Origin: a virus
Strand: one strand, 5' to 3'
IMG/VR virus record: IMGVR_UViG_3300022929_000037
Location: 1 to 54,131 of that record
Length of the DNA stretch: 54,131 bases
In this document: piece by piece, positions 1-54,131 of the stretch
Layout: each line of letters starts with the position of its first letter
Position numbering within the stretch: position 1 is the stretch's first letter
Notes under the pieces: generated by a model
Database searches by the model: none
Told to the model about the DNA's origin: nothing
The model's input: the letters and a program-made list of their open reading frames with translations, nothing else
Position numbers and translations under genes: made by a program

Positions 1-75
1 AAGTTTGACTGGGGTGCTGACCCTGACTGCAAGATTTGTGAAGGTAACGGAACAGTAACGAGGTATGTAGACTAA
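1..75 (+). CDS. C-terminal fragment of a small CxxC protein (left edge)
   Basis: The last 24 codons of a gene entering from the left edge. The visible tail contains a C-x2-C pair followed by E-G-N-G (DCKICEGNG), like one zinc-binding half-site of DnaJ-type CxxCxGxG motifs. The TAA stop overlaps the ATG of the next gene (TAATG), so the two are probably translationally coupled. The rest of the protein is outside the window, so no function is assigned. Confidence 0.6.
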   Translation, partial: KFDWGADPDCKICEGNGTVTRYVD

Positions 76-485
76 TGGTAAATCTGATGATATCACGTAA
101 CAAGAACAAGGGTAAGACTATTATTGACTGGGACCTTAATGTCTACTGTCCAGAGCAATGGTATGGGGGTGAGTCCTACTGGGATCACGATCTCTGGAAG
201 ATCAATGCCCGCATATACAGGGACGAAGATATTCCTCTAGACACTGACTATACTATTACTCTGCTAGAGAAAGAAGCTAAGGCCATTGGTCTCGTTGACT
301 GGGGAAATAGTAGTCTAGACAGCGATGACTCTTTGGATGACTGGCTTGATGCTGGCCTAGATGGCTTTATTGACTTATATCACTTTAATGAGCTATACAG
401 AGACAAGTGCAGTAACAGAGTACTGGAGTTCCTGGACACACTGCCACGGTATCTTGAGGACGTGCCTGATCGGATGACGTGGTAA
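75..485 (+). CDS. Acidic hypothetical protein, 136 aa
   Basis: Not a family I recognise. The protein is strongly acidic (many D/E, including a D-S-D-D-S-L-D-D-W-L-D stretch near residue 85) and rich in Trp and Tyr. No signal peptide or membrane segment is visible. It starts at an ATG overlapping the previous stop; a second ATG lies four codons in. It reads as a cytoplasmic phage protein of the small-gene left arm. Confidence 0.65.
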   Translation: MVNLMISRNKNKGKTIIDWDLNVYCPEQWYGGESYWDHDLWKINARIYRDEDIPLDTDYTITLLEKEAKAIGLVDWGNSSLDSDDSLDDWLDAGLDGFIDLYHFNELYRDKCSNRVLEFLDTLPRYLEDVPDRMTW

Positions 486-566
486 ATAATTTAAATAGAC
501 TTGGCGGGTCGAGACTACTCCCCGTTGAGAGGACATCCTAGTTAGGGGTAGCTAGAGATGTTCAGG

Positions 567-604
567 GGGTGTCAAGGGCTTTCCTACTTTCGCTCTTGAC
601 ACCC
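567..604 (+). repeat. Inverted repeat covering the -35 of the 643 gene
   Basis: A 13-bp inverted repeat (567-579 with 592-604, one G-T wobble) around a 12-nt loop. Its right arm contains the TTGACA -35 hexamer at 596-601. No T-run follows on the plus strand, so it is not a classic terminator. It could be an operator that masks the promoter, or a hairpin ending transcription from the upstream gene. Confidence 0.6.
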
Positions 605-624
605 TCACCAGATTTTGGTATAAT
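596..624 (+). promoter_or_regulatory. Consensus sigma70-type promoter
   Basis: TTGACA at 596-601, a 17-bp spacer and TATAAT at 619-624: a perfect consensus promoter. The transcript would start near 631 and carry the AGGAG ribosome site of the 643 gene, so this one has a short leader. Confidence 0.85.
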
Positions 625-642
625 CTAGACAGGAGAATAATA

Positions 643-840
643 ATGAGAAGCAAGGAAGAAAAGATAGCAGAGAAGATAGCAGACAGCCTAGATAGTGTGA
701 CCCTGAATCTAGATGAGGTTGGCTATAACCTTGCTAGAGGAATGAATCTAACATACAACAGGTTACTACTTGTTATTGAGGCTATGGAAGCAGAGAAGGA
801 GGCAATCAGTGTCAGAGAATCTAACACCCCTCTCTTCTAG
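643..840 (+). CDS. Small helical hypothetical protein, 65 aa
   Basis: AGGAG at 631-635 precedes the ATG, and the gene lies just downstream of the consensus promoter at 596-624. The protein has a charged, Lys/Glu-rich N-terminus and then looks helical. No known motif. It is followed closely by a second small gene at 866. Small early phage protein of unknown function. Confidence 0.7.
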   Translation: MRSKEEKIAEKIADSLDSVTLNLDEVGYNLARGMNLTYNRLLLVIEAMEAEKEAISVRESNTPLF

Positions 841-865
841 AGCACAGATTCTAGGAGACCTCTGG

Positions 866-1078
866 ATGAATTACAGGGACGACGAAGAGTTCCTGGACTT
901 CATTGAGTATAACGACTTGGGTCTTCCACTAGCCTATGCACTAGCAAACGGCATTGTAGAGAAAGCAACGTCGGCAGCAGAGACTCTAATAGATGAGACG
1001 TTCGAGCTACTACTGGGTGCCTTAGAGATACCACAGGATGAGGGCTTCGAATCATTAGATGATTTACTAGAGATTTGA
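866..1078 (+). CDS. Small acidic protein with DLGLPLAYALA motif, 70 aa
   Basis: The start is placed at ATG 866 because AGGAGA lies at 853-858; the longer open frame upstream only overlaps the preceding gene. Residues around 17-26 read DLGLPLAYAL. Small acidic proteins with a D-[LI]-G-[LF]-P-L-A-Y core recur in actinobacteriophages (from memory); their function is unknown. The C-terminus is acidic. Probably co-transcribed with the 643 gene. Confidence 0.7.
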   Translation: MNYRDDEEFLDFIEYNDLGLPLAYALANGIVEKATSAAETLIDETFELLLGALEIPQDEGFESLDDLLEI

Positions 1079-1210
1079 CATCTCTCCCCTTTGGGGGTAC
1101 CGATACACATCTACATACATTTGTCAAGTCTATTACGATAACAATGTTATTACGAAGGAGTATAAAAAACCGTGGAAGTTTTATTTAGGTTTACCTTATC
1201 ACTTAACAGT

Positions 1211-1218
1211 GTTATAAT
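1211..1218 (+). promoter_or_regulatory. Leaderless promoter (-10) for the 1226 gene
   Basis: TATAAT at 1213-1218 preceded by TG (extended -10, TGTTATAAT), with the ATG 7 nt downstream. The -35 is poor. The transcript would begin at or next to the start codon. Confidence 0.6.
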
Positions 1219-1225
1219 AGATAGT

Positions 1226-1369
1226 ATGCCAAGGAACTATTTCTTTCAAATGATCCATCCTGATATAGCAAAAGAATATCATGAGGAGCTATCGGCCTTT
1301 ATGCCTAATGTATATAAACGTATTACGAACCTATTTAAATTTACCGCCAATTGGAAGAAAGATAAATAA
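1226..1369 (+). CDS. Small hypothetical protein, 47 aa
   Basis: The start is chosen at ATG 1226 because it sits 7 nt after a TATAAT box, the leaderless arrangement seen repeatedly here. A longer reading from GTG 1172 would run through the promoter. The protein is basic and aromatic with no known motif. TTACGA occurs inside the gene, as at several nearby sites. Confidence 0.5.
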   Translation: MPRNYFFQMIHPDIAKEYHEELSAFMPNVYKRITNLFKFTANWKKDK

Positions 1370-1373
1370 TATT

Positions 1374-1502
1374 ATGAATGATAAAGATATAGACCAGATC
1401 ATTATGGGGGCATTTGTTAAAGCAAAGTGGCTACATAAGTATTTGCCATTTGAATTCAAAGCTAGATGGGATCAGTATAAGTCCCAGGGTATTACGAAGT
1501 AG
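1374..1502 (+). CDS. Small hypothetical protein, 42 aa
   Basis: Begins at ATG 1374, five bases after the preceding stop, in the same operon. It reads MNDKDIDQIIMGAFVKAKW and onwards, amphipathic and basic at the C-terminus. No ribosome site is obvious, so coupling to the upstream gene is likely. Function unknown. The overlapping reading at 1414-1596 in another frame looks like a shadow. Confidence 0.45.
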   Translation: MNDKDIDQIIMGAFVKAKWLHKYLPFEFKARWDQYKSQGITK

Positions 1503-1783
1503 TCTTTATAACCCCTATAGTAATAAACACCCTATATACAAATACCCTGCTTACATAATATCTATTGATTTAAAAAGACATTACGAACGAATGTGAAAAA
1601 TCGCTGAAAGTTTTATAATGTTTATCTGTTTTGATAGATATGGACAAATTAGATAGGGATTATACCTGATTTTGGCAAATATTTGATTACGGTTTTATAA
1701 CAATGTGTCCTATTATCCACTTCTCTCCACATCACTCCACTTATACATCAAAAAGCAATATGATCAGTAAGATATATATTGGT
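1503..1783. other. 281-bp gap between convergent small-gene blocks
   Basis: No convincing gene on either strand; only very short frames occur. It holds one TTACGA (1581-1586), two isolated TATAAT-like boxes (plus strand 1614-1619; minus strand near 1660) without a matching ORF, and the 10-bp phased TCCAC repeat at 1716-1740. It lies where plus-strand and minus-strand gene blocks converge and could hold terminators, a small RNA or a protein-binding region. Confidence 0.4.
1716..1740. repeat. Three TCCAC repeats at exact 10-bp spacing
   Basis: TCCAC occurs at 1716-1720, 1726-1730 and 1736-1740, always five bases apart. The repeats therefore lie on the same face of the helix. This looks like a small iteron or regulator-binding array in a non-coding gap. 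The bound protein is unknown. Confidence 0.45.
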
Positions 1784-1885
1784 CTAAACAGCTATAGAAA
1801 TAGCTCTCAGAAGCTCTGTATTCAAATCTGCGGGGGTAATACATTCTCCTGATATGGTGTTATGGTCAAAGCCGTCTATGGTCAT
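1784..1885 (-). CDS. Mini-protein, 33 aa (tentative)
   Basis: A 33-codon frame starting one base after the stop of the upstream 40-aa gene. It begins MTIDGFDHNTI and contains a single Cys. No ribosome site is clear, so support comes mainly from its position in a run of tightly packed mini-genes. It may be spurious. Confidence 0.3.
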   Translation of the reverse strand: MTIDGFDHNTISGECITPADLNTELLRAISIAV

Positions 1886-1886
1886 T

Positions 1887-2009
1887 CTATGGCTTATGAG
1901 ACCATATCTCTTTGATAATAAATCCTATAGCGACTATGGCAAAAGCAATCCCTATAAAAGGATATATTTCTATAGGGGCTGCTTCTACTATGGGTGATGT
2001 CTTAATCAT
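1887..2009 (-). CDS. Single-pass membrane mini-protein, 40 aa
   Basis: The start ATG overlaps the stop of the upstream gene (AATGATTAA). Residues about 17-32 form one hydrophobic segment (YPFIGIAFAIVAIGFII) followed by a short charged tail (KEIWSHKP). GAGG lies just upstream. It is too short to classify; it could be a small regulator of lysis or a membrane anchor. Function unknown. Confidence 0.5.
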   Translation of the reverse strand: MIKTSPIVEAAPIEIYPFIGIAFAIVAIGFIIKEIWSHKP

Positions 2010-2241
2010 TACCCTCGTCTATTGATGTGCTCAAACTAAATACCTGGCTCATTGAGATAAACTCAGCTGCCATTCCTTTAGTTACCAAGATTCCAGATTC
2101 AGATACCTCTAGGCTATCTACAGTCTCCTTGGTAAAGACAAGCCTGTTAATCTTGTTTTCGTTTGCTACTTCAACCTCATTTCCAAGGACCACAACTACT
2201 GGTTGTCCGTTTAGAAATGCTGTATTAAAATGATCGAACAT
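2002..2241 (-). CDS. Hypothetical protein, 79 aa
   Basis: The start is set at ATG 2241, which has AGGA five bases upstream and follows the stop of the zinc-ribbon gene at 2249-2374. Longer in-frame starts (GTG 2295, TTG 2301) would run across that gene. The sequence looks like a compact beta-rich domain (GQPVVVVLGNEVEVA, then RLVFTKETV) with an acidic tail. No family recognised. Confidence 0.6.
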   Translation of the reverse strand: MFDHFNTAFLNGQPVVVVLGNEVEVANENKINRLVFTKETVDSLEVSESGILVTKGMAAEFISMSQVFSLSTSIDEGND

Positions 2242-2248
2242 TTGTTTC

Positions 2249-2374
2249 CTATCTCTTACGATTGCATTGTGGGCAGAAATAATGTAAGGCTCCACCCTCA
2301 ACCTTCATAACCATTGTAACATGGCAAGTGTTGCATACTGTATGTATTACTTTGCTAAAATTAATTTTATCCAT
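2249..2374 (-). CDS. Zinc-ribbon mini-protein, 41 aa
   Basis: A short gene with ATG 2374 and AAGGA five bases upstream. It has two Cys pairs, C14-x2-C17 (VCNTC) and C34-x2-C37 (FCPQC), 16 residues apart: a classic zinc-ribbon layout. It stops seven bases before the next ATG. The promoter and palindromic operator at 2393-2415 drive it. Such ribbons bind nucleic acid or protein; the partner is unknown. Confidence 0.65.
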   Translation of the reverse strand: MDKINFSKVIHTVCNTCHVTMVMKVEGGALHYFCPQCNRKR

Positions 2375-2392
2375 TATATTCCTTCGTATTGG

Positions 2393-2415
2393 ATTATATC
2401 AAGTGCTTGCACTTG
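2393..2415 (-). promoter_or_regulatory. Promoter -10 with adjacent 16-bp palindromic operator
   Basis: On the minus strand a TATAAT box (2393-2398) is directly preceded by the perfect palindrome CAAGTGCTTGCACTTG (2400-2415, 7-bp arms, 2-bp centre). The palindrome fills the spacer between -10 and -35, where a bound dimer would block polymerase. Likely an operator for the zinc-ribbon operon reading leftward. Confidence 0.6.
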
Positions 2416-2437
2416 GATTACTTCCTACCGCCGAACT

Positions 2438-2560
2438 TTACGCCGAAGCTTTATGTCCATTTATGCAAGTATAATTAAGTATTCCATTATATATCTGTCC
2501 AGCCATCAGGGCATTGCATTTCTCGCAATACCTTTTAGGCATCGACAAAATCTTATTCAC
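2438..2560 (-). CDS. Zinc-ribbon mini-protein, 40 aa
   Basis: Starts at GTG 2560 overlapping the end of the upstream gene; ATG 2542 is an alternative giving 34 aa. It contains C-x2-C (YCEKCN) and a downstream C-x3-H (CINGH), a likely four-ligand zinc site. No strong ribosome site, so translational coupling is probable. Function unknown. Confidence 0.5.
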   Translation of the reverse strand: MNKILSMPKRYCEKCNALMAGQIYNGILNYTCINGHKASA

Positions 2561-2663
2561 CATTGCTCTTGTCTCTAAACTGCTCAGGTGGGTGAGGCTC
2601 CCAATCATCTTCTTCTATGTATTTGATAGGTAGCTCAATCTCTTCTTCTTCATACTGGGTCAT
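2553..2663 (-). CDS. Acidic mini-protein, 36 aa
   Basis: ATG 2663 lies inside the last codons of the 2650 gene (overlap 14 nt). The peptide is very acidic (MTQYEEEEIELP, later EEDDWEPHPPEQF). Its position and overlaps on both sides fit a real operon member. Function unknown. Confidence 0.5.
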   Translation of the reverse strand: MTQYEEEEIELPIKYIEEDDWEPHPPEQFRDKSNGE

Positions 2664-2871
2664 GCTTTTCCCAATCTCCCTTATATCCGAAATTTAATCC
2701 GTGCTTCTCTGAGTATACACAAATCTCATCAGGCTCTAGATATCTTGTTTGTTTATCTGAAGTGATATGGAACATCTTTGTCCCTGCCTTTACCTGGATT
2801 TCTTTTTCCAGATCGTGCATTGATACCAGATAGGCATCAATCTTAGCTTTTACAATTTGTGACATTCGCAC
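2650..2871 (-). CDS. Hypothetical protein, 71-73 aa
   Basis: Begins at GTG 2871 or ATG 2865, with GGAG upstream and a strong promoter at 2899-2927. The N-terminus is helical (KAKIDAYLVSMHDLEKEIQV), followed by a beta-like, charged C-terminal half with isolated aromatic residues. No known domain. Confidence 0.6.
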   Translation of the reverse strand: MRMSQIVKAKIDAYLVSMHDLEKEIQVKAGTKMFHITSDKQTRYLEPDEICVYSEKHGLNFGYKGDWEKHDPV

Positions 2872-2898
2872 TTACATCTTTCTCCAGTTGATAACTCT

Positions 2899-2927
2899 AT
2901 TATACAGGCTTCATGATATCCCGTCAA
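2899..2927 (-). promoter_or_regulatory. Near-consensus sigma70-type promoter
   Basis: Minus strand TTGACG (2922-2927), a 17-bp spacer and TATAAT (2899-2904). It drives the 2871 gene and probably the mini-gene run below it. The predicted leader carries a GGAG ribosome site. Confidence 0.8.
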
Positions 2928-2958
2928 GCACCAACCAAAGCTAGTTGTGCCAGGAAGT

Positions 2959-3327
2959 TTAGAAGCCATCCTTAGCTAATTCTTCCTGCCACTGCTCTTC
3001 TGTCCATGGCTCAAAGTTGATTGGAGTCAGGTACTCTTTTACATTTTTCCAACGAAGATACTCGTTACCCTTACCTTCTTGCTCTGCCCACTTCATCTGC
3101 ATCTCAAGGATAGAGTGGATACGCTGTTGCTCGTATTCAAAACCTTTCTGGTAACCCTCTTCAAAGCCTGCTGTCTTACCATCCTCATAGAGGGTGCTCT
3201 CTGATTCAGCTATCTCGTATCCCTCATCATAGCCATCATCATAGCCAAGGGTAAAATACTCCTGGGCAAGGTCCTGCTGTTCTGGTGTAAGGTCGTCAAA
3301 CCCATCCATGTCCTCTACTGAAAGCAT
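2959..3327 (-). CDS. Gly/Tyr/Asp-repeat acidic protein, 122 aa
   Basis: The start is placed at ATG 3327 (TAATG overlap with the upstream stop, GGAG at the right distance). The middle has repeated G-Y-x2-G-[YF] units (LGYDDGYDEGYE, then AGFEEGYQKGFEYE), resembling deca-GX3-type repeats of Yae1/Lto1-like proteins. The C-terminal third is Trp-rich (EPWTEEQWQEEL). The resemblance is only in the repeat pattern, so no function is inferred. Confidence 0.6.
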   Translation of the reverse strand: MLSVEDMDGFDDLTPEQQDLAQEYFTLGYDDGYDEGYEIAESESTLYEDGKTAGFEEGYQKGFEYEQQRIHSILEMQMKWAEQEGKGNEYLRWKNVKEYLTPINFEPWTEEQWQEELAKDGF

Positions 3328-3512
3328 TATAGCTCTCCTATATCCCAAGACTGATCTTCAAACAGTCTTTCATAATACTTATAGTCATTGTGCTGGTTTC
3401 CATTATTTTCATCTGTAATAATCTTATTACGAAGGATCCTTAGAATCCTGATTCGTTCTGACTTTCTTCCGTCTTCAAATGCGACCTTTAGGTCATGTGC
3501 GTTGAAGGACAT
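3327..3512 (-). CDS. Small basic hypothetical protein, 61 aa
   Basis: ATG 3512 has GGAG four bases upstream and overlaps the end of the glycosylase gene. The N-terminal half is basic and helical (DGRKSERIRILRILRNKII), which could contact nucleic acid. The C-terminal half is acidic. It is coupled to the next gene by a TAATG junction. Confidence 0.6.
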   Translation of the reverse strand: MSFNAHDLKVAFEDGRKSERIRILRILRNKIITDENNGNQHNDYKYYERLFEDQSWDIGEL

Positions 3513-3972
3513 TTCTCTCCTCATGTGTTGGCCAGAAGTACTGGCATTTGTCGCAACAGGGCTGTGCTATATCATTACGAAAAGCATCATAAAACTCTGG
3601 GTCTTTACGATACAGATTAGCTCTATGAGACTCTGTCACTCTGTCTATTTCTTTACGATACCATTTGGGCATACCATTACCCCAGTTCTTAATTGTAGCA
3701 GAACGTAGGGTAATTAGATTACTCATGTTCTTATCTACTTTGATACCACGAATGCGAGCCTGAGCTACCATTGCCATGATATACTCAAACAACGCTGTCT
3801 CATGTCCCTCCCACATCTTGGCTGCTGGGTGATTACGCCAAGCAGCACGTGGGTCTGGGTTATTAAGAACCTTAAGGATTTGGTATCCCTCCAGGATTTG
3901 TTTGTTTAATCGCTTGTTGTCCAGCACCTTTGCTGAGCGATTAAAGTCTTTGTATGGTAAGAATGTTTGCAT
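3493..3972 (-). CDS. Pyrimidine-dimer DNA glycosylase/endonuclease V-like protein
   Basis: A 159-aa protein of the Pyr_excise/MSMEG_6728 type, which removes UV pyrimidine dimers by glycosylase and AP-lyase chemistry. The family signature is clear: N-terminal MQTFLPYKDF, then VLDNKRLNKQILEGYQIL and WRNHPAAKMWEGHE. The C-terminal extension has a C-C-x2-C cluster (QPCCDKCQYFW). The ATG lies 6 nt after TAAAAT, with TTGACA 17 bp further up, so it should be leaderless. It would repair sunlight damage to phage DNA. Confidence 0.8.
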   Translation of the reverse strand: MQTFLPYKDFNRSAKVLDNKRLNKQILEGYQILKVLNNPDPRAAWRNHPAAKMWEGHETALFEYIMAMVAQARIRGIKVDKNMSNLITLRSATIKNWGNGMPKWYRKEIDRVTESHRANLYRKDPEFYDAFRNDIAQPCCDKCQYFWPTHEERNVLQRT

Positions 3973-3978
3973 GACTAT

Positions 3979-4007
3979 ATTTTACACAAAACATGTCTAT
4001 CTGTCAA
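3979..4007 (-). promoter_or_regulatory. Leaderless consensus promoter for the DNA glycosylase
   Basis: Minus strand TTGACA (4002-4007), a 17-bp spacer and TAAAAT (3979-3984). The -10 ends 6 nt before ATG 3972, so transcription should begin at the A of the start codon. It overlaps the divergent promoter at 4011-4019. Confidence 0.8.
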
Positions 4008-4010
4008 GTA

Positions 4011-4019
4011 TGTTATAAT
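4011..4019 (+). promoter_or_regulatory. Divergent extended -10 promoter (leaderless)
   Basis: TGTTATAAT at 4011-4019, an extended -10 without a clear -35. ATG 4027 begins 7 nt after it. It sits beside the -35 of the opposite promoter, so the two promoters probably compete. Confidence 0.7.
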
Positions 4020-4026
4020 AAAAATC

Positions 4027-4293
4027 ATGGTAAAAGAATTAATTCACTTTACGATGCCAAACTCTACAGTTTGTGAGTCTATGGAGCCAGTGATCAAAAA
4101 GGTTATGGCTAATAATCCAGACCTACACTACGTCAGAATTGATGTTACGGTTGAGCACGAGCTCTACGATTACTACTCACAAAAATACCCAATTAACTAC
4201 TGCCCTTCATTTCTTGGAATTGTAGACGGCAAGGTTCAGGACGGTCATGTTGGAGAAGCAACGGAGCTTATCCTAGAATCGCTCTTTAGCTAA
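4027..4293 (+). CDS. Thioredoxin-fold protein lacking the CxxC pair, 88 aa
   Basis: Starts at ATG 4027, just after the leaderless promoter. The pattern is thioredoxin-like: beta strand (ELIHFTM), active-site turn, helix (MEPVIKKVMA), strand (YVRIDV) and a cis-Pro strand (NYCPSFLGI). The active-site turn has only one Cys (NSTVC), so normal dithiol chemistry is lost; a monothiol role or a structural role are options. The next gene follows by a TAATG overlap. Confidence 0.6.
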   Translation: MVKELIHFTMPNSTVCESMEPVIKKVMANNPDLHYVRIDVTVEHELYDYYSQKYPINYCPSFLGIVDGKVQDGHVGEATELILESLFS

Positions 4294-4472
4294 TGGATAC
4301 TAAGTTTAGATATATTATTTTTGAAGATAACATCTACCAGATAACTGTAGATGATTACGATGGTAACCCCTACACCTTTGAGGTTTCTGGGGAGGAAATA
4401 GCAGCCCACTTTAGAAGAGAAAAGCTGCTTGACAGGCAAATGGAGGACCTGTATAATGGACAGTATGAATGA
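4293..4472 (+). CDS. Small hypothetical protein, 59 aa
   Basis: ATG 4293 overlaps the previous stop (TAATG). The product begins MDTKFRYIIFEDNIYQIT, looks beta-rich and acidic, then ends in a charged helix (FRREKLLDRQMEDL). The 3' part of the gene contains a complete promoter for the next gene. Function unknown. Confidence 0.6.
   Translation: MDTKFRYIIFEDNIYQITVDDYDGNPYTFEVSGEEIAAHFRREKLLDRQMEDLYNGQYE
4429..4457 (+). promoter_or_regulatory. Perfect promoter inside the upstream coding region
   Basis: TTGACA (4429-4434), exactly 17 bp, TATAAT (4452-4457), then 7 nt to ATG 4465. A fully consensus leaderless promoter embedded in the end of the 4293 gene. Confidence 0.85.
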
Positions 4473-4629
4473 TAATATTGATGATAACAAAAAGATGATT
4501 GACGCTGCCCTTGAGGACTTACAAAAGTTTTTGGCAAATGCTGGTAGAAACACTACTGAGGGAGAAGTTACTGCGTGGCAGCAAGGTTACATTGCTGGCA
4601 TAAACCGTGCTACGGGCGTGAGTCTCTAG
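4465..4629 (+). CDS. Small helical hypothetical protein, 54 aa
   Basis: The start at ATG 4465 is fixed by the promoter 7 nt upstream. The product is acidic and helical (MNDNIDDNKKMIDAALEDL) with a C-terminal segment EVTAWQQGYIAGINRATG. It overlaps the upstream gene by 8 nt and converges on the minus-strand gene ending at 4610. Function unknown. Confidence 0.65.
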   Translation: MNDNIDDNKKMIDAALEDLQKFLANAGRNTTEGEVTAWQQGYIAGINRATGVSL

Positions 4630-4819
4630 GTTCTATAGAAGCAGTTTCGTGACAAGAGTAGCAGTAGTGGGTGGGGCTATCTGCAACAACGGTGCAACCG
4701 CCTAGTGCGACCACGTCTTGTCTTGCAAGATCAACCATTTCTGGCGTAGGGTAGCCATATATAATTGGTGCCATATTGGTGTCTCCACAAGCAGGGCATA
4801 CTATTCCATGATAATCCAT
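4610..4819 (-). CDS. Zinc-ribbon protein of a conserved actinobacterial type, 69 aa
   Basis: Cys pairs near the ends (CPACG at 8-12 and CYSC near 53-56) frame the core IIYGYPTPEM and VALGGCTVV. The pattern CPxCG / YGxPxxEM / LGGC / CxxC is one I recognise from many uncharacterised actinobacterial proteins; the function is unknown. The ATG lies 7 nt after an extended TATAAT box, so the mRNA should be leaderless. Confidence 0.7.
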   Translation of the reverse strand: MDYHGIVCPACGDTNMAPIIYGYPTPEMVDLARQDVVALGGCTVVADSPTHYCYSCHETASIEPRDSRP

Positions 4820-4826
4820 ATACTTT

Positions 4827-4835
4827 ATTATAACA
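4827..4835 (-). promoter_or_regulatory. Leaderless extended -10 promoter
   Basis: Minus strand TGTTATAAT with TATAAT at 4827-4832, 7 nt before ATG 4819. It faces away from the plus-strand -10 at 4840-4845. Confidence 0.7.
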
Positions 4836-4839
4836 TAGG

Positions 4840-4845
4840 TATAAT
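4840..4845 (+). promoter_or_regulatory. Leaderless -10 box for the 33-aa zinc peptide
   Basis: TATAAT ends 5 nt before ATG 4851. The -35 is not recognisable and would overlap the opposite promoter. Confidence 0.6.
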
Positions 4846-4850
4846 AGTAT

Positions 4851-4952
4851 ATGCTACCGATTTACTTCGAATGCCCCGATTGTGACCAAGTATTTTCTGG
4901 AGACACAATTGAAGAGATATTGGTTAAACTGTCAACTCATCACTGTAACTAA
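4851..4952 (+). CDS. Zinc-finger mini-protein, 33 aa
   Basis: A 33-codon gene starting just after a TATAAT box. It reads MLPIYFECPDCDQVFSGD and later STHHCN: C8-x2-C11 then an H-H-C end, a C2HC-type metal site. Length, promoter and ligand spacing all support a real gene below usual length cut-offs. Likely a small nucleic-acid or protein adaptor. Confidence 0.65.
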   Translation: MLPIYFECPDCDQVFSGDTIEEILVKLSTHHCN

Positions 4953-4963
4953 GCAAAATAGTA

Positions 4964-4969
4964 TATAAT
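4964..4969 (+). promoter_or_regulatory. Leaderless -10 box for the 4976 gene
   Basis: TATAAT ends 6 nt before ATG 4976. No good -35 is visible. Confidence 0.65.
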
Positions 4970-4975
4970 ATACTG

Positions 4976-5662
4976 ATGCAAGAAACTTTAATTACTTTAC
5001 TTGACAATGAGTTTGTTAAAATAAGTTACTTTGATAAAAAATCAGACGACGTTGTCCTGTCATTTTCTAGCACTCCAAGGCTGGCCCAGGGAGAAGAGAT
5101 TGCTGAAGAGCAGTTTGTTGGAACTCTCAGCAATAACAATGTAACTGGCATTTTTATCATAGACAAGCAGTCCTCTTATGGCAACAAGATTAACTTTGGA
5201 GAAATTGCTGCTACCATAGCTCCCATTATTATTAATGCAGAGAGGGTCCACGCTGTTGGGTATTGCATGGGTGGTTTTTTGGCAATACTAATGTCTAAAG
5301 TAATTAGCCTACACTCTGTTGTTGCCATTACCCCGCAGTGGAGTATTCACCCAGACATCCTGCCTGAGTCTAGCTACCTAAGAGAATTTACAAATCGTAT
5401 AGATAGCTGGGAGGTCATAAGTTTAGAGAACAGCTTTAATGATACAACGAAATATTTTATATTTAATAGTAATGATGTTGACGATCAGTATCAAATTCAA
5501 TTTTTCCCAGAACAAGAAAACCTAGAGATCTTTGAGTTTGGTCCAGCCACGGGTCACGACCTGCCAGAGGCTCTGGGTGGCAAGCTAGAAGAATTAATGT
5601 TTGCGTGTATTAATGATAACCCTAAAATGGTAGAAGATTTTATAGACTCTTATTATAAATAA
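4976..5662 (+). CDS. Alpha/beta-hydrolase-like protein with Cys nucleophile, 228 aa
   Basis: The nucleophile elbow near residue 96 reads GYCMGG, that is G-x-C-x-G-G with Cys where most esterases have Ser, as in dienelactone hydrolase. A late His (TGHDLP) could complete the triad. The preceding helix-strand (ERVHAVGY) fits the fold. No signal peptide. It stands alone on the plus strand and runs tail-to-tail into the GT60-like gene (23-nt overlap). Substrate unknown; an ester bond on a glycan is possible given the neighbours. Confidence 0.55.
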   Translation: MQETLITLLDNEFVKISYFDKKSDDVVLSFSSTPRLAQGEEIAEEQFVGTLSNNNVTGIFIIDKQSSYGNKINFGEIAATIAPIIINAERVHAVGYCMGGFLAILMSKVISLHSVVAITPQWSIHPDILPESSYLREFTNRIDSWEVISLENSFNDTTKYFIFNSNDVDDQYQIQFFPEQENLEIFEFGPATGHDLPEALGGKLEELMFACINDNPKMVEDFIDSYYK

Positions 5663-6560
5663 TATTATTATAATAATTTCTTGCAATGATGTATTTGTCT
5701 TCCTGGCCCTGAAGTGACCAGAACTCTTCTGGTGTCATCTCAGCATCTTTAATTGCATACTTAGAGTAATCATTATAAATAATTGCTAGGGATAACTCGT
5801 GCCATGTTGCTGGATGCTCTGTTACGGCTGCAGATTTAAAACGATTCTGTTTATCTTCTACACCTTTCCAGTTAGTAAGCTGGTATTGCTGATCTGCCTG
5901 CCAGGTTATTTTTTTATTGAGCTGAAAAACTCTATACCCCGACATCAATAGTCTAAAGGATATCATAAAAATTTCTAGTGAGGTTTGTGAATATGGGTCT
6001 AATCCTACAAGCTCTATAAATGATTTAGGAAAAAGCATTTGTCCTGCTCTAGCAAAATAAATCTCGTGATATTCTGAGTAAGATTTTGACTTACCATTTA
6101 TTGGTTTTGGATGAACAATAGAATAATCATTCACAGGATAATCTTCTAGAACCATATCCCAACTTGATGTCATTATGCCATCTTCATACGGCTCAAGGGG
6201 CAGGATTGCTACCTTGTCTGTTCGATATCTGCCAGATATCTCTTTATAGGCTTTTATAAGAGTAGAGTCCCAGCCAGGTGCAAACTGATAATGAGAGTCA
6301 AGCTGCAAGTAAAAGTCTTCTCCCTGGTAAAGCTCCTTTGAAATGTTATATCTAACCTTTACAATTCCTGGACGAGTATCTGGGTGGTAGCTTATGGTCC
6401 TTACATTACTAAATTCAGACAGGTCTGGCTCTTCGTAATACTGAAGGGCAACCCCAAAGGTAATTCTTTCTGGCTTTATTGCATTATAAAGGGCAGACTT
6501 TATTGTGTCAATTAGTTGAGGATCATTGTAGGCTGCAATTGATATGAATATTGTTTTCAT
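5640..6560 (-). CDS. GT60-family-like GlcNAc transferase, 306 aa
   Basis: Resembles the family of Skp1-hydroxyproline GlcNAc transferases (GlcNAc family, CAZy GT60). It has a GT-A start (FISIAAYNDPQL), PERITFGVALQYYEE, a TRPGIVKVRYNIS block and the metal/sugar site LQLDSHYQFAPGWD near residue 100. The start at ATG 6560 directly follows the stop of the prolyl-hydroxylase-like gene, so the two are one transcription unit. In Skp1 modification a P4H and a GT60 enzyme act in sequence; the same pair here suggests hydroxy-residue glycosylation. The acceptor is unknown. Confidence 0.75.
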   Translation of the reverse strand: MKTIFISIAAYNDPQLIDTIKSALYNAIKPERITFGVALQYYEEPDLSEFSNVRTISYHPDTRPGIVKVRYNISKELYQGEDFYLQLDSHYQFAPGWDSTLIKAYKEISGRYRTDKVAILPLEPYEDGIMTSSWDMVLEDYPVNDYSIVHPKPINGKSKSYSEYHEIYFARAGQMLFPKSFIELVGLDPYSQTSLEIFMISFRLLMSGYRVFQLNKKITWQADQQYQLTNWKGVEDKQNRFKSAAVTEHPATWHELSLAIIYNDYSKYAIKDAEMTPEEFWSLQGQEDKYIIARNYYNNIIYNKSL

Positions 6561-6561
6561 T

Positions 6562-7200
6562 TTACTCAAAGAACAACACGTCTGACGGGTTCTTCCCCTC
6601 TTCGCTAGGCACATACTCTAGAGTATCTTCTACATCAAACTGAAAAAACATAGGCATTGTATATCTGTGACCCGACTTTAGCTCTAGAATTTGGTGACGG
6701 TATCTGCTTGGAAACAAAAGCATGTCTCCAGCTTTAGGCTTTATCGTTAAATCAAACTCTGGAAATGATATCTCTCCACCCGAATAGTCGTCAGTAAGGT
6801 AGGATAGTGATGTGATATTATACTGATAGAATCTTTCTACAATGGCTGGTCCCCCAGAGGGAGTCTCTGAGTCGCTATGTACAGGCATTGAGCTACCAGT
6901 AAGCATGCCCCATTTTGTTAGGTGAGCTGGATTACGTGTGTATCCTTTAAACGGAATACCATACTTTTCTCCATAGTGCATAAGCACTTCAGCCATGGCG
7001 GCATTTTCGTAAAAAATTAGCAGAGCTCGTATTTCATGGTCAACATCCTCTTGTTTAAAGGTGCCATCATCATCAAGACTATCTAAATAATTAACAAATG
7101 TCTCTATATCTTTAGGGTGGACAAAGTTTTTTAGATGTGTAATCCCATCTTTAGAGTAGCCAATTTTATTATACTGCTCCATATAATTTTCATAGCTCAT
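6562..7200 (-). CDS. Prolyl-4-hydroxylase-like 2OG-Fe(II) oxygenase, 212 aa
   Basis: A P4Hc-type dioxygenase: it uses 2-oxoglutarate, O2 and Fe(II) to hydroxylate a substrate. Ligands are visible as H-x-D (MPVHSDSE), the distal His (YRHQILEL) and the 2OG-binding Arg (GHRYTMPMFF). The strand SYLTDDYSGGEISFPEF and the segment IKPKAGDMLLFPS are typical of the family. The ATG lies 6 nt after TATAAT, so it has its own leaderless promoter inside the operon. It abuts the GT60-like gene downstream. Confidence 0.8.
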   Translation of the reverse strand: MSYENYMEQYNKIGYSKDGITHLKNFVHPKDIETFVNYLDSLDDDGTFKQEDVDHEIRALLIFYENAAMAEVLMHYGEKYGIPFKGYTRNPAHLTKWGMLTGSSMPVHSDSETPSGGPAIVERFYQYNITSLSYLTDDYSGGEISFPEFDLTIKPKAGDMLLFPSRYRHQILELKSGHRYTMPMFFQFDVEDTLEYVPSEEGKNPSDVLFFE

Positions 7201-7206
7201 AAGTCT

Positions 7207-7212
7207 ATTATA
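7207..7212 (-). promoter_or_regulatory. Leaderless -10 box upstream of the P4H-like gene
   Basis: Minus strand TATAAT 6 nt before ATG 7200, immediately after the thyX stop. It would let the hydroxylase/GT60 pair be transcribed apart from the upstream sugar genes. Confidence 0.65.
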
Positions 7213-7902
7213 TCATTCCTCATAGAGCATGTTGATGGTTTCGGGGAATGCTTCTTTAGTTAGTTTAAGAACTGCCTTTGCATACTCTTGGATTTCCCAC
7301 TGTGCGTCATGCTCAATACGCTGGTCAAGGAACGTAAGGATGCCCTGGAGCGAGACAGTCCACCTCCAACGCACATACATTCCATAAGCAGGCAGGAATA
7401 GCCTAGCGATCTCTGGTGCAATGCCGTCGTCCATTGCTTCGTGGTAGACCTGTGTGCCAGCCACGACAAGCTCACAAAGCTGCTCAAAATACTTCTGGCC
7501 AATCTCTATATCTACTGGCTCTCCAGAACCCTGCTTGCTGTTTTCTGGCTTGCTACGCCATTCATGTGGTAGTGGTATATAAAACTTCTCATCTTCAGTA
7601 ATGTAACGCCTAGAAGATTCATTCCAGCCATTCTGCTCATCTACATGCGTAGAGGCTACTGCATACTTCCACCATTGCCTTGCAACAAATAGTGGAGCAT
7701 AGACCTCGAAGGTAGCTGCTGCATGTCTGAAAGGACTTGTGTGCTGTTCTCTCAGCAAAAACTTTAATAGTTTTGCATCTCTTTCCTCAAACTCGCTTTT
7801 CTCCTTATCGTAAGACACCCTGGCAGCATTTACTACCGCCAGATCGTCTCCTAGCGTGTCTACGAGGCGTACGTAGCCCTCATCTAGAACATTCTCTTTC
7901 AA
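7213..7902 (-). CDS. thyX: Flavin-dependent thymidylate synthase ThyX, atypical signature
   Basis: A 229-aa ThyX: it makes dTMP from dUMP with FAD and methylene-tetrahydrofolate. HTSPFRHAAATFEVYAPLFV and the C-terminal SLQGILTFLDQRIEHDAQWEIQ match the fold. The usual RHRxxSxNExSxRY signature is altered: the RHR position reads WKY (RQWWKYAVAS) and an insertion precedes the NESSRRY part. The start is TTG 7902 (GGAG seven bases upstream), overlapping the epimerase stop. Its place inside a sugar operon is unusual. Confidence 0.8.
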   Translation of the reverse strand: MKENVLDEGYVRLVDTLGDDLAVVNAARVSYDKEKSEFEERDAKLLKFLLREQHTSPFRHAAATFEVYAPLFVARQWWKYAVASTHVDEQNGWNESSRRYITEDEKFYIPLPHEWRSKPENSKQGSGEPVDIEIGQKYFEQLCELVVAGTQVYHEAMDDGIAPEIARLFLPAYGMYVRWRWTVSLQGILTFLDQRIEHDAQWEIQEYAKAVLKLTKEAFPETINMLYEE

Positions 7903-8828
7903 AGCATTTCTCCTATTATTTCATCGATTGTTTTGGTTGGCTTCCAACCAATATGTGTGTTAATCTTAGTAATGTCTGGCACTCTTCTAGAAACATCCTC
8001 AAATCCCTTGCCATATGCTATGTCATAGTCTATAAATTGTACCCCAGACATAGACCTAGTAATCTTAATGACTTGATCCGCTAGGGACAAGATTGATGTC
8101 TCTTCATTGCCACCAATGTTGTAGGTTTCTCCGAATCTACCACTTTGCGTTAGTGCATATATTGCAGCAGCTGTATCCTCGACATGGCAAAAGGACCTAG
8201 TCTGAAGTCCTGAGCCATATATGGAAATGTCTTGGCCAGATGTTGCCTGCTTAATAAATCTAGGCAACACCATTCCATATTCTGTGTTTTGATTAGGGCC
8301 AACTGTATTAAAGATACGACCAGTAATAAACTTTAAGCCATTATTTTTTGCATAGTGCGATGCCAAGGACTCACCCAAGGCCTTTGACTGTGCATACGTC
8401 CATCTGGGACTTGTTGGTGTGCCAAAGATACTGTCTGTATCCTCTGTAAATGGCACAGCCATATTCTTACCATAAACCTCTGAGGTTGAAGCAAAGAAAA
8501 CAGGCTTGTTAAAAGATGATGCTGTTCGAAATACCATGTCGGCATTGTTGACATTGTTGTGTATAATTTTTGGGCAATTGTCCATAGTATTGTGAACCCC
8601 AATGCTAGCAGCTAGATGAATAATATAGTCAACTTCCCTGGCCTCAGCAATAAATGACTCATAGTTTGCAATGTCAAATGGCATGAGTCTAGCACTAGTT
8701 CCAGCAAGATTATCTTTATTACCAGAAACAAGGCTGTCCATTATAACAACCTCGTGTGAGTTTTGCTCTAAAAGCTTAACAAGACTAGAGCCTATAAACC
8801 CTGCTCCACCTGTCACCAAGTATTTCAT
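7899..8828 (-). CDS. NAD-dependent nucleotide-sugar epimerase/dehydratase, 309 aa
   Basis: Extended SDR fold: Rossmann motif VTGGAGFIGS near residue 6, IIHLAAS, a serine region (FASTSEVYGK) and the catalytic YxxxK (YAQSK) near residue 140. GRIFNTVGPNQ and the IGGNEETS end fit UDP-sugar 4-epimerases and UDP-glucuronate decarboxylases; the exact substrate cannot be told. It overlaps the dehydrogenase gene by ATGA and thyX by 4 nt, so they are co-translated. It likely makes a sugar donor for the glycosyltransferases. Confidence 0.8.
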   Translation of the reverse strand: MKYLVTGGAGFIGSSLVKLLEQNSHEVVIMDSLVSGNKDNLAGTSARLMPFDIANYESFIAEAREVDYIIHLAASIGVHNTMDNCPKIIHNNVNNADMVFRTASSFNKPVFFASTSEVYGKNMAVPFTEDTDSIFGTPTSPRWTYAQSKALGESLASHYAKNNGLKFITGRIFNTVGPNQNTEYGMVLPRFIKQATSGQDISIYGSGLQTRSFCHVEDTAAAIYALTQSGRFGETYNIGGNEETSILSLADQVIKITRSMSGVQFIDYDIAYGKGFEDVSRRVPDITKINTHIGWKPTKTIDEIIGEML

Positions 8829-9928
8829 ATTCCCTCGCTTACGTCTAGAAGATCAACATCGTATGTTGGTTGTGCACTATGCTTTATGACAATTACGCCT
8901 AGGTCTGTTTTAGGTTTAAGTTTTGAAGAATTATCGTATACATCAATGCCATATGCCTCAACGCCTAGGTCAGTCAGCTTGTCAAGAACTTTTTGTCCAA
9001 CAGAGTTGTTCTGACTTGGATGATTGGGTTTATAAGACATTCCTATAACTGCAATTCTTTTATTCTTTATACTGCCAAGAGTTTTTTCAATCTTGCTCAC
9101 AATACGATCTGGTGCACTATCGTTATAAGCCAATGCTTGCTCTATGAGTGGGACACTTCCTATGCTACTAAGAAGATAGGCTGGGTCCACTGGTATGCAA
9201 TCTCCTCCAATACCAGCACTTGGATAGAAAGGCATAAAACCAAATGGCTTTGTCGCTGCAAGGCTTACTACGCTAGAAGTATCTATCCCATTGTTTTGGC
9301 ATGCCTCATTAAATTGATTAATTAGGGCAATGTTGACTAACCTATAAGAGTTTTCTAGAAGCTTTGCGGCTTCTGCTTGTTCCAGGGTCTCGGCTAGCTT
9401 AGTGGTAGACACCAATGTCTGATAAAACTCATTAGCTATAGCCCTGTCTACGGATGTTAGGCCTGCAACTATTCTGCTAATATCAGAATACTTGAGGGAG
9501 CTGCCTGGGTTAATTCTTTCTGGAACATGAGCTAAATAAAAGGTATCTCTGTTGGTAAGTTTATTAAGCATTGGTAGAATCTTTGTTCTAGTAAAGCCCA
9601 GACCTACTGTAGACTCAATAACAACTAATGTCCTAGAACAGATAAAGGGCCCAGCACCCTCGATGGCAGACTTGATGTTAGAATAGTCTGGTTTATTATT
9701 TTTAAGATTGGTTGGTACAGCAAAGACAACAACGTCACAACACTGCAGATCAGAGTATTTAGTTGTTGCCTTATAGTTTTTATCAGCAAACTTTTTATTT
9801 AGTTGTTGTGTCAGTTTTTGGTTAGTATCAATACCATGCACTTCATAGCCAGCATCTAGGCAGGCGGTAGCAAGCTCTTGACCCACATACCCCTGACCCA
9901 CAATGCCAACCGACTTAAAACTATACAA
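8825..9928 (-). CDS. Nucleotide-sugar 6-dehydrogenase, 367 aa
   Basis: UDP-glucose/UDP-N-acetyl-hexosamine dehydrogenase superfamily: oxidises the C6 of a nucleotide sugar to a uronate with NAD. The N-terminal GIVGQGYVGQE binds NAD. The catalytic Cys sits in AGIGGDCIPVDPAYL, closer to the WecC/WbpA (acetamido-sugar) pattern than to UDP-Glc dehydrogenases. The C-terminal domain has IAVIGMSYKPNH. TTG start at 9928 with GAAGG about ten bases upstream; the NAD motif starts at residue 8. It feeds the epimerase next door. Confidence 0.8.
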   Translation of the reverse strand: MYSFKSVGIVGQGYVGQELATACLDAGYEVHGIDTNQKLTQQLNKKFADKNYKATTKYSDLQCCDVVVFAVPTNLKNNKPDYSNIKSAIEGAGPFICSRTLVVIESTVGLGFTRTKILPMLNKLTNRDTFYLAHVPERINPGSSLKYSDISRIVAGLTSVDRAIANEFYQTLVSTTKLAETLEQAEAAKLLENSYRLVNIALINQFNEACQNNGIDTSSVVSLAATKPFGFMPFYPSAGIGGDCIPVDPAYLLSSIGSVPLIEQALAYNDSAPDRIVSKIEKTLGSIKNKRIAVIGMSYKPNHPSQNNSVGQKVLDKLTDLGVEAYGIDVYDNSSKLKPKTDLGVIVIKHSAQPTYDVDLLDVSEGI

Positions 9929-9931
9929 GTA

Positions 9932-10114
9932 TTAATAACCTTCCTCATGGGTTACGCCATGCTTGTCATCAATATACTTGTGTGCTTTACGCAATGCCCT
10001 GCTTCTTGCAAACACATAGGTTGCAAGAACAAACACACCATTCCAGAAAAACTCTGCAATAATATGCTCATACCCAAACATTACCTCAAGCAGATGCTCT
10101 ATTTCGTGTGCCAC
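9932..10114 (-). CDS. Small membrane protein, 60 aa
   Basis: GTG start with GGAAGG eight bases upstream, overlapping the end of the preceding gene. It has one hydrophobic segment (FFWNGVFVLATYVFA, about residues 22-37) flanked by a charged N-terminus and a basic cytoplasmic side (RSRALRKAHKYI). Function unknown; it heads directly into the sugar operon. Confidence 0.6.
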   Translation of the reverse strand: MAHEIEHLLEVMFGYEHIIAEFFWNGVFVLATYVFARSRALRKAHKYIDDKHGVTHEEGY

Positions 10115-10298
10115 GAATTATTCCTTCCAGCTTAAACCAAGCCATAGAGACCTGGCCGTTCTTTTGATATTGACTTAGTTCTGCAAGAATACGGTCTTGC
10201 TCTTTGAGTTGCCCTGCAGTATACGCATCAGCAACAAACTTCATGTCTTCTTTAGTCTTAGCCATTGCTAAACCCACTCCATACTCATATTGTCCCAC
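10086..10298 (-). CDS. Small helical hypothetical protein, 70 aa
   Basis: The GTG start at 10298 is 6 nt after a perfect promoter, so it should be a leaderless GTG gene; ATG 10265 is the alternative (59 aa). The product is helical and Gln-rich (TAGQLKEQDRILAELSQYQ). Function unknown. Confidence 0.6.
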   Translation of the reverse strand: MGQYEYGVGLAMAKTKEDMKFVADAYTAGQLKEQDRILAELSQYQKNGQVSMAWFKLEGIIRGTRNRASA

Positions 10299-10304
10299 TC
10301 AACC

Positions 10305-10333
10305 ATTATACTCCTAATAAAAATGATTGTCAA
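10305..10333 (-). promoter_or_regulatory. Perfect leaderless promoter before a GTG start
   Basis: Minus strand TTGACA (10328-10333), 17-bp spacer, TATAAT (10305-10310), then 6 nt to GTG 10298. It probably also reads on into the sugar operon. Confidence 0.85.
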
Positions 10334-10337
10334 GCAC

Positions 10338-11033
10338 TTAGTGCAAAACCAGCGTAAACGGTTCTGGGAAATGCATTTTATGCTTATCGTATAACTCTGA
10401 TGCCCTACACCTATAAGTTTTTGCAGAAGGTTTGCCCATGCTGTGTAAGATTGTTGCCCATCTATCTCCACCAAATATATCCGCAATTTCACTAAAGACT
10501 ACCTTCGCCCATTCTAAATCTGGAATAACAATAAAAAGTATAATTGGCATTTCTTGTGAAATTGTTTTAAGACTCTGAATCTTTTTAGAGTAATCTTCCC
10601 ACTTAACAATTACGCCACCAAAGAAAAACATGTCGCTTGTAATTCCAGATAATACTATTGCAGACAGTAGAGATGAAGTGTTTGGGGTTATCCCGATGTG
10701 AATGTTTTTGGCAACAAGATAGCGAATGAGTCCCCCATATGGGTCAACTATATTGGGGAATCCATCATCACTAATAATTACAATATTTTTATCTATATTA
10801 TTTTCTATGTATGCCATAGAGGTTTGAAGGTCAACCTGGACTGATCCTGAGTCCAAAGTTTCAGCTACATAGAACATCTTTTTGTTGCTAGTATCTACCC
10901 CTAGCTCACCCATCACAAAATCAACTGTTGGCTTTGTTTCACAGAACATGATATCTGCATTACGAAATAACTCTATTTGCTCTGCAGAAAAACCATTTGG
11001 TGTAGTGCTAAAAGATGATAGTGTAACTGGCAC
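10338..11033 (-). CDS. RsmI-like tetrapyrrole-methylase-fold SAM methyltransferase, copy A
   Basis: A 231-aa TP-methylase. RsmI (16S rRNA C1402 2'-O-methylation) landmarks are present: ADIMFCETK near residue 28, VIISDDGFPNIVDPYGGLI near 78, and ITPNTSSLLSAIVLSGI near 107. The N-terminal P-I-G-N block of true RsmI is missing, so the substrate may differ. GTG start right after nrdH, no clear ribosome site. A paralogue lies at 12577-13284. Confidence 0.7.
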   Translation of the reverse strand: MPVTLSSFSTTPNGFSAEQIELFRNADIMFCETKPTVDFVMGELGVDTSNKKMFYVAETLDSGSVQVDLQTSMAYIENNIDKNIVIISDDGFPNIVDPYGGLIRYLVAKNIHIGITPNTSSLLSAIVLSGITSDMFFFGGVIVKWEDYSKKIQSLKTISQEMPIILFIVIPDLEWAKVVFSEIADIFGGDRWATILHSMGKPSAKTYRCRASELYDKHKMHFPEPFTLVLH

Positions 11034-11034
11034 G

Positions 11035-11256
11035 TTATGCTGCTAACTGACTCAACCTATCGGGCTGGAACCCTGCCCACGAGTCGTTCTCAGTAATTAC
11101 TACTGGTGCTGAAGAAAAGCCCATACCCAAGATCATGTCAAGGGCAGTTGGGTCTTGGGTGATGTCTACCGTATTATACTCAACTCCTGCCTTGTCCAAA
11201 TACCTCTTTGTCATATCGCACTGCACGCATGCTGGCTTAGTATAAATTGTAGTCAT
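11035..11256 (-). CDS. nrdH: NrdH-type glutaredoxin/redoxin, 73 aa
   Basis: A NrdH redoxin: the thiol donor for class Ib ribonucleotide reductase. The active site is C-x2-C (ACVQCDMTKRYL) near residue 9, with cis-Pro in SAPVV and the end WAGFQPDRL matching NrdH. GGAGG four bases before ATG, with TATAAT at 11289-11294 giving a leader of about 25 nt. It is 25 kb away from nrdI/E/F, so the pathway genes are split. Confidence 0.85.
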   Translation of the reverse strand: MTTIYTKPACVQCDMTKRYLDKAGVEYNTVDITQDPTALDMILGMGFSSAPVVITENDSWAGFQPDRLSQLAA

Positions 11257-11288
11257 TGTTCCTCCATTTTTTAAAATTTATAAACACT

Positions 11289-11294
11289 ATTATA
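11289..11294 (-). promoter_or_regulatory. -10 box for nrdH
   Basis: Minus strand TATAAT in an AT-rich gap (11257-11345), about 33 nt before the nrdH ATG. No clear -35. Confidence 0.5.
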
Positions 11295-11345
11295 CAGAAT
11301 AGTTAATTAAAAGTAAATATTATATATTACAAAGTTATAACAAAC

Positions 11346-12332
11346 TTAAAATATATCTCTAATTCTAGTTACTTTAGTGTGGTCTTTACCGAAGTCAGAG
11401 AACAGTGCCTTGTCTGTCTCTCTCTGAACAATCTTTCTTGACCAAGAGTATCCTGCATCTCCGCCCCAAGCTAGCCACATGACGTATCCCTTAGATGGGT
11501 TGGCCGAGTTACCCCAGTCCTTACCCTTCTTGTCTACCTCATGGCGTGAGAAGTAGGAATACATTCTCTTTACAGTGCTTAGCGAGAGCGTCTCTCCATT
11601 AGCCAGCTGTCTAGCTCTAGTCCATCCCACGGCAGTGCCTGCTCCCTTAGCCTTACCGTCTTCCTTAAACTTAATCGCTTTACGAGCTGCGGACCTGGCA
11701 CCAGCAGGAGGAGAGTATCCTTCAGCCTTGCCCAAAATATCGTTCTCATAAACTACATCATCTCCATCTTCCCATAGATCATCAGCCTTATTAGCTGGGA
11801 CACAGTTTGGAACCATGCGTCCATCTTTTTCTTTCATGCCTCTCTGGACATAGCCTTCCCAGCATGCCTTATCCATGCTAGAGCAATACTTGCAGTCTTC
11901 ACAGGCAATACCTTCAGACTTGCAGGTCTCACAACCACAGTCAGCTTTGCCAAGGCCTGGCTCTTCATTACTTCTACCTACAGTTTCCCAGATAGAATCA
12001 CTTTTAATTTCATTAGACATACTCGTATCTCCCGTTTTCGTCTTTGGCACTGGGGTTACGAACTCTTCTTCAGAAGCTGGGTGTGGCTGTCCAGTTGCAG
12101 ATGGCATTCCATTTGCGTCCGTCAGTGACTTCTCTGGCCACTCCTCTGGATTCTTAATCCCTACGTTTTCATTAGTAACTTCAGCCTTTTCTTCAGACTG
12201 ATTGATAGCATAAATTTGTGCCTGAGCCTCTTCAGCGGTGCTGTGGCAACCCATTACGGTTTTGTCATCATCTTTGAGCACAGGGTAGCCACTACATCCG
12301 TAGCTTCCCTTTGCCCCAACACTATAAGGCAC
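11346..12332 (-). CDS. Cys-rich phage protein with C-terminal GWTRARQL/RHEVDK domain, 328 aa
   Basis: GTG start overlapping the upstream stop (TAGTG). Three parts: an N-terminal segment with two Cys; a central Cys cluster (DCGCETC then CEDCKYCSS) that could bind metal; and a C-terminal domain from about residue 205 (PPAGARSAARKAIKF, GTAVGWTRARQLANGE, YFSRHEVDKKGKDW, WLAWGGDAGYSWS). I recall that last domain from phage and prophage proteins, sometimes in or beside head-maturation or portal-linked proteins, but cannot give its role. A structural or packaging-related part is possible. Confidence 0.55.
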   Translation of the reverse strand: MPYSVGAKGSYGCSGYPVLKDDDKTVMGCHSTAEEAQAQIYAINQSEEKAEVTNENVGIKNPEEWPEKSLTDANGMPSATGQPHPASEEEFVTPVPKTKTGDTSMSNEIKSDSIWETVGRSNEEPGLGKADCGCETCKSEGIACEDCKYCSSMDKACWEGYVQRGMKEKDGRMVPNCVPANKADDLWEDGDDVVYENDILGKAEGYSPPAGARSAARKAIKFKEDGKAKGAGTAVGWTRARQLANGETLSLSTVKRMYSYFSRHEVDKKGKDWGNSANPSKGYVMWLAWGGDAGYSWSRKIVQRETDKALFSDFGKDHTKVTRIRDIF

Positions 12333-12568
12333 TATGCATTATCCTTCTTATTATCTGTTTTTGCACCAAAATAGCCACCGATGATACCAATGACACCACC
12401 AAGGGCAGTCTGTACCAAAGTCATAACATCAGCAGAAACGTCTACTGGTTCTCCTGTGGTAGCGGTTTCAATCCCTGCAACTACGTAGTCACCTATGATT
12501 GCAATGATGATGGCAGCCATAACACCAGCTGCAAGCACAAACATGATCTTTTCTTTTAGCGAATTCAT
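12332..12568 (-). CDS. Small membrane protein, holin-like, 78 aa
   Basis: The start is ATG 12568, 7 nt after TATAAT; a longer reading begins inside that box. Two hydrophobic segments are visible (about 9-30, FVLAAGVMAAIIIAIIGDYV, and 51-65, ALGGVIGIIGGYFGA), with a charged tail (KTDNKKDNA). Size and topology fit a holin or other small phage membrane protein; the endolysin is 10 kb away, so a lysis role is uncertain. Confidence 0.6.
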   Translation of the reverse strand: MNSLKEKIMFVLAAGVMAAIIIAIIGDYVVAGIETATTGEPVDVSADVMTLVQTALGGVIGIIGGYFGAKTDNKKDNA

Positions 12569-12575
12569 GAAAACC

Positions 12576-12581
12576 ATTATA
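12576..12581 (-). promoter_or_regulatory. Leaderless -10 box for the holin-like gene
   Basis: Minus strand TATAAT 7 nt before ATG 12568, at the very end of the upstream methylase gene. Confidence 0.6.
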
Positions 12582-13284
12582 ACATAGATTCTGGGTGTAT
12601 GACCAGGGTAAATGGATCTGGAAAATGCTTTGAATGCTTAGAGAAAAGCTCTGATGCCTTGCATCTATAGGTTCTGGCATTCAACTCTCCCATATTGTGC
12701 ATTATTGTAGACATTCTGTCAGGGCCAAAGGTATCAGATATGCTATCAAATAAGGGCTTAGATTTTTCTAAATTATCTACCACTATAAGCAGTATAGTCG
12801 GCATCTCTAGAGAAATATTTTTCAAAAGGGCCAGCCTATCTGAATAGTCTTCCCACCTAACCAAAATCCCACCAAATACAAATGCATTGCCATCTATCCC
12901 AGACAATATTGTTGCTGACATCACAGCCGAAATGTTTGGTGTTATGTCTACCTGTATATTTTTTTCTACTAACAAGGCTATAACCCCAGCATATGGATCT
13001 GTTATATTCGGAAAACCTTCATCACTTACGATTACTATATTTTGATTAATATTATTTAATATAATATCTAGTGCATCGTAATCATCCAAGAAATGGTCCT
13101 CGCCCACAGATTGAATTGTTGAAATAATTCTTTTACCTTCTATGTCTATCCCAAGCTTATCCATCACTTCTGTAAAACGATCATGTGTTTCACAAAATAC
13201 TATGTCGGCATTTGCAAATAGCTCAACTTGTTCTTGAGAAAAGGCTTTAGGATATAGGCTAAATGATGATACGGTTATGCTCAT
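12577..13284 (-). CDS. RsmI-like tetrapyrrole-methylase-fold SAM methyltransferase, copy B
   Basis: A 235-aa paralogue of the 10338-11033 protein, with the same landmarks: ADIVFCETHD, VIVSDEGFPNITDPYAGVI, ITPNISAVMSATILSGI and the shared C-terminus (ARTYRCKASEL, PFTLVIHP). Both copies lack the N-terminal P-I-G-N motif of cellular RsmI. The start overlaps the carbamoyltransferase stop by ATGA, so it is translated with it. RNA 2'-O-methylation is the family's known job; here the substrate is open. Confidence 0.7.
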   Translation of the reverse strand: MSITVSSFSLYPKAFSQEQVELFANADIVFCETHDRFTEVMDKLGIDIEGKRIISTIQSVGEDHFLDDYDALDIILNNINQNIVIVSDEGFPNITDPYAGVIALLVEKNIQVDITPNISAVMSATILSGIDGNAFVFGGILVRWEDYSDRLALLKNISLEMPTILLIVVDNLEKSKPLFDSISDTFGPDRMSTIMHNMGELNARTYRCKASELFSKHSKHFPDPFTLVIHPESML

Positions 13285-14906
13285 AGCAAAATCACCCTTT
13301 TAATTTCTGGGCAATACAAATATTTAATTCCAGATTCTTTACAAGTTCTGATTGCATCGTCCATATTGCGAACAAGCGTGTCTCCTGCTAGATTAAAAGA
13401 TGTATTCAACAACATAGGAACTCCAGCAATAATTCCAAACTCTCTTATAAGGTGGTAGTAGTGAGCATTATCCTTGATAGATACTGTTTGAATTCGTGAT
13501 GTTCCATCATTATGCTGAAGTGCTGGAACTATATCTTTTTTATCTTTAAGAGTTTCTACGGCATACATCATATGTGGACTGTCGCTCAGGGTCGCTAGGT
13601 CAAACCACTCGCTTGCCTTATTAACCAATACACTTCCAGCAAATGGCCTAAAGAATTCTCTCTTTTTAATTTTGTTAACCTTGTCTCTACCATCTGGGTC
13701 TCTTGGGTCATAGAGTATTGACCTATTCCCCAGAGCCCTAGGTCCAGACTCTTCTTTGCCCTGGTAGAGTGCTACAATGTTTTGGTCTGCTAGTAGTTGA
13801 GCAACATCCTTGTAGGACACCTCCTTTGACTCTACACCAATTGGGATATCGTAGTTTGCGTGCTCCCCCAAGTAAAGTAAGTTAATTGGCTTTACAGATT
13901 TTTCAGTAAGCTTTGTGTATAGGTATTGTGCAGCACCTATAGAAGTTCCAGAGTCACTAGAGTTTGGCTCAACATAAAAGTTAATGTCTGGAAATTCTTT
14001 TAAATATTTATAATTATTTACACAATTTAGGAAGTATCCACCACTTAGACATATATTTGTGTTGCCCCAAAATGACAGTGCTTTACGAATAAGGCGAGCG
14101 GTAAACTCAAATGAGTCTGTTTGTGTCCTATAAGCAAGGTCCTCGTTAGATAGGTCTGAGTCTAGAATTGCTGGGTTTGCACCCTCTTCATCGAAAGCCC
14201 GTGGGTGTTCTGGGTTATCAGAGCCGTAGGCAGAGAGGCCCATGACCTTTCCTGCATTATGATAAGAGCCAAATATCTTAATACCTACAGCTGAGAATAG
14301 CTTTCCCAAGCTCATATTTCTGTCATATACAGTATAGTTGCAACCAATATCAGATAGGTCTTGGGAGCATTTCGAAAAATATGGCATGTGGCCTAGCTCC
14401 TCCTGGTATTCCTCATACTGATCTTTGTCAAACTGCTTGATAAGGTTCTTGTGAGTTGCAATAATGTTTGTTTGACGGGCAATATACATTGTTTCAGACT
14501 CTCTATATAAAGTTTCTTCGTCATAGAACGCCTGCCCAGCACCGTCAATAACCAGGACAGCTGCTTCGTCAAACTTGGAGTTATTAAATGCAACAGTTGC
14601 ATGGGCCAGATGGTGGTCTTTCATCCAATGTGCTTTTGGCATGCTGGGGCTTTCAAAATGTTTTTGTTTGCCACAAGCAAATAGCAATGTATTTAGCAGC
14701 ATCTCGGCATTGAGATCATATGGAAATGCCCCAACAAAAATTACATGGTTAGGCTCTAGTTCAATTCCTTTTGCAAAGCTATGCAAAACACCAGTAGTAT
14801 GTTTTTGATGAGTAACACGCTCCTCTTCTTGGTAAAAGATTATCTTACCATCCTCAATTACGCACACACTGCCGTCGTGCGATAGGTTGACACCCATTAT
14901 TTTCAT
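13281..14906 (-). CDS. Carbamoyltransferase, NodU/TobZ/CmcH family, 541 aa
   Basis: These enzymes use carbamoyl phosphate and ATP to O-carbamoylate an acceptor such as a sugar. The Kae1-like N-terminal domain starts MKIMGVNLSHDGSVCVIEDG; the metal-binding motif is HHLAHA near residue 98; then LSGGYFLNCVNN; the YrdC-like C-terminal domain has GPRALGNRSILYDPRDP and DGTSRIQTVS. Full length for the family. It overlaps the PIG-L gene by ATGA. One of two such genes here. Likely acceptor: a sugar on a phage or host glycan; a modified DNA base is an alternative. Confidence 0.85.
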   Translation of the reverse strand: MKIMGVNLSHDGSVCVIEDGKIIFYQEEERVTHQKHTTGVLHSFAKGIELEPNHVIFVGAFPYDLNAEMLLNTLLFACGKQKHFESPSMPKAHWMKDHHLAHATVAFNNSKFDEAAVLVIDGAGQAFYDEETLYRESETMYIARQTNIIATHKNLIKQFDKDQYEEYQEELGHMPYFSKCSQDLSDIGCNYTVYDRNMSLGKLFSAVGIKIFGSYHNAGKVMGLSAYGSDNPEHPRAFDEEGANPAILDSDLSNEDLAYRTQTDSFEFTARLIRKALSFWGNTNICLSGGYFLNCVNNYKYLKEFPDINFYVEPNSSDSGTSIGAAQYLYTKLTEKSVKPINLLYLGEHANYDIPIGVESKEVSYKDVAQLLADQNIVALYQGKEESGPRALGNRSILYDPRDPDGRDKVNKIKKREFFRPFAGSVLVNKASEWFDLATLSDSPHMMYAVETLKDKKDIVPALQHNDGTSRIQTVSIKDNAHYYHLIREFGIIAGVPMLLNTSFNLAGDTLVRNMDDAIRTCKESGIKYLYCPEIKRVILL

Positions 14907-15484
14907 TGTACTGTATTACCTAACTTAAATACTTCGGCACTAGCTGTTTCAATAAATGACCCCCTCCAGGCATCGTGATGAATGATACCAGAATACCAGC
15001 TAAAACCAATAAAATCCTTGTATATGTTTATTGAGCTAATCTTTTCATCTGTATAACTACTGATGTCAACAAAAATTTCTGGCTCAAATTGAGAATATTT
15101 ATTGTGGTATGGATGAGATGACATATACCAAAGTTCTTTAGGCTGCTTTCTTGCCAAGATATTTCCTAGCTCGTAACATGCTCGATGATCTTGATGCCAG
15201 TCCTCTTTCCAATGAGTTATTATTCTATTAATATTAAGATTTTCGATAGCATCCTCAACATCTTTAACTAAGCTAGAAGACACAATCAGATCTCTTTTGT
15301 TTCCAATATCGACAATATTAAATCCTAGGTTTTCTGCAGACTTGGTAAGCAAATCTTTTTGAGGAACTTCGGTAACCATCACCATATTGAAAACAGTATG
15401 TCCCTCTGCTATCCAGCGAGCTACGCTGCCTCCACAAGACATCTCTAGGTCATCGGGATGTGCAGACAAAACTAAAATATTCAT
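14903..15484 (-). CDS. PIG-L-family N-acetyl deacetylase, 193 aa
   Basis: LmbE/PIG-L enzymes are zinc deacetylases acting mainly on GlcNAc-type sugars. Motifs: AHPDDLEMSCGG near residue 8 (Zn ligands H, D, D) and HQDHRACY near residue 100. The start is ATG 15484, because it is 7 nt after TATAAT and puts the AHPDD motif at the normal place; an upstream extension is not needed. It is coupled to the carbamoyltransferase. Together they could deacetylate and carbamoylate an amino sugar. Confidence 0.8.
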   Translation of the reverse strand: MNILVLSAHPDDLEMSCGGSVARWIAEGHTVFNMVMVTEVPQKDLLTKSAENLGFNIVDIGNKRDLIVSSSLVKDVEDAIENLNINRIITHWKEDWHQDHRACYELGNILARKQPKELWYMSSHPYHNKYSQFEPEIFVDISSYTDEKISSINIYKDFIGFSWYSGIIHHDAWRGSFIETASAEVFKLGNTVQ

Positions 15485-15491
15485 GAATTTA

Positions 15492-15497
15492 ATTATA
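15492..15497 (-). promoter_or_regulatory. Leaderless -10 box for the PIG-L/carbamoyltransferase operon
   Basis: Minus strand TATAAT, 7 nt before ATG 15484, paired with a divergent plus-strand box at 15515-15520. Confidence 0.7.
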
Positions 15498-15514
15498 CCA
15501 GAAACAAAATAGGG

Positions 15515-15520
15515 TATAAT
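15515..15520 (+). promoter_or_regulatory. Leaderless -10 box for the HNH gene
   Basis: TATAAT with ATG 15529 eight bases downstream; no strong -35. Divergent to the PIG-L promoter. Confidence 0.6.
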
Positions 15521-15528
15521 TGTTATAC

Positions 15529-15780
15529 ATGTCAATATTTGCAGAGTTTCAAGCATACAAAGAAAAGCTGGGGTGCCATGACTGCAAGGTTATGTATCCC
15601 CACTACATTTTAGAGTTTGACCACAGAGAGGGCAAGCTCAAAATTGATAACGTTAATCGTGTTTTGAAAAGGTATGGCAGAGATGCTGCATGGGAAGAAG
15701 CAAGGAAGTGTGACGTTGTGTGCTCAAACTGTCACAAGCAGCGAACATATGAAAGAGAGATAGCACGTGTTAATAGATGA
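15529..15780 (+). CDS. HNH-type nuclease-like protein, 83 aa
   Basis: Start ATG 15529 just after the -10 box. It has the HNH layout with zinc Cys pairs: C-x2-C (GCHDCK) near residue 16, the catalytic-type EFDHREG near residue 30, and CSNCHKQRTYE near residue 68. Small HNH proteins in phages are homing or packaging-associated nucleases. The last 14 nt overlap the 2OG oxygenase gene. It is the only nuclease in this glyco region, so free-standing homing behaviour is possible. Confidence 0.75.
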   Translation: MSIFAEFQAYKEKLGCHDCKVMYPHYILEFDHREGKLKIDNVNRVLKRYGRDAAWEEARKCDVVCSNCHKQRTYEREIARVNR

Positions 15781-16336
15781 TAATTTTTTAAGTGAGCAGT
15801 CAATCCTGGATGTTTATAGCAGGGTTCTAGACAACGGCCATGACATACCCTGGACTCTAGCCTATAGCACTAACATGAAGTCAGACCCTGAAGGCTATGT
15901 TAAAGAGACTTCTGCAGTAAAGGAGTCTTACCAATTTGCGGCTGGGCTTATGCCTAATACCGTTGCGTATAATTATTTTTGGAAAGTGTTTCATGAGTTT
16001 GCCACAAAGCATAACATCTCATATACTAGGATACTAAGGGCTAAGCTTAACTGGCTTCCCAGATCAGCTGATGCTAGCCCAGAAGATTACCATACGCCAC
16101 ACGTTGACTCAGATGAAGAGCATAAAGTATTCCTTTATTACCTAAACAGCTCCGATGGCGATACCTTTTTCTTTAACGAAACATACCCCCTCGAAGAAGG
16201 AAGTGAGCTGACCCTAAACCAAAGGGTAAGTCCAAAGGCTGGCAGGGGCGTAGTTTTTGATGGAAACATCTATCATGCGTCCTCATCCCCGATTGATTCA
16301 AATCACAGGTGTATTTTAAATATAGACTTTATATAA
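15767..16336 (+). CDS. 2OG-Fe(II) oxygenase superfamily protein, 189 aa
   Basis: GTG start inside the HNH gene end. Iron ligands appear as H-x-D (TPHVDSDEE) and a late His (IYHASSSP), with the 2OG Arg in HRCILNIDFI. The core KVFLYYLNSSDGDTFFF and PKAGRGVVFDGN are typical of phage 2OG oxygenases. It is a different subgroup from the P4H-like ones next to glycosyltransferases. Substrate unknown. Confidence 0.75.
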   Translation: MLIDDNFLSEQSILDVYSRVLDNGHDIPWTLAYSTNMKSDPEGYVKETSAVKESYQFAAGLMPNTVAYNYFWKVFHEFATKHNISYTRILRAKLNWLPRSADASPEDYHTPHVDSDEEHKVFLYYLNSSDGDTFFFNETYPLEEGSELTLNQRVSPKAGRGVVFDGNIYHASSSPIDSNHRCILNIDFI

Positions 16337-16340
16337 AAAT

Positions 16341-16425
16341 CCCCCACACAGGAACCTTGGCGTAGCCCAGTCAAATGGGTAACTAATCCATCCTAAGGTA
16401 GGCACCCCTTGCCCGTGTGTGGGGG
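16341..16425. other. Multibranched hairpin between convergent genes (terminator or structured RNA)
   Basis: A perfect 10-bp stem (16341-16350 with 16416-16425) encloses 65 nt that fold into further stems: ACCTT/AAGGT (16354-16358 with 16395-16399), GCCCA/TGGGT (16365-16369 with 16376-16380) and GGCA/TGCC (16401-16404 with 16410-16413). On the minus strand the outer stem is followed by a T-run, so it can terminate transcripts from the right. The inner branches are more than a simple terminator needs. No known RNA family recognised. Confidence 0.55.
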
Positions 16426-16441
16426 ACTATTTAATTATACA

Positions 16442-16837
16442 CTACTTAATCTCAATTTGCTTTGGCTTCATGTCCTCTGGCATATTGTTGTGTAGATCAA
16501 TGTAAAGAATGCCGTCATATGCTGAGGCTTCTGTTACCTCAAAATATTCTGGCAGAGAGAACGAGCGAACAAACTTACGAGTAGCAATGCCCTTGTAAAT
16601 GTATTCGTCTTCGCTTCCTAGCTTCTCACCCTTTACGGTGAGGATACCACGCTCTACAGAAATATCTAGCTCACCACGGCCAAAGCCAGCAACAGCGAAC
16701 TCCATTACGAAGTGGTTGTCGTTTACCTTCTTGACGTTGTAAGGTGGGTAGTTTGTTTTCTGTAGTGGTGCATTAAACATTCTGTCAATTTCCTGATTGA
16801 ATGTTGCAAATGGATCCTTCATATATAGCGATACCAT
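16442..16837 (-). CDS. Small heat-shock protein Hsp20, 131 aa
   Basis: Alpha-crystallin domain chaperone that holds unfolding proteins. It starts near residue 31 (YPPYNVKKVNDNHFVMEFAVAGF), has GILTVKGEK and the strong RKFVRSFSLPEYFEV block, and a C-terminal I-x-I-like end (KQIEIK). GGAGG six bases before the ATG. Phage Hsp20s are common in aquatic myoviruses, where they are thought to protect virion assembly. A palindrome lies in the leader at 16869-16878. Confidence 0.85.
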   Translation of the reverse strand: MVSLYMKDPFATFNQEIDRMFNAPLQKTNYPPYNVKKVNDNHFVMEFAVAGFGRGELDISVERGILTVKGEKLGSEDEYIYKGIATRKFVRSFSLPEYFEVTEASAYDGILYIDLHNNMPEDMKPKQIEIK

Positions 16838-16868
16838 GTTTGTCCTCCTTTATAAGCGACTTGTGCTC

Positions 16869-16878
16869 CCCAATTGGG
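16869..16878. promoter_or_regulatory. CCCAATTGGG palindrome in the hsp20 leader
   Basis: A perfect 10-bp palindrome, extended imperfectly on both sides (GCT/AGC), between a TATAAT box near 16890 and the hsp20 ribosome site. A possible operator or a hairpin in the mRNA leader. Confidence 0.4.
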
Positions 16879-16890
16879 CAAGCATATATA

Positions 16891-17853
16891 TTATATCATA
16901 AACTTAGACTCTGGCCAATCCCTAATTAAAGCAACTCCATGAGGTGCATATAAAAATTGATTAGCATAGGCATTCCAAGAATGAATGTGTGGACCATAAT
17001 CTTGCTCCATAGGATTAAAAAACTTAAAAGAATACGAACCATCTCTTGCAAATATATTTCTTTGTATGTATCCAGTGTATGTGCTTGTTTGTGTTCCAAT
17101 AAAGTCAGCTGCGTTAGTCATGACTAGGGCTGATAAAAATGCTAGCGTATGCCCGCTTACGATAGGCAGACTGCTAAACTCACTCATAAAATTATTTAAG
17201 ATAAACCTTTCCATATTGATAGCATCGAGATCCTCGGCAAAGCCTGGGTCATCTGTGCATACAAACACTGGCAGATTAGATAACTCACCAATACTAATGC
17301 TATGATTTGCTAAGTCTACTACATGTATGTGGTCAGATCTTCTTAGGTGAATGCCATTGAAATTACCGATTGTCTGTGCAACTTTATCTGCCAGCTCTTT
17401 GTATTCCCTCTTAGGTGTTATCTGTTTTAAGACGTGGTCCACCTCTTTAGTCCTATTATAAAAAAAAGAGCTATAGTATGCATAAGCACTGTCTGAAAGT
17501 ATATAGTCTTGATTATGTTTGAGGAGCTTTCTACCCATTGCAAATCTTAAATCTTCATTACCATTAGAGCTGGCATAATAGTCTGTAAGTCTATCCTTGG
17601 TAAATCGTGGCCAAAGATCTTCTTCAATATAGGATATGTTTGAATTTGGGGTATCAAAAAAGTCAGTTATCATAATTTGCTCAAATTTATTTTGATCAAA
17701 ATACTCTGAATATACTGCATCTGTTCTATTTGGAAAGCTCTGTGGATGATTATATACAGAAACTTTGTATCCAGATTGTTCTAAACCATAGGCTATCTCA
17801 AGGCCTAGTAGTTGGTTAAATATTCCATTGCCTGAGGATCTTAAATAAATCAT
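16891..17853 (-). CDS. Fucosyltransferase-like glycosyltransferase (GT-B), 320 aa
   Basis: Matches the O-FucT/FUT8/NodZ-type superfamily: an N-terminal GNGIFNQLLGLEIAYGL (like GLGNQLF), the donor motif GIHLRRSDH near residue 168, and FIGTQTSTYTGYIQ near residue 255, equal to the FxGTxxSxxS motif. It would transfer fucose or a related deoxysugar; donor and acceptor are not known. No ribosome site is visible before the ATG. It flanks the glyco genes but stands as a single gene. Confidence 0.7.
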   Translation of the reverse strand: MIYLRSSGNGIFNQLLGLEIAYGLEQSGYKVSVYNHPQSFPNRTDAVYSEYFDQNKFEQIMITDFFDTPNSNISYIEEDLWPRFTKDRLTDYYASSNGNEDLRFAMGRKLLKHNQDYILSDSAYAYYSSFFYNRTKEVDHVLKQITPKREYKELADKVAQTIGNFNGIHLRRSDHIHVVDLANHSISIGELSNLPVFVCTDDPGFAEDLDAINMERFILNNFMSEFSSLPIVSGHTLAFLSALVMTNAADFIGTQTSTYTGYIQRNIFARDGSYSFKFFNPMEQDYGPHIHSWNAYANQFLYAPHGVALIRDWPESKFMI

Positions 17854-17892
17854 AGAGGATGGGCAGTTTTATAACATACCCAGGTTATTTAG

Positions 17893-18231
17893 TTATCGTG
17901 TCTTCTTGGTAGCTCCAGAAGCTCCACCAGTCTTCTTTGCTGGTGCACGAGGAGAGGTCTTCTTGGCTGCCTTAGCTGCCTCATCAATCTTAATTGATAC
18001 CTCTTCTGCAATATCCCCAGCGATACGTCCGAAGGCTGGGTCCTTAGTGTTTAGGTAGCGAATTACAGGCGGTACTAGTGCTGCCCACATAGCTCCCAAC
18101 ACAGCAAGCCAGCTAGAAGCATCTAGCTCTAGTGGAGATACTACTCCAGAGCTGGCCATAACTGCTGTTACTGCAGCTAGTCCTGCTCCTAGTGCGTGCC
18201 TTAGCACTGACTCAATCATTGCCTTATTCAT
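17893..18231 (-). CDS. Holin-like membrane protein with Lys/Ala-rich tail, 112 aa
   Basis: Start ATG 18231 (GGAG seven bases upstream). Two membrane segments (about 12-30, GAGLAAVTAVMASSG, and 40-57, SWLAVLGAMWAALVPPVI), then a cytoplasmic region and a C-terminal tail of repeated A-K-K-T units. Two TM spans plus a basic tail is a common holin design, and the endolysin is only 3.3 kb upstream in the same gene run. Confidence 0.6.
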   Translation of the reverse strand: MNKAMIESVLRHALGAGLAAVTAVMASSGVVSPLELDASSWLAVLGAMWAALVPPVIRYLNTKDPAFGRIAGDIAEEVSIKIDEAAKAAKKTSPRAPAKKTGGASGATKKTR

Positions 18232-18232
18232 T

Positions 18233-18622
18233 TTATTTCTCCTTAGTGACCTTCTCATCTGGAAGGTATTGCTTTAGCTCAAGGAATTTCCCCAGGATCT
18301 TCTGTGTGTCCTCTGGGTCAGTCTCAAGCAGTTGAAACAACTCGTCAAGTGAGCCCTGGAATCCTTCGATAAAGTCAAAGGCCCACTGTCGAGATTTGGA
18401 CAAGAACTGAACAAATTCTTCAGTCTCGCCAAGCTTATAGTTTTCAATATCCTGTAGGGCTTTTGTAAGCTTTGCAGTTAAAGTAACCTTGTCTAGCTCT
18501 AGCTGTACAATCTTTTCTATCGCTTTTCTATAGCGTGCATAGGTAATGCTAGTCCATACTAGCAGTCCTGCAGACGCAACAAGAATAGATATAAAGATAC
18601 CCAACTCCATATTATTCACCAT
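18233..18622 (-). CDS. Membrane-anchored coiled-coil protein, about 129 aa
   Basis: Start ATG 18622 or ATG 18610; neither has a strong ribosome site. One N-terminal membrane span (GIFISILVASAGLLVWTS) followed by a long helical, charged region (KAIEKIVQLELDKVTLTAKL) and an acidic end. It sits between the 52-aa gene and the holin-like gene, so a spanin-like or lysis-accessory role is possible but unproven. Confidence 0.55.
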   Translation of the reverse strand: MVNNMELGIFISILVASAGLLVWTSITYARYRKAIEKIVQLELDKVTLTAKLTKALQDIENYKLGETEEFVQFLSKSRQWAFDFIEGFQGSLDELFQLLETDPEDTQKILGKFLELKQYLPDEKVTKEK

Positions 18623-18770
18623 CAATTATCTTTCTTAGTTTAGACTTTTCAATTGTATCAGATTCTTCCTTATCAATCAAGTCTAAAATTCTATTTCTTT
18701 CTAGCTTAATTCCCTCAGCCATTATAAATGTAACGAGTTCGTGTTGTTGCGGTGTTAGTTCATTAGACAT
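18612..18770 (-). CDS. Small helical protein, 52 aa
   Basis: ATG 18770 has GGAGG about eight bases upstream and overlaps the upstream stop by 8 nt; its own end overlaps the next gene. It begins MSNELTPQQHELVTFIMAEG and is charged and helical throughout, ending KLRKIIDGE. Below the usual length cut-off but well supported by overlaps and the ribosome site. Function unknown. Confidence 0.65.
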   Translation of the reverse strand: MSNELTPQQHELVTFIMAEGIKLERNRILDLIDKEESDTIEKSKLRKIIDGE

Positions 18771-19011
18771 CTTCCTTACCTCCTTCTCTCATTAACATTA
18801 CGATAGCCCCATTGTCCTCCAGGGCCTTCTTTACTTTGATCATATAGTTTACTGCAGCCACCTTGGACTCTACATCTGGCAATGACATAAATACTTTTTC
18901 ACTTGCCCTTACGACCAAAAAGTGTTCTTCGTCAATAATGTCTACGTAGAAGTTCTTAGGCATATGGTGCGACAAAGAGTGCACTGCAGATTTCATTTTA
19001 TCTGTGTACAT
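18763..19011 (-). CDS. Hypothetical protein, 82 aa
   Basis: ATG 19011 overlaps the end of the WhiB gene. An alpha/beta pattern (NFYVDIIDEEHFLVVRA, then AAVNYMIKVKKALEDNGA) suggests a compact domain. No known family. Probably translated with WhiB. Confidence 0.6.
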   Translation of the reverse strand: MYTDKMKSAVHSLSHHMPKNFYVDIIDEEHFLVVRASEKVFMSLPDVESKVAAVNYMIKVKKALEDNGAIVMLMREGGKEDV

Positions 19012-19288
19012 TTTGTGTTAGCCCCTTCCAAGTGTCTGCCCAATGCTTCTTGGTACGATGTCTGTTAAACTCTCTAGACACTTTGCCATTTTCAATATAA
19101 ACTCCACCCCAGACTCCCCACTCTTTCTGAGACACCCCAACTGCAAAACACTGTCTGCGTACTGGGCAATCTGAACAGAGGCTGTCAATGGCTGGTCGTA
19201 GCTGTTCGTCTTCTTCATATTTATCAAAAAATAGATTAACATCATAGTCGAGACATGCAGCTGATTGCTTCCATGTTTCCTTGTTCAT
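18998..19288 (-). CDS. WhiB-family iron-sulfur transcription factor, 96 aa
   Basis: WhiB proteins carry a [4Fe-4S] cluster, bind sigma factor region 4 and exist only in actinobacteria and their phages. Four Cys are visible: C12 (AACLDY), then LCSDCPVRRQC (C38, C41, C47), followed by the GVWGG turn (WGVWGGVYI). The basic C-terminus (REFNRHRTKKHW) would bind DNA. This is the strongest host clue in the window. It could redirect host transcription. Confidence 0.9.
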   Translation of the reverse strand: MNKETWKQSAACLDYDVNLFFDKYEEDEQLRPAIDSLCSDCPVRRQCFAVGVSQKEWGVWGGVYIENGKVSREFNRHRTKKHWADTWKGLTQNVHR

Positions 19289-19293
19289 GAGGG

Positions 19294-19503
19294 CTACCTC
19301 ACAAGCTTATGTGGAATCTCCCAGCCCTTTGGACCACACTCAAAGATATCCTGAGAGTGCCAAAGACCTTCTACGAAAGCACCATTCTTTTTCATCCAGG
19401 CTGTCGGATGCGGCTTTGAAAAAACAACATCCCATCCACGCCAGTAAAGCATTTTGTTTCTGCTTACGATTTTTTCCATTTGTTCGAGAGATGTAACTAA
19501 CAT
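19294..19503 (-). CDS. Hypothetical protein, 69 aa
   Basis: Start ATG 19503 chosen for GGAG six bases upstream; ATG 19515 and TTG 19533 are longer options. Trp-rich (YWRGWDVVFSKPHPTAWM, GLWHSQDIF, KGWEIP) with a helix-forming N-terminus. Similar small proteins with WxGWDVV and GWEVP occur in actinophages, function unknown (from memory). Confidence 0.6.
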   Translation of the reverse strand: MLVTSLEQMEKIVSRNKMLYWRGWDVVFSKPHPTAWMKKNGAFVEGLWHSQDIFECGPKGWEIPHKLVR

Positions 19504-19516
19504 CTTATTCTCCATC

Positions 19517-19870
19517 TTAGTATCTATATACAACCAGGTCTATTGTGCTTTTCTTATCTACTAAAGCAGCTATTTTAGACAATGGTTCTTTTGGTTTACA
19601 GAAATAGATTAGCTCATCAAAGTCGTGAAGATTTGACTCTGCCCAACCTAAAGTTCTTGGCATGACCTTTGGCTTAACACCATTGGCCTTCAGCGTTCTT
19701 TCTGAAATGTTTACAAACTCATGTGCCATGTGAGTTACGTTTTTGGGACCTAAGGGAACAACGAGAAGCTCATCGTCCCCGTCCTCCATTGAGCGAATAA
19801 CTCTTCCTAACGCATTGATGAAAATTTCATACTGATTAAAGGTTTTCGTCCCGTGGATCAATACCCTCAT
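19517..19870 (-). CDS. Possible SLOG/Rossmann-like nucleotide-binding protein, 117 aa
   Basis: Start ATG 19870 (GAAGGG seven bases upstream; overlaps the upstream gene by 35 nt). The N-terminus MRVLIHGTKTFNQYEIFINAL has the strand-loop-helix start of SLOG-type folds (compare G-S/T-R-x-F in YspA), then LLVVPLGPKNVTHMA and a basic segment (LKANGVKPKV). The match is only by pattern. If SLOG-like, it would bind a nucleotide or ADP-ribose-type ligand. Confidence 0.45.
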   Translation of the reverse strand: MRVLIHGTKTFNQYEIFINALGRVIRSMEDGDDELLVVPLGPKNVTHMAHEFVNISERTLKANGVKPKVMPRTLGWAESNLHDFDELIYFCKPKEPLSKIAALVDKKSTIDLVVYRY

Positions 19871-20261
19871 TAGTTTTCCCTTCTGTGAGTTTCTCAACAA
19901 TAAAGCTTAAGTTGTTCAATTCTACATCATTAAGGGCCATTGTGTCAACCCTTTTTGTAGTATTTCCATCAACTTTGCCTTCAATAATATCTGCTTCTAA
20001 CAACTGGTTGTTTACAATCCAGTAGGCCTTGTCGTTTGATATAACAACTCGTGTAGAATTTTGTTCTGAATAATTAACAGACTGAGACTTAAGCTCTTTC
20101 TGTGGCCTTGAAATCCAGGCCCAAGGGGCAACTATGTCAAAGTTATAGCTTTGTCTATAATAAAGCTGAATCTTTTTAACTTTATTATAGTTAAACTGTA
20201 GCACTGGATATATCACAGCAATGCACAACAGTGTTGCAAGTGCTCCAATAAAATAGTCCAT
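19836..20261 (-). CDS. Membrane-anchored protein, 141 aa
   Basis: GGAG five bases before ATG 20261, with a TATAAT box at 20277-20282. One N-terminal membrane span (FIGALATLLCIAVIYPVL) followed by a soluble beta-rich domain with aromatic residues (YYRQSYNFDIVAPWAWI). No known family. The position near WhiB and endolysin suggests a middle/late gene. Confidence 0.55.
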   Translation of the reverse strand: MDYFIGALATLLCIAVIYPVLQFNYNKVKKIQLYYRQSYNFDIVAPWAWISRPQKELKSQSVNYSEQNSTRVVISNDKAYWIVNNQLLEADIIEGKVDGNTTKRVDTMALNDVELNNLSFIVEKLTEGKTNEGIDPRDENL

Positions 20262-20284
20262 AAGTGCTCCAATATAATTATACC

Positions 20285-20641
20285 TTAAATCTTAAGTGCG
20301 TTTATGATGTAGTTAAGGGTTTGTTTTAGGTTTGGAGGAAGATCTTCACGTTCCTTCTCAATCATTGCACGCTCAGCAAGAGTGACTACTGGATTTGGTT
20401 TAGTGATATCCATATTTAAGAATCCTTTTTCCCACAATACCTGCACGTCTTCAAAGAACATTTGGTCTAGACGATCTTTGATACCGCTGGTAAGTGCCTC
20501 TAGCTTGTCTGTAAAGCCATAAACAAAGTCACCACTATCTGTATCTATACCAGCCACCTCAACAACGCCAGCTAGTATTAGCTTATCTACATATTCTTCT
20601 GGTGTCATTCCTGGGTCTGGCAATAGCTCTTCAGAATCCAT
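20285..20641 (-). CDS. Hypothetical protein, 118 aa
   Basis: GGAGG just upstream of the ATG, and the gene begins two bases after the nuclease stop. It has the segment LAGVVEVAGIDTDSGDFVYGF near residue 24, reminiscent of an actinophage family of unknown function. The rest is helical and charged, ending in a hydrophobic helix. Confidence 0.6.
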   Translation of the reverse strand: MDSEELLPDPGMTPEEYVDKLILAGVVEVAGIDTDSGDFVYGFTDKLEALTSGIKDRLDQMFFEDVQVLWEKGFLNMDITKPNPVVTLAERAMIEKEREDLPPNLKQTLNYIINALKI

Positions 20642-20643
20642 GG

Positions 20644-21039
20644 CTACCTCCTTTTTGAGAGCAATTCCTCAAAATCTTTTACCTTGGTATCTCCAAGATA
20701 GGACCAAGCATATCCTTCTTCAATCATAATTTCATTAATAGATTTATTGTTGTTATCCAGATAAACCCAACCTAAAACTCTGCCGAACTTTCCTTTGCTG
20801 CTTAGCTTCTCTGTCTTAATTACTATTGTTTCAGATGCCTTAATTGCACCTTTGAGGTATGCCTTGGCCTCAAGGCCCAGTGCTTTCTCCTCCAGATCCC
20901 GTGTGCGGCTTTCTGGAGTATCAATTCCAGCCAATCTAACCCTGGTATTATACATAATGTCAAAGCCTAGGTCAATCACGACATCAATGGTGTCGCCGTC
21001 TACTACCTTGGTTACTTTATTTACGTAATAGGTATACAT
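20644..21039 (-). CDS. Thermonuclease-family (SNase-like) nuclease, 131 aa
   Basis: OB-fold Ca2+-dependent nuclease of the staphylococcal type. VVDGDTIDVVIDLG near residue 12, VRLAGIDTPESRTRD near 33 (catalytic Arg/Asp) and KGKFGRVLGWVY near 82 (second catalytic Arg). No signal peptide, so it acts in the cell and could degrade host nucleic acid. TAATG coupling to the upstream gene. Confidence 0.85.
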   Translation of the reverse strand: MYTYYVNKVTKVVDGDTIDVVIDLGFDIMYNTRVRLAGIDTPESRTRDLEEKALGLEAKAYLKGAIKASETIVIKTEKLSSKGKFGRVLGWVYLDNNNKSINEIMIEEGYAWSYLGDTKVKDFEELLSKRR

Positions 21040-21278
21040 TAGTTTTCTCCTACAAGCCTGTTCTCATTTAGCTTTTCCCGTTCATCAATTATTTCAAATG
21101 CAAAAGCTTCGAGCTTTTCTTTACCTACAGGGTCATTCATAATTTTTGTATAGTCGTGTGCACAGAATAGTAGTTCTCCAGACACTCCCTTAACTAATAC
21201 ATATGCTTGAGATTGACAGTAGTCGCACCTATCTGATACTAACAGGGTAGAGATTACCCTTTCTTCAGTGGTTTCCAT
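21039..21278 (-). CDS. Zinc protein of the DUF7455 type, 79 aa
   Basis: CDYC near residue 18 and FCAHDY near residue 38 form a C-x2-C / C-x2-H site around QAYVLVKGVSGELLFCAH, the pattern of DUF7455 proteins common in actinobacteria (family name from memory). Function unknown. Followed by the thermonuclease with a TAATG overlap. Confidence 0.65.
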   Translation of the reverse strand: METTEERVISTLLVSDRCDYCQSQAYVLVKGVSGELLFCAHDYTKIMNDPVGKEKLEAFAFEIIDEREKLNENRLVGEN

Positions 21279-21295
21279 ATTCTATTCTACCCCTA

Positions 21296-21478
21296 TTATT
21301 TAGATTTATCAGTGCTGTAGAAGCCACTGCCATTAAATTGAACTGCTGGCGAGCTATATACTCTAAAAAGCATAGAGTTACACTGCTCACACAAATAGCT
21401 TTTTTCTGCCTCAGAGATACCCCTGATGACATCCTGCTGAATATGACAGTCTGGACACTCGTAAGTGTAAATTGCCAC
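21296..21478 (-). CDS. FmdB-type zinc-ribbon protein, 60 aa
   Basis: Begins at GTG 21478, four bases after GGAGGGT. It has the FmdB pattern: AIYTYECPDCH at the start, CEQCN near residue 30 and the end GSGFYSTDKSK. FmdB domains are putative regulatory zinc ribbons. It follows the endolysin gene closely. Confidence 0.8.
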   Translation of the reverse strand: MAIYTYECPDCHIQQDVIRGISEAEKSYLCEQCNSMLFRVYSSPAVQFNGSGFYSTDKSK

Positions 21479-21486
21479 ACACCCTC

Positions 21487-22290
21487 CTATGGAAGTTTGA
21501 TCTTTTGACCGACTTTGATTTGATTTGCGTTAGCAAGATTGTTTAGCCTTTTAAGCTCTTGCCACGTGGTTCCGTTTGCCTTTGCAATTTTGCCAAGGGT
21601 GTCACCGCTCTTAACAGTATACACCTTGCTAGGCTTCTTGTCAACCTTCTTTGGTGTGGTCTTTGCAGCAGGCTTCTTGTATCCTACTGGCATCTTCCTA
21701 GGTGCATTATATGGGTTAGTCTTTTTCTTTTTAGGCACCTCGTGCACTGGTGCTGGCTCAACTGGGTCATCGCTCTTAGCTGCTTGCTTGGCTGTGTCTT
21801 TGATTGACTGTGCCTCATTCATTGCCTTAACAAAACTAATAGGCTCGATAAATCCCTTGCCGTCAGCGGACCATCCATGTGTTCTACCCTTCCAGACTTC
21901 TAGGTGCAAATGCCTTCCTGTTGACATCCCACTGGTTCCCATTTTACCAATGATCTGTCCAGCCGTAACCTTCTGCCCCTTCTTTACCTGGAAAGAGTTA
22001 GGAACTAGGTGTGCATATAGAGATGTGTAGTATTGTCCGTCAATAAAGTGCCTGATTATGACATAGTAGCCAAACCCACCACCTGCTGCTGTGGACTTCT
22101 GTGCCTTGAGGACACGTCCATTAGCGATAGCGTGTACGTAGATTGGATCTTTGCCAATGCCAATAATGTCTGTACCGTTGTGGTGCTTCTTAGTCTTGTG
22201 AACTGGGTGGATTCTCCAGCCCATCTTGCTGGAAATCTTCCAGTCCTTGCCATACTTTCCCTCGATGGCTTGAGTAAATTTTGCTGCCAT
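21487..22290 (-). CDS. Endolysin: M23 peptidase plus C-terminal LysM, 267 aa
   Basis: Zinc metallopeptidase that cuts peptidoglycan peptides. Zn ligands: H-x3-D (HNGTDIIG) near residue 38 and HLHLEVW near residue 126. A Lys/Pro-rich linker (about 170-220) leads to a LysM wall-binding domain ([17 protein letters not shown]). No signal peptide, so it needs a holin; candidates lie at 17893 and 34156. GGAG leader with a TATAAT box at 22317-22322. Confidence 0.85.
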
Positions 22291-22316
22291 TATAAAAACT
22301 CCTTAAATATAAATCT

Positions 22317-22322
22317 ATTATA
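22317..22322 (-). promoter_or_regulatory. -10 box for the endolysin
   Basis: Minus strand TATAAT, 26 nt before ATG 22290, with GGAG in between: a normal leadered promoter in contrast to the leaderless ones. Confidence 0.5.
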
Positions 22323-22325
22323 GCA

Positions 22326-22991
22326 CTATTCTGTGCCGTCAGACATGCGTGGATTGCTTAGGTGGTGATACCAGTGTGGCATTGCATACCTGGTTCCCTC
22401 AGTTACTGGCATAATCTCATGAACGTATAGGAAGTTAGAAGGAAAAAAGACTATGCTTCCAGCTTCTGGCTTAATCTTGGTATTTGATTGCCTAAACTCT
22501 ATCTCACCACCAACGTAGTTATCGTTTAGGTAGCTAACTGTTGAGATGAGCCTGCTGCTTATACCTAGATCTTGGTGTGCAGGAAGATGGCCCTTGTCGT
22601 ATGCCTCGTATCTAAGGATACCGTCCATAGGCTCCTCTGACTTTACTGCATTTGCTGCAAACGGATATAGCTGTGTTGAGTAGTGGTGAAAAGCTTTATC
22701 TAGTGAGCCATACAATGCATCTGCAATTTGCAAAAGTTCTTGACGATAGTAGTCATGCTCTTGAATCTGGTCATGCCTCCAAATAAAAAATTTGTAATTA
22801 AATGGCTTTTCCATGTGGCTATCGTGCCATGGCCTCCAGTCATTAACTGCTGTAAAATATCCCTCATGCTCATTTTGTTTAAACCGTTCAGCAAGCTTAT
22901 CTACCAAGTCTACTATATACTCAGTATCTGGAATGATATTTTTGTAATATACTAGTCCAAGATCCTTTACTTCAAACTCTATTTGATCCAT
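22326..22991 (-). CDS. Prolyl-4-hydroxylase-like 2OG-Fe(II) oxygenase, 221 aa
   Basis: Second P4H-like enzyme. H-x-D in LPAHQDLG near residue 137, distal His in YVHEIMP, 2OG Arg in GTRYAMPHWY; the strand SYLNDNYVGGEIEF and the turn IKPEAGSIVFFPSNF match the 6562-7200 protein closely, so the two are paralogues. GGAG four bases before the ATG. It overlaps the GT60-like gene by 20 nt, giving the second hydroxylase/GT60 pair. Confidence 0.8.
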   Translation of the reverse strand: MDQIEFEVKDLGLVYYKNIIPDTEYIVDLVDKLAERFKQNEHEGYFTAVNDWRPWHDSHMEKPFNYKFFIWRHDQIQEHDYYRQELLQIADALYGSLDKAFHHYSTQLYPFAANAVKSEEPMDGILRYEAYDKGHLPAHQDLGISSRLISTVSYLNDNYVGGEIEFRQSNTKIKPEAGSIVFFPSNFLYVHEIMPVTEGTRYAMPHWYHHLSNPRMSDGTE

Positions 22992-23970
22992 TCTTCTCCT
23001 GTTTTGCTAGATATTCTATTATATCAGAAAAGGGCTGATAATATTTTCTAGCACTGACTATTGACATATAGTGATCGTGCATTCCTATTGCCTTATAAAA
23101 GTCTTCTGGTGATAATTCTGAGTCAATCTTATAGGGTCCAAGGTTATATAAAAAGAAACGTATAGTCTCATAAAGAACTTCTGGACTGTCTTCTACTGCA
23201 GCAAATTGTTTATTTTTTTCAAACTTAAATGGATTCCAGTTATGATATGCGTATACCCTCTTATATGATCTGTAGGCCTCCCAGCCCCTCATAAATATTA
23301 AATAAGACTGTAGTGGCTCGTCGTTAAACATTTTTACATCTTCTATAAAGAATAAGTTATGCTCAAAATATTCCTTGGGAGCAAAGAACAGGTCCATCGA
23401 TGTATAGTATGTTTTGACAAAGTCTTGGTGTGGAGATTTTACTAAGGGAGAACTTACATTAGTTAAAAAGTCGAGCTCTCCGTTTGGCTCTATAGAGTAA
23501 TCAAACTGCGTTATGTGGTGCAGTGCCACCTCTCCATCGCTTCTACAATTGCATGGCTCTGTTACTGGAGGCTCGCTGTTTGACATTTGACAAGAGATTA
23601 CGACCTTATCGTTACCAGTTTTTAGCCTTAGCTCATTATAGTCGTCAAGAATAAAAACATCCCATCCGCTAGTAAATGTCATGTGAGCATCTATAGATAA
23701 CACATAGTCATAATTTGTTGACAGCGATGCTAGGTCATTTCTTACCTGAATTAGTCCTGGCCTTTCTGGGCCATAATCAATTATAGTAAGATTGTTGTAT
23801 ATAGATAAGTCTAGGTTGATACGCTGATGCTGAAGCCCTACAGCAAAATATATCCTTTCTGGATACGTTGCTTTGTCTATTGCTCCCTGTATTGTTCCAA
23901 TTAGTGATGGATCTTCGTATGATGGTATGATGACCAATATTGTTTTATTATTTGATAACCTTTGTTCCAT
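22972..23970 (-). CDS. GT60-family-like GlcNAc transferase, 332 aa
   Basis: Paralogue of the 5640-6560 protein: LVIIPSYEDPSLIGTI near residue 12, PERIYFAVGLQHQ, RPGLIQVRNDLASL and the sugar/metal site LSIDAHMTFTSGWD near residue 95. A Cys pair (EPCNCRSDGE) is special to this copy. Sits between a carbamoyltransferase (23-nt overlap) and the P4H-like gene (20-nt overlap), so all three are co-translated. Expected reaction: GlcNAc or similar onto a hydroxylated residue. Confidence 0.75.
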   Translation of the reverse strand: MEQRLSNNKTILVIIPSYEDPSLIGTIQGAIDKATYPERIYFAVGLQHQRINLDLSIYNNLTIIDYGPERPGLIQVRNDLASLSTNYDYVLSIDAHMTFTSGWDVFILDDYNELRLKTGNDKVVISCQMSNSEPPVTEPCNCRSDGEVALHHITQFDYSIEPNGELDFLTNVSSPLVKSPHQDFVKTYYTSMDLFFAPKEYFEHNLFFIEDVKMFNDEPLQSYLIFMRGWEAYRSYKRVYAYHNWNPFKFEKNKQFAAVEDSPEVLYETIRFFLYNLGPYKIDSELSPEDFYKAIGMHDHYMSIVSARKYYQPFSDIIEYLAKQEKNGSNRV

Positions 23971-25387
23971 ATTCTTGTTCCCATTTTATAACGTCCGCCT
24001 CATCATTAAGAAGTGGCTGGCCCTTAATATTAAGGCTAGTGTTTAGTAGTACTGGAACCCCAGTCTCTTCATAAAAACGTCTTAGGAGGGCATACAGGCC
24101 TGGATGCTGACGCTTATTTACGGTCTGAACCCTAGAAGTTCCATCCGCATGAACCACAGAAGGTATTTCACTTGGCCTCTTGCATACAAAAGTGTATTGC
24201 ATATATGGTGATGCTGCCTTCATATCAAACCAGTCATTAGCAAATTCCTCTAGAACCACTGGGGCAAATGGCCTAAACAGCTCTCTCTTCTTAATCTTAT
24301 TGACCTTATCCTTAATGTTTGGATCTCGTGGGTCTGCCAGGATACTTCTGTTGCCTAGTGCTCTTGGACCATATTCTGCCCTACCGTATACAACTGGTGC
24401 AACTCCATCAGATAGGATTGCTGCTAGTGCCTGCTCTACTGGATACTTCCTCTTAGGCATATCATATCCCAAGTATGGTCCCCTCCAGGTAAGGTGCTTT
24501 CCATAGGCTGCAGCTGCTGCTCCCAAAGAGCTTCCTGCATCTCCAGGGTTTGGCATAATCCAGACATCAGAGAACATGTCCCATAGCTTCGTATTAGCAG
24601 AAGCGTTTAGTGCACAGCCACCCATAAACACTAGGTTATGCTTGCCAGTCTTATTAACTGCAAACTCCATAAACTCCATAAGCCTTTGCTCATAGACCCT
24701 TTGAACTGCTGCTGCAATATCAAACTTATTTCTGTCATTGACCTCTTCATTCCAATCAAGAATGCCTTTGTGAAAGTTATATCTTTGACCCTTAATGCTG
24801 TCAAAGTATGAGTTTACCTTGCTGTAGTACTTGTTTGCTTTGCCATATGCTGCCATGCCCATCATGATATACTCTTCTTCGTTTGGCTTGAGCCCAAGCA
24901 GCTGTGTGAATGCAGAGTAGAAAAGACCAAAGCTAAATGGATAATTCTTTTTGTATACCTGCTTAATTCTATCGCCTTCACCAACCCAAATGGTAGAGGT
25001 ATTCCATTCTCCTATGGCATCCAATACCACAATTGTAGCATCCTGGAATCTGCTTGTGTAATAGCCTGCAGCTGCATGTGAGTAGTGGTGCTTAAATGTT
25101 TTTACTGGGAGATCTTTGAGCTCAGGATGATTGATATACCTTGGGCTGTCTCCCCCAAAGCCCCCACTAATTGCAATTCTACTTTTCTTTAATAGTGGCT
25201 TTTCATAATAGGCAATCATGTCTGGCTTGCCATATCTCAATGCATCTTCAATTAGTTTATCATTAGTAAACCAATCATTCTTTTCTTTACTATACCGCTC
25301 AGCGTGCCCAGCAAAAAGAATATTGCCGTTCTCAATTAGCGACACTGAAGCATCATGTGTTGTCTCATTAATTCCAAGAATTTTCAT
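23948..25387 (-). CDS. Second NodU/TobZ-type carbamoyltransferase, 479 aa
   Basis: Same family as 13281-14906 but shorter and clearly diverged. MKILGINETTHDASVSLIENG, metal motif HHYSHAAAGYY near residue 100, GGCALNASANTK and the C-terminal GPRALGNRSILADPRDP and DGTSRVQTVN are present, so both domains are intact. TAATG coupling to a 27-aa peptide gene upstream. It heads the GT60/P4H set, suggesting the transferred sugar or the acceptor is carbamoylated. Confidence 0.85.
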   Translation of the reverse strand: MKILGINETTHDASVSLIENGNILFAGHAERYSKEKNDWFTNDKLIEDALRYGKPDMIAYYEKPLLKKSRIAISGGFGGDSPRYINHPELKDLPVKTFKHHYSHAAAGYYTSRFQDATIVVLDAIGEWNTSTIWVGEGDRIKQVYKKNYPFSFGLFYSAFTQLLGLKPNEEEYIMMGMAAYGKANKYYSKVNSYFDSIKGQRYNFHKGILDWNEEVNDRNKFDIAAAVQRVYEQRLMEFMEFAVNKTGKHNLVFMGGCALNASANTKLWDMFSDVWIMPNPGDAGSSLGAAAAAYGKHLTWRGPYLGYDMPKRKYPVEQALAAILSDGVAPVVYGRAEYGPRALGNRSILADPRDPNIKDKVNKIKKRELFRPFAPVVLEEFANDWFDMKAASPYMQYTFVCKRPSEIPSVVHADGTSRVQTVNKRQHPGLYALLRRFYEETGVPVLLNTSLNIKGQPLLNDEADVIKWEQEYGTKVIK

Positions 25388-25470
25388 TAATAGATATACT
25401 TTCTAGGCTTAAGTGCTTTACGATTTTTCCACTTCCAAAATCGAAATTTTATTTGCTTAATTATTTTCAT
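25387..25470 (-). CDS. Strongly basic mini-peptide, 27 aa
   Basis: A 27-codon frame starting inside the end of the SGNH gene and stopping in a TAATG overlap with the carbamoyltransferase. It starts MKIIKQIKFRFWKWKNRK and is almost entirely basic and aromatic. It may be a real peptide (membrane or nucleic-acid active) or a leader that couples translation of the two large genes. No ribosome site is clear. Confidence 0.4.
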   Translation of the reverse strand: MKIIKQIKFRFWKWKNRKALKPRKYIY

Positions 25471-26269
25471 GGTATTTATTATACATTAATTCTGCAGCAT
25501 ATTTATGGAATCCAGTTCCCCAGTGGGCACCATCTTCTGCATAAAAATAGTTTGGGCTGCCATCGTCATTATCATATAGGTAGCTCTCCAGATTAAGATC
25601 GTCGAAGTTATAAAAAGTTTTAAAGTTAAACTTATTGAATATATCCCTCATTGCTGGAGAATTGTATGATGTTGATACAAGGTTTATGCCATATAATTCC
25701 ATAAGCTTTTCAAACATTGAGTATGTCTCATACAGATAAGGGGTCATGCTGTCGATTATTTCTAGAACATCCTGCGTAAAGCTAGTATTATGATATGAAT
25801 ATTTATCTGGGTTAACTACTGCATCGTAGTAGCCGTCTAATTTTTGGTGCAGCCTGATTCCCCTAAAGACATCTGGAAACATTATAAATATTGTATCTGG
25901 CTTGCCATAAGTATCTATATATCTCAGAATTAAGGATATGATGCCGTTAAAGCTTGCACCTTCCCTACCAATATTTATTGCATGTATTTCTTTGCCTATG
26001 TCTTCAGATAGCTTACTGGCTAACAGATTAGGCCAAATATTACTGTCATCGCTTATTCCAGTTCCAAAGGTATTGGAGCATCCAGCAAACAGCATGTGCA
26101 CTTTGCTGGGGTTGACAACAAACTCTTCTGACCTATACCTTAATGAGTTCAGGACAAGGCTGCTATCTCCTTGATCATTTTTAGGCATCTTACCGTCAAA
26201 GCCATACAGGCGATCCTGCTCAGTAGGACCAAACCTGTCATCGAAGTTTTTAAGATAGTTGTAGTTCAT
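25457..26269 (-). CDS. SGNH/GDSL-like hydrolase, 270 aa (copy 1)
   Basis: Ser hydrolase-like fold: block I LFAGCSNTFGTG near residue 60 (G-x-S), block II NIGREGASFNG, block III FIMFPD, and a late D-x2-H (DGAHWG) for the catalytic Asp/His. SGNH enzymes remove or transfer acyl groups on sugars or lipids. One of three tandem paralogues (25457, 26273, 27120). Cytosolic by sequence. Likely acts on an O-acylated sugar; not proven. Confidence 0.65.
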   Translation of the reverse strand: MNYNYLKNFDDRFGPTEQDRLYGFDGKMPKNDQGDSSLVLNSLRYRSEEFVVNPSKVHMLFAGCSNTFGTGISDDSNIWPNLLASKLSEDIGKEIHAINIGREGASFNGIISLILRYIDTYGKPDTIFIMFPDVFRGIRLHQKLDGYYDAVVNPDKYSYHNTSFTQDVLEIIDSMTPYLYETYSMFEKLMELYGINLVSTSYNSPAMRDIFNKFNFKTFYNFDDLNLESYLYDNDDGSPNYFYAEDGAHWGTGFHKYAAELMYNKYHENN

Positions 26270-26272
26270 TAG

Positions 26273-27133
26273 CTAGCTGCCCTTCCATGATTCAGCCCCC
26301 GTAAGCAACTCGTAGAATTTGCTTGCATAAAAATCTTGTTCTGCAATACCTGGATGGGAGTCATCCATAGCCTTAAGCATAATATCTTTATATTTACCAT
26401 TATACACTAAGCCAAACCTATAGAGGTGATCTAGAAACATGTCCTCATCTATTTGATATAAATATTTTATTTTATTTCTGCCATCATCTTTGCTTGCCCT
26501 AGCGACAGAGAAAGATCTGTCCCATGTCATTGCAAAGGCATTAATGTTATTGTTTTCTATAAAGCGAATTGCAGCCTCTACCCCGTTCCACATGTCCCTT
26601 TCTGGCTCTGGAAAAAGAATAAATAAGTAGTCTGGTTTGCCGTATCGAATAATATACTCATCGATTAAATTGATAATATCTGACATAGATGCGGAAGGCT
26701 TTCCTAGATTAAAATATCCTGATGTCTTGGTGCTATGGCTTATAGACGTATAAAGTTTGTGTGCCCATAAGAATTCTTCTGGCATAGAATCTCCAAAAGT
26801 TAAAGAACATCCAGCAAAAAGAATATGCTTTCCAGAGTGGTCTGCAGTAAACTCATCACAACGAAAGCCCTCAGAGTTAATTTTATAAAAATCTTTGCTA
26901 CTTAGCCCTAGCTTATTTAAATATTTTTTAGTTACAAAAAATCCATAGGAGTCTACCCAAGGACGTGAAACAGACTTATGAAATCGTTTTTCTGAGTTTT
27001 CTTTTTCATTTAGGCCAAGCTCCGTGAGCTCTGCTAGGATCAGTTCTTTGACCTGATCAAACTCTTTGTGGTATTTTTCATGGCGGCTCATGTAAACTTC
27101 ATTAAGCTTCTTTGGCAAGCTAAATAGGTCCAT
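26273..27133 (-). CDS. SGNH/GDSL-like hydrolase, 286 aa (copy 2)
   Basis: Start ATG 27133, with GGAGA seven bases upstream. Block I is ILFAGCSLTFGDS near residue 100, block II NLGKPSASMSD, block III LFILFPEPERD, and the catalytic end DDSHPGIAEQDFY (D-x2-H-P-G). It shares the sequence LNSEGFRCDEF-type lead-in with copy 3, so copies 2 and 3 are the closer pair. Overlaps copy 3's end by 14 nt. Confidence 0.65.
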   Translation of the reverse strand: MDLFSLPKKLNEVYMSRHEKYHKEFDQVKELILAELTELGLNEKENSEKRFHKSVSRPWVDSYGFFVTKKYLNKLGLSSKDFYKINSEGFRCDEFTADHSGKHILFAGCSLTFGDSMPEEFLWAHKLYTSISHSTKTSGYFNLGKPSASMSDIINLIDEYIIRYGKPDYLFILFPEPERDMWNGVEAAIRFIENNNINAFAMTWDRSFSVARASKDDGRNKIKYLYQIDEDMFLDHLYRFGLVYNGKYKDIMLKAMDDSHPGIAEQDFYASKFYELLTGAESWKGS

Positions 27134-28097
27134 GCAAATCTCTCCAAATATTATATGCAAAGTTATAATAAAAGTCGTGTTCTGCAATTCCTGGGTGAAC
27201 AATATCGAATGCCCTCAACATAAATTTTGCAAATTTATTATTCTTGTTAATCTTTATGAAGGTCATCATGTGGGCCTGGAGTTCTTTTTCAGCAAATTGA
27301 TATAGAGTATTATTCGTCTGCTGTCTTGGGTCAAGCCAGGGGCTTTGGTAAAACACATCATTAAAATTAGGATTTTGATCAAGGTACGCACCGCCCTTGA
27401 AAGAGTGTATGTCCCAAGAAAACATTATAAGTTTGATATTGTTTGTCTCTGCATATTGAATAAGAGCATTGTGCATTGGAAGAATTACAGAGTGCAGACT
27501 CTCTATTGGAATGCCTGCGTCAATTGACCTCTCTAGGTCTGGGAAATTAATAAAGATATATTCTGGATTTCCGTATAGCTCAATATACTTAAAGACTTGA
27601 TAATAAATATCTAAATGGTTAAATCCTGGTCCAGCAACATTGTAATATCCGCTGGTAGGAACTTGCTTACTAATAGATTTATATACCATTTTAGACCAGG
27701 TTAAGTCAATGGGTAGCCCGTCACCAAAAGTTATGGAGCATCCAGCAAACAAAATATGAAGTTTGTCGTGTGAGTCGGAGAACTCGTCGCACCTTAGCCC
27801 GTCTGAGTTTAAGTGGTAAAAATTATCTATTGTCTCGCCAAAGGTCTCAAGATTCTTTTTAGTAAAGTAAAGATTGAATGGAGACATTAAGGCTGGCATT
27901 AGCTTTGAGTATTTCTGAGACTTACTCTCATGGACTTTGCTAAGCGGAAAATTTGTTTCTATGTAGTCAAAAAGCTCTTCCGCTTTATCAAACCATTCCG
28001 TGTAGTCTTCTCCATATTGCTGGTAAAACTCCAGAGTTGACTGGGAAGGATTGAAACCACTTAAATCTTTATACGCCTTGCTCATGTTTTTGAGCAT
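27120..28097 (-). CDS. SGNH/GDSL-like hydrolase, 325 aa (copy 3)
   Basis: Block I ILFAGCSITFGDG, block II NVAGPGFNHLD, block III FINFPDLERS and end FDIVHPGIAEHDFY (Asp/His pair). Closest to copy 2. ATG 28097 (or 28085) overlaps the P4H-like gene end by 17-29 nt. Three adjacent hydrolase copies suggest different acyl positions or partners, or simply recent duplication. Confidence 0.65.
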   Translation of the reverse strand: MLKNMSKAYKDLSGFNPSQSTLEFYQQYGEDYTEWFDKAEELFDYIETNFPLSKVHESKSQKYSKLMPALMSPFNLYFTKKNLETFGETIDNFYHLNSDGLRCDEFSDSHDKLHILFAGCSITFGDGLPIDLTWSKMVYKSISKQVPTSGYYNVAGPGFNHLDIYYQVFKYIELYGNPEYIFINFPDLERSIDAGIPIESLHSVILPMHNALIQYAETNNIKLIMFSWDIHSFKGGAYLDQNPNFNDVFYQSPWLDPRQQTNNTLYQFAEKELQAHMMTFIKINKNNKFAKFMLRAFDIVHPGIAEHDFYYNFAYNIWRDLHGPI

Positions 28098-28707
28098 GTG
28101 CTACCGCATATGGGTGACGCATGCACTCCCAATCTAACTGATTGCTTAGCTGTTTCCCACCAGTAAAGTCTGGATCTGCATGGTTTGGGATGCTGGTGTG
28201 CATATACAAACAAGTATGCCTTCTTCCAGACGTTACTTCCGTAATTCCATGGATGTGTTCAGAGCCAGCACTTGGGAAGAATACTGCAGAATATTTGCGT
28301 GGCTTATACTCAAAACCCTGATTCGGGAAATAAATAACTCCACCCTCATACTCGCTTGGGTCATTAAGATAGATTATTGTGCTCCACTCAATAAAAGGTT
28401 CTGGATCTTGTGCATCCATGTGTAGTCCACCAGAGCTTCCAGCTGTCCACATAGAGCCAAATGCCTTAAAGACATATATTGGATTAACAAAACCGTTAAG
28501 CTCTTTATGAACCTCGTTTGACTTATCTCCATACTTTACAAGCAAGCTCATAATTCTATCATTATATGGAAATGCTGTTCCTCCAAACCTTTCCTCATAA
28601 TATTCTGGATACGGGTTTGTCTCAGATGGTGACATCTGCTCCTCGATCATTACAGCAGCATCTTCTGGTGTAATAAAGTTATCAATTATATGTATACGAT
28701 GCGTCAT
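28069..28707 (-). CDS. Prolyl-4-hydroxylase-like 2OG-Fe(II) oxygenase, 212 aa
   Basis: Third P4H-like enzyme. H-x-D in LHMDAQDP near residue 97 (HMD), distal His in EHIHGITEV and 2OG Arg in SGRRHTCLYM; IIYLNDPSEYEGGVIYFP and the turn YKPRKYSAVFFPS fit the P4Hc domain. GGAGGA three bases before the ATG and TATAAT at 28723-28728. The glycosyltransferase gene at 28732 lies 24 bp upstream: third hydroxylase/GT pair. Confidence 0.8.
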   Translation of the reverse strand: MTHRIHIIDNFITPEDAAVMIEEQMSPSETNPYPEYYEERFGGTAFPYNDRIMSLLVKYGDKSNEVHKELNGFVNPIYVFKAFGSMWTAGSSGGLHMDAQDPEPFIEWSTIIYLNDPSEYEGGVIYFPNQGFEYKPRKYSAVFFPSAGSEHIHGITEVTSGRRHTCLYMHTSIPNHADPDFTGGKQLSNQLDWECMRHPYAVAHAQKHEQGV

Positions 28708-28722
28708 ACTTCCTCCTCTACT

Positions 28723-28728
28723 ATTATA
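28723..28728 (-). promoter_or_regulatory. -10 box for the third P4H-like gene
   Basis: Minus strand TATAAT in the 24-bp gap after the glycosyltransferase, followed by GGAGGA and ATG 28707. Confidence 0.5.
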
Positions 28729-28731
28729 GCA

Positions 28732-29562
28732 CTAATAGATTGCCTTAACTGATCCAATAAACCTTTCTCCACCAACGTCTACAATCTTTAAATCATAAGG
28801 GTCATAGGGAACATCATCTTGCTGGTAAAAAATTGGCTTAATTAAATCTGTATCAATGCCTACGCACGTTCCCCAGGCCTTTCCAATCTCAGACTTTAAG
28901 GATTCTACAACAGAGTTATATTTATGCTCTAAAGAAAACGGAACATATAGCTCTTCCAATGGCCTGAATTCTTGTATATCATCAATAATATCTGATGGCG
29001 GGGACCATAAATCAATTTGCTTCTTGAAAATATCTAAAGATAAGTATTCATTTTCTCCGTAAAACTTAAGGTGCACTGGATAGTCTAGAGACTTTATTAA
29101 GTTGCTAGAAGAAAACAATAGCTCACTATTGGCATAAGATGTTTTTTCAAAAGTTTCTGATGTTTCATAACTGGCCTCAAGAAAATGCTTATCTTTAATG
29201 CTTAGCGATGGCTTACCATATCCAGAAATTATTCCAGGATTTTCCTTAAAAAATTCAACCAGCCTGGAGTCCCAGCCTTCTGATAAATAAATCCTGTCTG
29301 ATAGTATTAAGGTATACTCAGAGTGTATTTCTGGCATATGAATTGCGGTCTGCTTGAAGCTACACGGACTATTGAGTTTGTCCCAAAAAATATGAGAGTA
29401 TTCAAGGTTATTTAGATGAGAAAACTTATCTTTTCTAAGCATTGGGTGCTGATCATACACAGTAACGTGAACCGAACCAGATGAGGTATTAAACACATTC
29501 TCTACTATATCGAGAAGTTTTGGGTTTTTATAAGAATATATAACTACACTAATACTAATCAT
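28732..29562 (-). CDS. Glycosyltransferase, divergent GT60/GT2-like, 276 aa
   Basis: GT-A type start (ISISVVIYSYKNPKLLDIV). The landmark TLILSDRIYLSEGWDSRL near residue 95 lines up with LQLDSHYQFAPGWD and LSIDAHMTFTSGWD of the two GT60-like proteins, but the D-x-H is degenerate (SDR). VTVYDQHP also matches the region after strand 2. So it is a diverged relative, active or not. Its start overlaps the DUF6065-like gene, and it precedes the third P4H-like gene by 24 bp. Confidence 0.6.
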   Translation of the reverse strand: MISISVVIYSYKNPKLLDIVENVFNTSSGSVHVTVYDQHPMLRKDKFSHLNNLEYSHIFWDKLNSPCSFKQTAIHMPEIHSEYTLILSDRIYLSEGWDSRLVEFFKENPGIISGYGKPSLSIKDKHFLEASYETSETFEKTSYANSELLFSSSNLIKSLDYPVHLKFYGENEYLSLDIFKKQIDLWSPPSDIIDDIQEFRPLEELYVPFSLEHKYNSVVESLKSEIGKAWGTCVGIDTDLIKPIFYQQDDVPYDPYDLKIVDVGGERFIGSVKAIY

Positions 29563-30310
29563 TTCTCATAGACTTCCCACGAAAAATTTTCTTACGCCAG
29601 GCAAACCACTTGTAGTATCCGTGAATTCTTGTTCTTCTTTTTTCAGCTGCAAAGGTATGCCTCTCAATTTCTTTTTCAGAATCGTCCACTTCCATTTCCC
29701 AATTATCTCTTTTAAAAGGAAGAATCTGAAATAGTGGGGTTCCCTTTGGAATAACTCCTCTAAAGCCTTGCTTTAAGAAAAAAGCAATAAAGACAGGCAA
29801 ACCCCAAATATCCGATTCGACGATTCCCGACTGGACAGTAAATGGCAAATCATATCTATTCATTGGGTGTGTAATAAGAACAGAGTATCCTGGCGGAGTT
29901 TCATAATACCAGCCCATCTTAAAGCCATAGTGAATAGGGTGATGTCCTTCTGGAACTGGCAGCTCAATAGTTGGTCTATGATCTACAATCATATTCTCAC
30001 CGTCCCACCACAAAATTGGTTTACCGTCATCGTCAATTTCTACGTGTAAATCATCTGTCAGCATGTAGTGATATCCAGCTGTCATAGCATCTAGGAATGG
30101 CGGACACTGTTTGGTAGCAACTGTTGCACCATCTGTGCCAATATAGTTTACTGGATGAAGAGTTTTTTCGCTATTAGATTTATGATGCTTTGCTAAAGTT
30201 TTATACCATTCTGGCACGTGCATAGAAGCAGGCTCTGGAGGAATTAAGCCATGCTCTTTATATTTAGAATGAGCTGGTGTAAAAACAATTTTTAACAAAT
30301 TGTCTTCCAC
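29555..30310 (-). CDS. DUF6065-like protein, 251 aa (copy 1)
   Basis: Features of the DUF6065 family as I recall it: VPEWYKTL, a C-P-P-F-L-D-A-M-T-A-G-Y motif near residue 70, TPPGYSVLITHPMNRYD near 137, and GTPLFQILPFKRDNWEME near 200. Function of the family is unknown. GTG start, TAGTG overlap with copy 2. Placed in a hydroxylase/glycosyltransferase operon, it may bind or modify a sugar or protein. Confidence 0.55.
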   Translation of the reverse strand: MEDNLLKIVFTPAHSKYKEHGLIPPEPASMHVPEWYKTLAKHHKSNSEKTLHPVNYIGTDGATVATKQCPPFLDAMTAGYHYMLTDDLHVEIDDDGKPILWWDGENMIVDHRPTIELPVPEGHHPIHYGFKMGWYYETPPGYSVLITHPMNRYDLPFTVQSGIVESDIWGLPVFIAFFLKQGFRGVIPKGTPLFQILPFKRDNWEMEVDDSEKEIERHTFAAEKRRTRIHGYYKWFAWRKKIFRGKSMRND

Positions 30311-31035
30311 TATCTATACTCCTTCTTAGAACGAAATTTATTTTTATAACCATTCATAAAGGTGCTTCTAAGGTTAAGTCTTTGGCTATTGAACAGCGTT
30401 TTTGCATCTGCTGGATCTACGACTTCAGAGCTCCACTCTTCTCTCTTAAATGGTATTAGCTGATACAGCGGTGTGCCTTGCCTAATTGTGCCCTTAAACC
30501 CCTTCTTTACAAGGAAAGAGACGTGACCATCTGATACAAATCCATCTGTATCAATCAGTCCTGTAAAAGCCCACAACGGCGAATCATCTGTGTGATATGG
30601 GTTAGTAAACAAAACGCTGTATCCTGGGTCAGTTCCCACAGCCCAAGTTGGCAAAATTCTAAATAGTTGTTTATGGTATTTTTCTGGATCAATCGGGTAG
30701 TTCTCATACTGCTCTGGTGCATGCGTAGCAAATAAGTCAGCCTTTAGACTTTGTAAAGTTAGTGGTATTTGCCACTCTAGCTTTTCTGGATTCGTAGCAT
30801 CTAGGTGGATATCACAAGGTGCCACAATCATGTAGCCTGCAGTCATGGCATCAAAGATAGGCATGCACCTTTTAATTGTAGATGCAGCTGTTCCAGACTG
30901 CGGAATCATTTCTGCATCCCCCTTGTTCCCTGGCTGAGTTTTATACCACTCTGGGACAAGCCTTACTGATGGCTTTGGTGGTGGCACGAAATCCATAGTT
31001 TGTTCACTAAATGGATAAAATCTAATTGTTGGCAT
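30310..31035 (-). CDS. DUF6065-like protein, 241 aa (copy 2)
   Basis: Paralogue of 29555-30310: VPEWYKTQPG, MPIFDAMTAGYMIV, TDPGYSVLFTNPYH and GTPLYQLIPFKREEW line up in the same order. GGAG four bases before ATG 31035, and overlap with the 31022 gene. Family function unknown. The tandem pair suggests two related substrates or a hetero-complex. Confidence 0.55.
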   Translation of the reverse strand: MPTIRFYPFSEQTMDFVPPPKPSVRLVPEWYKTQPGNKGDAEMIPQSGTAASTIKRCMPIFDAMTAGYMIVAPCDIHLDATNPEKLEWQIPLTLQSLKADLFATHAPEQYENYPIDPEKYHKQLFRILPTWAVGTDPGYSVLFTNPYHTDDSPLWAFTGLIDTDGFVSDGHVSFLVKKGFKGTIRQGTPLYQLIPFKREEWSSEVVDPADAKTLFNSQRLNLRSTFMNGYKNKFRSKKEYR

Positions 31036-31699
31036 ACTGCTCCTTAATTCTATCTACTATTATAGCATCTCCACGAAATGTCATATCAAACATGGGGTCT
31101 CCTCGTCTTGGAATACCAAGCTCATGATCCTCCATGTGGCTACCAGTATTTTTAAATTTAAAATAAACAAAATGCGGCTGTAACAAATCTGCGTCTCTTG
31201 GTGGCTGATGCCAAAAATCAGTTTCTTTATTAATTAAAAAGGCAGATTCAACACTTGGCTGTAGGTATGTTACTTCTACATTTGCATCTATAAACCACGG
31301 CACAAAAAATTTATAAGTTCCTTCAAAGCAGTCTTCTTGTTCTGGCATTGAATAACTAGTGTTATAGTATTGCCTCATCCACAACCTATCTACATGGTAA
31401 AGGGGCTCGTCTCCTTGTTTTAAAAGAAACATATCTGCTGCTAAATGGTATCTAATGGTTATTTCATCCCCATTAATTGATAGCAACGATGGTTGATGTC
31501 CAATGTTTTGAACATAGTTATTTAAGGGCTTAACTATAGAATCTTTATACGGACCGTTCAAGACCTCTTGGTAAGACATCCAGGATGGCTTTACCATTGA
31601 TTTAAAGCTAAGATCTATAAAGTCTGGATCTTTTGTTTCATACCAGATCTTTTTATTATCTATCGTGCTATGCGTATCATGAATCATTTTCTTTTCCAT
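31022..31699 (-). CDS. Hypothetical protein, 225 aa, start directly behind tRNA-Thr
   Basis: Not recognised. The protein has many aromatic residues, with FFVPWFIDANVEVTYLQPS near residue 130 and DFWHQPPRDADLL near 165, loosely like the DUF6065 neighbours in layout. The ribosome site is GGAGG at 31704-31708, which is also the 3' acceptor strand of tRNA-Thr; the ATG is only 3 nt from the tRNA end. ATG 31687 is a second possible start. Confidence 0.6.
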   Translation of the reverse strand: MEKKMIHDTHSTIDNKKIWYETKDPDFIDLSFKSMVKPSWMSYQEVLNGPYKDSIVKPLNNYVQNIGHQPSLLSINGDEITIRYHLAADMFLLKQGDEPLYHVDRLWMRQYYNTSYSMPEQEDCFEGTYKFFVPWFIDANVEVTYLQPSVESAFLINKETDFWHQPPRDADLLQPHFVYFKFKNTGSHMEDHELGIPRRGDPMFDMTFRGDAIIVDRIKEQYANN

Positions 31700-31701
31700 A
31701 G

Positions 31702-31775
31702 AGCCTCCTGTCAGATTCGAACTGACGACCTACGCATTACAAGTGCGTTGCTCTGGCCAACTGAGCTAAGGAGGC
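31702..31775 (-). tRNA. tRNA-Thr (anticodon TGT)
   Basis: Full cloverleaf: 7-bp acceptor stem GCCTCCT/AGGAGGC, D-loop AGCTCAGTTGGCC, anticodon loop CTTGTAA with anticodon TGT, and T-loop GTTCGAATC. No encoded CCA. Reads ACA. The 3' acceptor strand is also the ribosome site of the next gene. Confidence 0.9.
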
Positions 31776-31779
31776 AGTG

Positions 31780-31853
31780 CGACCTGGATGGGACTTGAAC
31801 CCACGACCCCCACCGTGACAGGGTGGTGCTCTAACCAACTGAGCTACCAGGCC
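31780..31853 (-). tRNA. tRNA-Asp (anticodon GTC)
   Basis: Acceptor stem GGCCTGG/CCAGGTC with one G-T pair, D-loop AGCTCAGTTGGTT, anticodon loop CTGTCAC (anticodon GTC), T-loop GTTCAAGTC. No encoded CCA. Four bases separate it from tRNA-Thr. Confidence 0.9.
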
Positions 31854-31857
31854 TAAG

Positions 31858-31929
31858 CTCCCCTCCGTGGATTCGAACCACGAACCTTAGAGTTAACAGC
31901 TCTCTGCTCTGCCATTGAGCTAGAGGGGA
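31858..31929 (-). tRNA. tRNA-Asn (anticodon GTT)
   Basis: Acceptor stem TCCCCTC/GAGGGGA, D-loop AGCTCAATGGC, anticodon loop CTGTTAA (anticodon GTT), T-loop GTTCGAATC. First of three tRNAs in the array; a TATACT box at 31940-31945 could be its promoter. Confidence 0.9.
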
Positions 31930-31937
31930 AGGTATAA

Positions 31938-33176
31938 CTAGTATACACTATTCAGATAAGAGTACATGTTCTTGTAAAACTCATCTGTCGTATATCCAAA
32001 CCTATTTGAGAATGCAGTCTTCCACGAAATGCCACGACCCATATCCGACATAAAACCAATAAATGTTTCATATGATGAAGTGCCAATGAGGTATTCTACT
32101 GCAAGACCTCCAAGGTCATATGCTGCATAATCATTTATGAGGTGCCTAGACTGTGATGTAGAGCCTACCTCAAGAAGAGTATAGATGCCTACAAGATCTG
32201 ACTCACTCATATTATTAATTGCATTCGCAAGGCCAAATCCATACTCGGTTGCCATCAACCTAGTGGCGACACCTTTTGAGCCTGCCACCATTGAAGATCC
32301 AGGGTTTGCCACGGTGTATCCAAAATATTTCGCTGACCCTCCAGAAATCCATAGAGGATTATTGCTTGGTGTTAGCCCAATACTTGACTGAAGGCTCTGA
32401 AAATATTTTTGAACAATTGACTCTTTTTGCCAACGAATAGTCCTGTCATCAGTTTTGGTTGACACGCACAGATAGAAAACTTTTGGCTGTGCGTCTCCTG
32501 GACCGCAATCGCTACCCCATGGACCATTGCCAATATAAGACACCCAGGTTTCTCCAGTAGGAAGCCTACCACCATAAGTTGCCATCATTTGGTCTGCCCA
32601 CTCCAAATCATTTACCGTAAACAGGACTGCGTGATAATTATCAATAATTCCGATGTTGTGGTCCCAAATACTAACTGCATCAGACAGGGCTTTCTCTAGG
32701 GAGTTTTCCTGAGAACTTGACATAGATGGTCCCACCAAAACCTGACTATCTTCAACGGTAAAAGATCCATCTATCTGTGTTCTAAAGCTAGCATAAGCAA
32801 GATTCGCAACGCTAATCTTTATTTCTTCGGGCTCCTCGGCTGGAGGTTCGCTCTCTGTTGGTATAGTTTCTGCAACCTCTTCTTTTGCAGGACTTGATAG
32901 CTGTGTAGATGATGAGCTTTCTGGCTCTACCTTCTCTTCAGAGCGTGGCGAATCAGGCTCTACGGATAGCTCCTGTGTGACCTCTTCTGGACTCTTAACA
33001 GCAGGAGAACTAGTCTCTGCTGGAGATGGGGTAGCCGTGTCTTCTTGTACTGGTAGCAAGGGATCTGCTAACCTAGTTGTTTGAGAAAGCTCCTGATCTA
33101 TTACTGTCGAACACCCAGAAACTAAAAATAGCGGTATGGCTACTAGAGCTGCAACAGCTTGATTACGTGTTGGCAA
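31938..33176 (-). CDS. Predicted lipoprotein with Pro/Glu/Ser linker and peptidase-like domain, 412 aa
   Basis: The start is TTG 33176, chosen because GGAGGAG lies 4 nt upstream and it gives a clean signal peptide: MPTRNQAVAALVAIPLFLV then lipobox LVSGC (Cys about residue 22). A long disordered linker (about 35-120, repeats of P, E, S) leads to a C-terminal domain with IWISGG-like and AYDLGGLAVEYLIG segments, like the tail half of gluzincin/peptidase-MA-type proteins; no H-E-x-x-H is visible. It should sit on the outside of the host membrane. It could block superinfection or alter the cell surface. Confidence 0.6.
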   Translation of the reverse strand: MPTRNQAVAALVAIPLFLVSGCSTVIDQELSQTTRLADPLLPVQEDTATPSPAETSSPAVKSPEEVTQELSVEPDSPRSEEKVEPESSSSTQLSSPAKEEVAETIPTESEPPAEEPEEIKISVANLAYASFRTQIDGSFTVEDSQVLVGPSMSSSQENSLEKALSDAVSIWDHNIGIIDNYHAVLFTVNDLEWADQMMATYGGRLPTGETWVSYIGNGPWGSDCGPGDAQPKVFYLCVSTKTDDRTIRWQKESIVQKYFQSLQSSIGLTPSNNPLWISGGSAKYFGYTVANPGSSMVAGSKGVATRLMATEYGFGLANAINNMSESDLVGIYTLLEVGSTSQSRHLINDYAAYDLGGLAVEYLIGTSSYETFIGFMSDMGRGISWKTAFSNRFGYTTDEFYKNMYSYLNSVY

Positions 33177-33313
33177 GGGTCTCCTCCATTTTCCCACTCT
33201 TGCTCTTCTTCTTCTGTCATATATGGGTCTCCATTGTGAGTATTGCAAAATGGCTCGCTAACCCAGCCCTGCTCAATGCCCTCACGGAGCCACTCAGAGA
33301 ATTTATTTTCCAT
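33143..33313 (-). CDS. Small Cys/acidic protein of an actinophage type, 56 aa
   Basis: A 56-codon gene: MENKFSEWLREGIEQGWVSE, then EPFCNTHNGDPYMTEEEEQE and GGDPCQHVIKL. The pattern W-V-S-[ED]-P-x-C-x-T-H-[DN]-G / M-T-x-E-E-E / G-G-D-P-C is one I recognise from actinobacteriophages. The two Cys and His could bind metal. ATG 33313 lies 6 nt after TATAAT with TTGACA 17 bp up. It overlaps the lipoprotein start. Confidence 0.7.
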   Translation of the reverse strand: MENKFSEWLREGIEQGWVSEPFCNTHNGDPYMTEEEEQEWENGGDPCQHVIKLLQL

Positions 33314-33319
33314 GTATAA

Positions 33320-33348
33320 ATTATATACTAGGTGTGTAGGTTTGTCAA
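33320..33348 (-). promoter_or_regulatory. Perfect leaderless promoter
   Basis: Minus strand TTGACA (33343-33348), 17-bp spacer, TATAAT (33320-33325), 6 nt to ATG 33313. It likely also drives the lipoprotein and tRNAs. Confidence 0.85.
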
Positions 33349-34083
33349 CTACCAGGATTTGTCATAAATTTTAGGTAGTGGGAAATAGTGCTGCTCCCAA
33401 AATGGCTCATTCTCCATGTTAGCATTTAAATAAGCTTCCTGCTGAATTACTTTTAATGGTATGACATCATAGGCAATTGTAATTCTTTCTCCTGGCCATT
33501 CCCAAGGACCCATGGCATGCTGGTAACCAACCATAGACATTACTGCACGATTATTCTTGTTGTGGTTTACCTTCATCTCACCGTTTACGTCGTAGTGCGT
33601 AGTTGATGGCTCTGCATTTACGGAATAATATCCATGAAATGCTGGCACCCTAATGTTTGGATCTAGGTGGTCGTGCCACTCCAGCTTGGCACCCTTATCA
33701 ATGCTGTTAATGTTAAACCAAGCTTGGGCCATCCACTGCTCAGAGTTATAATCAATTTCATAGTAGTCACAGGCCTCACGTGTCATGTCAACGACTGCAG
33801 AGAATAGTTCGTGCATAAATGGATAATACATCTGGAATGCATTATACTCTCTTGACTTATGTGTTGAAAGGGACTTTGAATAAGTAAAAATATCTGTCTC
33901 ATCATCGTGTGGTCTGATGCCCCACATTTCCAAATTTGCAATTCTTTCATACTCTAGCTTTAGTCGCTCTGCTGCGTAGTCTAGATCATTGTCTAAAAAT
34001 CTTTCAAAAAACTTTTGAGGTTTTGAGTTTTTATCAAAGTCCCAGTCTTCTGGGCCTTGATAGTTATGCTTTGACATTTCCAT
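33349..34083 (-). CDS. 2OG-Fe(II) oxygenase-like protein, 244 aa
   Basis: Probable dioxygenase of the type common in cyanophages. LEWHDHLDPN near residue 132 gives the H-x-D type ligands; a distal His in GYQHAMGPWEW and Arg in ERITIAYDV complete the site. The double-stranded beta-helix region is 130-225. Different subgroup from the P4H-like enzymes. Target unknown. Confidence 0.65.
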   Translation of the reverse strand: MEMSKHNYQGPEDWDFDKNSKPQKFFERFLDNDLDYAAERLKLEYERIANLEMWGIRPHDDETDIFTYSKSLSTHKSREYNAFQMYYPFMHELFSAVVDMTREACDYYEIDYNSEQWMAQAWFNINSIDKGAKLEWHDHLDPNIRVPAFHGYYSVNAEPSTTHYDVNGEMKVNHNKNNRAVMSMVGYQHAMGPWEWPGERITIAYDVIPLKVIQQEAYLNANMENEPFWEQHYFPLPKIYDKSW

Positions 34084-34107
34084 TGCTTCTCTTTCTCTAG
34101 ATATAGG

Positions 34108-34147
34108 AATACCCTACCAAACATTATACACTATTTGGCAGGGTATT
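34108..34147. repeat. 14-bp inverted repeat with a -10 box in the loop
   Basis: Arms 34108-34121 and 34134-34147 (one mismatch) around a 12-nt loop that holds TATAAT on the minus strand (34124-34129). No T-run on either side, so a simple terminator is unlikely. It could be an operator for the 33349 gene or a cruciform regulatory site. Confidence 0.5.
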
Positions 34148-34155
34148 GCTATACG

Positions 34156-34431
34156 TTAGTCTTGGTTTTTATCTACTTTGGCAAAAGCAGCATTAATCTC
34201 ATCCATTGTAAGCTTGCCGTCATCCAGAAATGCTCTAGCGAGCTTCTCAACAACAGTTGCTACTCCAAGGATACCTGCCATCATTACTGCAGATAGCATA
34301 TCAATACCAACTACAGCACCTGCACCCAGGACACCAAGTCCAGATGCAGCAAATACAGCAGCGATTCTCCAAAGGACGTTCTTCAGGGTTTCCCAACCAC
34401 CAACAACGCCCATTCCGTTCTCGTCTTCCAT
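34156..34431 (-). CDS. Holin-like membrane protein, 91 aa
   Basis: GGAGG four bases before ATG 34431. Hydrophobic segments at about 20-40 (WRIAAVFAASGLGVLGAGAV) and 45-60, then a charged C-terminus with an EF-hand-like stretch (DDGKLTMDEINAAFAKVD). Actinophage holins often have this make-up. It lies between another small membrane protein and a 2OG gene, not beside the endolysin. Confidence 0.55.
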   Translation of the reverse strand: MEDENGMGVVGGWETLKNVLWRIAAVFAASGLGVLGAGAVVGIDMLSAVMMAGILGVATVVEKLARAFLDDGKLTMDEINAAFAKVDKNQD

Positions 34432-34441
34432 ACTTTCCTCC

Positions 34442-34639
34442 TTATTCCTTAGGGTTTCTAAGCCTAAAAGTGATTATCCACAAAGCAAGGGTTCCTAGGA
34501 TTACGTAGCCAGTAACGGTCTTCGCTGATCCCTCCAAAACAATCCATGCCACAAACATACCAACTAAGGTCCACGCCTCAGATACTACATCTGTAAATAT
34601 ATTCTTGATTCCTGTGAATAGTTTCTTTATGAACTTCAT
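34442..34639 (-). CDS. Small two-span membrane protein, 65 aa
   Basis: AGGAGG upstream of ATG 34639. Basic N-terminus (KFIKKLFTGIKNIF) then two spans (AWTLVGMFVAWIVL and VILGTLALWIITF) and a basic end. Probably a holin/antiholin partner of the 34156 protein, or a virion membrane protein. Confidence 0.55.
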   Translation of the reverse strand: MKFIKKLFTGIKNIFTDVVSEAWTLVGMFVAWIVLEGSAKTVTGYVILGTLALWIITFRLRNPKE

Positions 34640-36309
34640 TATATTTTCCTCCTAGCACCACCAGATGGAGCTGAGGCTCCAGCAGATACTGCAATATTAC
34701 CTGCGATAACAGATGCTACGACAATCTCTTCTGCTCGCTCTCGCTGTTCAGGAGCAATGTCAGCACCAATATTTCCCAAATCATTCATAACCTCTAGCAC
34801 CTGTCCAGCCACAGCACCAACTACTGGAAGGGCAGCAAGCTCTTCTGGCAAGTCTGGGTCATCTGCTTCTGCAGCTATAGCAAGCAATACAAGTGCTGCC
34901 TCATACTCTTCTGAGTCTTTCTCTGCAGTTGCAAACTTATTCATAGCCATGACAGTTAGCTCTCCTGCTAGCTCAAGGTTTTGCTCTGCATTGCCATCGT
35001 CCTCAACTATTGCCTGAAGCTGATCAATCTTGTTTCTTTGTTCTTGGATAGTATCATTAGCATCTCCAAGCTGCTTTACGAGAGTATCTATCTTTGCCAG
35101 TGCATCGTCAAGCTGCTTCTTGGTTGTGTCATTCTTAATCTTTAGCTCTTCTATTTGTCCAAGTGCCGTAGCTAGCTTTGCCTCTAGCTCCTCTACCCTT
35201 GCCTGTGAGGCTGCTAGCTGCTTAGTGAGATCAGTAGACTTAGCTCTTGCAATCTCTAGATCCGATTTTGACTTTGCCAATGTTTCTAGGGCAGTTGCAA
35301 GCTGTTCTTCTGTGCTTGTTACTTTACCATTTAGCTCGTCAATAGTTGTTTTAAGTATGTTAATAGTTTCTTCCGCACTAACTAGTTCTGCTTTTTTGGC
35401 CTCTATGTCTGCATTGGCCTTGGCTAGTGCCTCTGTTAGCGAGTCTATCTTAGATATATACCCTGCAATTGTTGCATTACGATCATCTATGGTTATTTTA
35501 TAAGAGTCAATTGCTGAATTAAGATCGCTAATGGTTTTGTTTTGGTCTTCAATTACTGCTGTTTGATCTGCAATTACAACCTCAGACCAGGAAACATACT
35601 CTTGGTATGATGTATTAATTGAATCAGCAGTCTCGCCTAGAGCTTTATAGTCATCTAGCAGCGTAGCATAGAGGGATGAAAGCTGGTCATACTGTGCCTG
35701 GAGTGCATCGTAGTCTTCTTGGGATACTGCTGGCTCTGCTACCACAGCACCTCCAGAATGCCAGATGGCACGCTCATAGTCTGTGCTACTATTTAATCCA
35801 AGGGTAGCACCTACACGCCAACCACCACAAATACTAGGCTCTGGATTACACCAGGTTCCAAGGTGCCATGACATCCTAAGCGGGTCGCTCATTTCGCTGG
35901 TATCGGCAGAGCTTTGATAGATTGATGCTGTTGGTGCAAATCCCATAGACTGAGTTGGGTTTAGATACCAGTAAGTGCCATTGTTTTCTACTGTTTCGTT
36001 ATATCCAGTCTGAGAGAAAACTACGCTGCTTTCTCCAGCTGCCAATAACATATAGGTATCAGAATTGGTTGCTCCTGCTGCATAAAGAAGAGATGCACCA
36101 GTACAGCTGTCATAAATATTTTGTAGGGTATCTGTCTCTCCATAAAGACTTGACCAGCACAGAGTCCATCCACCATCAATTAGGGTTTGCTTAGACACAT
36201 TTGTCTGTGGTCCAGATGGGTAGTATGAGGGTGCATTTGATCCACCTGCTGGTGTTGCGATAAGCACAACAGCCATCAGGGCTGATAAAAGTATAAACCT
36301 AAGCTTAAT
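34639..36309 (-). CDS. Secreted long coiled-coil protein, 556 aa, with probable ATT start
   Basis: The first ATG (36276) lies in the middle of a signal peptide. Reading back, ATT 36309 has AGGAG nine bases upstream and gives IKLRFILLSALMAVVLIATPAGG, a complete signal peptide. After it: a Cys- and Trp-containing domain (about 25-180), then a heptad coiled coil (about 190-445, e.g. IEDQNKTISDLNSAIDSYK), then an Ala/Glu-rich end. Exported to the cell surface or envelope. Possible receptor, adhesion or exclusion factor; no homologue recognised. Confidence 0.55.
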   Translation of the reverse strand: MKLRFILLSALMAVVLIATPAGGSNAPSYYPSGPQTNVSKQTLIDGGWTLCWSSLYGETDTLQNIYDSCTGASLLYAAGATNSDTYMLLAAGESSVVFSQTGYNETVENNGTYWYLNPTQSMGFAPTASIYQSSADTSEMSDPLRMSWHLGTWCNPEPSICGGWRVGATLGLNSSTDYERAIWHSGGAVVAEPAVSQEDYDALQAQYDQLSSLYATLLDDYKALGETADSINTSYQEYVSWSEVVIADQTAVIEDQNKTISDLNSAIDSYKITIDDRNATIAGYISKIDSLTEALAKANADIEAKKAELVSAEETINILKTTIDELNGKVTSTEEQLATALETLAKSKSDLEIARAKSTDLTKQLAASQARVEELEAKLATALGQIEELKIKNDTTKKQLDDALAKIDTLVKQLGDANDTIQEQRNKIDQLQAIVEDDGNAEQNLELAGELTVMAMNKFATAEKDSEEYEAALVLLAIAAEADDPDLPEELAALPVVGAVAGQVLEVMNDLGNIGADIAPEQRERAEEIVVASVIAGNIAVSAGASAPSGGARRKI

Positions 36310-36353
36310 AAGTTATCACTCCTAGTTGGGGTAGCTAGACGTATTCTTATACT

Positions 36354-36359
36354 ATTATA
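36354..36359 (-). promoter_or_regulatory. -10 box for the secreted coiled-coil gene
   Basis: Minus strand TATAAT, 44 nt before the proposed ATT start, with AGGAG in the leader. Confidence 0.5.
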
Positions 36360-36369
36360 AGTGATTATA

Positions 36370-36406
36370 TAAATAAATAGGGGCATAGCCTCTTGACCAT
36401 GCCCCT
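36370..36406 (-). terminator. Rho-independent terminator after nrdF
   Basis: Perfect 8-bp stem AGGGGCAT/ATGCCCCT (36379-36386 with 36399-36406), 12-nt loop, followed on the minus strand by ATTTATTTATAT. Ends the nrdI-nrdE-nrdF operon, and separates it from the coiled-coil gene. Confidence 0.8.
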
Positions 36407-36425
36407 AAATACCGCTTATTTAGTG

Positions 36426-39470
<3,045 letters not shown>

Positions 39471-39484
<14 letters not shown>

Positions 39485-39884
39485 ATAGTATCTCCAACCT
39501 TTGTTTTACTAGTTCTATGTCTGAAGGCGTGCCCGTGATTTCTACCCTGGCAATAATAGGTACGCCAGTTTTAGCAGAAATCATATCCGCTGCCTTGCAG
39601 TAATGTTTGCCAAAGTTTGTATTACCAGTGCCTATGACACCACGCAATAAATCCCTATTGGCAGGATTGTTAAGAAAAACCCTTACAGGTTTTGGAATTG
39701 CAGGACCTTCAGCCCCGCCACCGTAGGTTGGCACAACCAATACATACTCGAAATCCACGCTGAAGTCCCTAGCATCGCTAGAACGAACTGGGATACGAAC
39801 TCCATTATTGGTTACCTTCTCTACAAATCTTTTAGTATTTTCTGAAACATTAGAAAAGTAAACAAGGCGGATTGGTAGTGACAC
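39471..39884 (-). CDS. nrdI: Flavodoxin-like RNR activator NrdI
   Basis: 137 aa from GTG 39884. Flavodoxin fold: [18 protein letters not shown] near residue 6 (FMN phosphate loop), [11 protein letters not shown], and [17 protein letters not shown] near residue 80 match NrdI. It generates the oxidant that builds the Mn-tyrosyl cofactor in NrdF. Overlaps nrdE by 14 nt. Confidence 0.9.
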
Positions 39885-39898
39885 CAATACCTCGCTTT

Positions 39899-41674
39899 CT
39901 AAATGACATCAAATTGAGCCAAATACTCTTCTATTTTCTCTTTACTGGGCTTATATTGTATCACGTTTTTAGGAGGTTCTGCAACATTATCTTTAGGTCT
40001 ATCCCTAAATGTATGAATCTCTACTTGATCGTTCATGTTACGAGGCGTGTGAGAGATAGCTCCATAAACAGCACCACAGACGGCATCAGCCAAGTCCTTA
40101 GACGATTTGCGTGGGTGGTCTACTCTATTTTGCTTTACAATCTTTAGCTCTGTAAGCTCTTCAAATAGCAGGTCAATGGCTGGCATGACTAGCCTATCCT
40201 CATAGATAAGCATGGCCATATCCTCGTAGTGCTTCTTTGCTACAGAGACAGTATCTGTTCTCATTCCTATAGCTTTTAGCTCATTCTGGATATCAAAGGA
40301 CTGCCACCTGTCAAAGCTTACCTGCCCGATATTAAATCCAAGTCTGCGTAAGTTTTGAATCCACTGCTTTACTTCTGAAAGATCCACTGGTCCCTCTATC
40401 CTTGGCTCCCACCAAGCAACAGCATCCACAACTACAATTGGTGCAATCTGCTCATAGTCTTTGACTACCTGAATGTTTACCCACTTCTCTACGTGAGCAA
40501 TAGCCACAGCACACTTGTCATGCTTTTGAGCAAGGTCTGCGTGAACATAGTAAACCTTGTCTGGGTCTGGCTTAAACGTTTCTTCAAAACGACGCACGCT
40601 ATCTATTGGGTTTCTAATCGACATAGCCTGCTGCACCTTATCCCTTTGCTTAAAGAATGCGTCAGAGGCAAACGTTGGTATGCAGGCGAATCTCTGCATA
40701 GCATCTCCCATATCGGTAAAGAATGCTAGCTTAAAATCATCTATCTTTCTAGTTGGGTTTACTACCCATGTTGGTCTTTTGAGGGCAAATACTCCTGGAT
40801 ACTTATAACTAATAATACTATCTTCGTCCCACTCAATAGTCAAAGAGTTGCCAGCCTGATCCTCTGGCAAGTCTGGATTCATGACAAAGGTGTGTGTCTT
40901 TGTAACTACCTCTTTGTCTGCGATTACATCGTCATAACGTTGAGAGATAAAGTCTCCTGGGTACCTTGGGAATGAGAGCAATGCGACCTTGCCCAAATCT
41001 GGATAACGAGAGTCTACTGAGGCTCGGAAGGCCTTGTAGATGTTATCTGCAGTTTTGCCTTGGTCATTGCCTGTGCCAACCTCGTTAGCAAAACCAGAGA
41101 TCTCGTCCAGTACTGCCAGAATAAGGTTGAGGCCCTCGTGGGATTCTCGTTCAGAGTGTCCCGAATAGACAGTGATACTCTTATCAAACTCAATACTCTC
41201 AGCTTTAGCATAGAATTTGCCAGCAAACCAAGGCGACCGTTCGATCTTGCTCTTAAAGCCCTTAAAGAAAACGTTCTTGGCCTGCTGAGCATTAATGGCA
41301 ACATTAATAATATCAATAGCATCTCCACTAGGTTTACCGAAATAACGAGCAGGGTCTTTAAGACACAATAGCTTATAAACGATATAGCTACACGCAACTG
41401 TTGATGTAAAATCTTTACCACTTCCCTTTCCTAGTTGGAGAATGATTTCATTCTTAGTATATTTATTGTAATAGCGAGACCCCTCTTCAGTGCCCATCAT
41501 GTCAATCAGATCTTCTTTACGGAATATCTGGCTCATAGCCTTTACGATATCATACTGTGTATCTGAAAGTGGTGGCTGTCCTAGATAGTCCTCTCCCTCG
41601 ACAAATGTCTTAGCATCTACTGGTATCTCATCAAAGATATCAGACTTGAGGGCATCGAGGAAATCATCAAACAT
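39899..41674 (-). CDS. terL: Terminase large subunit
   Basis: 591 aa. ATPase: Walker A LGKGSGKD near residue 82 and Walker B LILAVLDEIS near 185. Nuclease half: VHADLAQKHDKCAVAIA near 375 and an acidic late motif (SSKDLADAVCGAVYGA near 550). It cuts concatemers and drives DNA into capsids. TAATG coupling with the small subunit. It places this window in the phage genome. Confidence 0.9.
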   Translation of the reverse strand: MFDDFLDALKSDIFDEIPVDAKTFVEGEDYLGQPPLSDTQYDIVKAMSQIFRKEDLIDMMGTEEGSRYYNKYTKNEIILQLGKGSGKDFTSTVACSYIVYKLLCLKDPARYFGKPSGDAIDIINVAINAQQAKNVFFKGFKSKIERSPWFAGKFYAKAESIEFDKSITVYSGHSERESHEGLNLILAVLDEISGFANEVGTGNDQGKTADNIYKAFRASVDSRYPDLGKVALLSFPRYPGDFISQRYDDVIADKEVVTKTHTFVMNPDLPEDQAGNSLTIEWDEDSIISYKYPGVFALKRPTWVVNPTRKIDDFKLAFFTDMGDAMQRFACIPTFASDAFFKQRDKVQQAMSIRNPIDSVRRFEETFKPDPDKVYYVHADLAQKHDKCAVAIAHVEKWVNIQVVKDYEQIAPIVVVDAVAWWEPRIEGPVDLSEVKQWIQNLRRLGFNIGQVSFDRWQSFDIQNELKAIGMRTDTVSVAKKHYEDMAMLIYEDRLVMPAIDLLFEELTELKIVKQNRVDHPRKSSKDLADAVCGAVYGAISHTPRNMNDQVEIHTFRDRPKDNVAEPPKNVIQYKPSKEKIEEYLAQFDVI

Positions 41675-42204
41675 TATTCAGATACCACCGTAACTGTTTG
41701 CCCCTGCTTCATTGCGGAGGATAGCCTGCTCATAATCTTGTCTCTAATCTCTGGATGCTCTGCAGCAATATCCTTTAGTATTCCAATAAGAACTTCCTGG
41801 CGTGATTCAATCTCTAACATCTCTTCTGCTAGCTCTTTGTTCTCTAGCAAGCCTGCTTTTTGTAGCATGTCAATTCTACGAGACTCTAGGTCCATAACAA
41901 GCTTGATGGCACCAGACTTAGCATTTAGATTAGCTGTCATGGTAGCTTCGTCAATAACCTCATAAGCTTTTTCTATCAGCTTTGAGTAGTGGGTATCAGC
42001 TACAACTAGTGCCTCTTTGGCCCGTGCTCGAATAGCTGCATTGTCTGCAGCCATAGCCTTCCACTCATTTAGATAGGCAACAACCTTCTGTCTTGGTATA
42101 GACAGCTCTTTGGATATCTTTGTTGGCTCACTACCTTTCAGGTATTCGCCGACTACCTTATTTACCTCATCTAGATGACCAATTAGGTCTTCCTCAGTTG
42201 ACAC
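41674..42204 (-). CDS. terS: Terminase small subunit-like protein
   Basis: 176 aa. N-terminal helix-turn-helix (EPTKISKELSIPRQKVVAYLNEWK) for site recognition, then long helices (AKEALVVADTHYSKLIEKAYEVI) for oligomerisation. GTG start; directly upstream of TerL, which supports the call. Confidence 0.75.
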   Translation of the reverse strand: MSTEEDLIGHLDEVNKVVGEYLKGSEPTKISKELSIPRQKVVAYLNEWKAMAADNAAIRARAKEALVVADTHYSKLIEKAYEVIDEATMTANLNAKSGAIKLVMDLESRRIDMLQKAGLLENKELAEEMLEIESRQEVLIGILKDIAAEHPEIRDKIMSRLSSAMKQGQTVTVVSE

Positions 42205-42478
42205 GCCTTGCTCTCTTTCCCTTTTGCGGAACTCGCTTTATGCGATCTTCCTTAAAGGCACGGAACTGCTGGGCCTTTCCCCTAAAAATCTCAAAACAGT
42301 CTACCCATGTTGCACCAGTAAGGGTGTTAGTGGTAACTCCTTTAAATTTAAACTTAGTTCCGTATTCACCTTTTACTTTAATTATATCACCTGCATTGAT
42401 AGCAAAGCCATCAATTTCCATATATGGCACTGTCTCCAGTCCACTTGGCTGTATAACTACCTGCTTACGCCTACCCAT
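42194..42478 (-). CDS. DUF7246-like small protein, 94 aa
   Basis: Compact beta protein. IKVKGEYGTKFKFKGVTTN and TGATWVDCFEIFRGKAQQ, then a basic end (DRIKRVPQKGKRARR), matching a family seen in actinophages that I recall as DUF7246. GGAG four bases before the ATG. Next to terminase genes; may bind DNA. Confidence 0.55.
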   Translation of the reverse strand: MGRRKQVVIQPSGLETVPYMEIDGFAINAGDIIKVKGEYGTKFKFKGVTTNTLTGATWVDCFEIFRGKAQQFRAFKEDRIKRVPQKGKRARRVN

Positions 42479-42728
42479 GTCTCTCCTTAGCGATCTTTAA
42501 TAGTACAAGGTATCCAATTAAATCATCAATGTCATTATCTCCAGGGTAGTCTGTTCCCCTTGCAAACCTAGACAGCTTGTCGTCAATGCGTACCAGGAGC
42601 TGCTCTACTGGGCTTGACTTAGAAAAAATACGAACAGGATCCAATGCCGAATCACCATATGCTATATTCTTTTCTTGTAGCATAATGCTGATATCTGTAC
42701 ATACCCTTACGATATCATTTTGTGTCAT
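42471..42728 (-). CDS. DUF1599/MazG-like small protein, 85 aa
   Basis: The core EKNIAYGDSALDPVRIFSKS and VRIDDKLSRFARG then DLIGYLVLLKIA resembles phage DUF1599-type (nucleotide-modification associated) or MazG-like proteins: E-K-N-x-x-Y-G-D-S is typical. It may act on a nucleotide. ATGA overlap with the HTH gene. Confidence 0.55.
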   Translation of the reverse strand: MTQNDIVRVCTDISIMLQEKNIAYGDSALDPVRIFSKSSPVEQLLVRIDDKLSRFARGTDYPGDNDIDDLIGYLVLLKIAKERHG

Positions 42729-42886
42729 CTGCGTGATTTCCTCAATCCAAATTTGGCAAGATATACATAGATGGTCTCTACGCTAACCTTGCACTCCTTT
42801 GCAATCTCTTCTGGTGTCTTCTTATCAAAGTGATATCTTTTACGAAGCCACAATTCATTTGTATATAGTTTACCAGCTTTAGCCAT
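42725..42886 (-). CDS. Helix-turn-helix mini-protein, 53 aa
   Basis: Start ATG 42886 just inside the end of the RuvC gene; longer readings only mirror RuvC. LYTNELWLRKRYHFDKKT then PEEIAKECKVSVETIYVYLA is a helix-turn-helix with a basic end (KFGLRKSRR). Likely a DNA-binding regulator or recombination partner of RuvC. Confidence 0.6.
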   Translation of the reverse strand: MAKAGKLYTNELWLRKRYHFDKKTPEEIAKECKVSVETIYVYLAKFGLRKSRR

Positions 42887-43439
42887 TTTTGTCAACCACC
42901 TTGTCCCAGTTGTTGTGTGCATAGTGACCAATTCCAATTGCATCTGCGACATCATCGTCGGTAACTTGCCTGTCATAGTTAATTTCAATAAGCTTAATGG
43001 TTCTTTGCTTTCTCATATCTCGCTCAAGCTTCTTATACCAAGACTTTGTTTTTCCTGGATGGTCTTGAGTAATCTTAAACTGTTCTTCTTTGGTAAGTCT
43101 TTTATTGCCTAAGTAGCTCTGCCATGTGATAGGGTTTACCGCTCCAGCTAACTTGATACCTGCCTGAGCTGCTGCACCAAGCAGTGCACCCTGGACAAGA
43201 GCAAGGTCTGCTGCTGTCTTTGGGCTATTCATAAATACAGTATGCTCAATGATTAGATTGTCAACATCTGGAAACTCACCAAAAAAGGCTATACTTTTAC
43301 GAGCCGCATCTGCAACCTTGTCATATACGTTATTGCCAGAAAAATTAATCTTGCCATAAGACATAAGAGAGCTGTCTTCAAATACGGCAAATGCAAGACT
43401 GTTGGTGCTTGCGTCAATAGAGAAAAACCTATTCTTCAT
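42879..43439 (-). CDS. RuvC-like Holliday-junction resolvase, 186 aa
   Basis: RNase-H fold resolvase. Catalytic acids: D9 in FSIDASTNSLAF, E in LIIEHTVF near residue 68, and DDDVADAIGIGHYA near 160. The central ALLGAAAQAG and WQSYLGNKR regions fit RuvC. It resolves branched DNA before packaging. AAGGA upstream of the ATG; overlaps the zinc-finger gene. Confidence 0.75.
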   Translation of the reverse strand: MKNRFFSIDASTNSLAFAVFEDSSLMSYGKINFSGNNVYDKVADAARKSIAFFGEFPDVDNLIIEHTVFMNSPKTAADLALVQGALLGAAAQAGIKLAGAVNPITWQSYLGNKRLTKEEQFKITQDHPGKTKSWYKKLERDMRKQRTIKLIEINYDRQVTDDDVADAIGIGHYAHNNWDKVVDKNG

Positions 43440-43719
43440 CTTTAGTCATCCTTTTTAGCTCCCGAAGCACAGCACGAACTTCCTTAGGGTTAACGTTACA
43501 GATATCACATAGATCATCATCATTATATATTGATAGTGGCTTATCACAGGACTTGCACCTTCTGTCCTTGCCTATTCTGCGTTGCTGTCTAGTTTGAACA
43601 TACCGCTCAGCTATCTTCTCTCTAGTTGCGTCTTGACGACACTCTGGAGAGCAGTAAATTTGATAAGATACGCTGGTTTCGAAAATGTGGTCACACCAGC
43701 TACAGTGCTTGCTTTTCAT
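43429..43719 (-). CDS. Double zinc-finger protein, 96 aa
   Basis: Two Cys4 sites: CSWCDHIFETSVSYQIYCSPEC (residues about 6-27, given here only as its ends CSWC and CSPEC) and CKSC...CDIC (about 55-74). Between them a basic linker (RQQRRIGKDRR). A nucleic-acid binding adaptor in the recombination operon is likely. Overlaps the Cas4-like gene by 20 nt. Confidence 0.65.
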   Translation of the reverse strand: MKSKHCSWCDHIFETSVSYQIYCSPECRQDATREKIAERYVQTRQQRRIGKDRRCKSCDKPLSIYNDDDLCDICNVNPKEVRAVLRELKRMTKDEE

Positions 43720-44503
43720 CTAGTGGCTCCAAAGAAAGTAGTTTTATGTCTCCCTTGCCAGCCACGTCACAAGTTGCCCTAACAGGACAGGTCTTGCATA
43801 TCTTGGAATTGGACCTATAGTTTTTCTCTGGCAGGGTTCTGTCAACCCATGCCTTACGAACAGCCCTCATCCAGTCAAATGTCTGGTTTACCCACTTAAT
43901 ATAATAATCGCTTATTTCAACTGGCAGAACCAGTAGCTCGTGATTATTTTTATTCTCATAAATAAGCACTGCCTCTGTCTTATTTAGAATCTTCATGTAA
44001 ATAAGCAGCTGAACTAGGTGGCCTAGCTTTGGCTTACCTGCTGCTTTACGATACTCAAACCCCTCAGACGGCATTGTCTTGATTTCTCCCAGGAGGTCTT
44101 TACCCTCCCAGTCTAGAATGACATCTCCGAATCCAAAGATAGGTGGATCATTACTAGTAATCTTAAACTCAGCATCTTTTAGTATTCCAGCATCTGCCAT
44201 AGCCTGCTGAATTCTTTCGTGAGACTTGGTTCCATTGGTCATGTTAGCACCGCCATAAGCATCAGCATTGTCTTCAAAGGTTGCCCCGTCAAAAGCAATG
44301 TACCAATACCTTGGGCACTCTCCATGAGAGAATGCGATGGTGCTAGGTGCAAAAGTTTTCTTCTGTGTGTGTTTTGGAACACGCTTTACGATATACCCAG
44401 AGTTAATCTTTTCAATTAGCTCATCGGTATTTAGGAAGCTTTTCTTTTTGGCAGCTAGCTCTGCCTTGAGCATTACCTCATTAAGTAAATTCTTAGCCAT
44501 CAT
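43700..44503 (-). CDS. Cas4/RecB-type PD-(D/E)XK exonuclease, 267 aa
   Basis: Nuclease core: FGFGDVILDWEGKDLLGEIKT near residue 130 (D, then E-x-K) and GHLVQLLIYM. An Fe-S cluster is suggested by CPRYWY near residue 62 and CKTCPVRATC near the end, the four-Cys layout of Cas4-type nucleases. No cas genes nearby, so a role in recombination or DNA processing is inferred. Start ATG 44503. Confidence 0.8.
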   Translation of the reverse strand: MMAKNLLNEVMLKAELAAKKKSFLNTDELIEKINSGYIVKRVPKHTQKKTFAPSTIAFSHGECPRYWYIAFDGATFEDNADAYGGANMTNGTKSHERIQQAMADAGILKDAEFKITSNDPPIFGFGDVILDWEGKDLLGEIKTMPSEGFEYRKAAGKPKLGHLVQLLIYMKILNKTEAVLIYENKNNHELLVLPVEISDYYIKWVNQTFDWMRAVRKAWVDRTLPEKNYRSNSKICKTCPVRATCDVAGKGDIKLLSLEPLDEKQAL

Positions 44504-44504
44504 A

Positions 44505-44807
44505 TTATCGGGCAATATACTTGAGTGCTGCAACTAGCTCATTAATAGCATCTGCAGCGGTGAAGTATATGTTCTTCTTTGCCCTGTCTCCTTTTTCTAC
44601 GTTAACCATCCAGGTTGCCTTTAGAGACATCTTGGCTGCAATTGCTTGCAACCTTACGATCTCAATGGTGGCTACCTGAATTGGAATATCTGGCTTAATA
44701 ATAAGCTTGGCTACCATTGTAAGAGCCTGTGTAAGCTCTTCATCTCCCATAAAGTCTGCAATCTCTTGTAGACCATTTACTGATTCAATTGTTGTTTTAT
44801 CCGTCAT
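44505..44807 (-). CDS. Hypothetical protein, 100 aa, in the recombination block
   Basis: Helical with no known motif (LQEIADFMGDEELTQALTMV, later NVEKGDRAKKNIYFTAADA). GAGG just before the ATG; stop abuts the Cas4-like gene. Constant position beside the nuclease suggests a helper, perhaps DNA binding. Confidence 0.55.
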   Translation of the reverse strand: MTDKTTIESVNGLQEIADFMGDEELTQALTMVAKLIIKPDIPIQVATIEIVRLQAIAAKMSLKATWMVNVEKGDRAKKNIYFTAADAINELVAALKYIAR

Positions 44808-44812
44808 GCCCT

Positions 44813-45421
44813 CTAGCTTTCGTTATATTTTTCTGTCCAAAAATCTGCTTTTGCTTTCATAACCCTATCATGTTCGCTATACATAGATGGGTCACTTGGG
44901 AACGGGCCAAGCTCTTCTGGAACATAGTCCTTAGCACTAAAATGACAGAAGATCATATCCATAAACTCTCCATCGGAGAATTCCCTCTTGGTCCTCCAGT
45001 GCACCTGGTGAGTTCCTGCAAATGTAAGAGCCTCGTTATCTTTAAGTAAATATTCTTTTCCCTCTACGACAATTGGCCAGTCAATGTTTGATTTTAGCTG
45101 TATGTCAACAGTTACCCTTGGCTCTCTGAACGTTTCGTCTCTATGTGGGGTAAGTCTGACCTCTAGGTTATCCCGCACCTTTTCATATCTTGCAAATGAA
45201 AGCTCTCGAAGAACAAGTTCTTTGTCCGACGCTTCCTGTGCTCTAGTTACGATAGTGTCTACAACATGCTGTGGTAGCCAAGAAAGGTAGGCTGTGTGAG
45301 AAAATTGCTCCACCAATTGCCTTCTATCTTCTGGTGTTTCTTCTATATGCTTATAGATATCTGTAATCTCTTGGTCATTAAAAATATCCTTAAGGATAAT
45401 GTTTTTATAATTAAAGTCCAT
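44813..45421 (-). CDS. 2OG-Fe(II) oxygenase-like protein, 202 aa (tandem copy A)
   Basis: Start ATG 45421, 6 nt after TATAAT. H-x-D in LTPHRDETF near residue 100; distal His in GTHQVHWRTK and a basic strand end (GEFMDMIFCHFS). Shares LKSNIDWPIVVEGKEYLL with copy B, so they are paralogues and different from the P4H-like group. It sits among replication/recombination genes, so a nucleotide or DNA-binding protein could be the target. Confidence 0.65.
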   Translation of the reverse strand: MDFNYKNIILKDIFNDQEITDIYKHIEETPEDRRQLVEQFSHTAYLSWLPQHVVDTIVTRAQEASDKELVLRELSFARYEKVRDNLEVRLTPHRDETFREPRVTVDIQLKSNIDWPIVVEGKEYLLKDNEALTFAGTHQVHWRTKREFSDGEFMDMIFCHFSAKDYVPEELGPFPSDPSMYSEHDRVMKAKADFWTEKYNES

Positions 45422-45427
45422 TATTAT

Positions 45428-45456
45428 ATTATACACTAAAGAATACTAGTCTGCAA
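45428..45456 (-). promoter_or_regulatory. Leaderless promoter for oxygenase copy A
   Basis: Minus strand TTGCAG (45451-45456), 17-bp spacer, TATAAT (45428-45433), 6 nt to ATG 45421. Confidence 0.75.
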
Positions 45457-46234
45457 ACGCAGCGTGAAGACCTTCTGGAATTCCTTCTGCTATTCCTAGC
45501 TCTGTATAAAGGGTCCATGCTGACTGCATCTTTGGATGATTGTTTACTGATTCAATATACCGCTCTACTCTTTCTGGAAACTTAAGTGGATCTAGGGCAT
45601 AGTCTTTTCCAGTAAACCTAAAATCTGTAAGTGGGGAATAGTCAAAGCTTAGTATTTTAACAAACTCTCCCTCTTTCCATTTCCTTTTTGGCCTAAAGTG
45701 TGGCATATTTAATGCACTAAAAACAAGTGCCTGACCTTTTCTAAGAGTATATGGGACATCATTAATATATAACTCCCAATCAATATTGCCGTCTAGCATA
45801 TAATTAAAAGTTACGATGTCTTCACTGTTGTCAATATGTGGTGGCAATGATGGTGCATAACGACCCTCGCCGTGACGCAAATCATAATCGATATAGCTGT
45901 AGTGTGCAAGCTTAATCTCTTCTGGATAAACTGGCTTGACTACTTCATCTAGAGTTTTTTCAATATCCTCTGGACACTCAAACTCTAGCATTTGCCTAGA
46001 CATGTGCACTACCCTTTTAGGGTCATACCAATCTTTGCCACGATACTCTTCTTGGTCCCCTGGCATTCGATAATATTCAGGCTCTCTAGCAAGCAGCTCA
46101 TCAAAAATACTATTTAATGACTGCACCTGCTCTTCAGAAAGTAGGTCATCAACATAGAATGGGAGCTCTTTCTTAAACTCTGACATATCTGTCAGATAGT
46201 TCCACATTCCGCCATCAGTAATTTTATCACTCAT
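45446..46234 (-). CDS. 2OG-Fe(II) oxygenase-like protein, 262 aa (tandem copy B)
   Basis: H-x-D in LPPHIDNSED near residue 131 and distal His in NMPHFRPKRK near 180; the block LDGNIDWELYINDVPYTLRK lines up with copy A. An extra N-terminal region (1-90) is unlike copy A. The ATG is 6 nt after an extended TATAAT. Tandem leaderless genes with their own promoters suggest separate control. Confidence 0.65.
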   Translation of the reverse strand: MSDKITDGGMWNYLTDMSEFKKELPFYVDDLLSEEQVQSLNSIFDELLAREPEYYRMPGDQEEYRGKDWYDPKRVVHMSRQMLEFECPEDIEKTLDEVVKPVYPEEIKLAHYSYIDYDLRHGEGRYAPSLPPHIDNSEDIVTFNYMLDGNIDWELYINDVPYTLRKGQALVFSALNMPHFRPKRKWKEGEFVKILSFDYSPLTDFRFTGKDYALDPLKFPERVERYIESVNNHPKMQSAWTLYTELGIAEGIPEGLHAAFAD

Positions 46235-46240
46235 GCTAGT

Positions 46241-46249
46241 ATTATACCA
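46241..46249 (-). promoter_or_regulatory. Extended -10 leaderless promoter
   Basis: Minus strand TGGTATAAT with TATAAT at 46241-46246, 6 nt before ATG 46234. Confidence 0.7.
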
Positions 46250-46853
46250 CGGACTCAGACTCTAGAATCTTTTGCTTCTCTGTGCTAGTAACGTTACCCT
46301 TACCTACAAACCACGGCAATAGCTCATAATACAGATCAATAAGAAGGTTCACATCTTGAACCTGGTACTTCTTCATCTCTTTCCAGGCCTTGTCATTACC
46401 TTCCATGCACTCAATCCATAGCTTAAATCCAGAGTGTTTAACCTTAGCACCTACCCCTAGTCGCTGTGCGACATAGTCTAGCTTATTAGATGGGAACTGG
46501 AAGTTTGCCTTTGTAATTGACATTAGGTCCAAGTCCTTAACTGGAGATGGAGGCTGCATGCCATTTTCTAAGAATTCACGATTAATATGCTTGTGGTCAA
46601 ACGCTGCAGAGTTCCATCCGACAAGAACGTCTGCCTGGTCCATAAGTCTGTGAAGCTCTTCCAGCATAGCCTTCTTGCCATCGTGGTGCACGGACTTAAA
46701 GATAACCTGCTTCTTTCCTAGCCACCTAGCACCAAAGCATAGCATTTCTGTTGGCTCAATAATCTGGTCAATACTTACGTTTTGATCCCACAGCCCCCAG
46801 ACGTATGCTTTAATTGGAGTTGTTTCTATATCTAGCATTAGTATATTTTTCAT
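46242..46853 (-). CDS. DnaQ-like 3'-5' exonuclease, 203 aa
   Basis: RNase-H-like DEDD exonuclease: LMLDIETTP (residues 5-13), VGWNSAAFDHKHINREFL near 78, and YQVQDVNLLIDLYYEL near 165 give the acidic residues. Probably the proofreading or processing partner of the DnaE polymerase encoded 1.4 kb upstream. ATGA overlap with the preceding gene. Confidence 0.75.
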   Translation of the reverse strand: MKNILMLDIETTPIKAYVWGLWDQNVSIDQIIEPTEMLCFGARWLGKKQVIFKSVHHDGKKAMLEELHRLMDQADVLVGWNSAAFDHKHINREFLENGMQPPSPVKDLDLMSITKANFQFPSNKLDYVAQRLGVGAKVKHSGFKLWIECMEGNDKAWKEMKKYQVQDVNLLIDLYYELLPWFVGKGNVTSTEKQKILESESVV

Positions 46854-47137
46854 TTTGATTCCTCAATAATCTGCTCAAGTAGAGATAGCTCTACAATCGC
46901 TAGCCTTGTCTTTTTATTTCCTTCTCCTAGAACAACCACAATTGCTGGGTCATTGCCATTCTTAATTGCATCGGTTACAGCTTTAGCCCAGTTATCCTGG
47001 TTTACGGTAAAGCCTTTTGGATACTCTTTAAAATCTACTGTAAAGTTTTCCCAAGTTGCATCGCCCTTCTTGATACCACGCCCTGAGTTTTTAATACCCT
47101 TAGCATTTAGGCGTTTGATCTCTCCACGCTCGCTCAC
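46850..47137 (-). CDS. PD-(D/E)XK-type resolvase/nuclease-like protein, 95 aa
   Basis: The layout GRGIKKGDATWENFTVDFKEY (G..D..then D-x-K/E) followed by WAKAVTDAIKNGNDPAIVVV looks like a small archaeal-type Holliday-junction resolvase or VRR-type nuclease fold. Short for the fold, so moderate confidence. GTG start overlaps the 53-aa zinc gene. Confidence 0.5.
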   Translation of the reverse strand: MSERGEIKRLNAKGIKNSGRGIKKGDATWENFTVDFKEYPKGFTVNQDNWAKAVTDAIKNGNDPAIVVVLGEGNKKTRLAIVELSLLEQIIEESK

Positions 47138-47295
47138 TTCTTTTTCTTCCTTACGTCAAGGCTTACCTTGGACATGTGCTTTTGGCTACATACCCAAGTA
47201 AGCTCTTTTTCCTCAATATATTGTCTTAACGATTTTACCACTTCCTTGCAAGTATGGCAAGGAAAATCTCCGTAAACAACTGTATATCTAGCCAT
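47134..47295 (-). CDS. Zinc mini-protein of the ELTWVCSxKHxSKV type, 53 aa
   Basis: C13-x2-C16 (FPCHTCKEVV) and C36-x3-H40 (WVCSQKHMSKV) form a metal site. The string E-L-T-W-V-C-S-x-K-H is characteristic of a small conserved actinobacteriophage family (from memory). ATG 47295 overlaps the RecA stop. Too short for common cut-offs; overlaps on both ends support it. Ends in R-K-K-K-K. Confidence 0.7.
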   Translation of the reverse strand: MARYTVVYGDFPCHTCKEVVKSLRQYIEEKELTWVCSQKHMSKVSLDVRKKKK

Positions 47296-48295
47296 TTAAA
47301 CTTGACCTCAACTGATTCTGGTATTCTTCGTTAGTCTTAACATATTCAATAAAGGCATCTCTACCCTGAATCTTTTCTCCGTCTTCTAGCTTATACCATG
47401 CACCAGTACGCTCTACAAGACCGTTCATCTCTGCTGTATCAACAAGATCTGCAATGGTGTCAATACCAACCTTGTCGCCTCTAAAGTAGAAGTCATACTC
47501 GCCAGACTGGAAACCAGGAGATGTCTTTGAGAACTGCAGCTCCCAACGAATCTTACGGCCAATCTTCTCTTCGATTAACTTATCTCCTACAGCAATCTTG
47601 CCCTTAATTGCCTGATTCTCTGACTCTGAAGAGAACAGCTTAATAACCGTGGACGAGTAAAACTTTGTAGACTGTCCGCCAGTAGGCTGCTGCTGTGTGT
47701 ACATAGCATTAATATTATTGCGAGACTGGGAGATAGCTATAACAAGTGTTGGTTTCTCTTTATTGTTAGCATAGTTAATCATCTTCCATGCATTGCTAAA
47801 GTCTCTTGACTCTGCACCAATCTGCTTGGTATTCTCCAGCTGCTTTAGCTCTGACGAGTCTTTCTCAAAATAGATAGCAGGCAAAAGAGAAGTAATACTA
47901 TCAATAACAATAAGGTCAACCCCTGCGTTGATTAGTGCTACTGCTACATCTACCATCTCATTAATTGTTCTTGCCTGAGAGTAGATTAGCTGCTCAGGGT
48001 CTACCCCCAGCTTTACTGCCCAGTCTTCATCATAGGACATCTCAGCATCAATCCAGGCACATAGCTTGCCTTCTTTTTGTGCAATACCAATAGTCTGCAA
48101 ACACAGAGATGACTTAGCACTAGACTTACTACCCCAAATAAGGACTTGTCGTCCATACGGCAGGCCTCCATTTAGTGCCCTGTTAAGCCCTGTGCTGGGC
48201 GTAGGCTGGCTTGTAGTAGCAATACCTACTGCGGGACCCAGGTTTTTCCTAAGCTTAGGATCTAGCAGTGCTAGAGCTTCTTCGATTGTTGTCAC
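47288..48295 (-). CDS. recA: RecA-like recombinase with altered Walker A
   Basis: 335 aa. Strand-exchange ATPase: PSTGLNRALNGGLPYG near residue 33, Walker A region WGSKSSAKSSLC near 54, Walker B LIVIDSITSLLP near 130, and the L2-like region TQQQPTGGQSTKFYSS near 200. The Walker A reads G-S-K-S-S-A-K-S-S: the Gly before Lys is Ala. GGAGG upstream of the GTG; overlaps the polymerase stop by GTGA. Confidence 0.85.
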   Translation of the reverse strand: MTTIEEALALLDPKLRKNLGPAVGIATTSQPTPSTGLNRALNGGLPYGRQVLIWGSKSSAKSSLCLQTIGIAQKEGKLCAWIDAEMSYDEDWAVKLGVDPEQLIYSQARTINEMVDVAVALINAGVDLIVIDSITSLLPAIYFEKDSSELKQLENTKQIGAESRDFSNAWKMINYANNKEKPTLVIAISQSRNNINAMYTQQQPTGGQSTKFYSSTVIKLFSSESENQAIKGKIAVGDKLIEEKIGRKIRWELQFSKTSPGFQSGEYDFYFRGDKVGIDTIADLVDTAEMNGLVERTGAWYKLEDGEKIQGRDAFIEYVKTNEEYQNQLRSSLNG

Positions 48296-51200
48296 AGAAT
48301 GTCCTCCAATATAACTGTTCCATCTTTCGTCTTTCCAAACGAAAACTTATATGCGTTTCCCTCTTTTAGTGTCATGTATGCTTTTGCAAACTGCGTAGGG
48401 AATACGGTAACTGGGTGCAACTCTCTGGCAGAATCTGCTAGAGTCATGTACGCCATTTTCTTTCCAGCTTTTGTTACCCTGGACTTGAATGATACTAAGA
48501 ACATTTCATCGTCTTTATAGGGAAGCTGCTTGTAGTTTAAGTATTTTACTAAGGCATTCTCAGCCTTTGGTATGTCATCGATAGGGACGTAGCTAACAAT
48601 TCTATTATCGCTTGCTAGCAACAGGTACGTCTTTCCTGGCTCAATCTCAGTCTGCTCGTCATCAAAGATGCCCACGCTACCTGTTTTATCTAGGACTTCT
48701 ACCCTAGACCATCCCTTGCCTCTCTTAATGCTCTTTACCATCCCCATAAGAACGTAGGCACCCTTTTCCTCAAACTCTTCTACATCATTGATAAATGCGT
48801 AAAAGTGCTGAGGAACAGAAATGTTAAATTCTGGCAAGTTAAGATACTCATAAAGGTGCTCACGAATCTCAGCCTCATTCCTGGGATTATCTGGGAAAGT
48901 AGCTGCACCAATCTTTCTCATTGCTTCTAGGGCACGACTGTTTACTCCGTTACCCTTTGCGTTGGTAAACTCTGATAGCTCAGCATAGGAGTTAAATGGA
49001 CGGGCTGCAAGATACTTTTCTGCAATGTTATCTGAAATGTACTTGATACCAGTAAGTCCAAAGCGAATTCCTTGGCCCTCAATCTTAAAGTCTAGGTCTG
49101 AGTCATTGATGTGTGGTAGCTTAATGCTAATCCCCATACGCTTTGCCTCAATGAGGTACTCTGTGCGAGCATCCTTGTCCTTCTCATTGTTTAGGATAGA
49201 ATACATAAACTCTAGTGGGTAGTATGTCTTTAACCACGCCGTCCAATACGAGAGCGTAGAGTATGCCACAGCGTGAGACTTATTGAACGAATACCCAGCA
49301 TGGGCTTCAAAATCAGACCATAGATCCCTTGCGACATTAGGAGCAAGATACTTTGTAGCACCTTCAACAAACTTTTCCCTAAACTGATCAAACTCTTTAG
49401 CATCTTTCTTCTTTCCAATAATCTTACGAACCTTATCTGCCTCAACCATAGACATTCCGCCTAGGTTAACACAGGCCTGCATAACTTGCTCCTGGTATAG
49501 GATACAGCCATAGGTTTCTGCAGTAAACTCTTTCATTACCGTGTGGTGGTATGCAATGTTTTGCTTACCATGCTTACGAAGGATGTAGTCCTTACCGATA
49601 GTATTCATTGCACCTGGGCGAACCAAGGCATTAGATGCTGCTAGCTCTGCAAAGTTGTTTACACCCATCTTTACTAGCAGGTTAGTATATGGTGTAGCTT
49701 CACACTGGAAAACACCCTTTGTAAAGCCGTCAGAGAGCATCTGATAGACTTTTGGGTCCTCTGTGTCTATAGATAGGAGGTCAATTTGCTTTTTATGCCT
49801 CTTCTCAATAATATCAAGGGTGTCCCTTAGCACTGACAGGGTCTTGAGACCTAGTGCATCAATCTTAATAAGACCAATACGCTCTGCCTCTTCCATGTCT
49901 ACCCCTACTACTGGTATTCTTTCCTTTGTGCCTGGAGCTGTACGAGTTTCCATGGGAGCATACCTAAAAATAGGATGCTTAGAGGTAACAACACCAGCAG
50001 CATGTATGCCAGTCCCACGAATACGCCCACGAAGTTGATCGCCATATTTTTCAATCTCTGGATACTTCTCTCTAAACCACGCTGCTTGCTTTGATGTACA
50101 GTAATCATCCCAAGTGTCCACCACCTTCATAACTTTATTAACGTCTGTTAGGGGAATGTGTAGCACACGTGCTATATCCCTAACAACACCCTTGTCTTTA
50201 AACTGCAAGAATGTAGCGATAGATGCCACATGCTTATATTGTCTAACAAGATAATCTTTAACCTCATCACGTCGTGAGTCCTGGATATCTGTATCAATAT
50301 CTGGGAAGTCATTACGATCTGGATTAATAAACCTAAAGAATAGCAACCCATGCTTAATTGGGTCAATGTCTGTAATCTCTAGTGCATAGCAAAGTAGTGA
50401 GCCTGCAGCAGAACCACGTCCTGGCCCAACCATGATGCCTTCCTTCTTTGCCCAGGAAATCATAGAGCGAACTACTAGGAAGTATGGGCCAAAGTTTTTA
50501 TCCTTAATAACCTGTAGCTCTTCATCTAGCCTAGCAACATAGTCATCTGAAAGGACTCCACGCTTTTCTAGGCCAGCCATTGCTAGCTCACGAAGCTCTG
50601 CATCTGGATTTTGATACTGCACTGGCAGCAGGTCTAGGTGGTCTTTAATGCCATAGTCTTTAATCTTTTCAGATATCTCTTCTGTTGCAGAATACATGTC
50701 TTCTCTGACAATACCCTGAGCTTCCATGGCACTACGCATCTCTTCGTCAGATAGTAGGTGGATGTCAAAGTTTGTAAATGAAATCTGTCTCTCACCATAT
50801 AGATAGTTAAGTCTATCCATAAGGTTGTCATGCTTTAATGACTTTTCGTATGTAGCACTCTTCTCAACCTTATTTGCATAAGAGTTTAGGATTAGTTTAA
50901 GTTCCTGGATTTCTTTCTGTCCAGTATGTGCGTGGTGGCAGTCTGGAGTAATTACTGGAGTAACCCCATACTTATCGGCTAGTTCTACTAGTTGCTTATT
51001 TACTTCTGGTGGGTTGTGTGGCATTACCTCAATGTAATAGTCCTCACCAAATACCCTTTTGTGCCACTCAATAATTCTTTTGGCTTCTGCCAATTCTTCG
51101 GCCTCAATAGCCTTTGCCAAGGCACCAGAGAGGCACCCAGAAAGGACGATTAGTCCCTCTGAGTACTTCTCTAGCACCTCGTAGTCGAAACGTGGCTTTT

Positions 51201-51558
51201 TGAAAAATCCTTCAGTCCACGCAATTTCGTTGAGCTTATTTAGATTTTCAAGTCCTACACGATTCTTAGCAAGAACAATGATGTGGTTATATACTAGGTC
51301 TAGAAGTCCGTCACGCACATCTGGTGCACGCTGGTCCTTACGATCATTAGTAATATACCCCTCAATACCAAGGATAGGCTTAATGCCTTTTTCCTTAGCA
51401 ATACGATAGAACTCTCTGTGTCCAGAAAGTGAACCGTGGTCTGTAATTGCTAGAGACTTCATGCCAATCTCTTGGGCACGAGTCAAATACTCTTCTGGTG
51501 TGGCTATGCCATCAAACAGAGAGTAATGTGTGTGAACGTGAAGTCCGTTGTAGCTCAA
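48292..51558 (-). CDS. dnaE: DNA polymerase III alpha subunit (DnaE type)
   Basis: About 1,088 aa from TTG 51558 (AGGGG upstream). N-terminal PHP domain: GLHVHTHYSLFDG and LAITDHGSLSG. Polymerase core: GPGRGSAAGSLLCYAL near 390, catalytic Asp pair in FPDIDTDIQDSRRDEV near 425, GCILYQEQVMQ near 705 and HAGYSFNKSHAVAYS near 785. C-terminal OB region. The phage therefore replicates with a bacterial-type replicase rather than PolA or PolB. The first gene of the recA/exonuclease run. Confidence 0.95.
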   Translation of the reverse strand: MSYNGLHVHTHYSLFDGIATPEEYLTRAQEIGMKSLAITDHGSLSGHREFYRIAKEKGIKPILGIEGYITNDRKDQRAPDVRDGLLDLVYNHIIVLAKNRVGLENLNKLNEIAWTEGFFKKPRFDYEVLEKYSEGLIVLSGCLSGALAKAIEAEELAEAKRIIEWHKRVFGEDYYIEVMPHNPPEVNKQLVELADKYGVTPVITPDCHHAHTGQKEIQELKLILNSYANKVEKSATYEKSLKHDNLMDRLNYLYGERQISFTNFDIHLLSDEEMRSAMEAQGIVREDMYSATEEISEKIKDYGIKDHLDLLPVQYQNPDAELRELAMAGLEKRGVLSDDYVARLDEELQVIKDKNFGPYFLVVRSMISWAKKEGIMVGPGRGSAAGSLLCYALEITDIDPIKHGLLFFRFINPDRNDFPDIDTDIQDSRRDEVKDYLVRQYKHVASIATFLQFKDKGVVRDIARVLHIPLTDVNKVMKVVDTWDDYCTSKQAAWFREKYPEIEKYGDQLRGRIRGTGIHAAGVVTSKHPIFRYAPMETRTAPGTKERIPVVGVDMEEAERIGLIKIDALGLKTLSVLRDTLDIIEKRHKKQIDLLSIDTEDPKVYQMLSDGFTKGVFQCEATPYTNLLVKMGVNNFAELAASNALVRPGAMNTIGKDYILRKHGKQNIAYHHTVMKEFTAETYGCILYQEQVMQACVNLGGMSMVEADKVRKIIGKKKDAKEFDQFREKFVEGATKYLAPNVARDLWSDFEAHAGYSFNKSHAVAYSTLSYWTAWLKTYYPLEFMYSILNNEKDKDARTEYLIEAKRMGISIKLPHINDSDLDFKIEGQGIRFGLTGIKYISDNIAEKYLAARPFNSYAELSEFTNAKGNGVNSRALEAMRKIGAATFPDNPRNEAEIREHLYEYLNLPEFNISVPQHFYAFINDVEEFEEKGAYVLMGMVKSIKRGKGWSRVEVLDKTGSVGIFDDEQTEIEPGKTYLLLASDNRIVSYVPIDDIPKAENALVKYLNYKQLPYKDDEMFLVSFKSRVTKAGKKMAYMTLADSARELHPVTVFPTQFAKAYMTLKEGNAYKFSFGKTKDGTVILEDIL

Positions 51559-51566
51559 CGCAACCC

Positions 51567-52220
51567 CTACCAATCAACGTTGGTAGCAGTTACAGACGGG
51601 GAATCAAACCCGAAGTAGAAAGACTCCTGCTCTGGATAAGGAATCTCACGGACAACCTTTTCTAGGTTGAAAAGCTCGAAGCTGCCCCAGTCAAATGGCT
51701 CAGAATCTGGCTTAGTAGGAATTAGAGTGTAATTGGTCTCAGTGCCCTGGCCATTACGCTTTAGCTTCCATGTTAGGTTTGAGATGCTACCAGTCTCTAG
51801 TGCATACTCACGAATAGTGTTGAATGCAGACTGCTTGCTTACACCCTGCGACCATACTGCCATGTATGGGTCCTCTAGGCCATCATCTACTAGCACGTTG
51901 CAGTAGAAGCGTAGCTTTGAACGCCATCCACTCTTAGGGTCCTTACGGGCCATCTCACAACCATAGCAGCGACCTTCAGAATCCATAGAGCATGCAGCTG
52001 AACGCCTGTAGTCCTTTGGATTGGTGTGCTGTGCAATAACGACAGATAGCCCACGAGCTTCTGCGTAGTGTGCCGACTCTGAGTCTAGTTCCTCAGCAAA
52101 TCGGATCTTAGAGGACTGACCATCTGCTAGCTTTACCCAGCGGACCTTCTGTCCTGTTCCTTCATACTTTGGCTTATCAAGTAGTGCATTGATATCTTTT
52201 AGCCCTTTAATTACACTCAT
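51567..52220 (-). CDS. Zinc-containing single-strand DNA-binding protein (gp32-like)
   Basis: 217 aa. OB-fold SSB of the phage type: KVRWVKLADGQSSKIRF at the N-terminus, a Cys/His metal site (SAACSMDSEGRCYGCEM near residue 80), RSKLRFYCNVLVDDG, and an acidic/aromatic end. AGGAG six bases before the ATG. Flanked by primase and polymerase, as expected. Confidence 0.8.
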   Translation of the reverse strand: MSVIKGLKDINALLDKPKYEGTGQKVRWVKLADGQSSKIRFAEELDSESAHYAEARGLSVVIAQHTNPKDYRRSAACSMDSEGRCYGCEMARKDPKSGWRSKLRFYCNVLVDDGLEDPYMAVWSQGVSKQSAFNTIREYALETGSISNLTWKLKRNGQGTETNYTLIPTKPDSEPFDWGSFELFNLEKVVREIPYPEQESFYFGFDSPSVTATNVDW

Positions 52221-52243
52221 TTTTTCTCCTATTTGTGTGTTGT

Positions 52244-53188
52244 TTAGTTTAGCATATTGGCTATTGACTTGTCAAATGATATTTCAAGATTTTTTATTTC
52301 TTCGTCTGACATGTCGCCTATGTCTTTGTATTCCTTATTAAGTTGTAATACAGTAACCTTAGACCCTATCTTTTCAACGATACGATCTTTCATGTTACCG
52401 CCAGCCTCATCATTATCAGCAACAACATAAATATTGTTGAAGTATTTTTGAAGCAAGTCTATTTGAAAATTAGAAACATTGGAACCTAGGGTTGCTACCG
52501 CTGGGATTCCACACTGGTCAAGTCTGATGGCATCGAATGATGACTCTACAACATATACCTTGTCTGCTGTCTTAACTCTATGTAGGTTAAACAAAGTTTT
52601 GCCCTTGGGTAGACCTGGCGTGTTCTTAAAGTCTTTGCCTTCTATAGAACGACCAACAAATCCTACGGGAATTCCTGTTGGTGAATGAACTGGAACAGTT
52701 ACCATATCCTGTTTCTCTGAAAATCCTAGCAAGAATTTTTTCATAGAGGATTCTGTGATCTCTCTGCCAGCAAAGTATCTAGTAGCCCTAGGAGACTCCA
52801 AGGCCTGACTGCTAAGTCTTTGAATTAGTATTTCGTCAAATGGGGTGTATTCTGGCTTAACAACTAGTTTCTTATTTATATCAGCTTCGATGCTGGTTTG
52901 CTGCTCTTTGCTCTTAATAAATCGTGCAGCCTCGAAATATGTTCTTCCAGTTGTATGCATAACAAGACTAATAAGATCAGCAATGTGGTGGCATGAGAAG
53001 CAGAAGAATGTGCCACTCTCTTTATCTACCTCACCAGCAGGAGTCCTGTGGTTTGGGTGAAAAGGGCAAAACAGTAGATAGTCTGTATCTACTTCGCCCT
53101 CAATCGTGAGGCCACTCCCTGCGAGTACTCTTTTGATTTGCTCGGCTGAGTATGAATTGCCTTTGAGCCGTCTAGTCCTATTATCCAT
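52244..53188 (-). CDS. DnaG-type primase (CHC2 zinc finger and TOPRIM), 314 aa
   Basis: Makes RNA primers. Zinc finger: CPFHPNH near residue 42 and FFCFSCH near 62 (CHC2). TOPRIM: VVESSFDAIRL near 220 and VVADNDEAGG near 258. No helicase part, so it works with DnaB next door. ATG 53188 lies within the preceding gene (100-nt overlap); no nearer start is visible. Confidence 0.85.
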   Translation of the reverse strand: MDNRTRRLKGNSYSAEQIKRVLAGSGLTIEGEVDTDYLLFCPFHPNHRTPAGEVDKESGTFFCFSCHHIADLISLVMHTTGRTYFEAARFIKSKEQQTSIEADINKKLVVKPEYTPFDEILIQRLSSQALESPRATRYFAGREITESSMKKFLLGFSEKQDMVTVPVHSPTGIPVGFVGRSIEGKDFKNTPGLPKGKTLFNLHRVKTADKVYVVESSFDAIRLDQCGIPAVATLGSNVSNFQIDLLQKYFNNIYVVADNDEAGGNMKDRIVEKIGSKVTVLQLNKEYKDIGDMSDEEIKNLEISFDKSIANMLN

Positions 53189-53433
53189 TCGCTTTTCCTT
53201 TTTCCTACGAACACTCCGTATACTGAGAGTTCGAATTCAAAATATTCTTTTTCTTGATTATACTGTATTGTAAAGTCTAAGTCAATATCTAGTCTTGGTA
53301 CATACCCACTCAGTCTCATCTCTACCCATAAAAGCCTGATGTATTCAGACTTGAGTCGGACAATCTGTGCATCGTCTAGTATGATTCCATCTAGTCCGAA
53401 CCTTTTTATAGGCTTATGATGTACTGTTTTCAT
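53089..53433 (-). CDS. Hypothetical protein between helicase and primase, 114 aa
   Basis: ATG 53433 is 6 nt after TATAAT (leaderless). Core: LRLSGYVPRLDIDLDFTIQYN-type block near residue 40 (M-R-L-S-G-Y-V-P-R-L-D-I-D), then FEFELSVYGVFVGKRKSEW. A similar small protein recurs beside replication genes in actinophages (from memory). Role unknown. The last 100 nt are shared with the primase gene. Confidence 0.6.
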   Translation of the reverse strand: MKTVHHKPIKRFGLDGIILDDAQIVRLKSEYIRLLWVEMRLSGYVPRLDIDLDFTIQYNQEKEYFEFELSVYGVFVGKRKSEWIIGLDGSKAIHTQPSKSKEYSQGVASRLRAK

Positions 53434-53439
53434 GCATCT

Positions 53440-53445
53440 ATTATA
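53440..53445 (-). promoter_or_regulatory. Leaderless -10 box before the 53089 gene
   Basis: Minus strand TATAAT, 6 nt before ATG 53433, right after the DnaB stop. Weak -35. Confidence 0.6.
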
Positions 53446-54131
53446 CTAGTTATCTTCAAAGTCTCGGTACTTATACCAACCTTTATCGAAATCTACCTGG
53501 ACCAAAAACTCGCCCATAAATCCGTTACGGTTCTTTCTAAATACACATTCAATGACATCTGAGTTGGGTCCACGTCCCAAAGCCATTACCCAGTCAGCAT
53601 CATATGCAATCTGACGAGACCATGCAGTCTGACCCAATGTTGGAACAGTGTCTAGCTTGGTAACGTCATCTGGTGTTGCCGATGAGATAGCAATAATTGG
53701 GACCTCTTCAGAAATAGCCATAAGCTTTAGCTCACGAGATAGGTTTTTCATACGCACCGTCTCATTGTCAGACTTCTGGTTTGGAGACATCAGCTGCAGG
53801 TAGTCAACAATTACGAAGTCTGGCTTGTACTGATCAATCTTTCCACGAAGGACAGAAGGAGTTACCTCGCCACCTGAGTCGTTAGAAATAATATGAAACT
53901 CTGGCTTGCCCTTTACCTTTTCTCCATGCCAACGCTTGAGGTCATCAATCTCTACCTGACCAGCAGATAGCTTTCTATGAGACCAAAGTCCATCTCCCAT
54001 AATAGTAAATACACGGTTACGAACTTCTGTTTCGCTCATCTCAAGACTGACAACCATTGGTGACTTGCCCTGCTTCCAAGCTTGCACTGCAAAGTATAGG
54101 GAGAGCCACGACTTTCCAATACCTGGATAGG
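53446..54131 (-). CDS. dnaB: DnaB-type replicative helicase (partial, right edge)
   Basis: The C-terminal 228 codons; the gene enters from the right edge with no start in view. RecA-type ATPase domain: Walker A PGIGKSW at the edge (about 54,100), VVSLEMSETEVRNR, Walker B VIVDYLQLMSP and the C-terminal QIAYDADWVMAL with a finger-like RKNRNG. It unwinds DNA at the phage fork and heads the replication gene run. Confidence 0.9.
   Translation of the reverse strand, partial: YPGIGKSWLSLYFAVQAWKQGKSPMVVSLEMSETEVRNRVFTIMGDGLWSHRKLSAGQVEIDDLKRWHGEKVKGKPEFHIISNDSGGEVTPSVLRGKIDQYKPDFVIVDYLQLMSPNQKSDNETVRMKNLSRELKLMAISEEVPIIAISSATPDDVTKLDTVPTLGQTAWSRQIAYDADWVMALGRGPNSDVIECVFRKNRNGFMGEFLVQVDFDKGWYKYRDFEDN

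Follow-up and report, generated by a model that had tools for sequence, protein, structure and literature searches.

The locus and its gene pairs

The window analyzed here is the whole of IMG/VR record IMGVR_UViG_3300022929_000037, which is 54,131 bases long. The contig is actinophage-like, with a DnaE-type DNA polymerase 54 to 57% identical to those of Streptomyces phages, and it also encodes NrdA/NrdB, UvsX, a primase, a terminase, and ThyX. At least 599 IMG/VR contigs are related to it. As these relatives reach 112 kb and include a tail-gene block that is absent here, the contig is probably a fragment of a larger genome. Six ORFs, all on the minus strand and with the coordinates given in the first-pass annotation, form three pairs of a P4H-type oxygenase (OX) and a glycosyltransferase (GT). 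They are listed below with one further candidate oxygenase.

5640–6560, minus strand: GT1, GT60-like glycosyltransferase (D88-S-H90 ... WD); PF11397, 1.2e-18
6562–7200, minus strand: OX1, P4H-type 2OG-Fe(II) oxygenase; PF13640, 4.3e-9; residues H108, D110, H169, R179
15767–16336, plus strand: possible fourth 2OG oxygenase, without a GT partner; PF13640, 2.9e-4, below the cut-off
22326–22991, minus strand: OX2, P4H-type oxygenase; PF13640, 9.5e-16; residues H139, D141, H191, R201
22972–23970, minus strand: GT2, GT60-like glycosyltransferase (D94-A-H96); PF11397, 1.6e-8
28069–28707, minus strand: OX3, P4H-type oxygenase; PF13640, 2.2e-7; residues H96, D98, H153, R163
28732–29562, minus strand: GT3, divergent paralogue without DxH, found with an iterated HMM; in a clade of syntenic GT3 genes adjoining oxygenases

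The spacings described earlier (abutting, a 20-nt overlap, and a 24-bp gap) are likewise correct. In pair 1, 1 nt separates the OX1 stop from the GT1 ATG at 6560, and an in-frame upstream ATG would lengthen the GT1 ORF to 6614. OX2 and GT2 overlap by 20 nt, and a 24-nt gap lies between GT3 and OX3, with OX3 downstream. The order of transcription is oxygenase then GT in pair 1 and GT then oxygenase in pairs 2 and 3.

The oxygenases

All three oxygenases match PF13640 above the curated cut-off, with the HxD...H iron triad intact and Arg aligned at the 2OG-binding position, and their annotation as P4H-type 2OG oxygenases stands. The 2OG-binding residue is Lys in collagen P4H and Arg in PHD2, PKHD, and LH. 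Because it is Arg in OX1, OX2, and OX3, these enzymes are PHD-like rather than collagen-P4H-like at this position. The predicted structure of OX1 (pLDDT 86.6) has a prolyl-hydroxylase-like fold and matches the PBCV-1 collagen prolyl hydroxylase (TMt 0.69), PHD2, bacterial P4Hs, PKHD/PiuC, and LH3. These matches, with TM-scores of 0.5 to 0.7, span prolyl, lysyl, and PiuC-type enzymes and do not single out the hydroxylated residue. The best PDB sequence matches of OX2 are prolyl hydroxylases. The ORF at 45446–46234 was pulled in by the iterated oxygenase profile but has only a weak cupin match; it was left out of the profile behind the adjacency statistics.

The glycosyltransferases

GT1 and GT2 match PF11397 (68 and 35 bits, with a cut-off of 21), the Pfam family of Skp1-type GlcNAc-transferases. 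The landmark motif reported earlier for the transferases, degenerate in the third, reads QLDSHYQFAPGWD in GT1, SIDAHMTFTSGWD in GT2, and ILSDRIYLSEGWD in GT3. GT1 and GT2 have DxH instead of DxD, and DxH is invariant across 30 aligned members. The earlier view that the transferases are GT60-like holds for these two; GT3 is not classed as a GT60 enzyme because DxH is missing. With the oxygenases, five of the six proteins are assigned to a family and carry its active-site motifs. Pfam and PHROG searches with GT3 gave no match; it was picked up by the iterated profile and is nested among syntenic relatives in the GT tree, and two GT3 relatives match PF11397 weakly (the L135 copy at 21.5 bits and the G058 copy at 24.5 bits). 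The orthologues read SPD or SDD in place of DxH, which is gone throughout the GT3 group wherever the motif is readable, and GT3 may be inactive or have another mechanism or role. An oxygenase adjoins the GT of this clade in contigs G012, G016, G019, G024, G033, L196, L208, and L239.

Of the structural comparisons proposed in the first-pass annotation, those of OX1 and GT1 were made, with predicted models; OX1 is P4H-like, and the GT1 model (pLDDT 91.5) lies nearest to GT27. The predicted GT1 fold is GT-A and polypeptide-transferase-like: its 44 best PDB matches are GT27 polypeptide GalNAc-transferases, with a Foldseek value of 1.8e-10 to PGANT9 and TgGalNAc-T3 and a TM-score of about 0.55, followed by KfiA and TarP. 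The matches in BFVD are uncharacterized "Glycosyltransferase, GlcNAc" proteins from uncultured phages. Phmmer found no match to GT1 among PDB sequences, and a scan of viral contigs with GT1 as a single protein gave none either. DxH and polypeptide O-glycosylation are common to GT60 and GT27, and GT60, which has been reported in prokaryotes and protists, also glycosylates Ser/Thr (PMC7185993).

Gene neighborhood

The pairs are surrounded by the following genes.

7213–9928, minus strand: ThyX (7213–7902), nucleotide-sugar epimerase (7899–8828), and UDP-sugar dehydrogenase-like protein (8825–9928); Pfam, PHROG
13281–14906, minus strand: second carbamoyltransferase, outside the pairs; PF16861, 1.9e-54
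23948–25387, minus strand: NodU/CmcH-type carbamoyltransferase within the string of pairs 2 and 3; PF16861, 1e-53, and PF02543, 1.7e-40
25457–28097, minus strand: three ORFs of the same string (25457–26269, 26273–27202, and 27120–28097); motif reading
29555–31699, minus strand: phrog_7084 (29555–30310; 5e-37), phrog_7084 (30310–31035; 1e-43), and an unassigned ORF (31022–31699)

A single larger gene string, running from 29562 down to 22326, includes pairs 2 and 3 in the order GT3-OX3-three ORFs-carbamoyltransferase-GT2-OX2. The translations of the three ORFs contain FAGCSxTFG-like and D-x-x-HPG or D-x-x-HWG-like motifs, making them possible SGNH hydrolases or acyltransferases; Pfam and PHROG searches gave no significant match for them. 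The three ORFs upstream of GT3 keep their order in G012, G016, and G033, and a carbamoyltransferase adjoins an oxygenase or a GT in L134, L135, L141, L208, and L239. Pair 1 neighbors the ThyX-epimerase-dehydrogenase block, with a similar order in L181, and a PIG-L-like deacetylase is encoded in the window in addition to the carbamoyltransferases.

Such neighbors would also fit a cell-surface or capsular glycan pathway, in which the oxygenase and GT, together with the epimerase, UDP-sugar dehydrogenase, PIG-L-like deacetylase, and carbamoyltransferase, act on host surface glycans or produce small sugar derivatives. The epimerase and dehydrogenase stand beside pair 1, NodU/CmcH-type carbamoyltransferases use small molecules or sugars as substrates, and KfiA and TarP, the next fold matches of GT1, have polymer acceptors. 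However, the best fold matches of GT1 are polypeptide transferases, P4H/PHD-type oxygenases mostly have protein substrates, and the oxygenases of related phages adjoin tail genes, and we consider a glycan pathway unlikely.

Pairing in related phages and other viruses

PF11397 (E ≤ 0.001) was found in 6 of 50 relatives and PF13640 in 17, the relatives being contig fragments that are not independent of one another and in which ORFs stand in for genes. In the six PF11397-containing relatives and the window (seven actinophage-like contigs), an oxygenase is the immediate same-strand neighbor of 11 of the 18 GTs, whereas 1,000 shuffles averaged 1.1 GT-oxygenase neighbors and never gave more than 5; this statistic counts ORFs in place of genes, and some of its contigs are related to one another. 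The pairing, first noted in a single phage, is thus kept in its relatives beyond chance. A conserved string, GT3-OX3(-OX)-...-carbamoyltransferase-GT2, recurs in the relatives, with three conserved ORFs before it and an M23-LysM peptidase gene after it. At another site, which follows ThyX and lies close to a nucleotide-sugar epimerase, an OX-GT pair is present in the window, L181, L187, G016, and G019; the oxygenase and the GT of the window are each only about 27 to 30% identical to those of L187, as though the two genes changed as a unit. The partners co-diverge across pairs (Mantel r of 0.73, with 0 of 2,000 permutations as high), and syntenic inheritance contributes to this value, which drops to 0.32 when the comparison is restricted to pairs of gene pairs whose GTs are less than 35% identical. 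Short overlaps between the paired ORFs are frequent.

In a wider scan beyond the close relatives, 17 of 81 GT60-like genes adjoin an oxygenase (5.1 expected, with a shuffle maximum of 13). The suggested search for co-occurrence across viral contigs thus found an excess of pairs in both sets, but most of the GTs in the wider set are unpaired. Many, in other viruses, occur in tandem or have a carbamoyltransferase nearby but no oxygenase, and in Xanthomonas phage XacN1 a GT is followed by a carbamoyl transferase; strict GT-carbamoyltransferase adjacency is not above chance in the wide virus set. The GT60-like enzyme often works without an oxygenase, and because many phage members have none adjoining, hydroxylation is no general prerequisite for GT60-like enzymes. 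At least eight changes of the "paired" label are forced on well-supported branches of the GT tree, which implies that pairs have repeatedly arisen or been lost.

Pairing in bacteria

A genome scan beyond phages with a tight alignment of the GTs recovered 127 relatives. At 27 loci, almost all in SAR86, a P4H-type oxygenase gene and a GT60-like gene are neighbors with divergent orientation, in most cases no more than about 70 nt apart. In four Alphaproteobacteria, two to four GT domains and two 2OG domains are joined in a single fusion protein of 1,313 (incomplete) to 2,452 residues; Pfam scores in two of these fusions are 661 to 663 bits for PF11397 and 78 to 79 bits for PF13640.

The fusions and divergent pairs bear on whether the partners cooperate at all. 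Oxygenase and GT could have separate targets in a loose hypervariable cassette of protein- and glycan-tailoring genes, where adjacency results from shuffling and no pathway exists. Partner order does differ from pair to pair, many GTs are solitary, and contigs without GT60 hold up to eight or nine oxygenases; we nevertheless find this quite improbable in view of adjacency far above the shuffles in relatives, the frequent ORF overlaps, the co-divergence, and the bacterial arrangements.

The occurrence of the same pair in SAR86 chromosomes and bacterial fusions also argues against hypermodification of phage DNA, in which base hydroxylation would be followed by glycosylation as in TET/JBP plus GT systems. 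The combination follows the logic of base J and TET-phage systems, DNA-acting phage GTs are known (Pyle 2024, as cited in PMC12619734), and OX2 weakly resembles a Tet-like dioxygenase in sequence (E of 0.05). On the other side, the Pfam and fold matches of the oxygenases are P4H-type, with no TET/JBP Pfam match up to an E value of 1, GT1 resembles polypeptide transferases, and no DNA methyltransferase was found among the profiled ORFs, which are part of those in the window. DNA modification was accordingly judged very unlikely.

Comparison with known systems

The closest precedent is Skp1, on which PhyA acts before the GT60 enzyme Gnt1; in Toxoplasma, Gnt1 requires prior prolyl hydroxylation by PhyA (PMC6939170). 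As in this pathway of Dictyostelium and Toxoplasma, a P4H-type oxygenase and a GT60 transferase are both present and linked in the phage, with DxH and matches of GT1 and GT2 to the family of the Skp1 transferases. Unlike it, the phage has two or three divergent pairs and a carbamoyltransferase in place of PgtA and the later extension enzymes. A Skp1 homologue would not be expected in a phage or bacterium. Family, motif, and fold are also shared with the GT60 Ser/Thr polypeptide alpha-GlcNAc transferases of Trypanosoma cruzi and GT27 ppGalNAc-transferases, which have polypeptide acceptors but need no oxygenase; GT1 (306 aa) has no room for a GT27-type lectin domain.

Mimivirus L230 and LH3 are collagen lysyl hydroxylase-glycosyltransferases, which follow the same hydroxylate-then-glycosylate logic in one protein, in L230 also virally encoded, but with other GT families, on lysine and collagen, and in a eukaryotic virus. 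The bacterial P4Hs acting on EF-Tu in Pseudomonas putida and Bacillus anthracis are fold matches of the oxygenase; their target is a host protein, and no paired transferase is known. In mycobacteriophages, GTs encoded by actinophages decorate virion proteins, as cited without a hydroxylase and with different genes (Freeman 2023, cited in PMC12619734). Open-access papers, as far as searched, describe no phage P4H-GT60 system, in agreement with the earlier statement that none was known.

A putative pathway of protein hydroxylation and glycosylation

We give slightly better than even chances to a phage-encoded pathway of consecutive protein hydroxylation and glycosylation, acting most likely on the phage's own exposed tail or fiber proteins. 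The partners would share a polypeptide substrate. The P4H-type oxygenase would hydroxylate a side chain, with proline as the first candidate and Lys, Asp, or Asn possible, and the GT60-type retaining glycosyltransferase would add an N-acetylhexosamine-type sugar to the new hydroxyl or to Ser/Thr of the same protein. Further decoration of the sugar may come from the carbamoyltransferase and other tailoring genes of the locus.

A virion target is favored by oxygenases of the same group that stand in tail-gene blocks of related phages. In six contigs, an oxygenase of the tail-gene region precedes a 1.2-kaa gene, always by exactly 18 nt; the product of that gene has no significant family match. 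Others are in cassettes beside an fn3 protein and an Mtd_N tail-fiber protein. The oxygenases near tail genes differ from the GT-paired ones, which makes this evidence indirect.

Collagen-like or Pro-rich proteins were rejected as the unique substrate, being also present in contigs without a detected oxygenase. There is a hint of enrichment, with proline in the Y position of roughly 16% of triplets in contigs with an oxygenase and 2% in those without, but the contigs are fragments, and G027, a contig without an oxygenase, breaks this pattern.

Hydroxylation-dependent glycosylation of cytoplasmic proteins by P4H and GT60 enzymes is known from a few protists. More speculatively, and with considerable doubt, hydroxyproline- or hydroxy-amino-acid-linked O-glycosylation may be a prokaryotic system of phages and bacteria that was recruited several times, with the protist Skp1 oxygen-sensing pathway descending from or with it and phage tails receiving carbamoylated sugars. 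If phages and bacteria do have their own version, virions would be decorated in a way that is new, compact enzyme pairs would become available, and the protist pathway might have its origin there; hydroxylated glycopeptides on phage tails are the prediction. The recurrent pairs suggest that hydroxylation of proteins followed by glycosylation, so far known from those protists, also takes place in prokaryotes and their viruses.

Oxygenase and GT60-like genes in other contexts

A divergent P4H/GT60 gene pair is kept in bacterial chromosomes at 27 loci (L273 and 26 others), almost all of them from SAR86, and GlcNAc-transferase and 2OG oxygenase domains are fused in giant alphaproteobacterial proteins (L275, L295, L324, and L335). 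At many loci within L197 to L259, GT60-like genes encoding ~420 aa each lie in tandem with overlaps of a few nucleotides, often close to a carbamoyltransferase gene and with no oxygenase beside them.

Gene cargo of the window and its relatives

The window also carries the following genes:
10338-11033, tetrapyrrole-methylase (PF00590) match, slightly over the cutoff
12577-13284, tetrapyrrole-methylase (PF00590) match, slightly over the cutoff
29555-31035, minus strand, tandem phrog_7084 genes, DUF6065-like

The first two products are related to each other and represent unusual cargo, and phrog_7084 genes recurrently adjoin oxygenases in the relatives. Contigs G031, G014, and G023 (loci L143, L142, and L144, respectively) contain runs of several consecutive 2OG oxygenase genes, with 8 or 9 per contig, which are accompanied by phrog_7084/DUF6065 genes and adjoined by fn3 and Mtd_N tail fiber genes; no GT60 was found within these three contigs. 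The tail-gene region of relatives G010, G018, G019, G033, G041, and G043 (e.g., L171 and L149) contains a conserved 1.2-kaa gene with a 2OG oxygenase gene (~175 aa) upstream of it, at a distance of exactly 18 nt, and other relatives possess the 1.2-kaa gene without a preceding oxygenase. Collagen-like G-x-y proteins with Y-position prolines are encoded by G016, G033, G041, G023, G010, and G014, and, with G027 as an exception, they seem to be commoner where oxygenases occur, a weak trend.

Follow-up and report, generated by a model that had tools for sequence, protein, structure and literature searches.

The window, i.e., the whole stretch of viral DNA that we analyzed (54,131 nucleotides), probably comes from an aquatic phage infecting actinobacteria, and its backbone genes place this phage near Streptomyces phage BillNye (Stanwilliamsviridae). 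Its minus strand carries a compact island of genes arranged head to tail, with overlaps of 1-29 bases or gaps of 3-69 bases. All reading frames that the first-pass annotation had assigned to this array were recovered there; its count of ten large genes has to be raised to eleven, the number to which its own list adds up, and nothing was found to back gene status for an additional 27-aa frame between C and D (25387-25470). The conserved block opens with K (31022..31699), an unknown beta-rich protein with relatives at 34-53% identity. It is followed by two DUF6065-like paralogues, J (30310..31035; phrog_7084, 1.3e-43) and I (29555..30310; phrog_7084, 4.7e-37); H (28732..29562), a GT-A-type glycosyltransferase related to GT60 by profile comparison; G (28069..28707; PF13640, 2.2e-7), a 2OG-Fe(II) oxygenase of the prolyl-hydroxylase type; three SGNH-like paralogues, F (27120..28097), E (26273..~27133, taking the ATG start; the mechanical TTG start is at 27202) and D (25457..26269); C (23948..25387; PF16861, 1e-53; PF02543, 1.7e-40), an O-carbamoyltransferase of the NodU/TobZ type; B (22972..23970; PF11397, 1.6e-8), similar to GT60 polypeptide GlcNAc-transferases and overlapping A; and A (22326..22991; PF13640, 9.5e-16), an oxygenase of the same type as G. 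The M23-LysM peptidase N (21487..22290, minus strand; PF01551, 1.1e-21, and PF01476), a probable endolysin, marks the boundary after the block and is also present in seven of nine relatives. It should be noted that D, E, F, H, and K have no Pfam matches. No relative of K was found among 50,697 phage records, and its AF2 model (pLDDT 83) has no PDB match. K was also considered as a third DUF6065 paralogue and rejected: it is colinear, but the profile match is weak (35%) and the predicted fold has no dUTPase match.

Upstream of the island, on the same strand, we found a sigma-70-type promoter (TTGACA-17-TATAAT, 12/12) at 33320..33348. Promoter-like sites with at most one mismatch number 11 in the window, compared to 0.68 expected, and such a site lies ~1.4-1.65 kb upstream of K in relatives L004, L007, L010, L011, and L014. 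Between this promoter and K are L (31938..33248, minus strand), a fast-evolving predicted lipoprotein with an LVSGC lipobox and a Pro/Ser/Glu-rich linker, whose homologues show 39% identity in L007 and 26% in L010, and, directly upstream of K, genes of tRNA-Thr(TGT), tRNA-Asp(GTC), and tRNA-Asn(GTT) (31701..31929, minus strand; ARAGORN and Rfam). The tRNA genes precede K in every relative examined. A search of the minus strand from 21300 to 34200 detected no terminator-like sites. One promoter, the lack of an internal terminator, and the conserved gene order agree with the single operon proposed earlier; as judged from these sequence features, the island is probably one transcription unit.

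The two oxygenases of the first-pass annotation, A and G, belong to the 2OG-FeII_Oxy_3 family and are of the protein-hydroxylase type. The HxD...H...R residues of A, G, and a further oxygenase of the window, T (H139, D141, H191, and R201), are invariant in 17 sequences. The best solved matches of the oxygenase profile are prolyl 3-hydroxylase 1, PKHD hydroxylases, bacterial prolyl 4-hydroxylase, LH3, and EGLN1, with Tet-like enzymes appearing only at E 0.006. Thus, A, G, and T resemble prolyl and lysyl hydroxylases, and they are predicted to act on peptidyl proline. The assignment of two glycosyltransferases stands in full for B, a GT60 protein; H, which has no Pfam match, is backed by profile comparison only. 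Against the PF11397 cut-off of 21 bits, B scores 34.9 and a second GT60 protein of the window, P, scores 68.1. H falls below this cut-off and reaches GT60 in profile-profile comparison (96.6%, E 5e-10); therefore, we consider it a relative and not a member of the family. H homologues in two relatives match PF11397 at 5e-4, and no match to H was found in named phages. The acidic motif is DAH in B and DSH in P, whereas H has S-D-D/R in place of D-x-H. B and P are candidates for the transfer of GlcNAc to a polypeptide hydroxyl.

T (6562..7200, minus strand; PF13640, 4.3e-9) and P (5640..6614, minus strand; PF11397, 1.2e-18) form a second locus in which the two genes overlap. Overlapping pairs of a 2OG oxygenase and a GT60 gene occur at two sites in the window (A-B, and T-P at 5640-7200). 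The order ThyX-T-P is retained in the relatives G001 and G006, adjacent 2OG-GT60 pairs are found in G001, G006, and G019, and a bacterial protein (L159) is a fusion of 2OG, GT60, and TTL domains. When viral contigs were scanned with a pattern for P, no relative could be confirmed; GT60 relatives were recovered by profile search. The second pair and the bacterial fusion strengthen the earlier suggestion of a hydroxylated acceptor. GT60 is a family of polypeptide alpha-GlcNAc-transferases, a related enzyme glycosylates a hydroxyproline of Skp1 (PMC8724618), and the Pythium Skp1 enzyme, as cited in that review, fuses hydroxylase and GlcNAc-transferase activities.

The carbamoyltransferase call holds: C carries both the N- and the C-terminal domain of the NodU/TobZ type (PF02543 and PF16861) and matches solved O-carbamoyltransferases in the PDB, namely novobiocin carbamoyltransferase, GdmN, and TobZ. 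Likewise, the three SGNH-like hydrolases described earlier are paralogues with an invariant Ser/Asp/His set (S121, D298, and H301), the GCS of block I and the DxxH of block V being invariant in D, E, and F. No curated Pfam profile recognizes these proteins, and solved GDSL proteins were matched only at E 0.01, so that their putative SGNH-like nature is suggested by the motifs together with these matches.

These data point to a phage operon that builds and decorates an O-glycan attached to a protein, the most likely carrier being a fibre of the virion or an envelope protein made by the phage; we put the probability of this reading at about one half. The sugar-nucleotide genes of the window (UDP-glucose dehydrogenase-like and epimerase) and its PIG-L deacetylase gene fit this reading. 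We infer the following order of steps: (i) the 2OG oxygenases A and G would introduce a hydroxyl group into the side chain of a proline or lysine; (ii) the GT60-type proteins B and H would attach HexNAc or another sugar to the new hydroxyl; (iii) C would carbamoylate a hydroxyl of the sugar, with carbamoyl phosphate and ATP as co-substrates; (iv) D, E, and F would add or remove acyl esters, either direction being conceivable, and the product could bear acetyl or carbamoyl groups. K, J, and I may be accessory and, for example, bind or supply a nucleotide or nucleotide-sugar, or modulate the acceptor. Host receptors, superinfecting phages, or host defences may exert pressure here, as suggested by the changeable number of SGNH genes, the insertion of B, and the fast change of H, K, and L.

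The position of J and I in this scheme needs separate consideration. Both are distant homologues of DUF6065, as had been proposed, but neither reaches the Pfam cut-off of 26.6 bits (14.8 for I and 12.6 for J). The J profile matches bacterial DUF6065 (hhalign, 97%, E 1e-10), and I and J are ~33% identical. The best 50 PDB fold matches of the J model (AF2, pLDDT 84; Foldseek) are all dUTPases or dCTP deaminases, nearly all of them with a probability close to 1, and with a best E of 1.3e-3; thus, J is predicted to have an all-beta dUTPase-like fold. One alternative is that J and I are nucleotide-pool enzymes, i.e., divergent substitutes of dUTPase or dCTPase that merely adjoin glycan genes. In addition to the fold, degenerate motif-like segments (TAGY, G[LI][IV][DE]xD, and GTPLxQ) occur in J/I in the dUTPase order. 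The dUTPase family PF00692 was not detected in 12 island-phage records (several of them fragments), in halovirus HRTV-7, or in syn9, whereas BillNye lacks a DUF6065 match and encodes a dUTPase, its gene lying between those of DnaE and UvsX; this raises the possibility that the DUF6065 proteins do not act on glycans. Their neighbors outside this clade point the same way, since the DUF6065 gene of HRTV-7 adjoins the genes of thymidylate synthase and DNA polymerase, and in bacteria the genes around DUF6065 are unrelated, with no conserved glycan genes seen. Accordingly, the functional context expected for DUF6065 from the island is limited to this phage clade. Conversely, the J alignments lack the RSG motif and the C-terminal GFGSTG, leaving the five-motif set incomplete, the comparison with the dUTPase profile is not significant (1.5%), many phages have no dUTPase, and J/I are strictly linked to H. 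All 22 examined bacteria with true DUF6065 also carry dUTPase, so a general replacement of dUTPase by DUF6065 in bacteria is rejected; in phages, such a replacement may occur. Taken together, we regard a role in the nucleotide pool as possible, with odds of somewhat less than one in three. J/I fit nucleotide chemistry as readily as glycans, which counts against the glycoprotein reading. We found no mention of DUF6065 in the literature searched.

Almost as plausible, and still unlikely, is that the target is not a protein: the operon would then modify a polysaccharide on the host surface or yield a secondary metabolite that is carbamoylated and hydroxylated, excluding other phages or aiding the infected host. 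The nearest published cluster, from cyanophages, has been read in this way (PMC7824862); elsewhere, the window encodes a UDP-glucose dehydrogenase-like protein, an epimerase, a PIG-L deacetylase, and a further glycosyltransferase-like protein; the relative G012 has a tryptophan halogenase and a GT4 gene; and in syn9, two tryptophan halogenase genes and numerous 2OG oxygenase genes adjoin the gene of the DUF6065-like gp43. The window itself yielded no halogenase. However, the island oxygenases resemble protein hydroxylases, GT60 is a polypeptide-directed family (PMC8724618), and the two activities are fused in the bacterial protein. As for the protein acceptor, collagen-like fibre proteins are candidates; each of the five relative records of at least 94 kb encodes them. 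In these candidates, 27 of 124 triplets have proline in the X position and 13 in the Y position. An excess of X-proline over Y-proline is the pattern of unhydroxylated collagens and counts against the glycoprotein reading; with no Y-proline preference, these proteins are possible acceptors and not clear ones.

The order K-J-I-H-G-(0-3 SGNH)-C-A is kept, with some losses, in nine distinct metagenomic phage lineages, and this synteny indicates that the arrangement did not arise by chance. B lies outside the conserved block: it is missing from the block in all nine relatives and was inserted in this phage only. The distance matrices of K, J, I, H, and A are mostly correlated, H being the most divergent gene of the block. 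The distances of C do not track those of J, H, and A (r = 0.08, 0.08, and 0.19), and for C as well as G, the correlations with several of the remaining island genes are poor. The missing B and the distances of C count against the glycoprotein reading. With regard to unrelated phylogenies, which had been named as a test against the island, the island appears to combine a co-inherited core with more mobile parts. The mobile parts, together with the tRNA genes that precede the island and the tRNA array that BillNye, which lacks the island, carries after its terminase, could suggest a recombination hot-spot that gathers unrelated accessory genes with no single pathway. We consider this improbable, because the K-J-I-H order is found in 9/9 lineages at 35-64% mean identity and with overlapping reading frames.

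Least likely by far is DNA hypermodification, in which sugars and carbamoyl groups would be added to oxidised bases, comparable to phages that contain 5-carbamoyloxymethylcytosine: a TobZ-type phage enzyme does carbamoylate 5hmC (PMC8670742) and ThyX adjoins T-P, but DNA-modifying carbamoyltransferases are tied to ThyA-type synthases, those beside glycosyltransferases being in unmodified contigs (PMC8670742), the ThyA-type hydroxymethylase PF00303 is in 0/12 records (several of them fragments), and Tet_JBP never exceeds the cut-off in these records, where the sub-cut-off matches are PF13640 oxygenase genes. The second 2OG-GT60 pair, the bacterial fusion, and the similarity to protein hydroxylases favor protein hydroxylation and O-glycosylation over this explanation.

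A more specific version of the preferred reading is a hydroxyproline or hydroxylysine O-glycosylation pathway that equips phage proteins with a sugar bearing carbamoyl groups and edited in its acyl groups, a pair of repurposed dUTPase-fold DUF6065 proteins being an obligatory accessory module. It is doubtful, at roughly one chance in five.

The glycoprotein reading can be compared with known systems. As in the Skp1 pathway (P4H and the GT60-type Gnt1, or the P4H-GlcNAcT fusion of Pythium), a 2OG enzyme of the prolyl-hydroxylase type is paired with a GT60-type transferase; the phage genes of such a pair overlap, and one bacterium has the two domains fused. The island differs in being phage-encoded and in adding a carbamoyltransferase, SGNH, and DUF6065 proteins. 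The cyanophage cluster (PMC7824862) shares phage-borne carbamoyltransferases and several 2OG oxygenases, and syn9 similarly has its DUF6065-like protein amid 2OG and halogenase genes; the cyanophage set also has a halogenase, found here in a relative only, whereas the window, from another phage lineage, encodes GT60 and SGNH proteins. Mimivirus L230, L593, and R699 share virus-encoded side-chain hydroxylation followed by glycosylation, although the glycosyltransferases of this giant virus differ and a collagen substrate was shown there (PMC9546862). C shares both domains and a strong sequence match with the TobZ, GdmN, novobiocin, and 5hmC carbamoyltransferases, and, unlike the 5hmC system, has no ThyA-type companion in the 12 records, several of which are fragments. 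J/I are homologues of DUF6065 (PF19541) at the profile level, below the Pfam cut-off, bacterial members lacking a glycan context, and J shares the predicted fold of the dUTPase superfamily with incomplete motifs.

Slime moulds and giant viruses are known to hydroxylate and then glycosylate proteins, a route that, to our knowledge, has rarely been seen in phages. If our reading is correct, phages would share this logic with protists (Skp1) and giant viruses (collagen), and would add to it a carbamoyl chemistry known from antibiotics. Aquatic phages encode many 2OG oxygenases that are still unexplained; in that case, a testable role could be offered for some of them, and DUF6065 would gain a fold hypothesis.

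The first-pass annotation had described a glycan-tailoring operon, and its genes were borne out: 11 reading frames (K to A, 31699-22326) follow one another on the minus strand, overlapping by 1-29 bases or otherwise separated by gaps of 3-69, with a 27-aa frame at 25387-25470. The gene run stands, but the unit begins earlier than proposed, at a perfect minus-strand promoter match (TTGACA-17-TATAAT, 33348-33320), followed by the gene of a predicted lipoprotein, L, and three tRNA genes. Sites of this type with at most one mismatch number 11 in the window, versus 0.68 expected, and the relatives L004, L007, L010, L011 and L014 each have one ~1.4-1.65 kb upstream of K. No terminator-like sites were found on the minus strand between 34200 and 21300; an M23-LysM peptidase gene follows the island. 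A possible small ORF (MENKFSEWLREG..., approx. 33144-33314) begins ~6 bases past the -10 box, overlaps the start of L and is perhaps leaderless. The conserved protein M (33349-34083; 75-88%) lacks a Pfam match, and its HxD...H pattern resembles a further 2OG oxygenase.

Scanning IMG/VR with J, a DUF6065-like protein, yielded 25 loci; near-identical contigs were merged into nine distinct lineages (L007, L011, L012, L013, L014, L015, L016, L018 and L021), and L004 and L005 are near-identical to the window. The order K-J-I-H recurs in all nine (K of L013 is cut by the contig end). The oxygenase G is retained in 8/9, the carbamoyltransferase C and, within the block, the oxygenase A in 7/9 each, and one to three SGNH genes in 6/9, while B, a GT60 glycosyltransferase, is within the block in none. 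Mean identity is highest for C (71%) and lowest for H (35%). As for unrelated gene phylogenies, which the first-pass annotation had named as counter-evidence, distance matrices of K, J, I, H and A are mostly correlated (I-A 0.78, H-A 0.71, K-I 0.65, J-H 0.60; K-H low, 0.30), but C does not follow J (0.08), H (0.08) or A (0.19), which suggests that some genes form a core inherited together and others are more mobile. Among 50,697 named phage records, no relatives of H, K or F were found, and GT60 had one weak match. The operon is real and conserved, and the clade of aquatic phages that carries it is little known. The window phage and Streptomyces phage BillNye (Stanwilliamsviridae) have DNA polymerases of 56% identity and share the order DnaE, UvsX, RecB, RuvC, terminase, which makes an actinobacterial host likely; after its terminase, BillNye has no island, just an array of tRNA genes and some small genes.

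The HxD...H...R motif is kept in A, G and a third 2OG enzyme, T (6562-7200), whose joint profile matches prolyl 3-hydroxylase 1, PKHD hydroxylases, a bacterial prolyl 4-hydroxylase, LH3 and EGLN1 in PDB, and Tet-like enzymes at E 0.006 only. B and P (5640-6614) are both GT60 by Pfam; H, called a second glycosyltransferase, aligns with GT60 by profile (96.6%) but has no Pfam match, and two of its homologues match PF11397 at 5e-4. Overlapping 2OG and GT60 genes occur at two places in the window, adjacent ones in the records G001, G006 and G019, and the domains are fused in the bacterial protein L159. This fusion (L159:5045-7672) also holds a tubulin-tyrosine-ligase-like domain, and other bacterial GT60 proteins carry methyltransferase domains. 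GT60 enzymes are polypeptide alpha-GlcNAc-transferases, a related enzyme targets Skp1 hydroxyproline, and a Pythium protein fuses both activities, hydroxylation and GlcNAc transfer (PMC8724618). A second gene run (5640-10333), behind a perfect promoter (10333-10305), encodes UDP-glucose dehydrogenase-like, epimerase, ThyX, 2OG oxygenase and GT60 proteins, nearly all genes touching or overlapping; ThyX is odd in a sugar operon.

The carbamoyltransferase call for C was upheld: both domains are present, with matches to novobiocin carbamoyltransferase, GdmN and TobZ. D, E and F, annotated as SGNH-like hydrolases, are paralogous to one another, and their GCS serine and DxxH do not vary; they match solved GDSL structures at about E 0.01 only. 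Elsewhere in the window lie a second, Nol-like carbamoyltransferase (13281-14906), an adjoining PIG-L deacetylase (14903-15556) and two TP_methylase-like proteins (10338-11033 and 12577-13284).

I and J match phrog_7084 strongly; their DUF6065 assignment is supported by profile comparison with bacterial DUF6065 (97%) but falls under the Pfam cut-off. The functional context suggested for DUF6065 is limited to this phage clade; in bacteria, clustering of the neighbouring genes showed no link to glycans. The predicted model of J (pLDDT 84) has exclusively dUTPases and dCTP deaminases as its best 50 PDB matches, with probability near 1 for nearly all and a best E of 1.3e-3. Sequence profiles do not support dUTPase membership, and J lacks the RSG and C-terminal dUTPase motifs. 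PF00692 dUTPase was not found in any of the 12 island-phage records, several of them fragments, in halovirus HRTV-7 or in cyanophage syn9; it is present in BillNye and accompanies DUF6065 in 22 of 22 DUF6065-positive bacteria. The DUF6065-like gene adjoins thymidylate synthase and DNA polymerase in HRTV-7, and tryptophan halogenases and 2OG oxygenases in syn9. J and I may form an accessory module within the operon. Four gammaproteobacterial MAGs (L058, with tandem genes, L059, L060 and L063) have DUF6065-like genes and no detected PF00692 dUTPase, which may reflect incomplete genomes or misbinned phage.

The genes are best read as a route for hydroxylating and O-glycosylating protein, with carbamoyl and acyl editing. 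Collagen-like proteins occur in 5/5 relative records of at least 94 kb, a count covering island relatives alone; in their triplets (n = 124) Pro stands at X 27 versus Y 13 times, a preference resembling unhydroxylated collagens (PMC3368898). Such Gly-X-Y proteins include L170:5561-5752, L170:9654-10355, L177:13473-14363 and L179:2912-4953, some sharing a K-I-(V/I)-P-(F/L/M)-P-G start. Another possible acceptor is lipoprotein L, at its proline-rich linker. The main rival is decoration of a polysaccharide or metabolite instead of protein, the published reading of a cyanophage cluster that combines carbamoyltransferase and 2OG oxygenase genes (PMC7824862). In the relative G012 (L169:2261-3463), a tryptophan halogenase adjoins GT4, like in cyanophage clusters. 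DNA is an unlikely acceptor, because none of 12 records has a ThyA-type enzyme or TET above cut-off, although a phage TobZ-type enzyme can carbamoylate 5hmC (PMC8670742). With protein O-glycosylation as the best reading, the operon is a variant among known decoration clusters.
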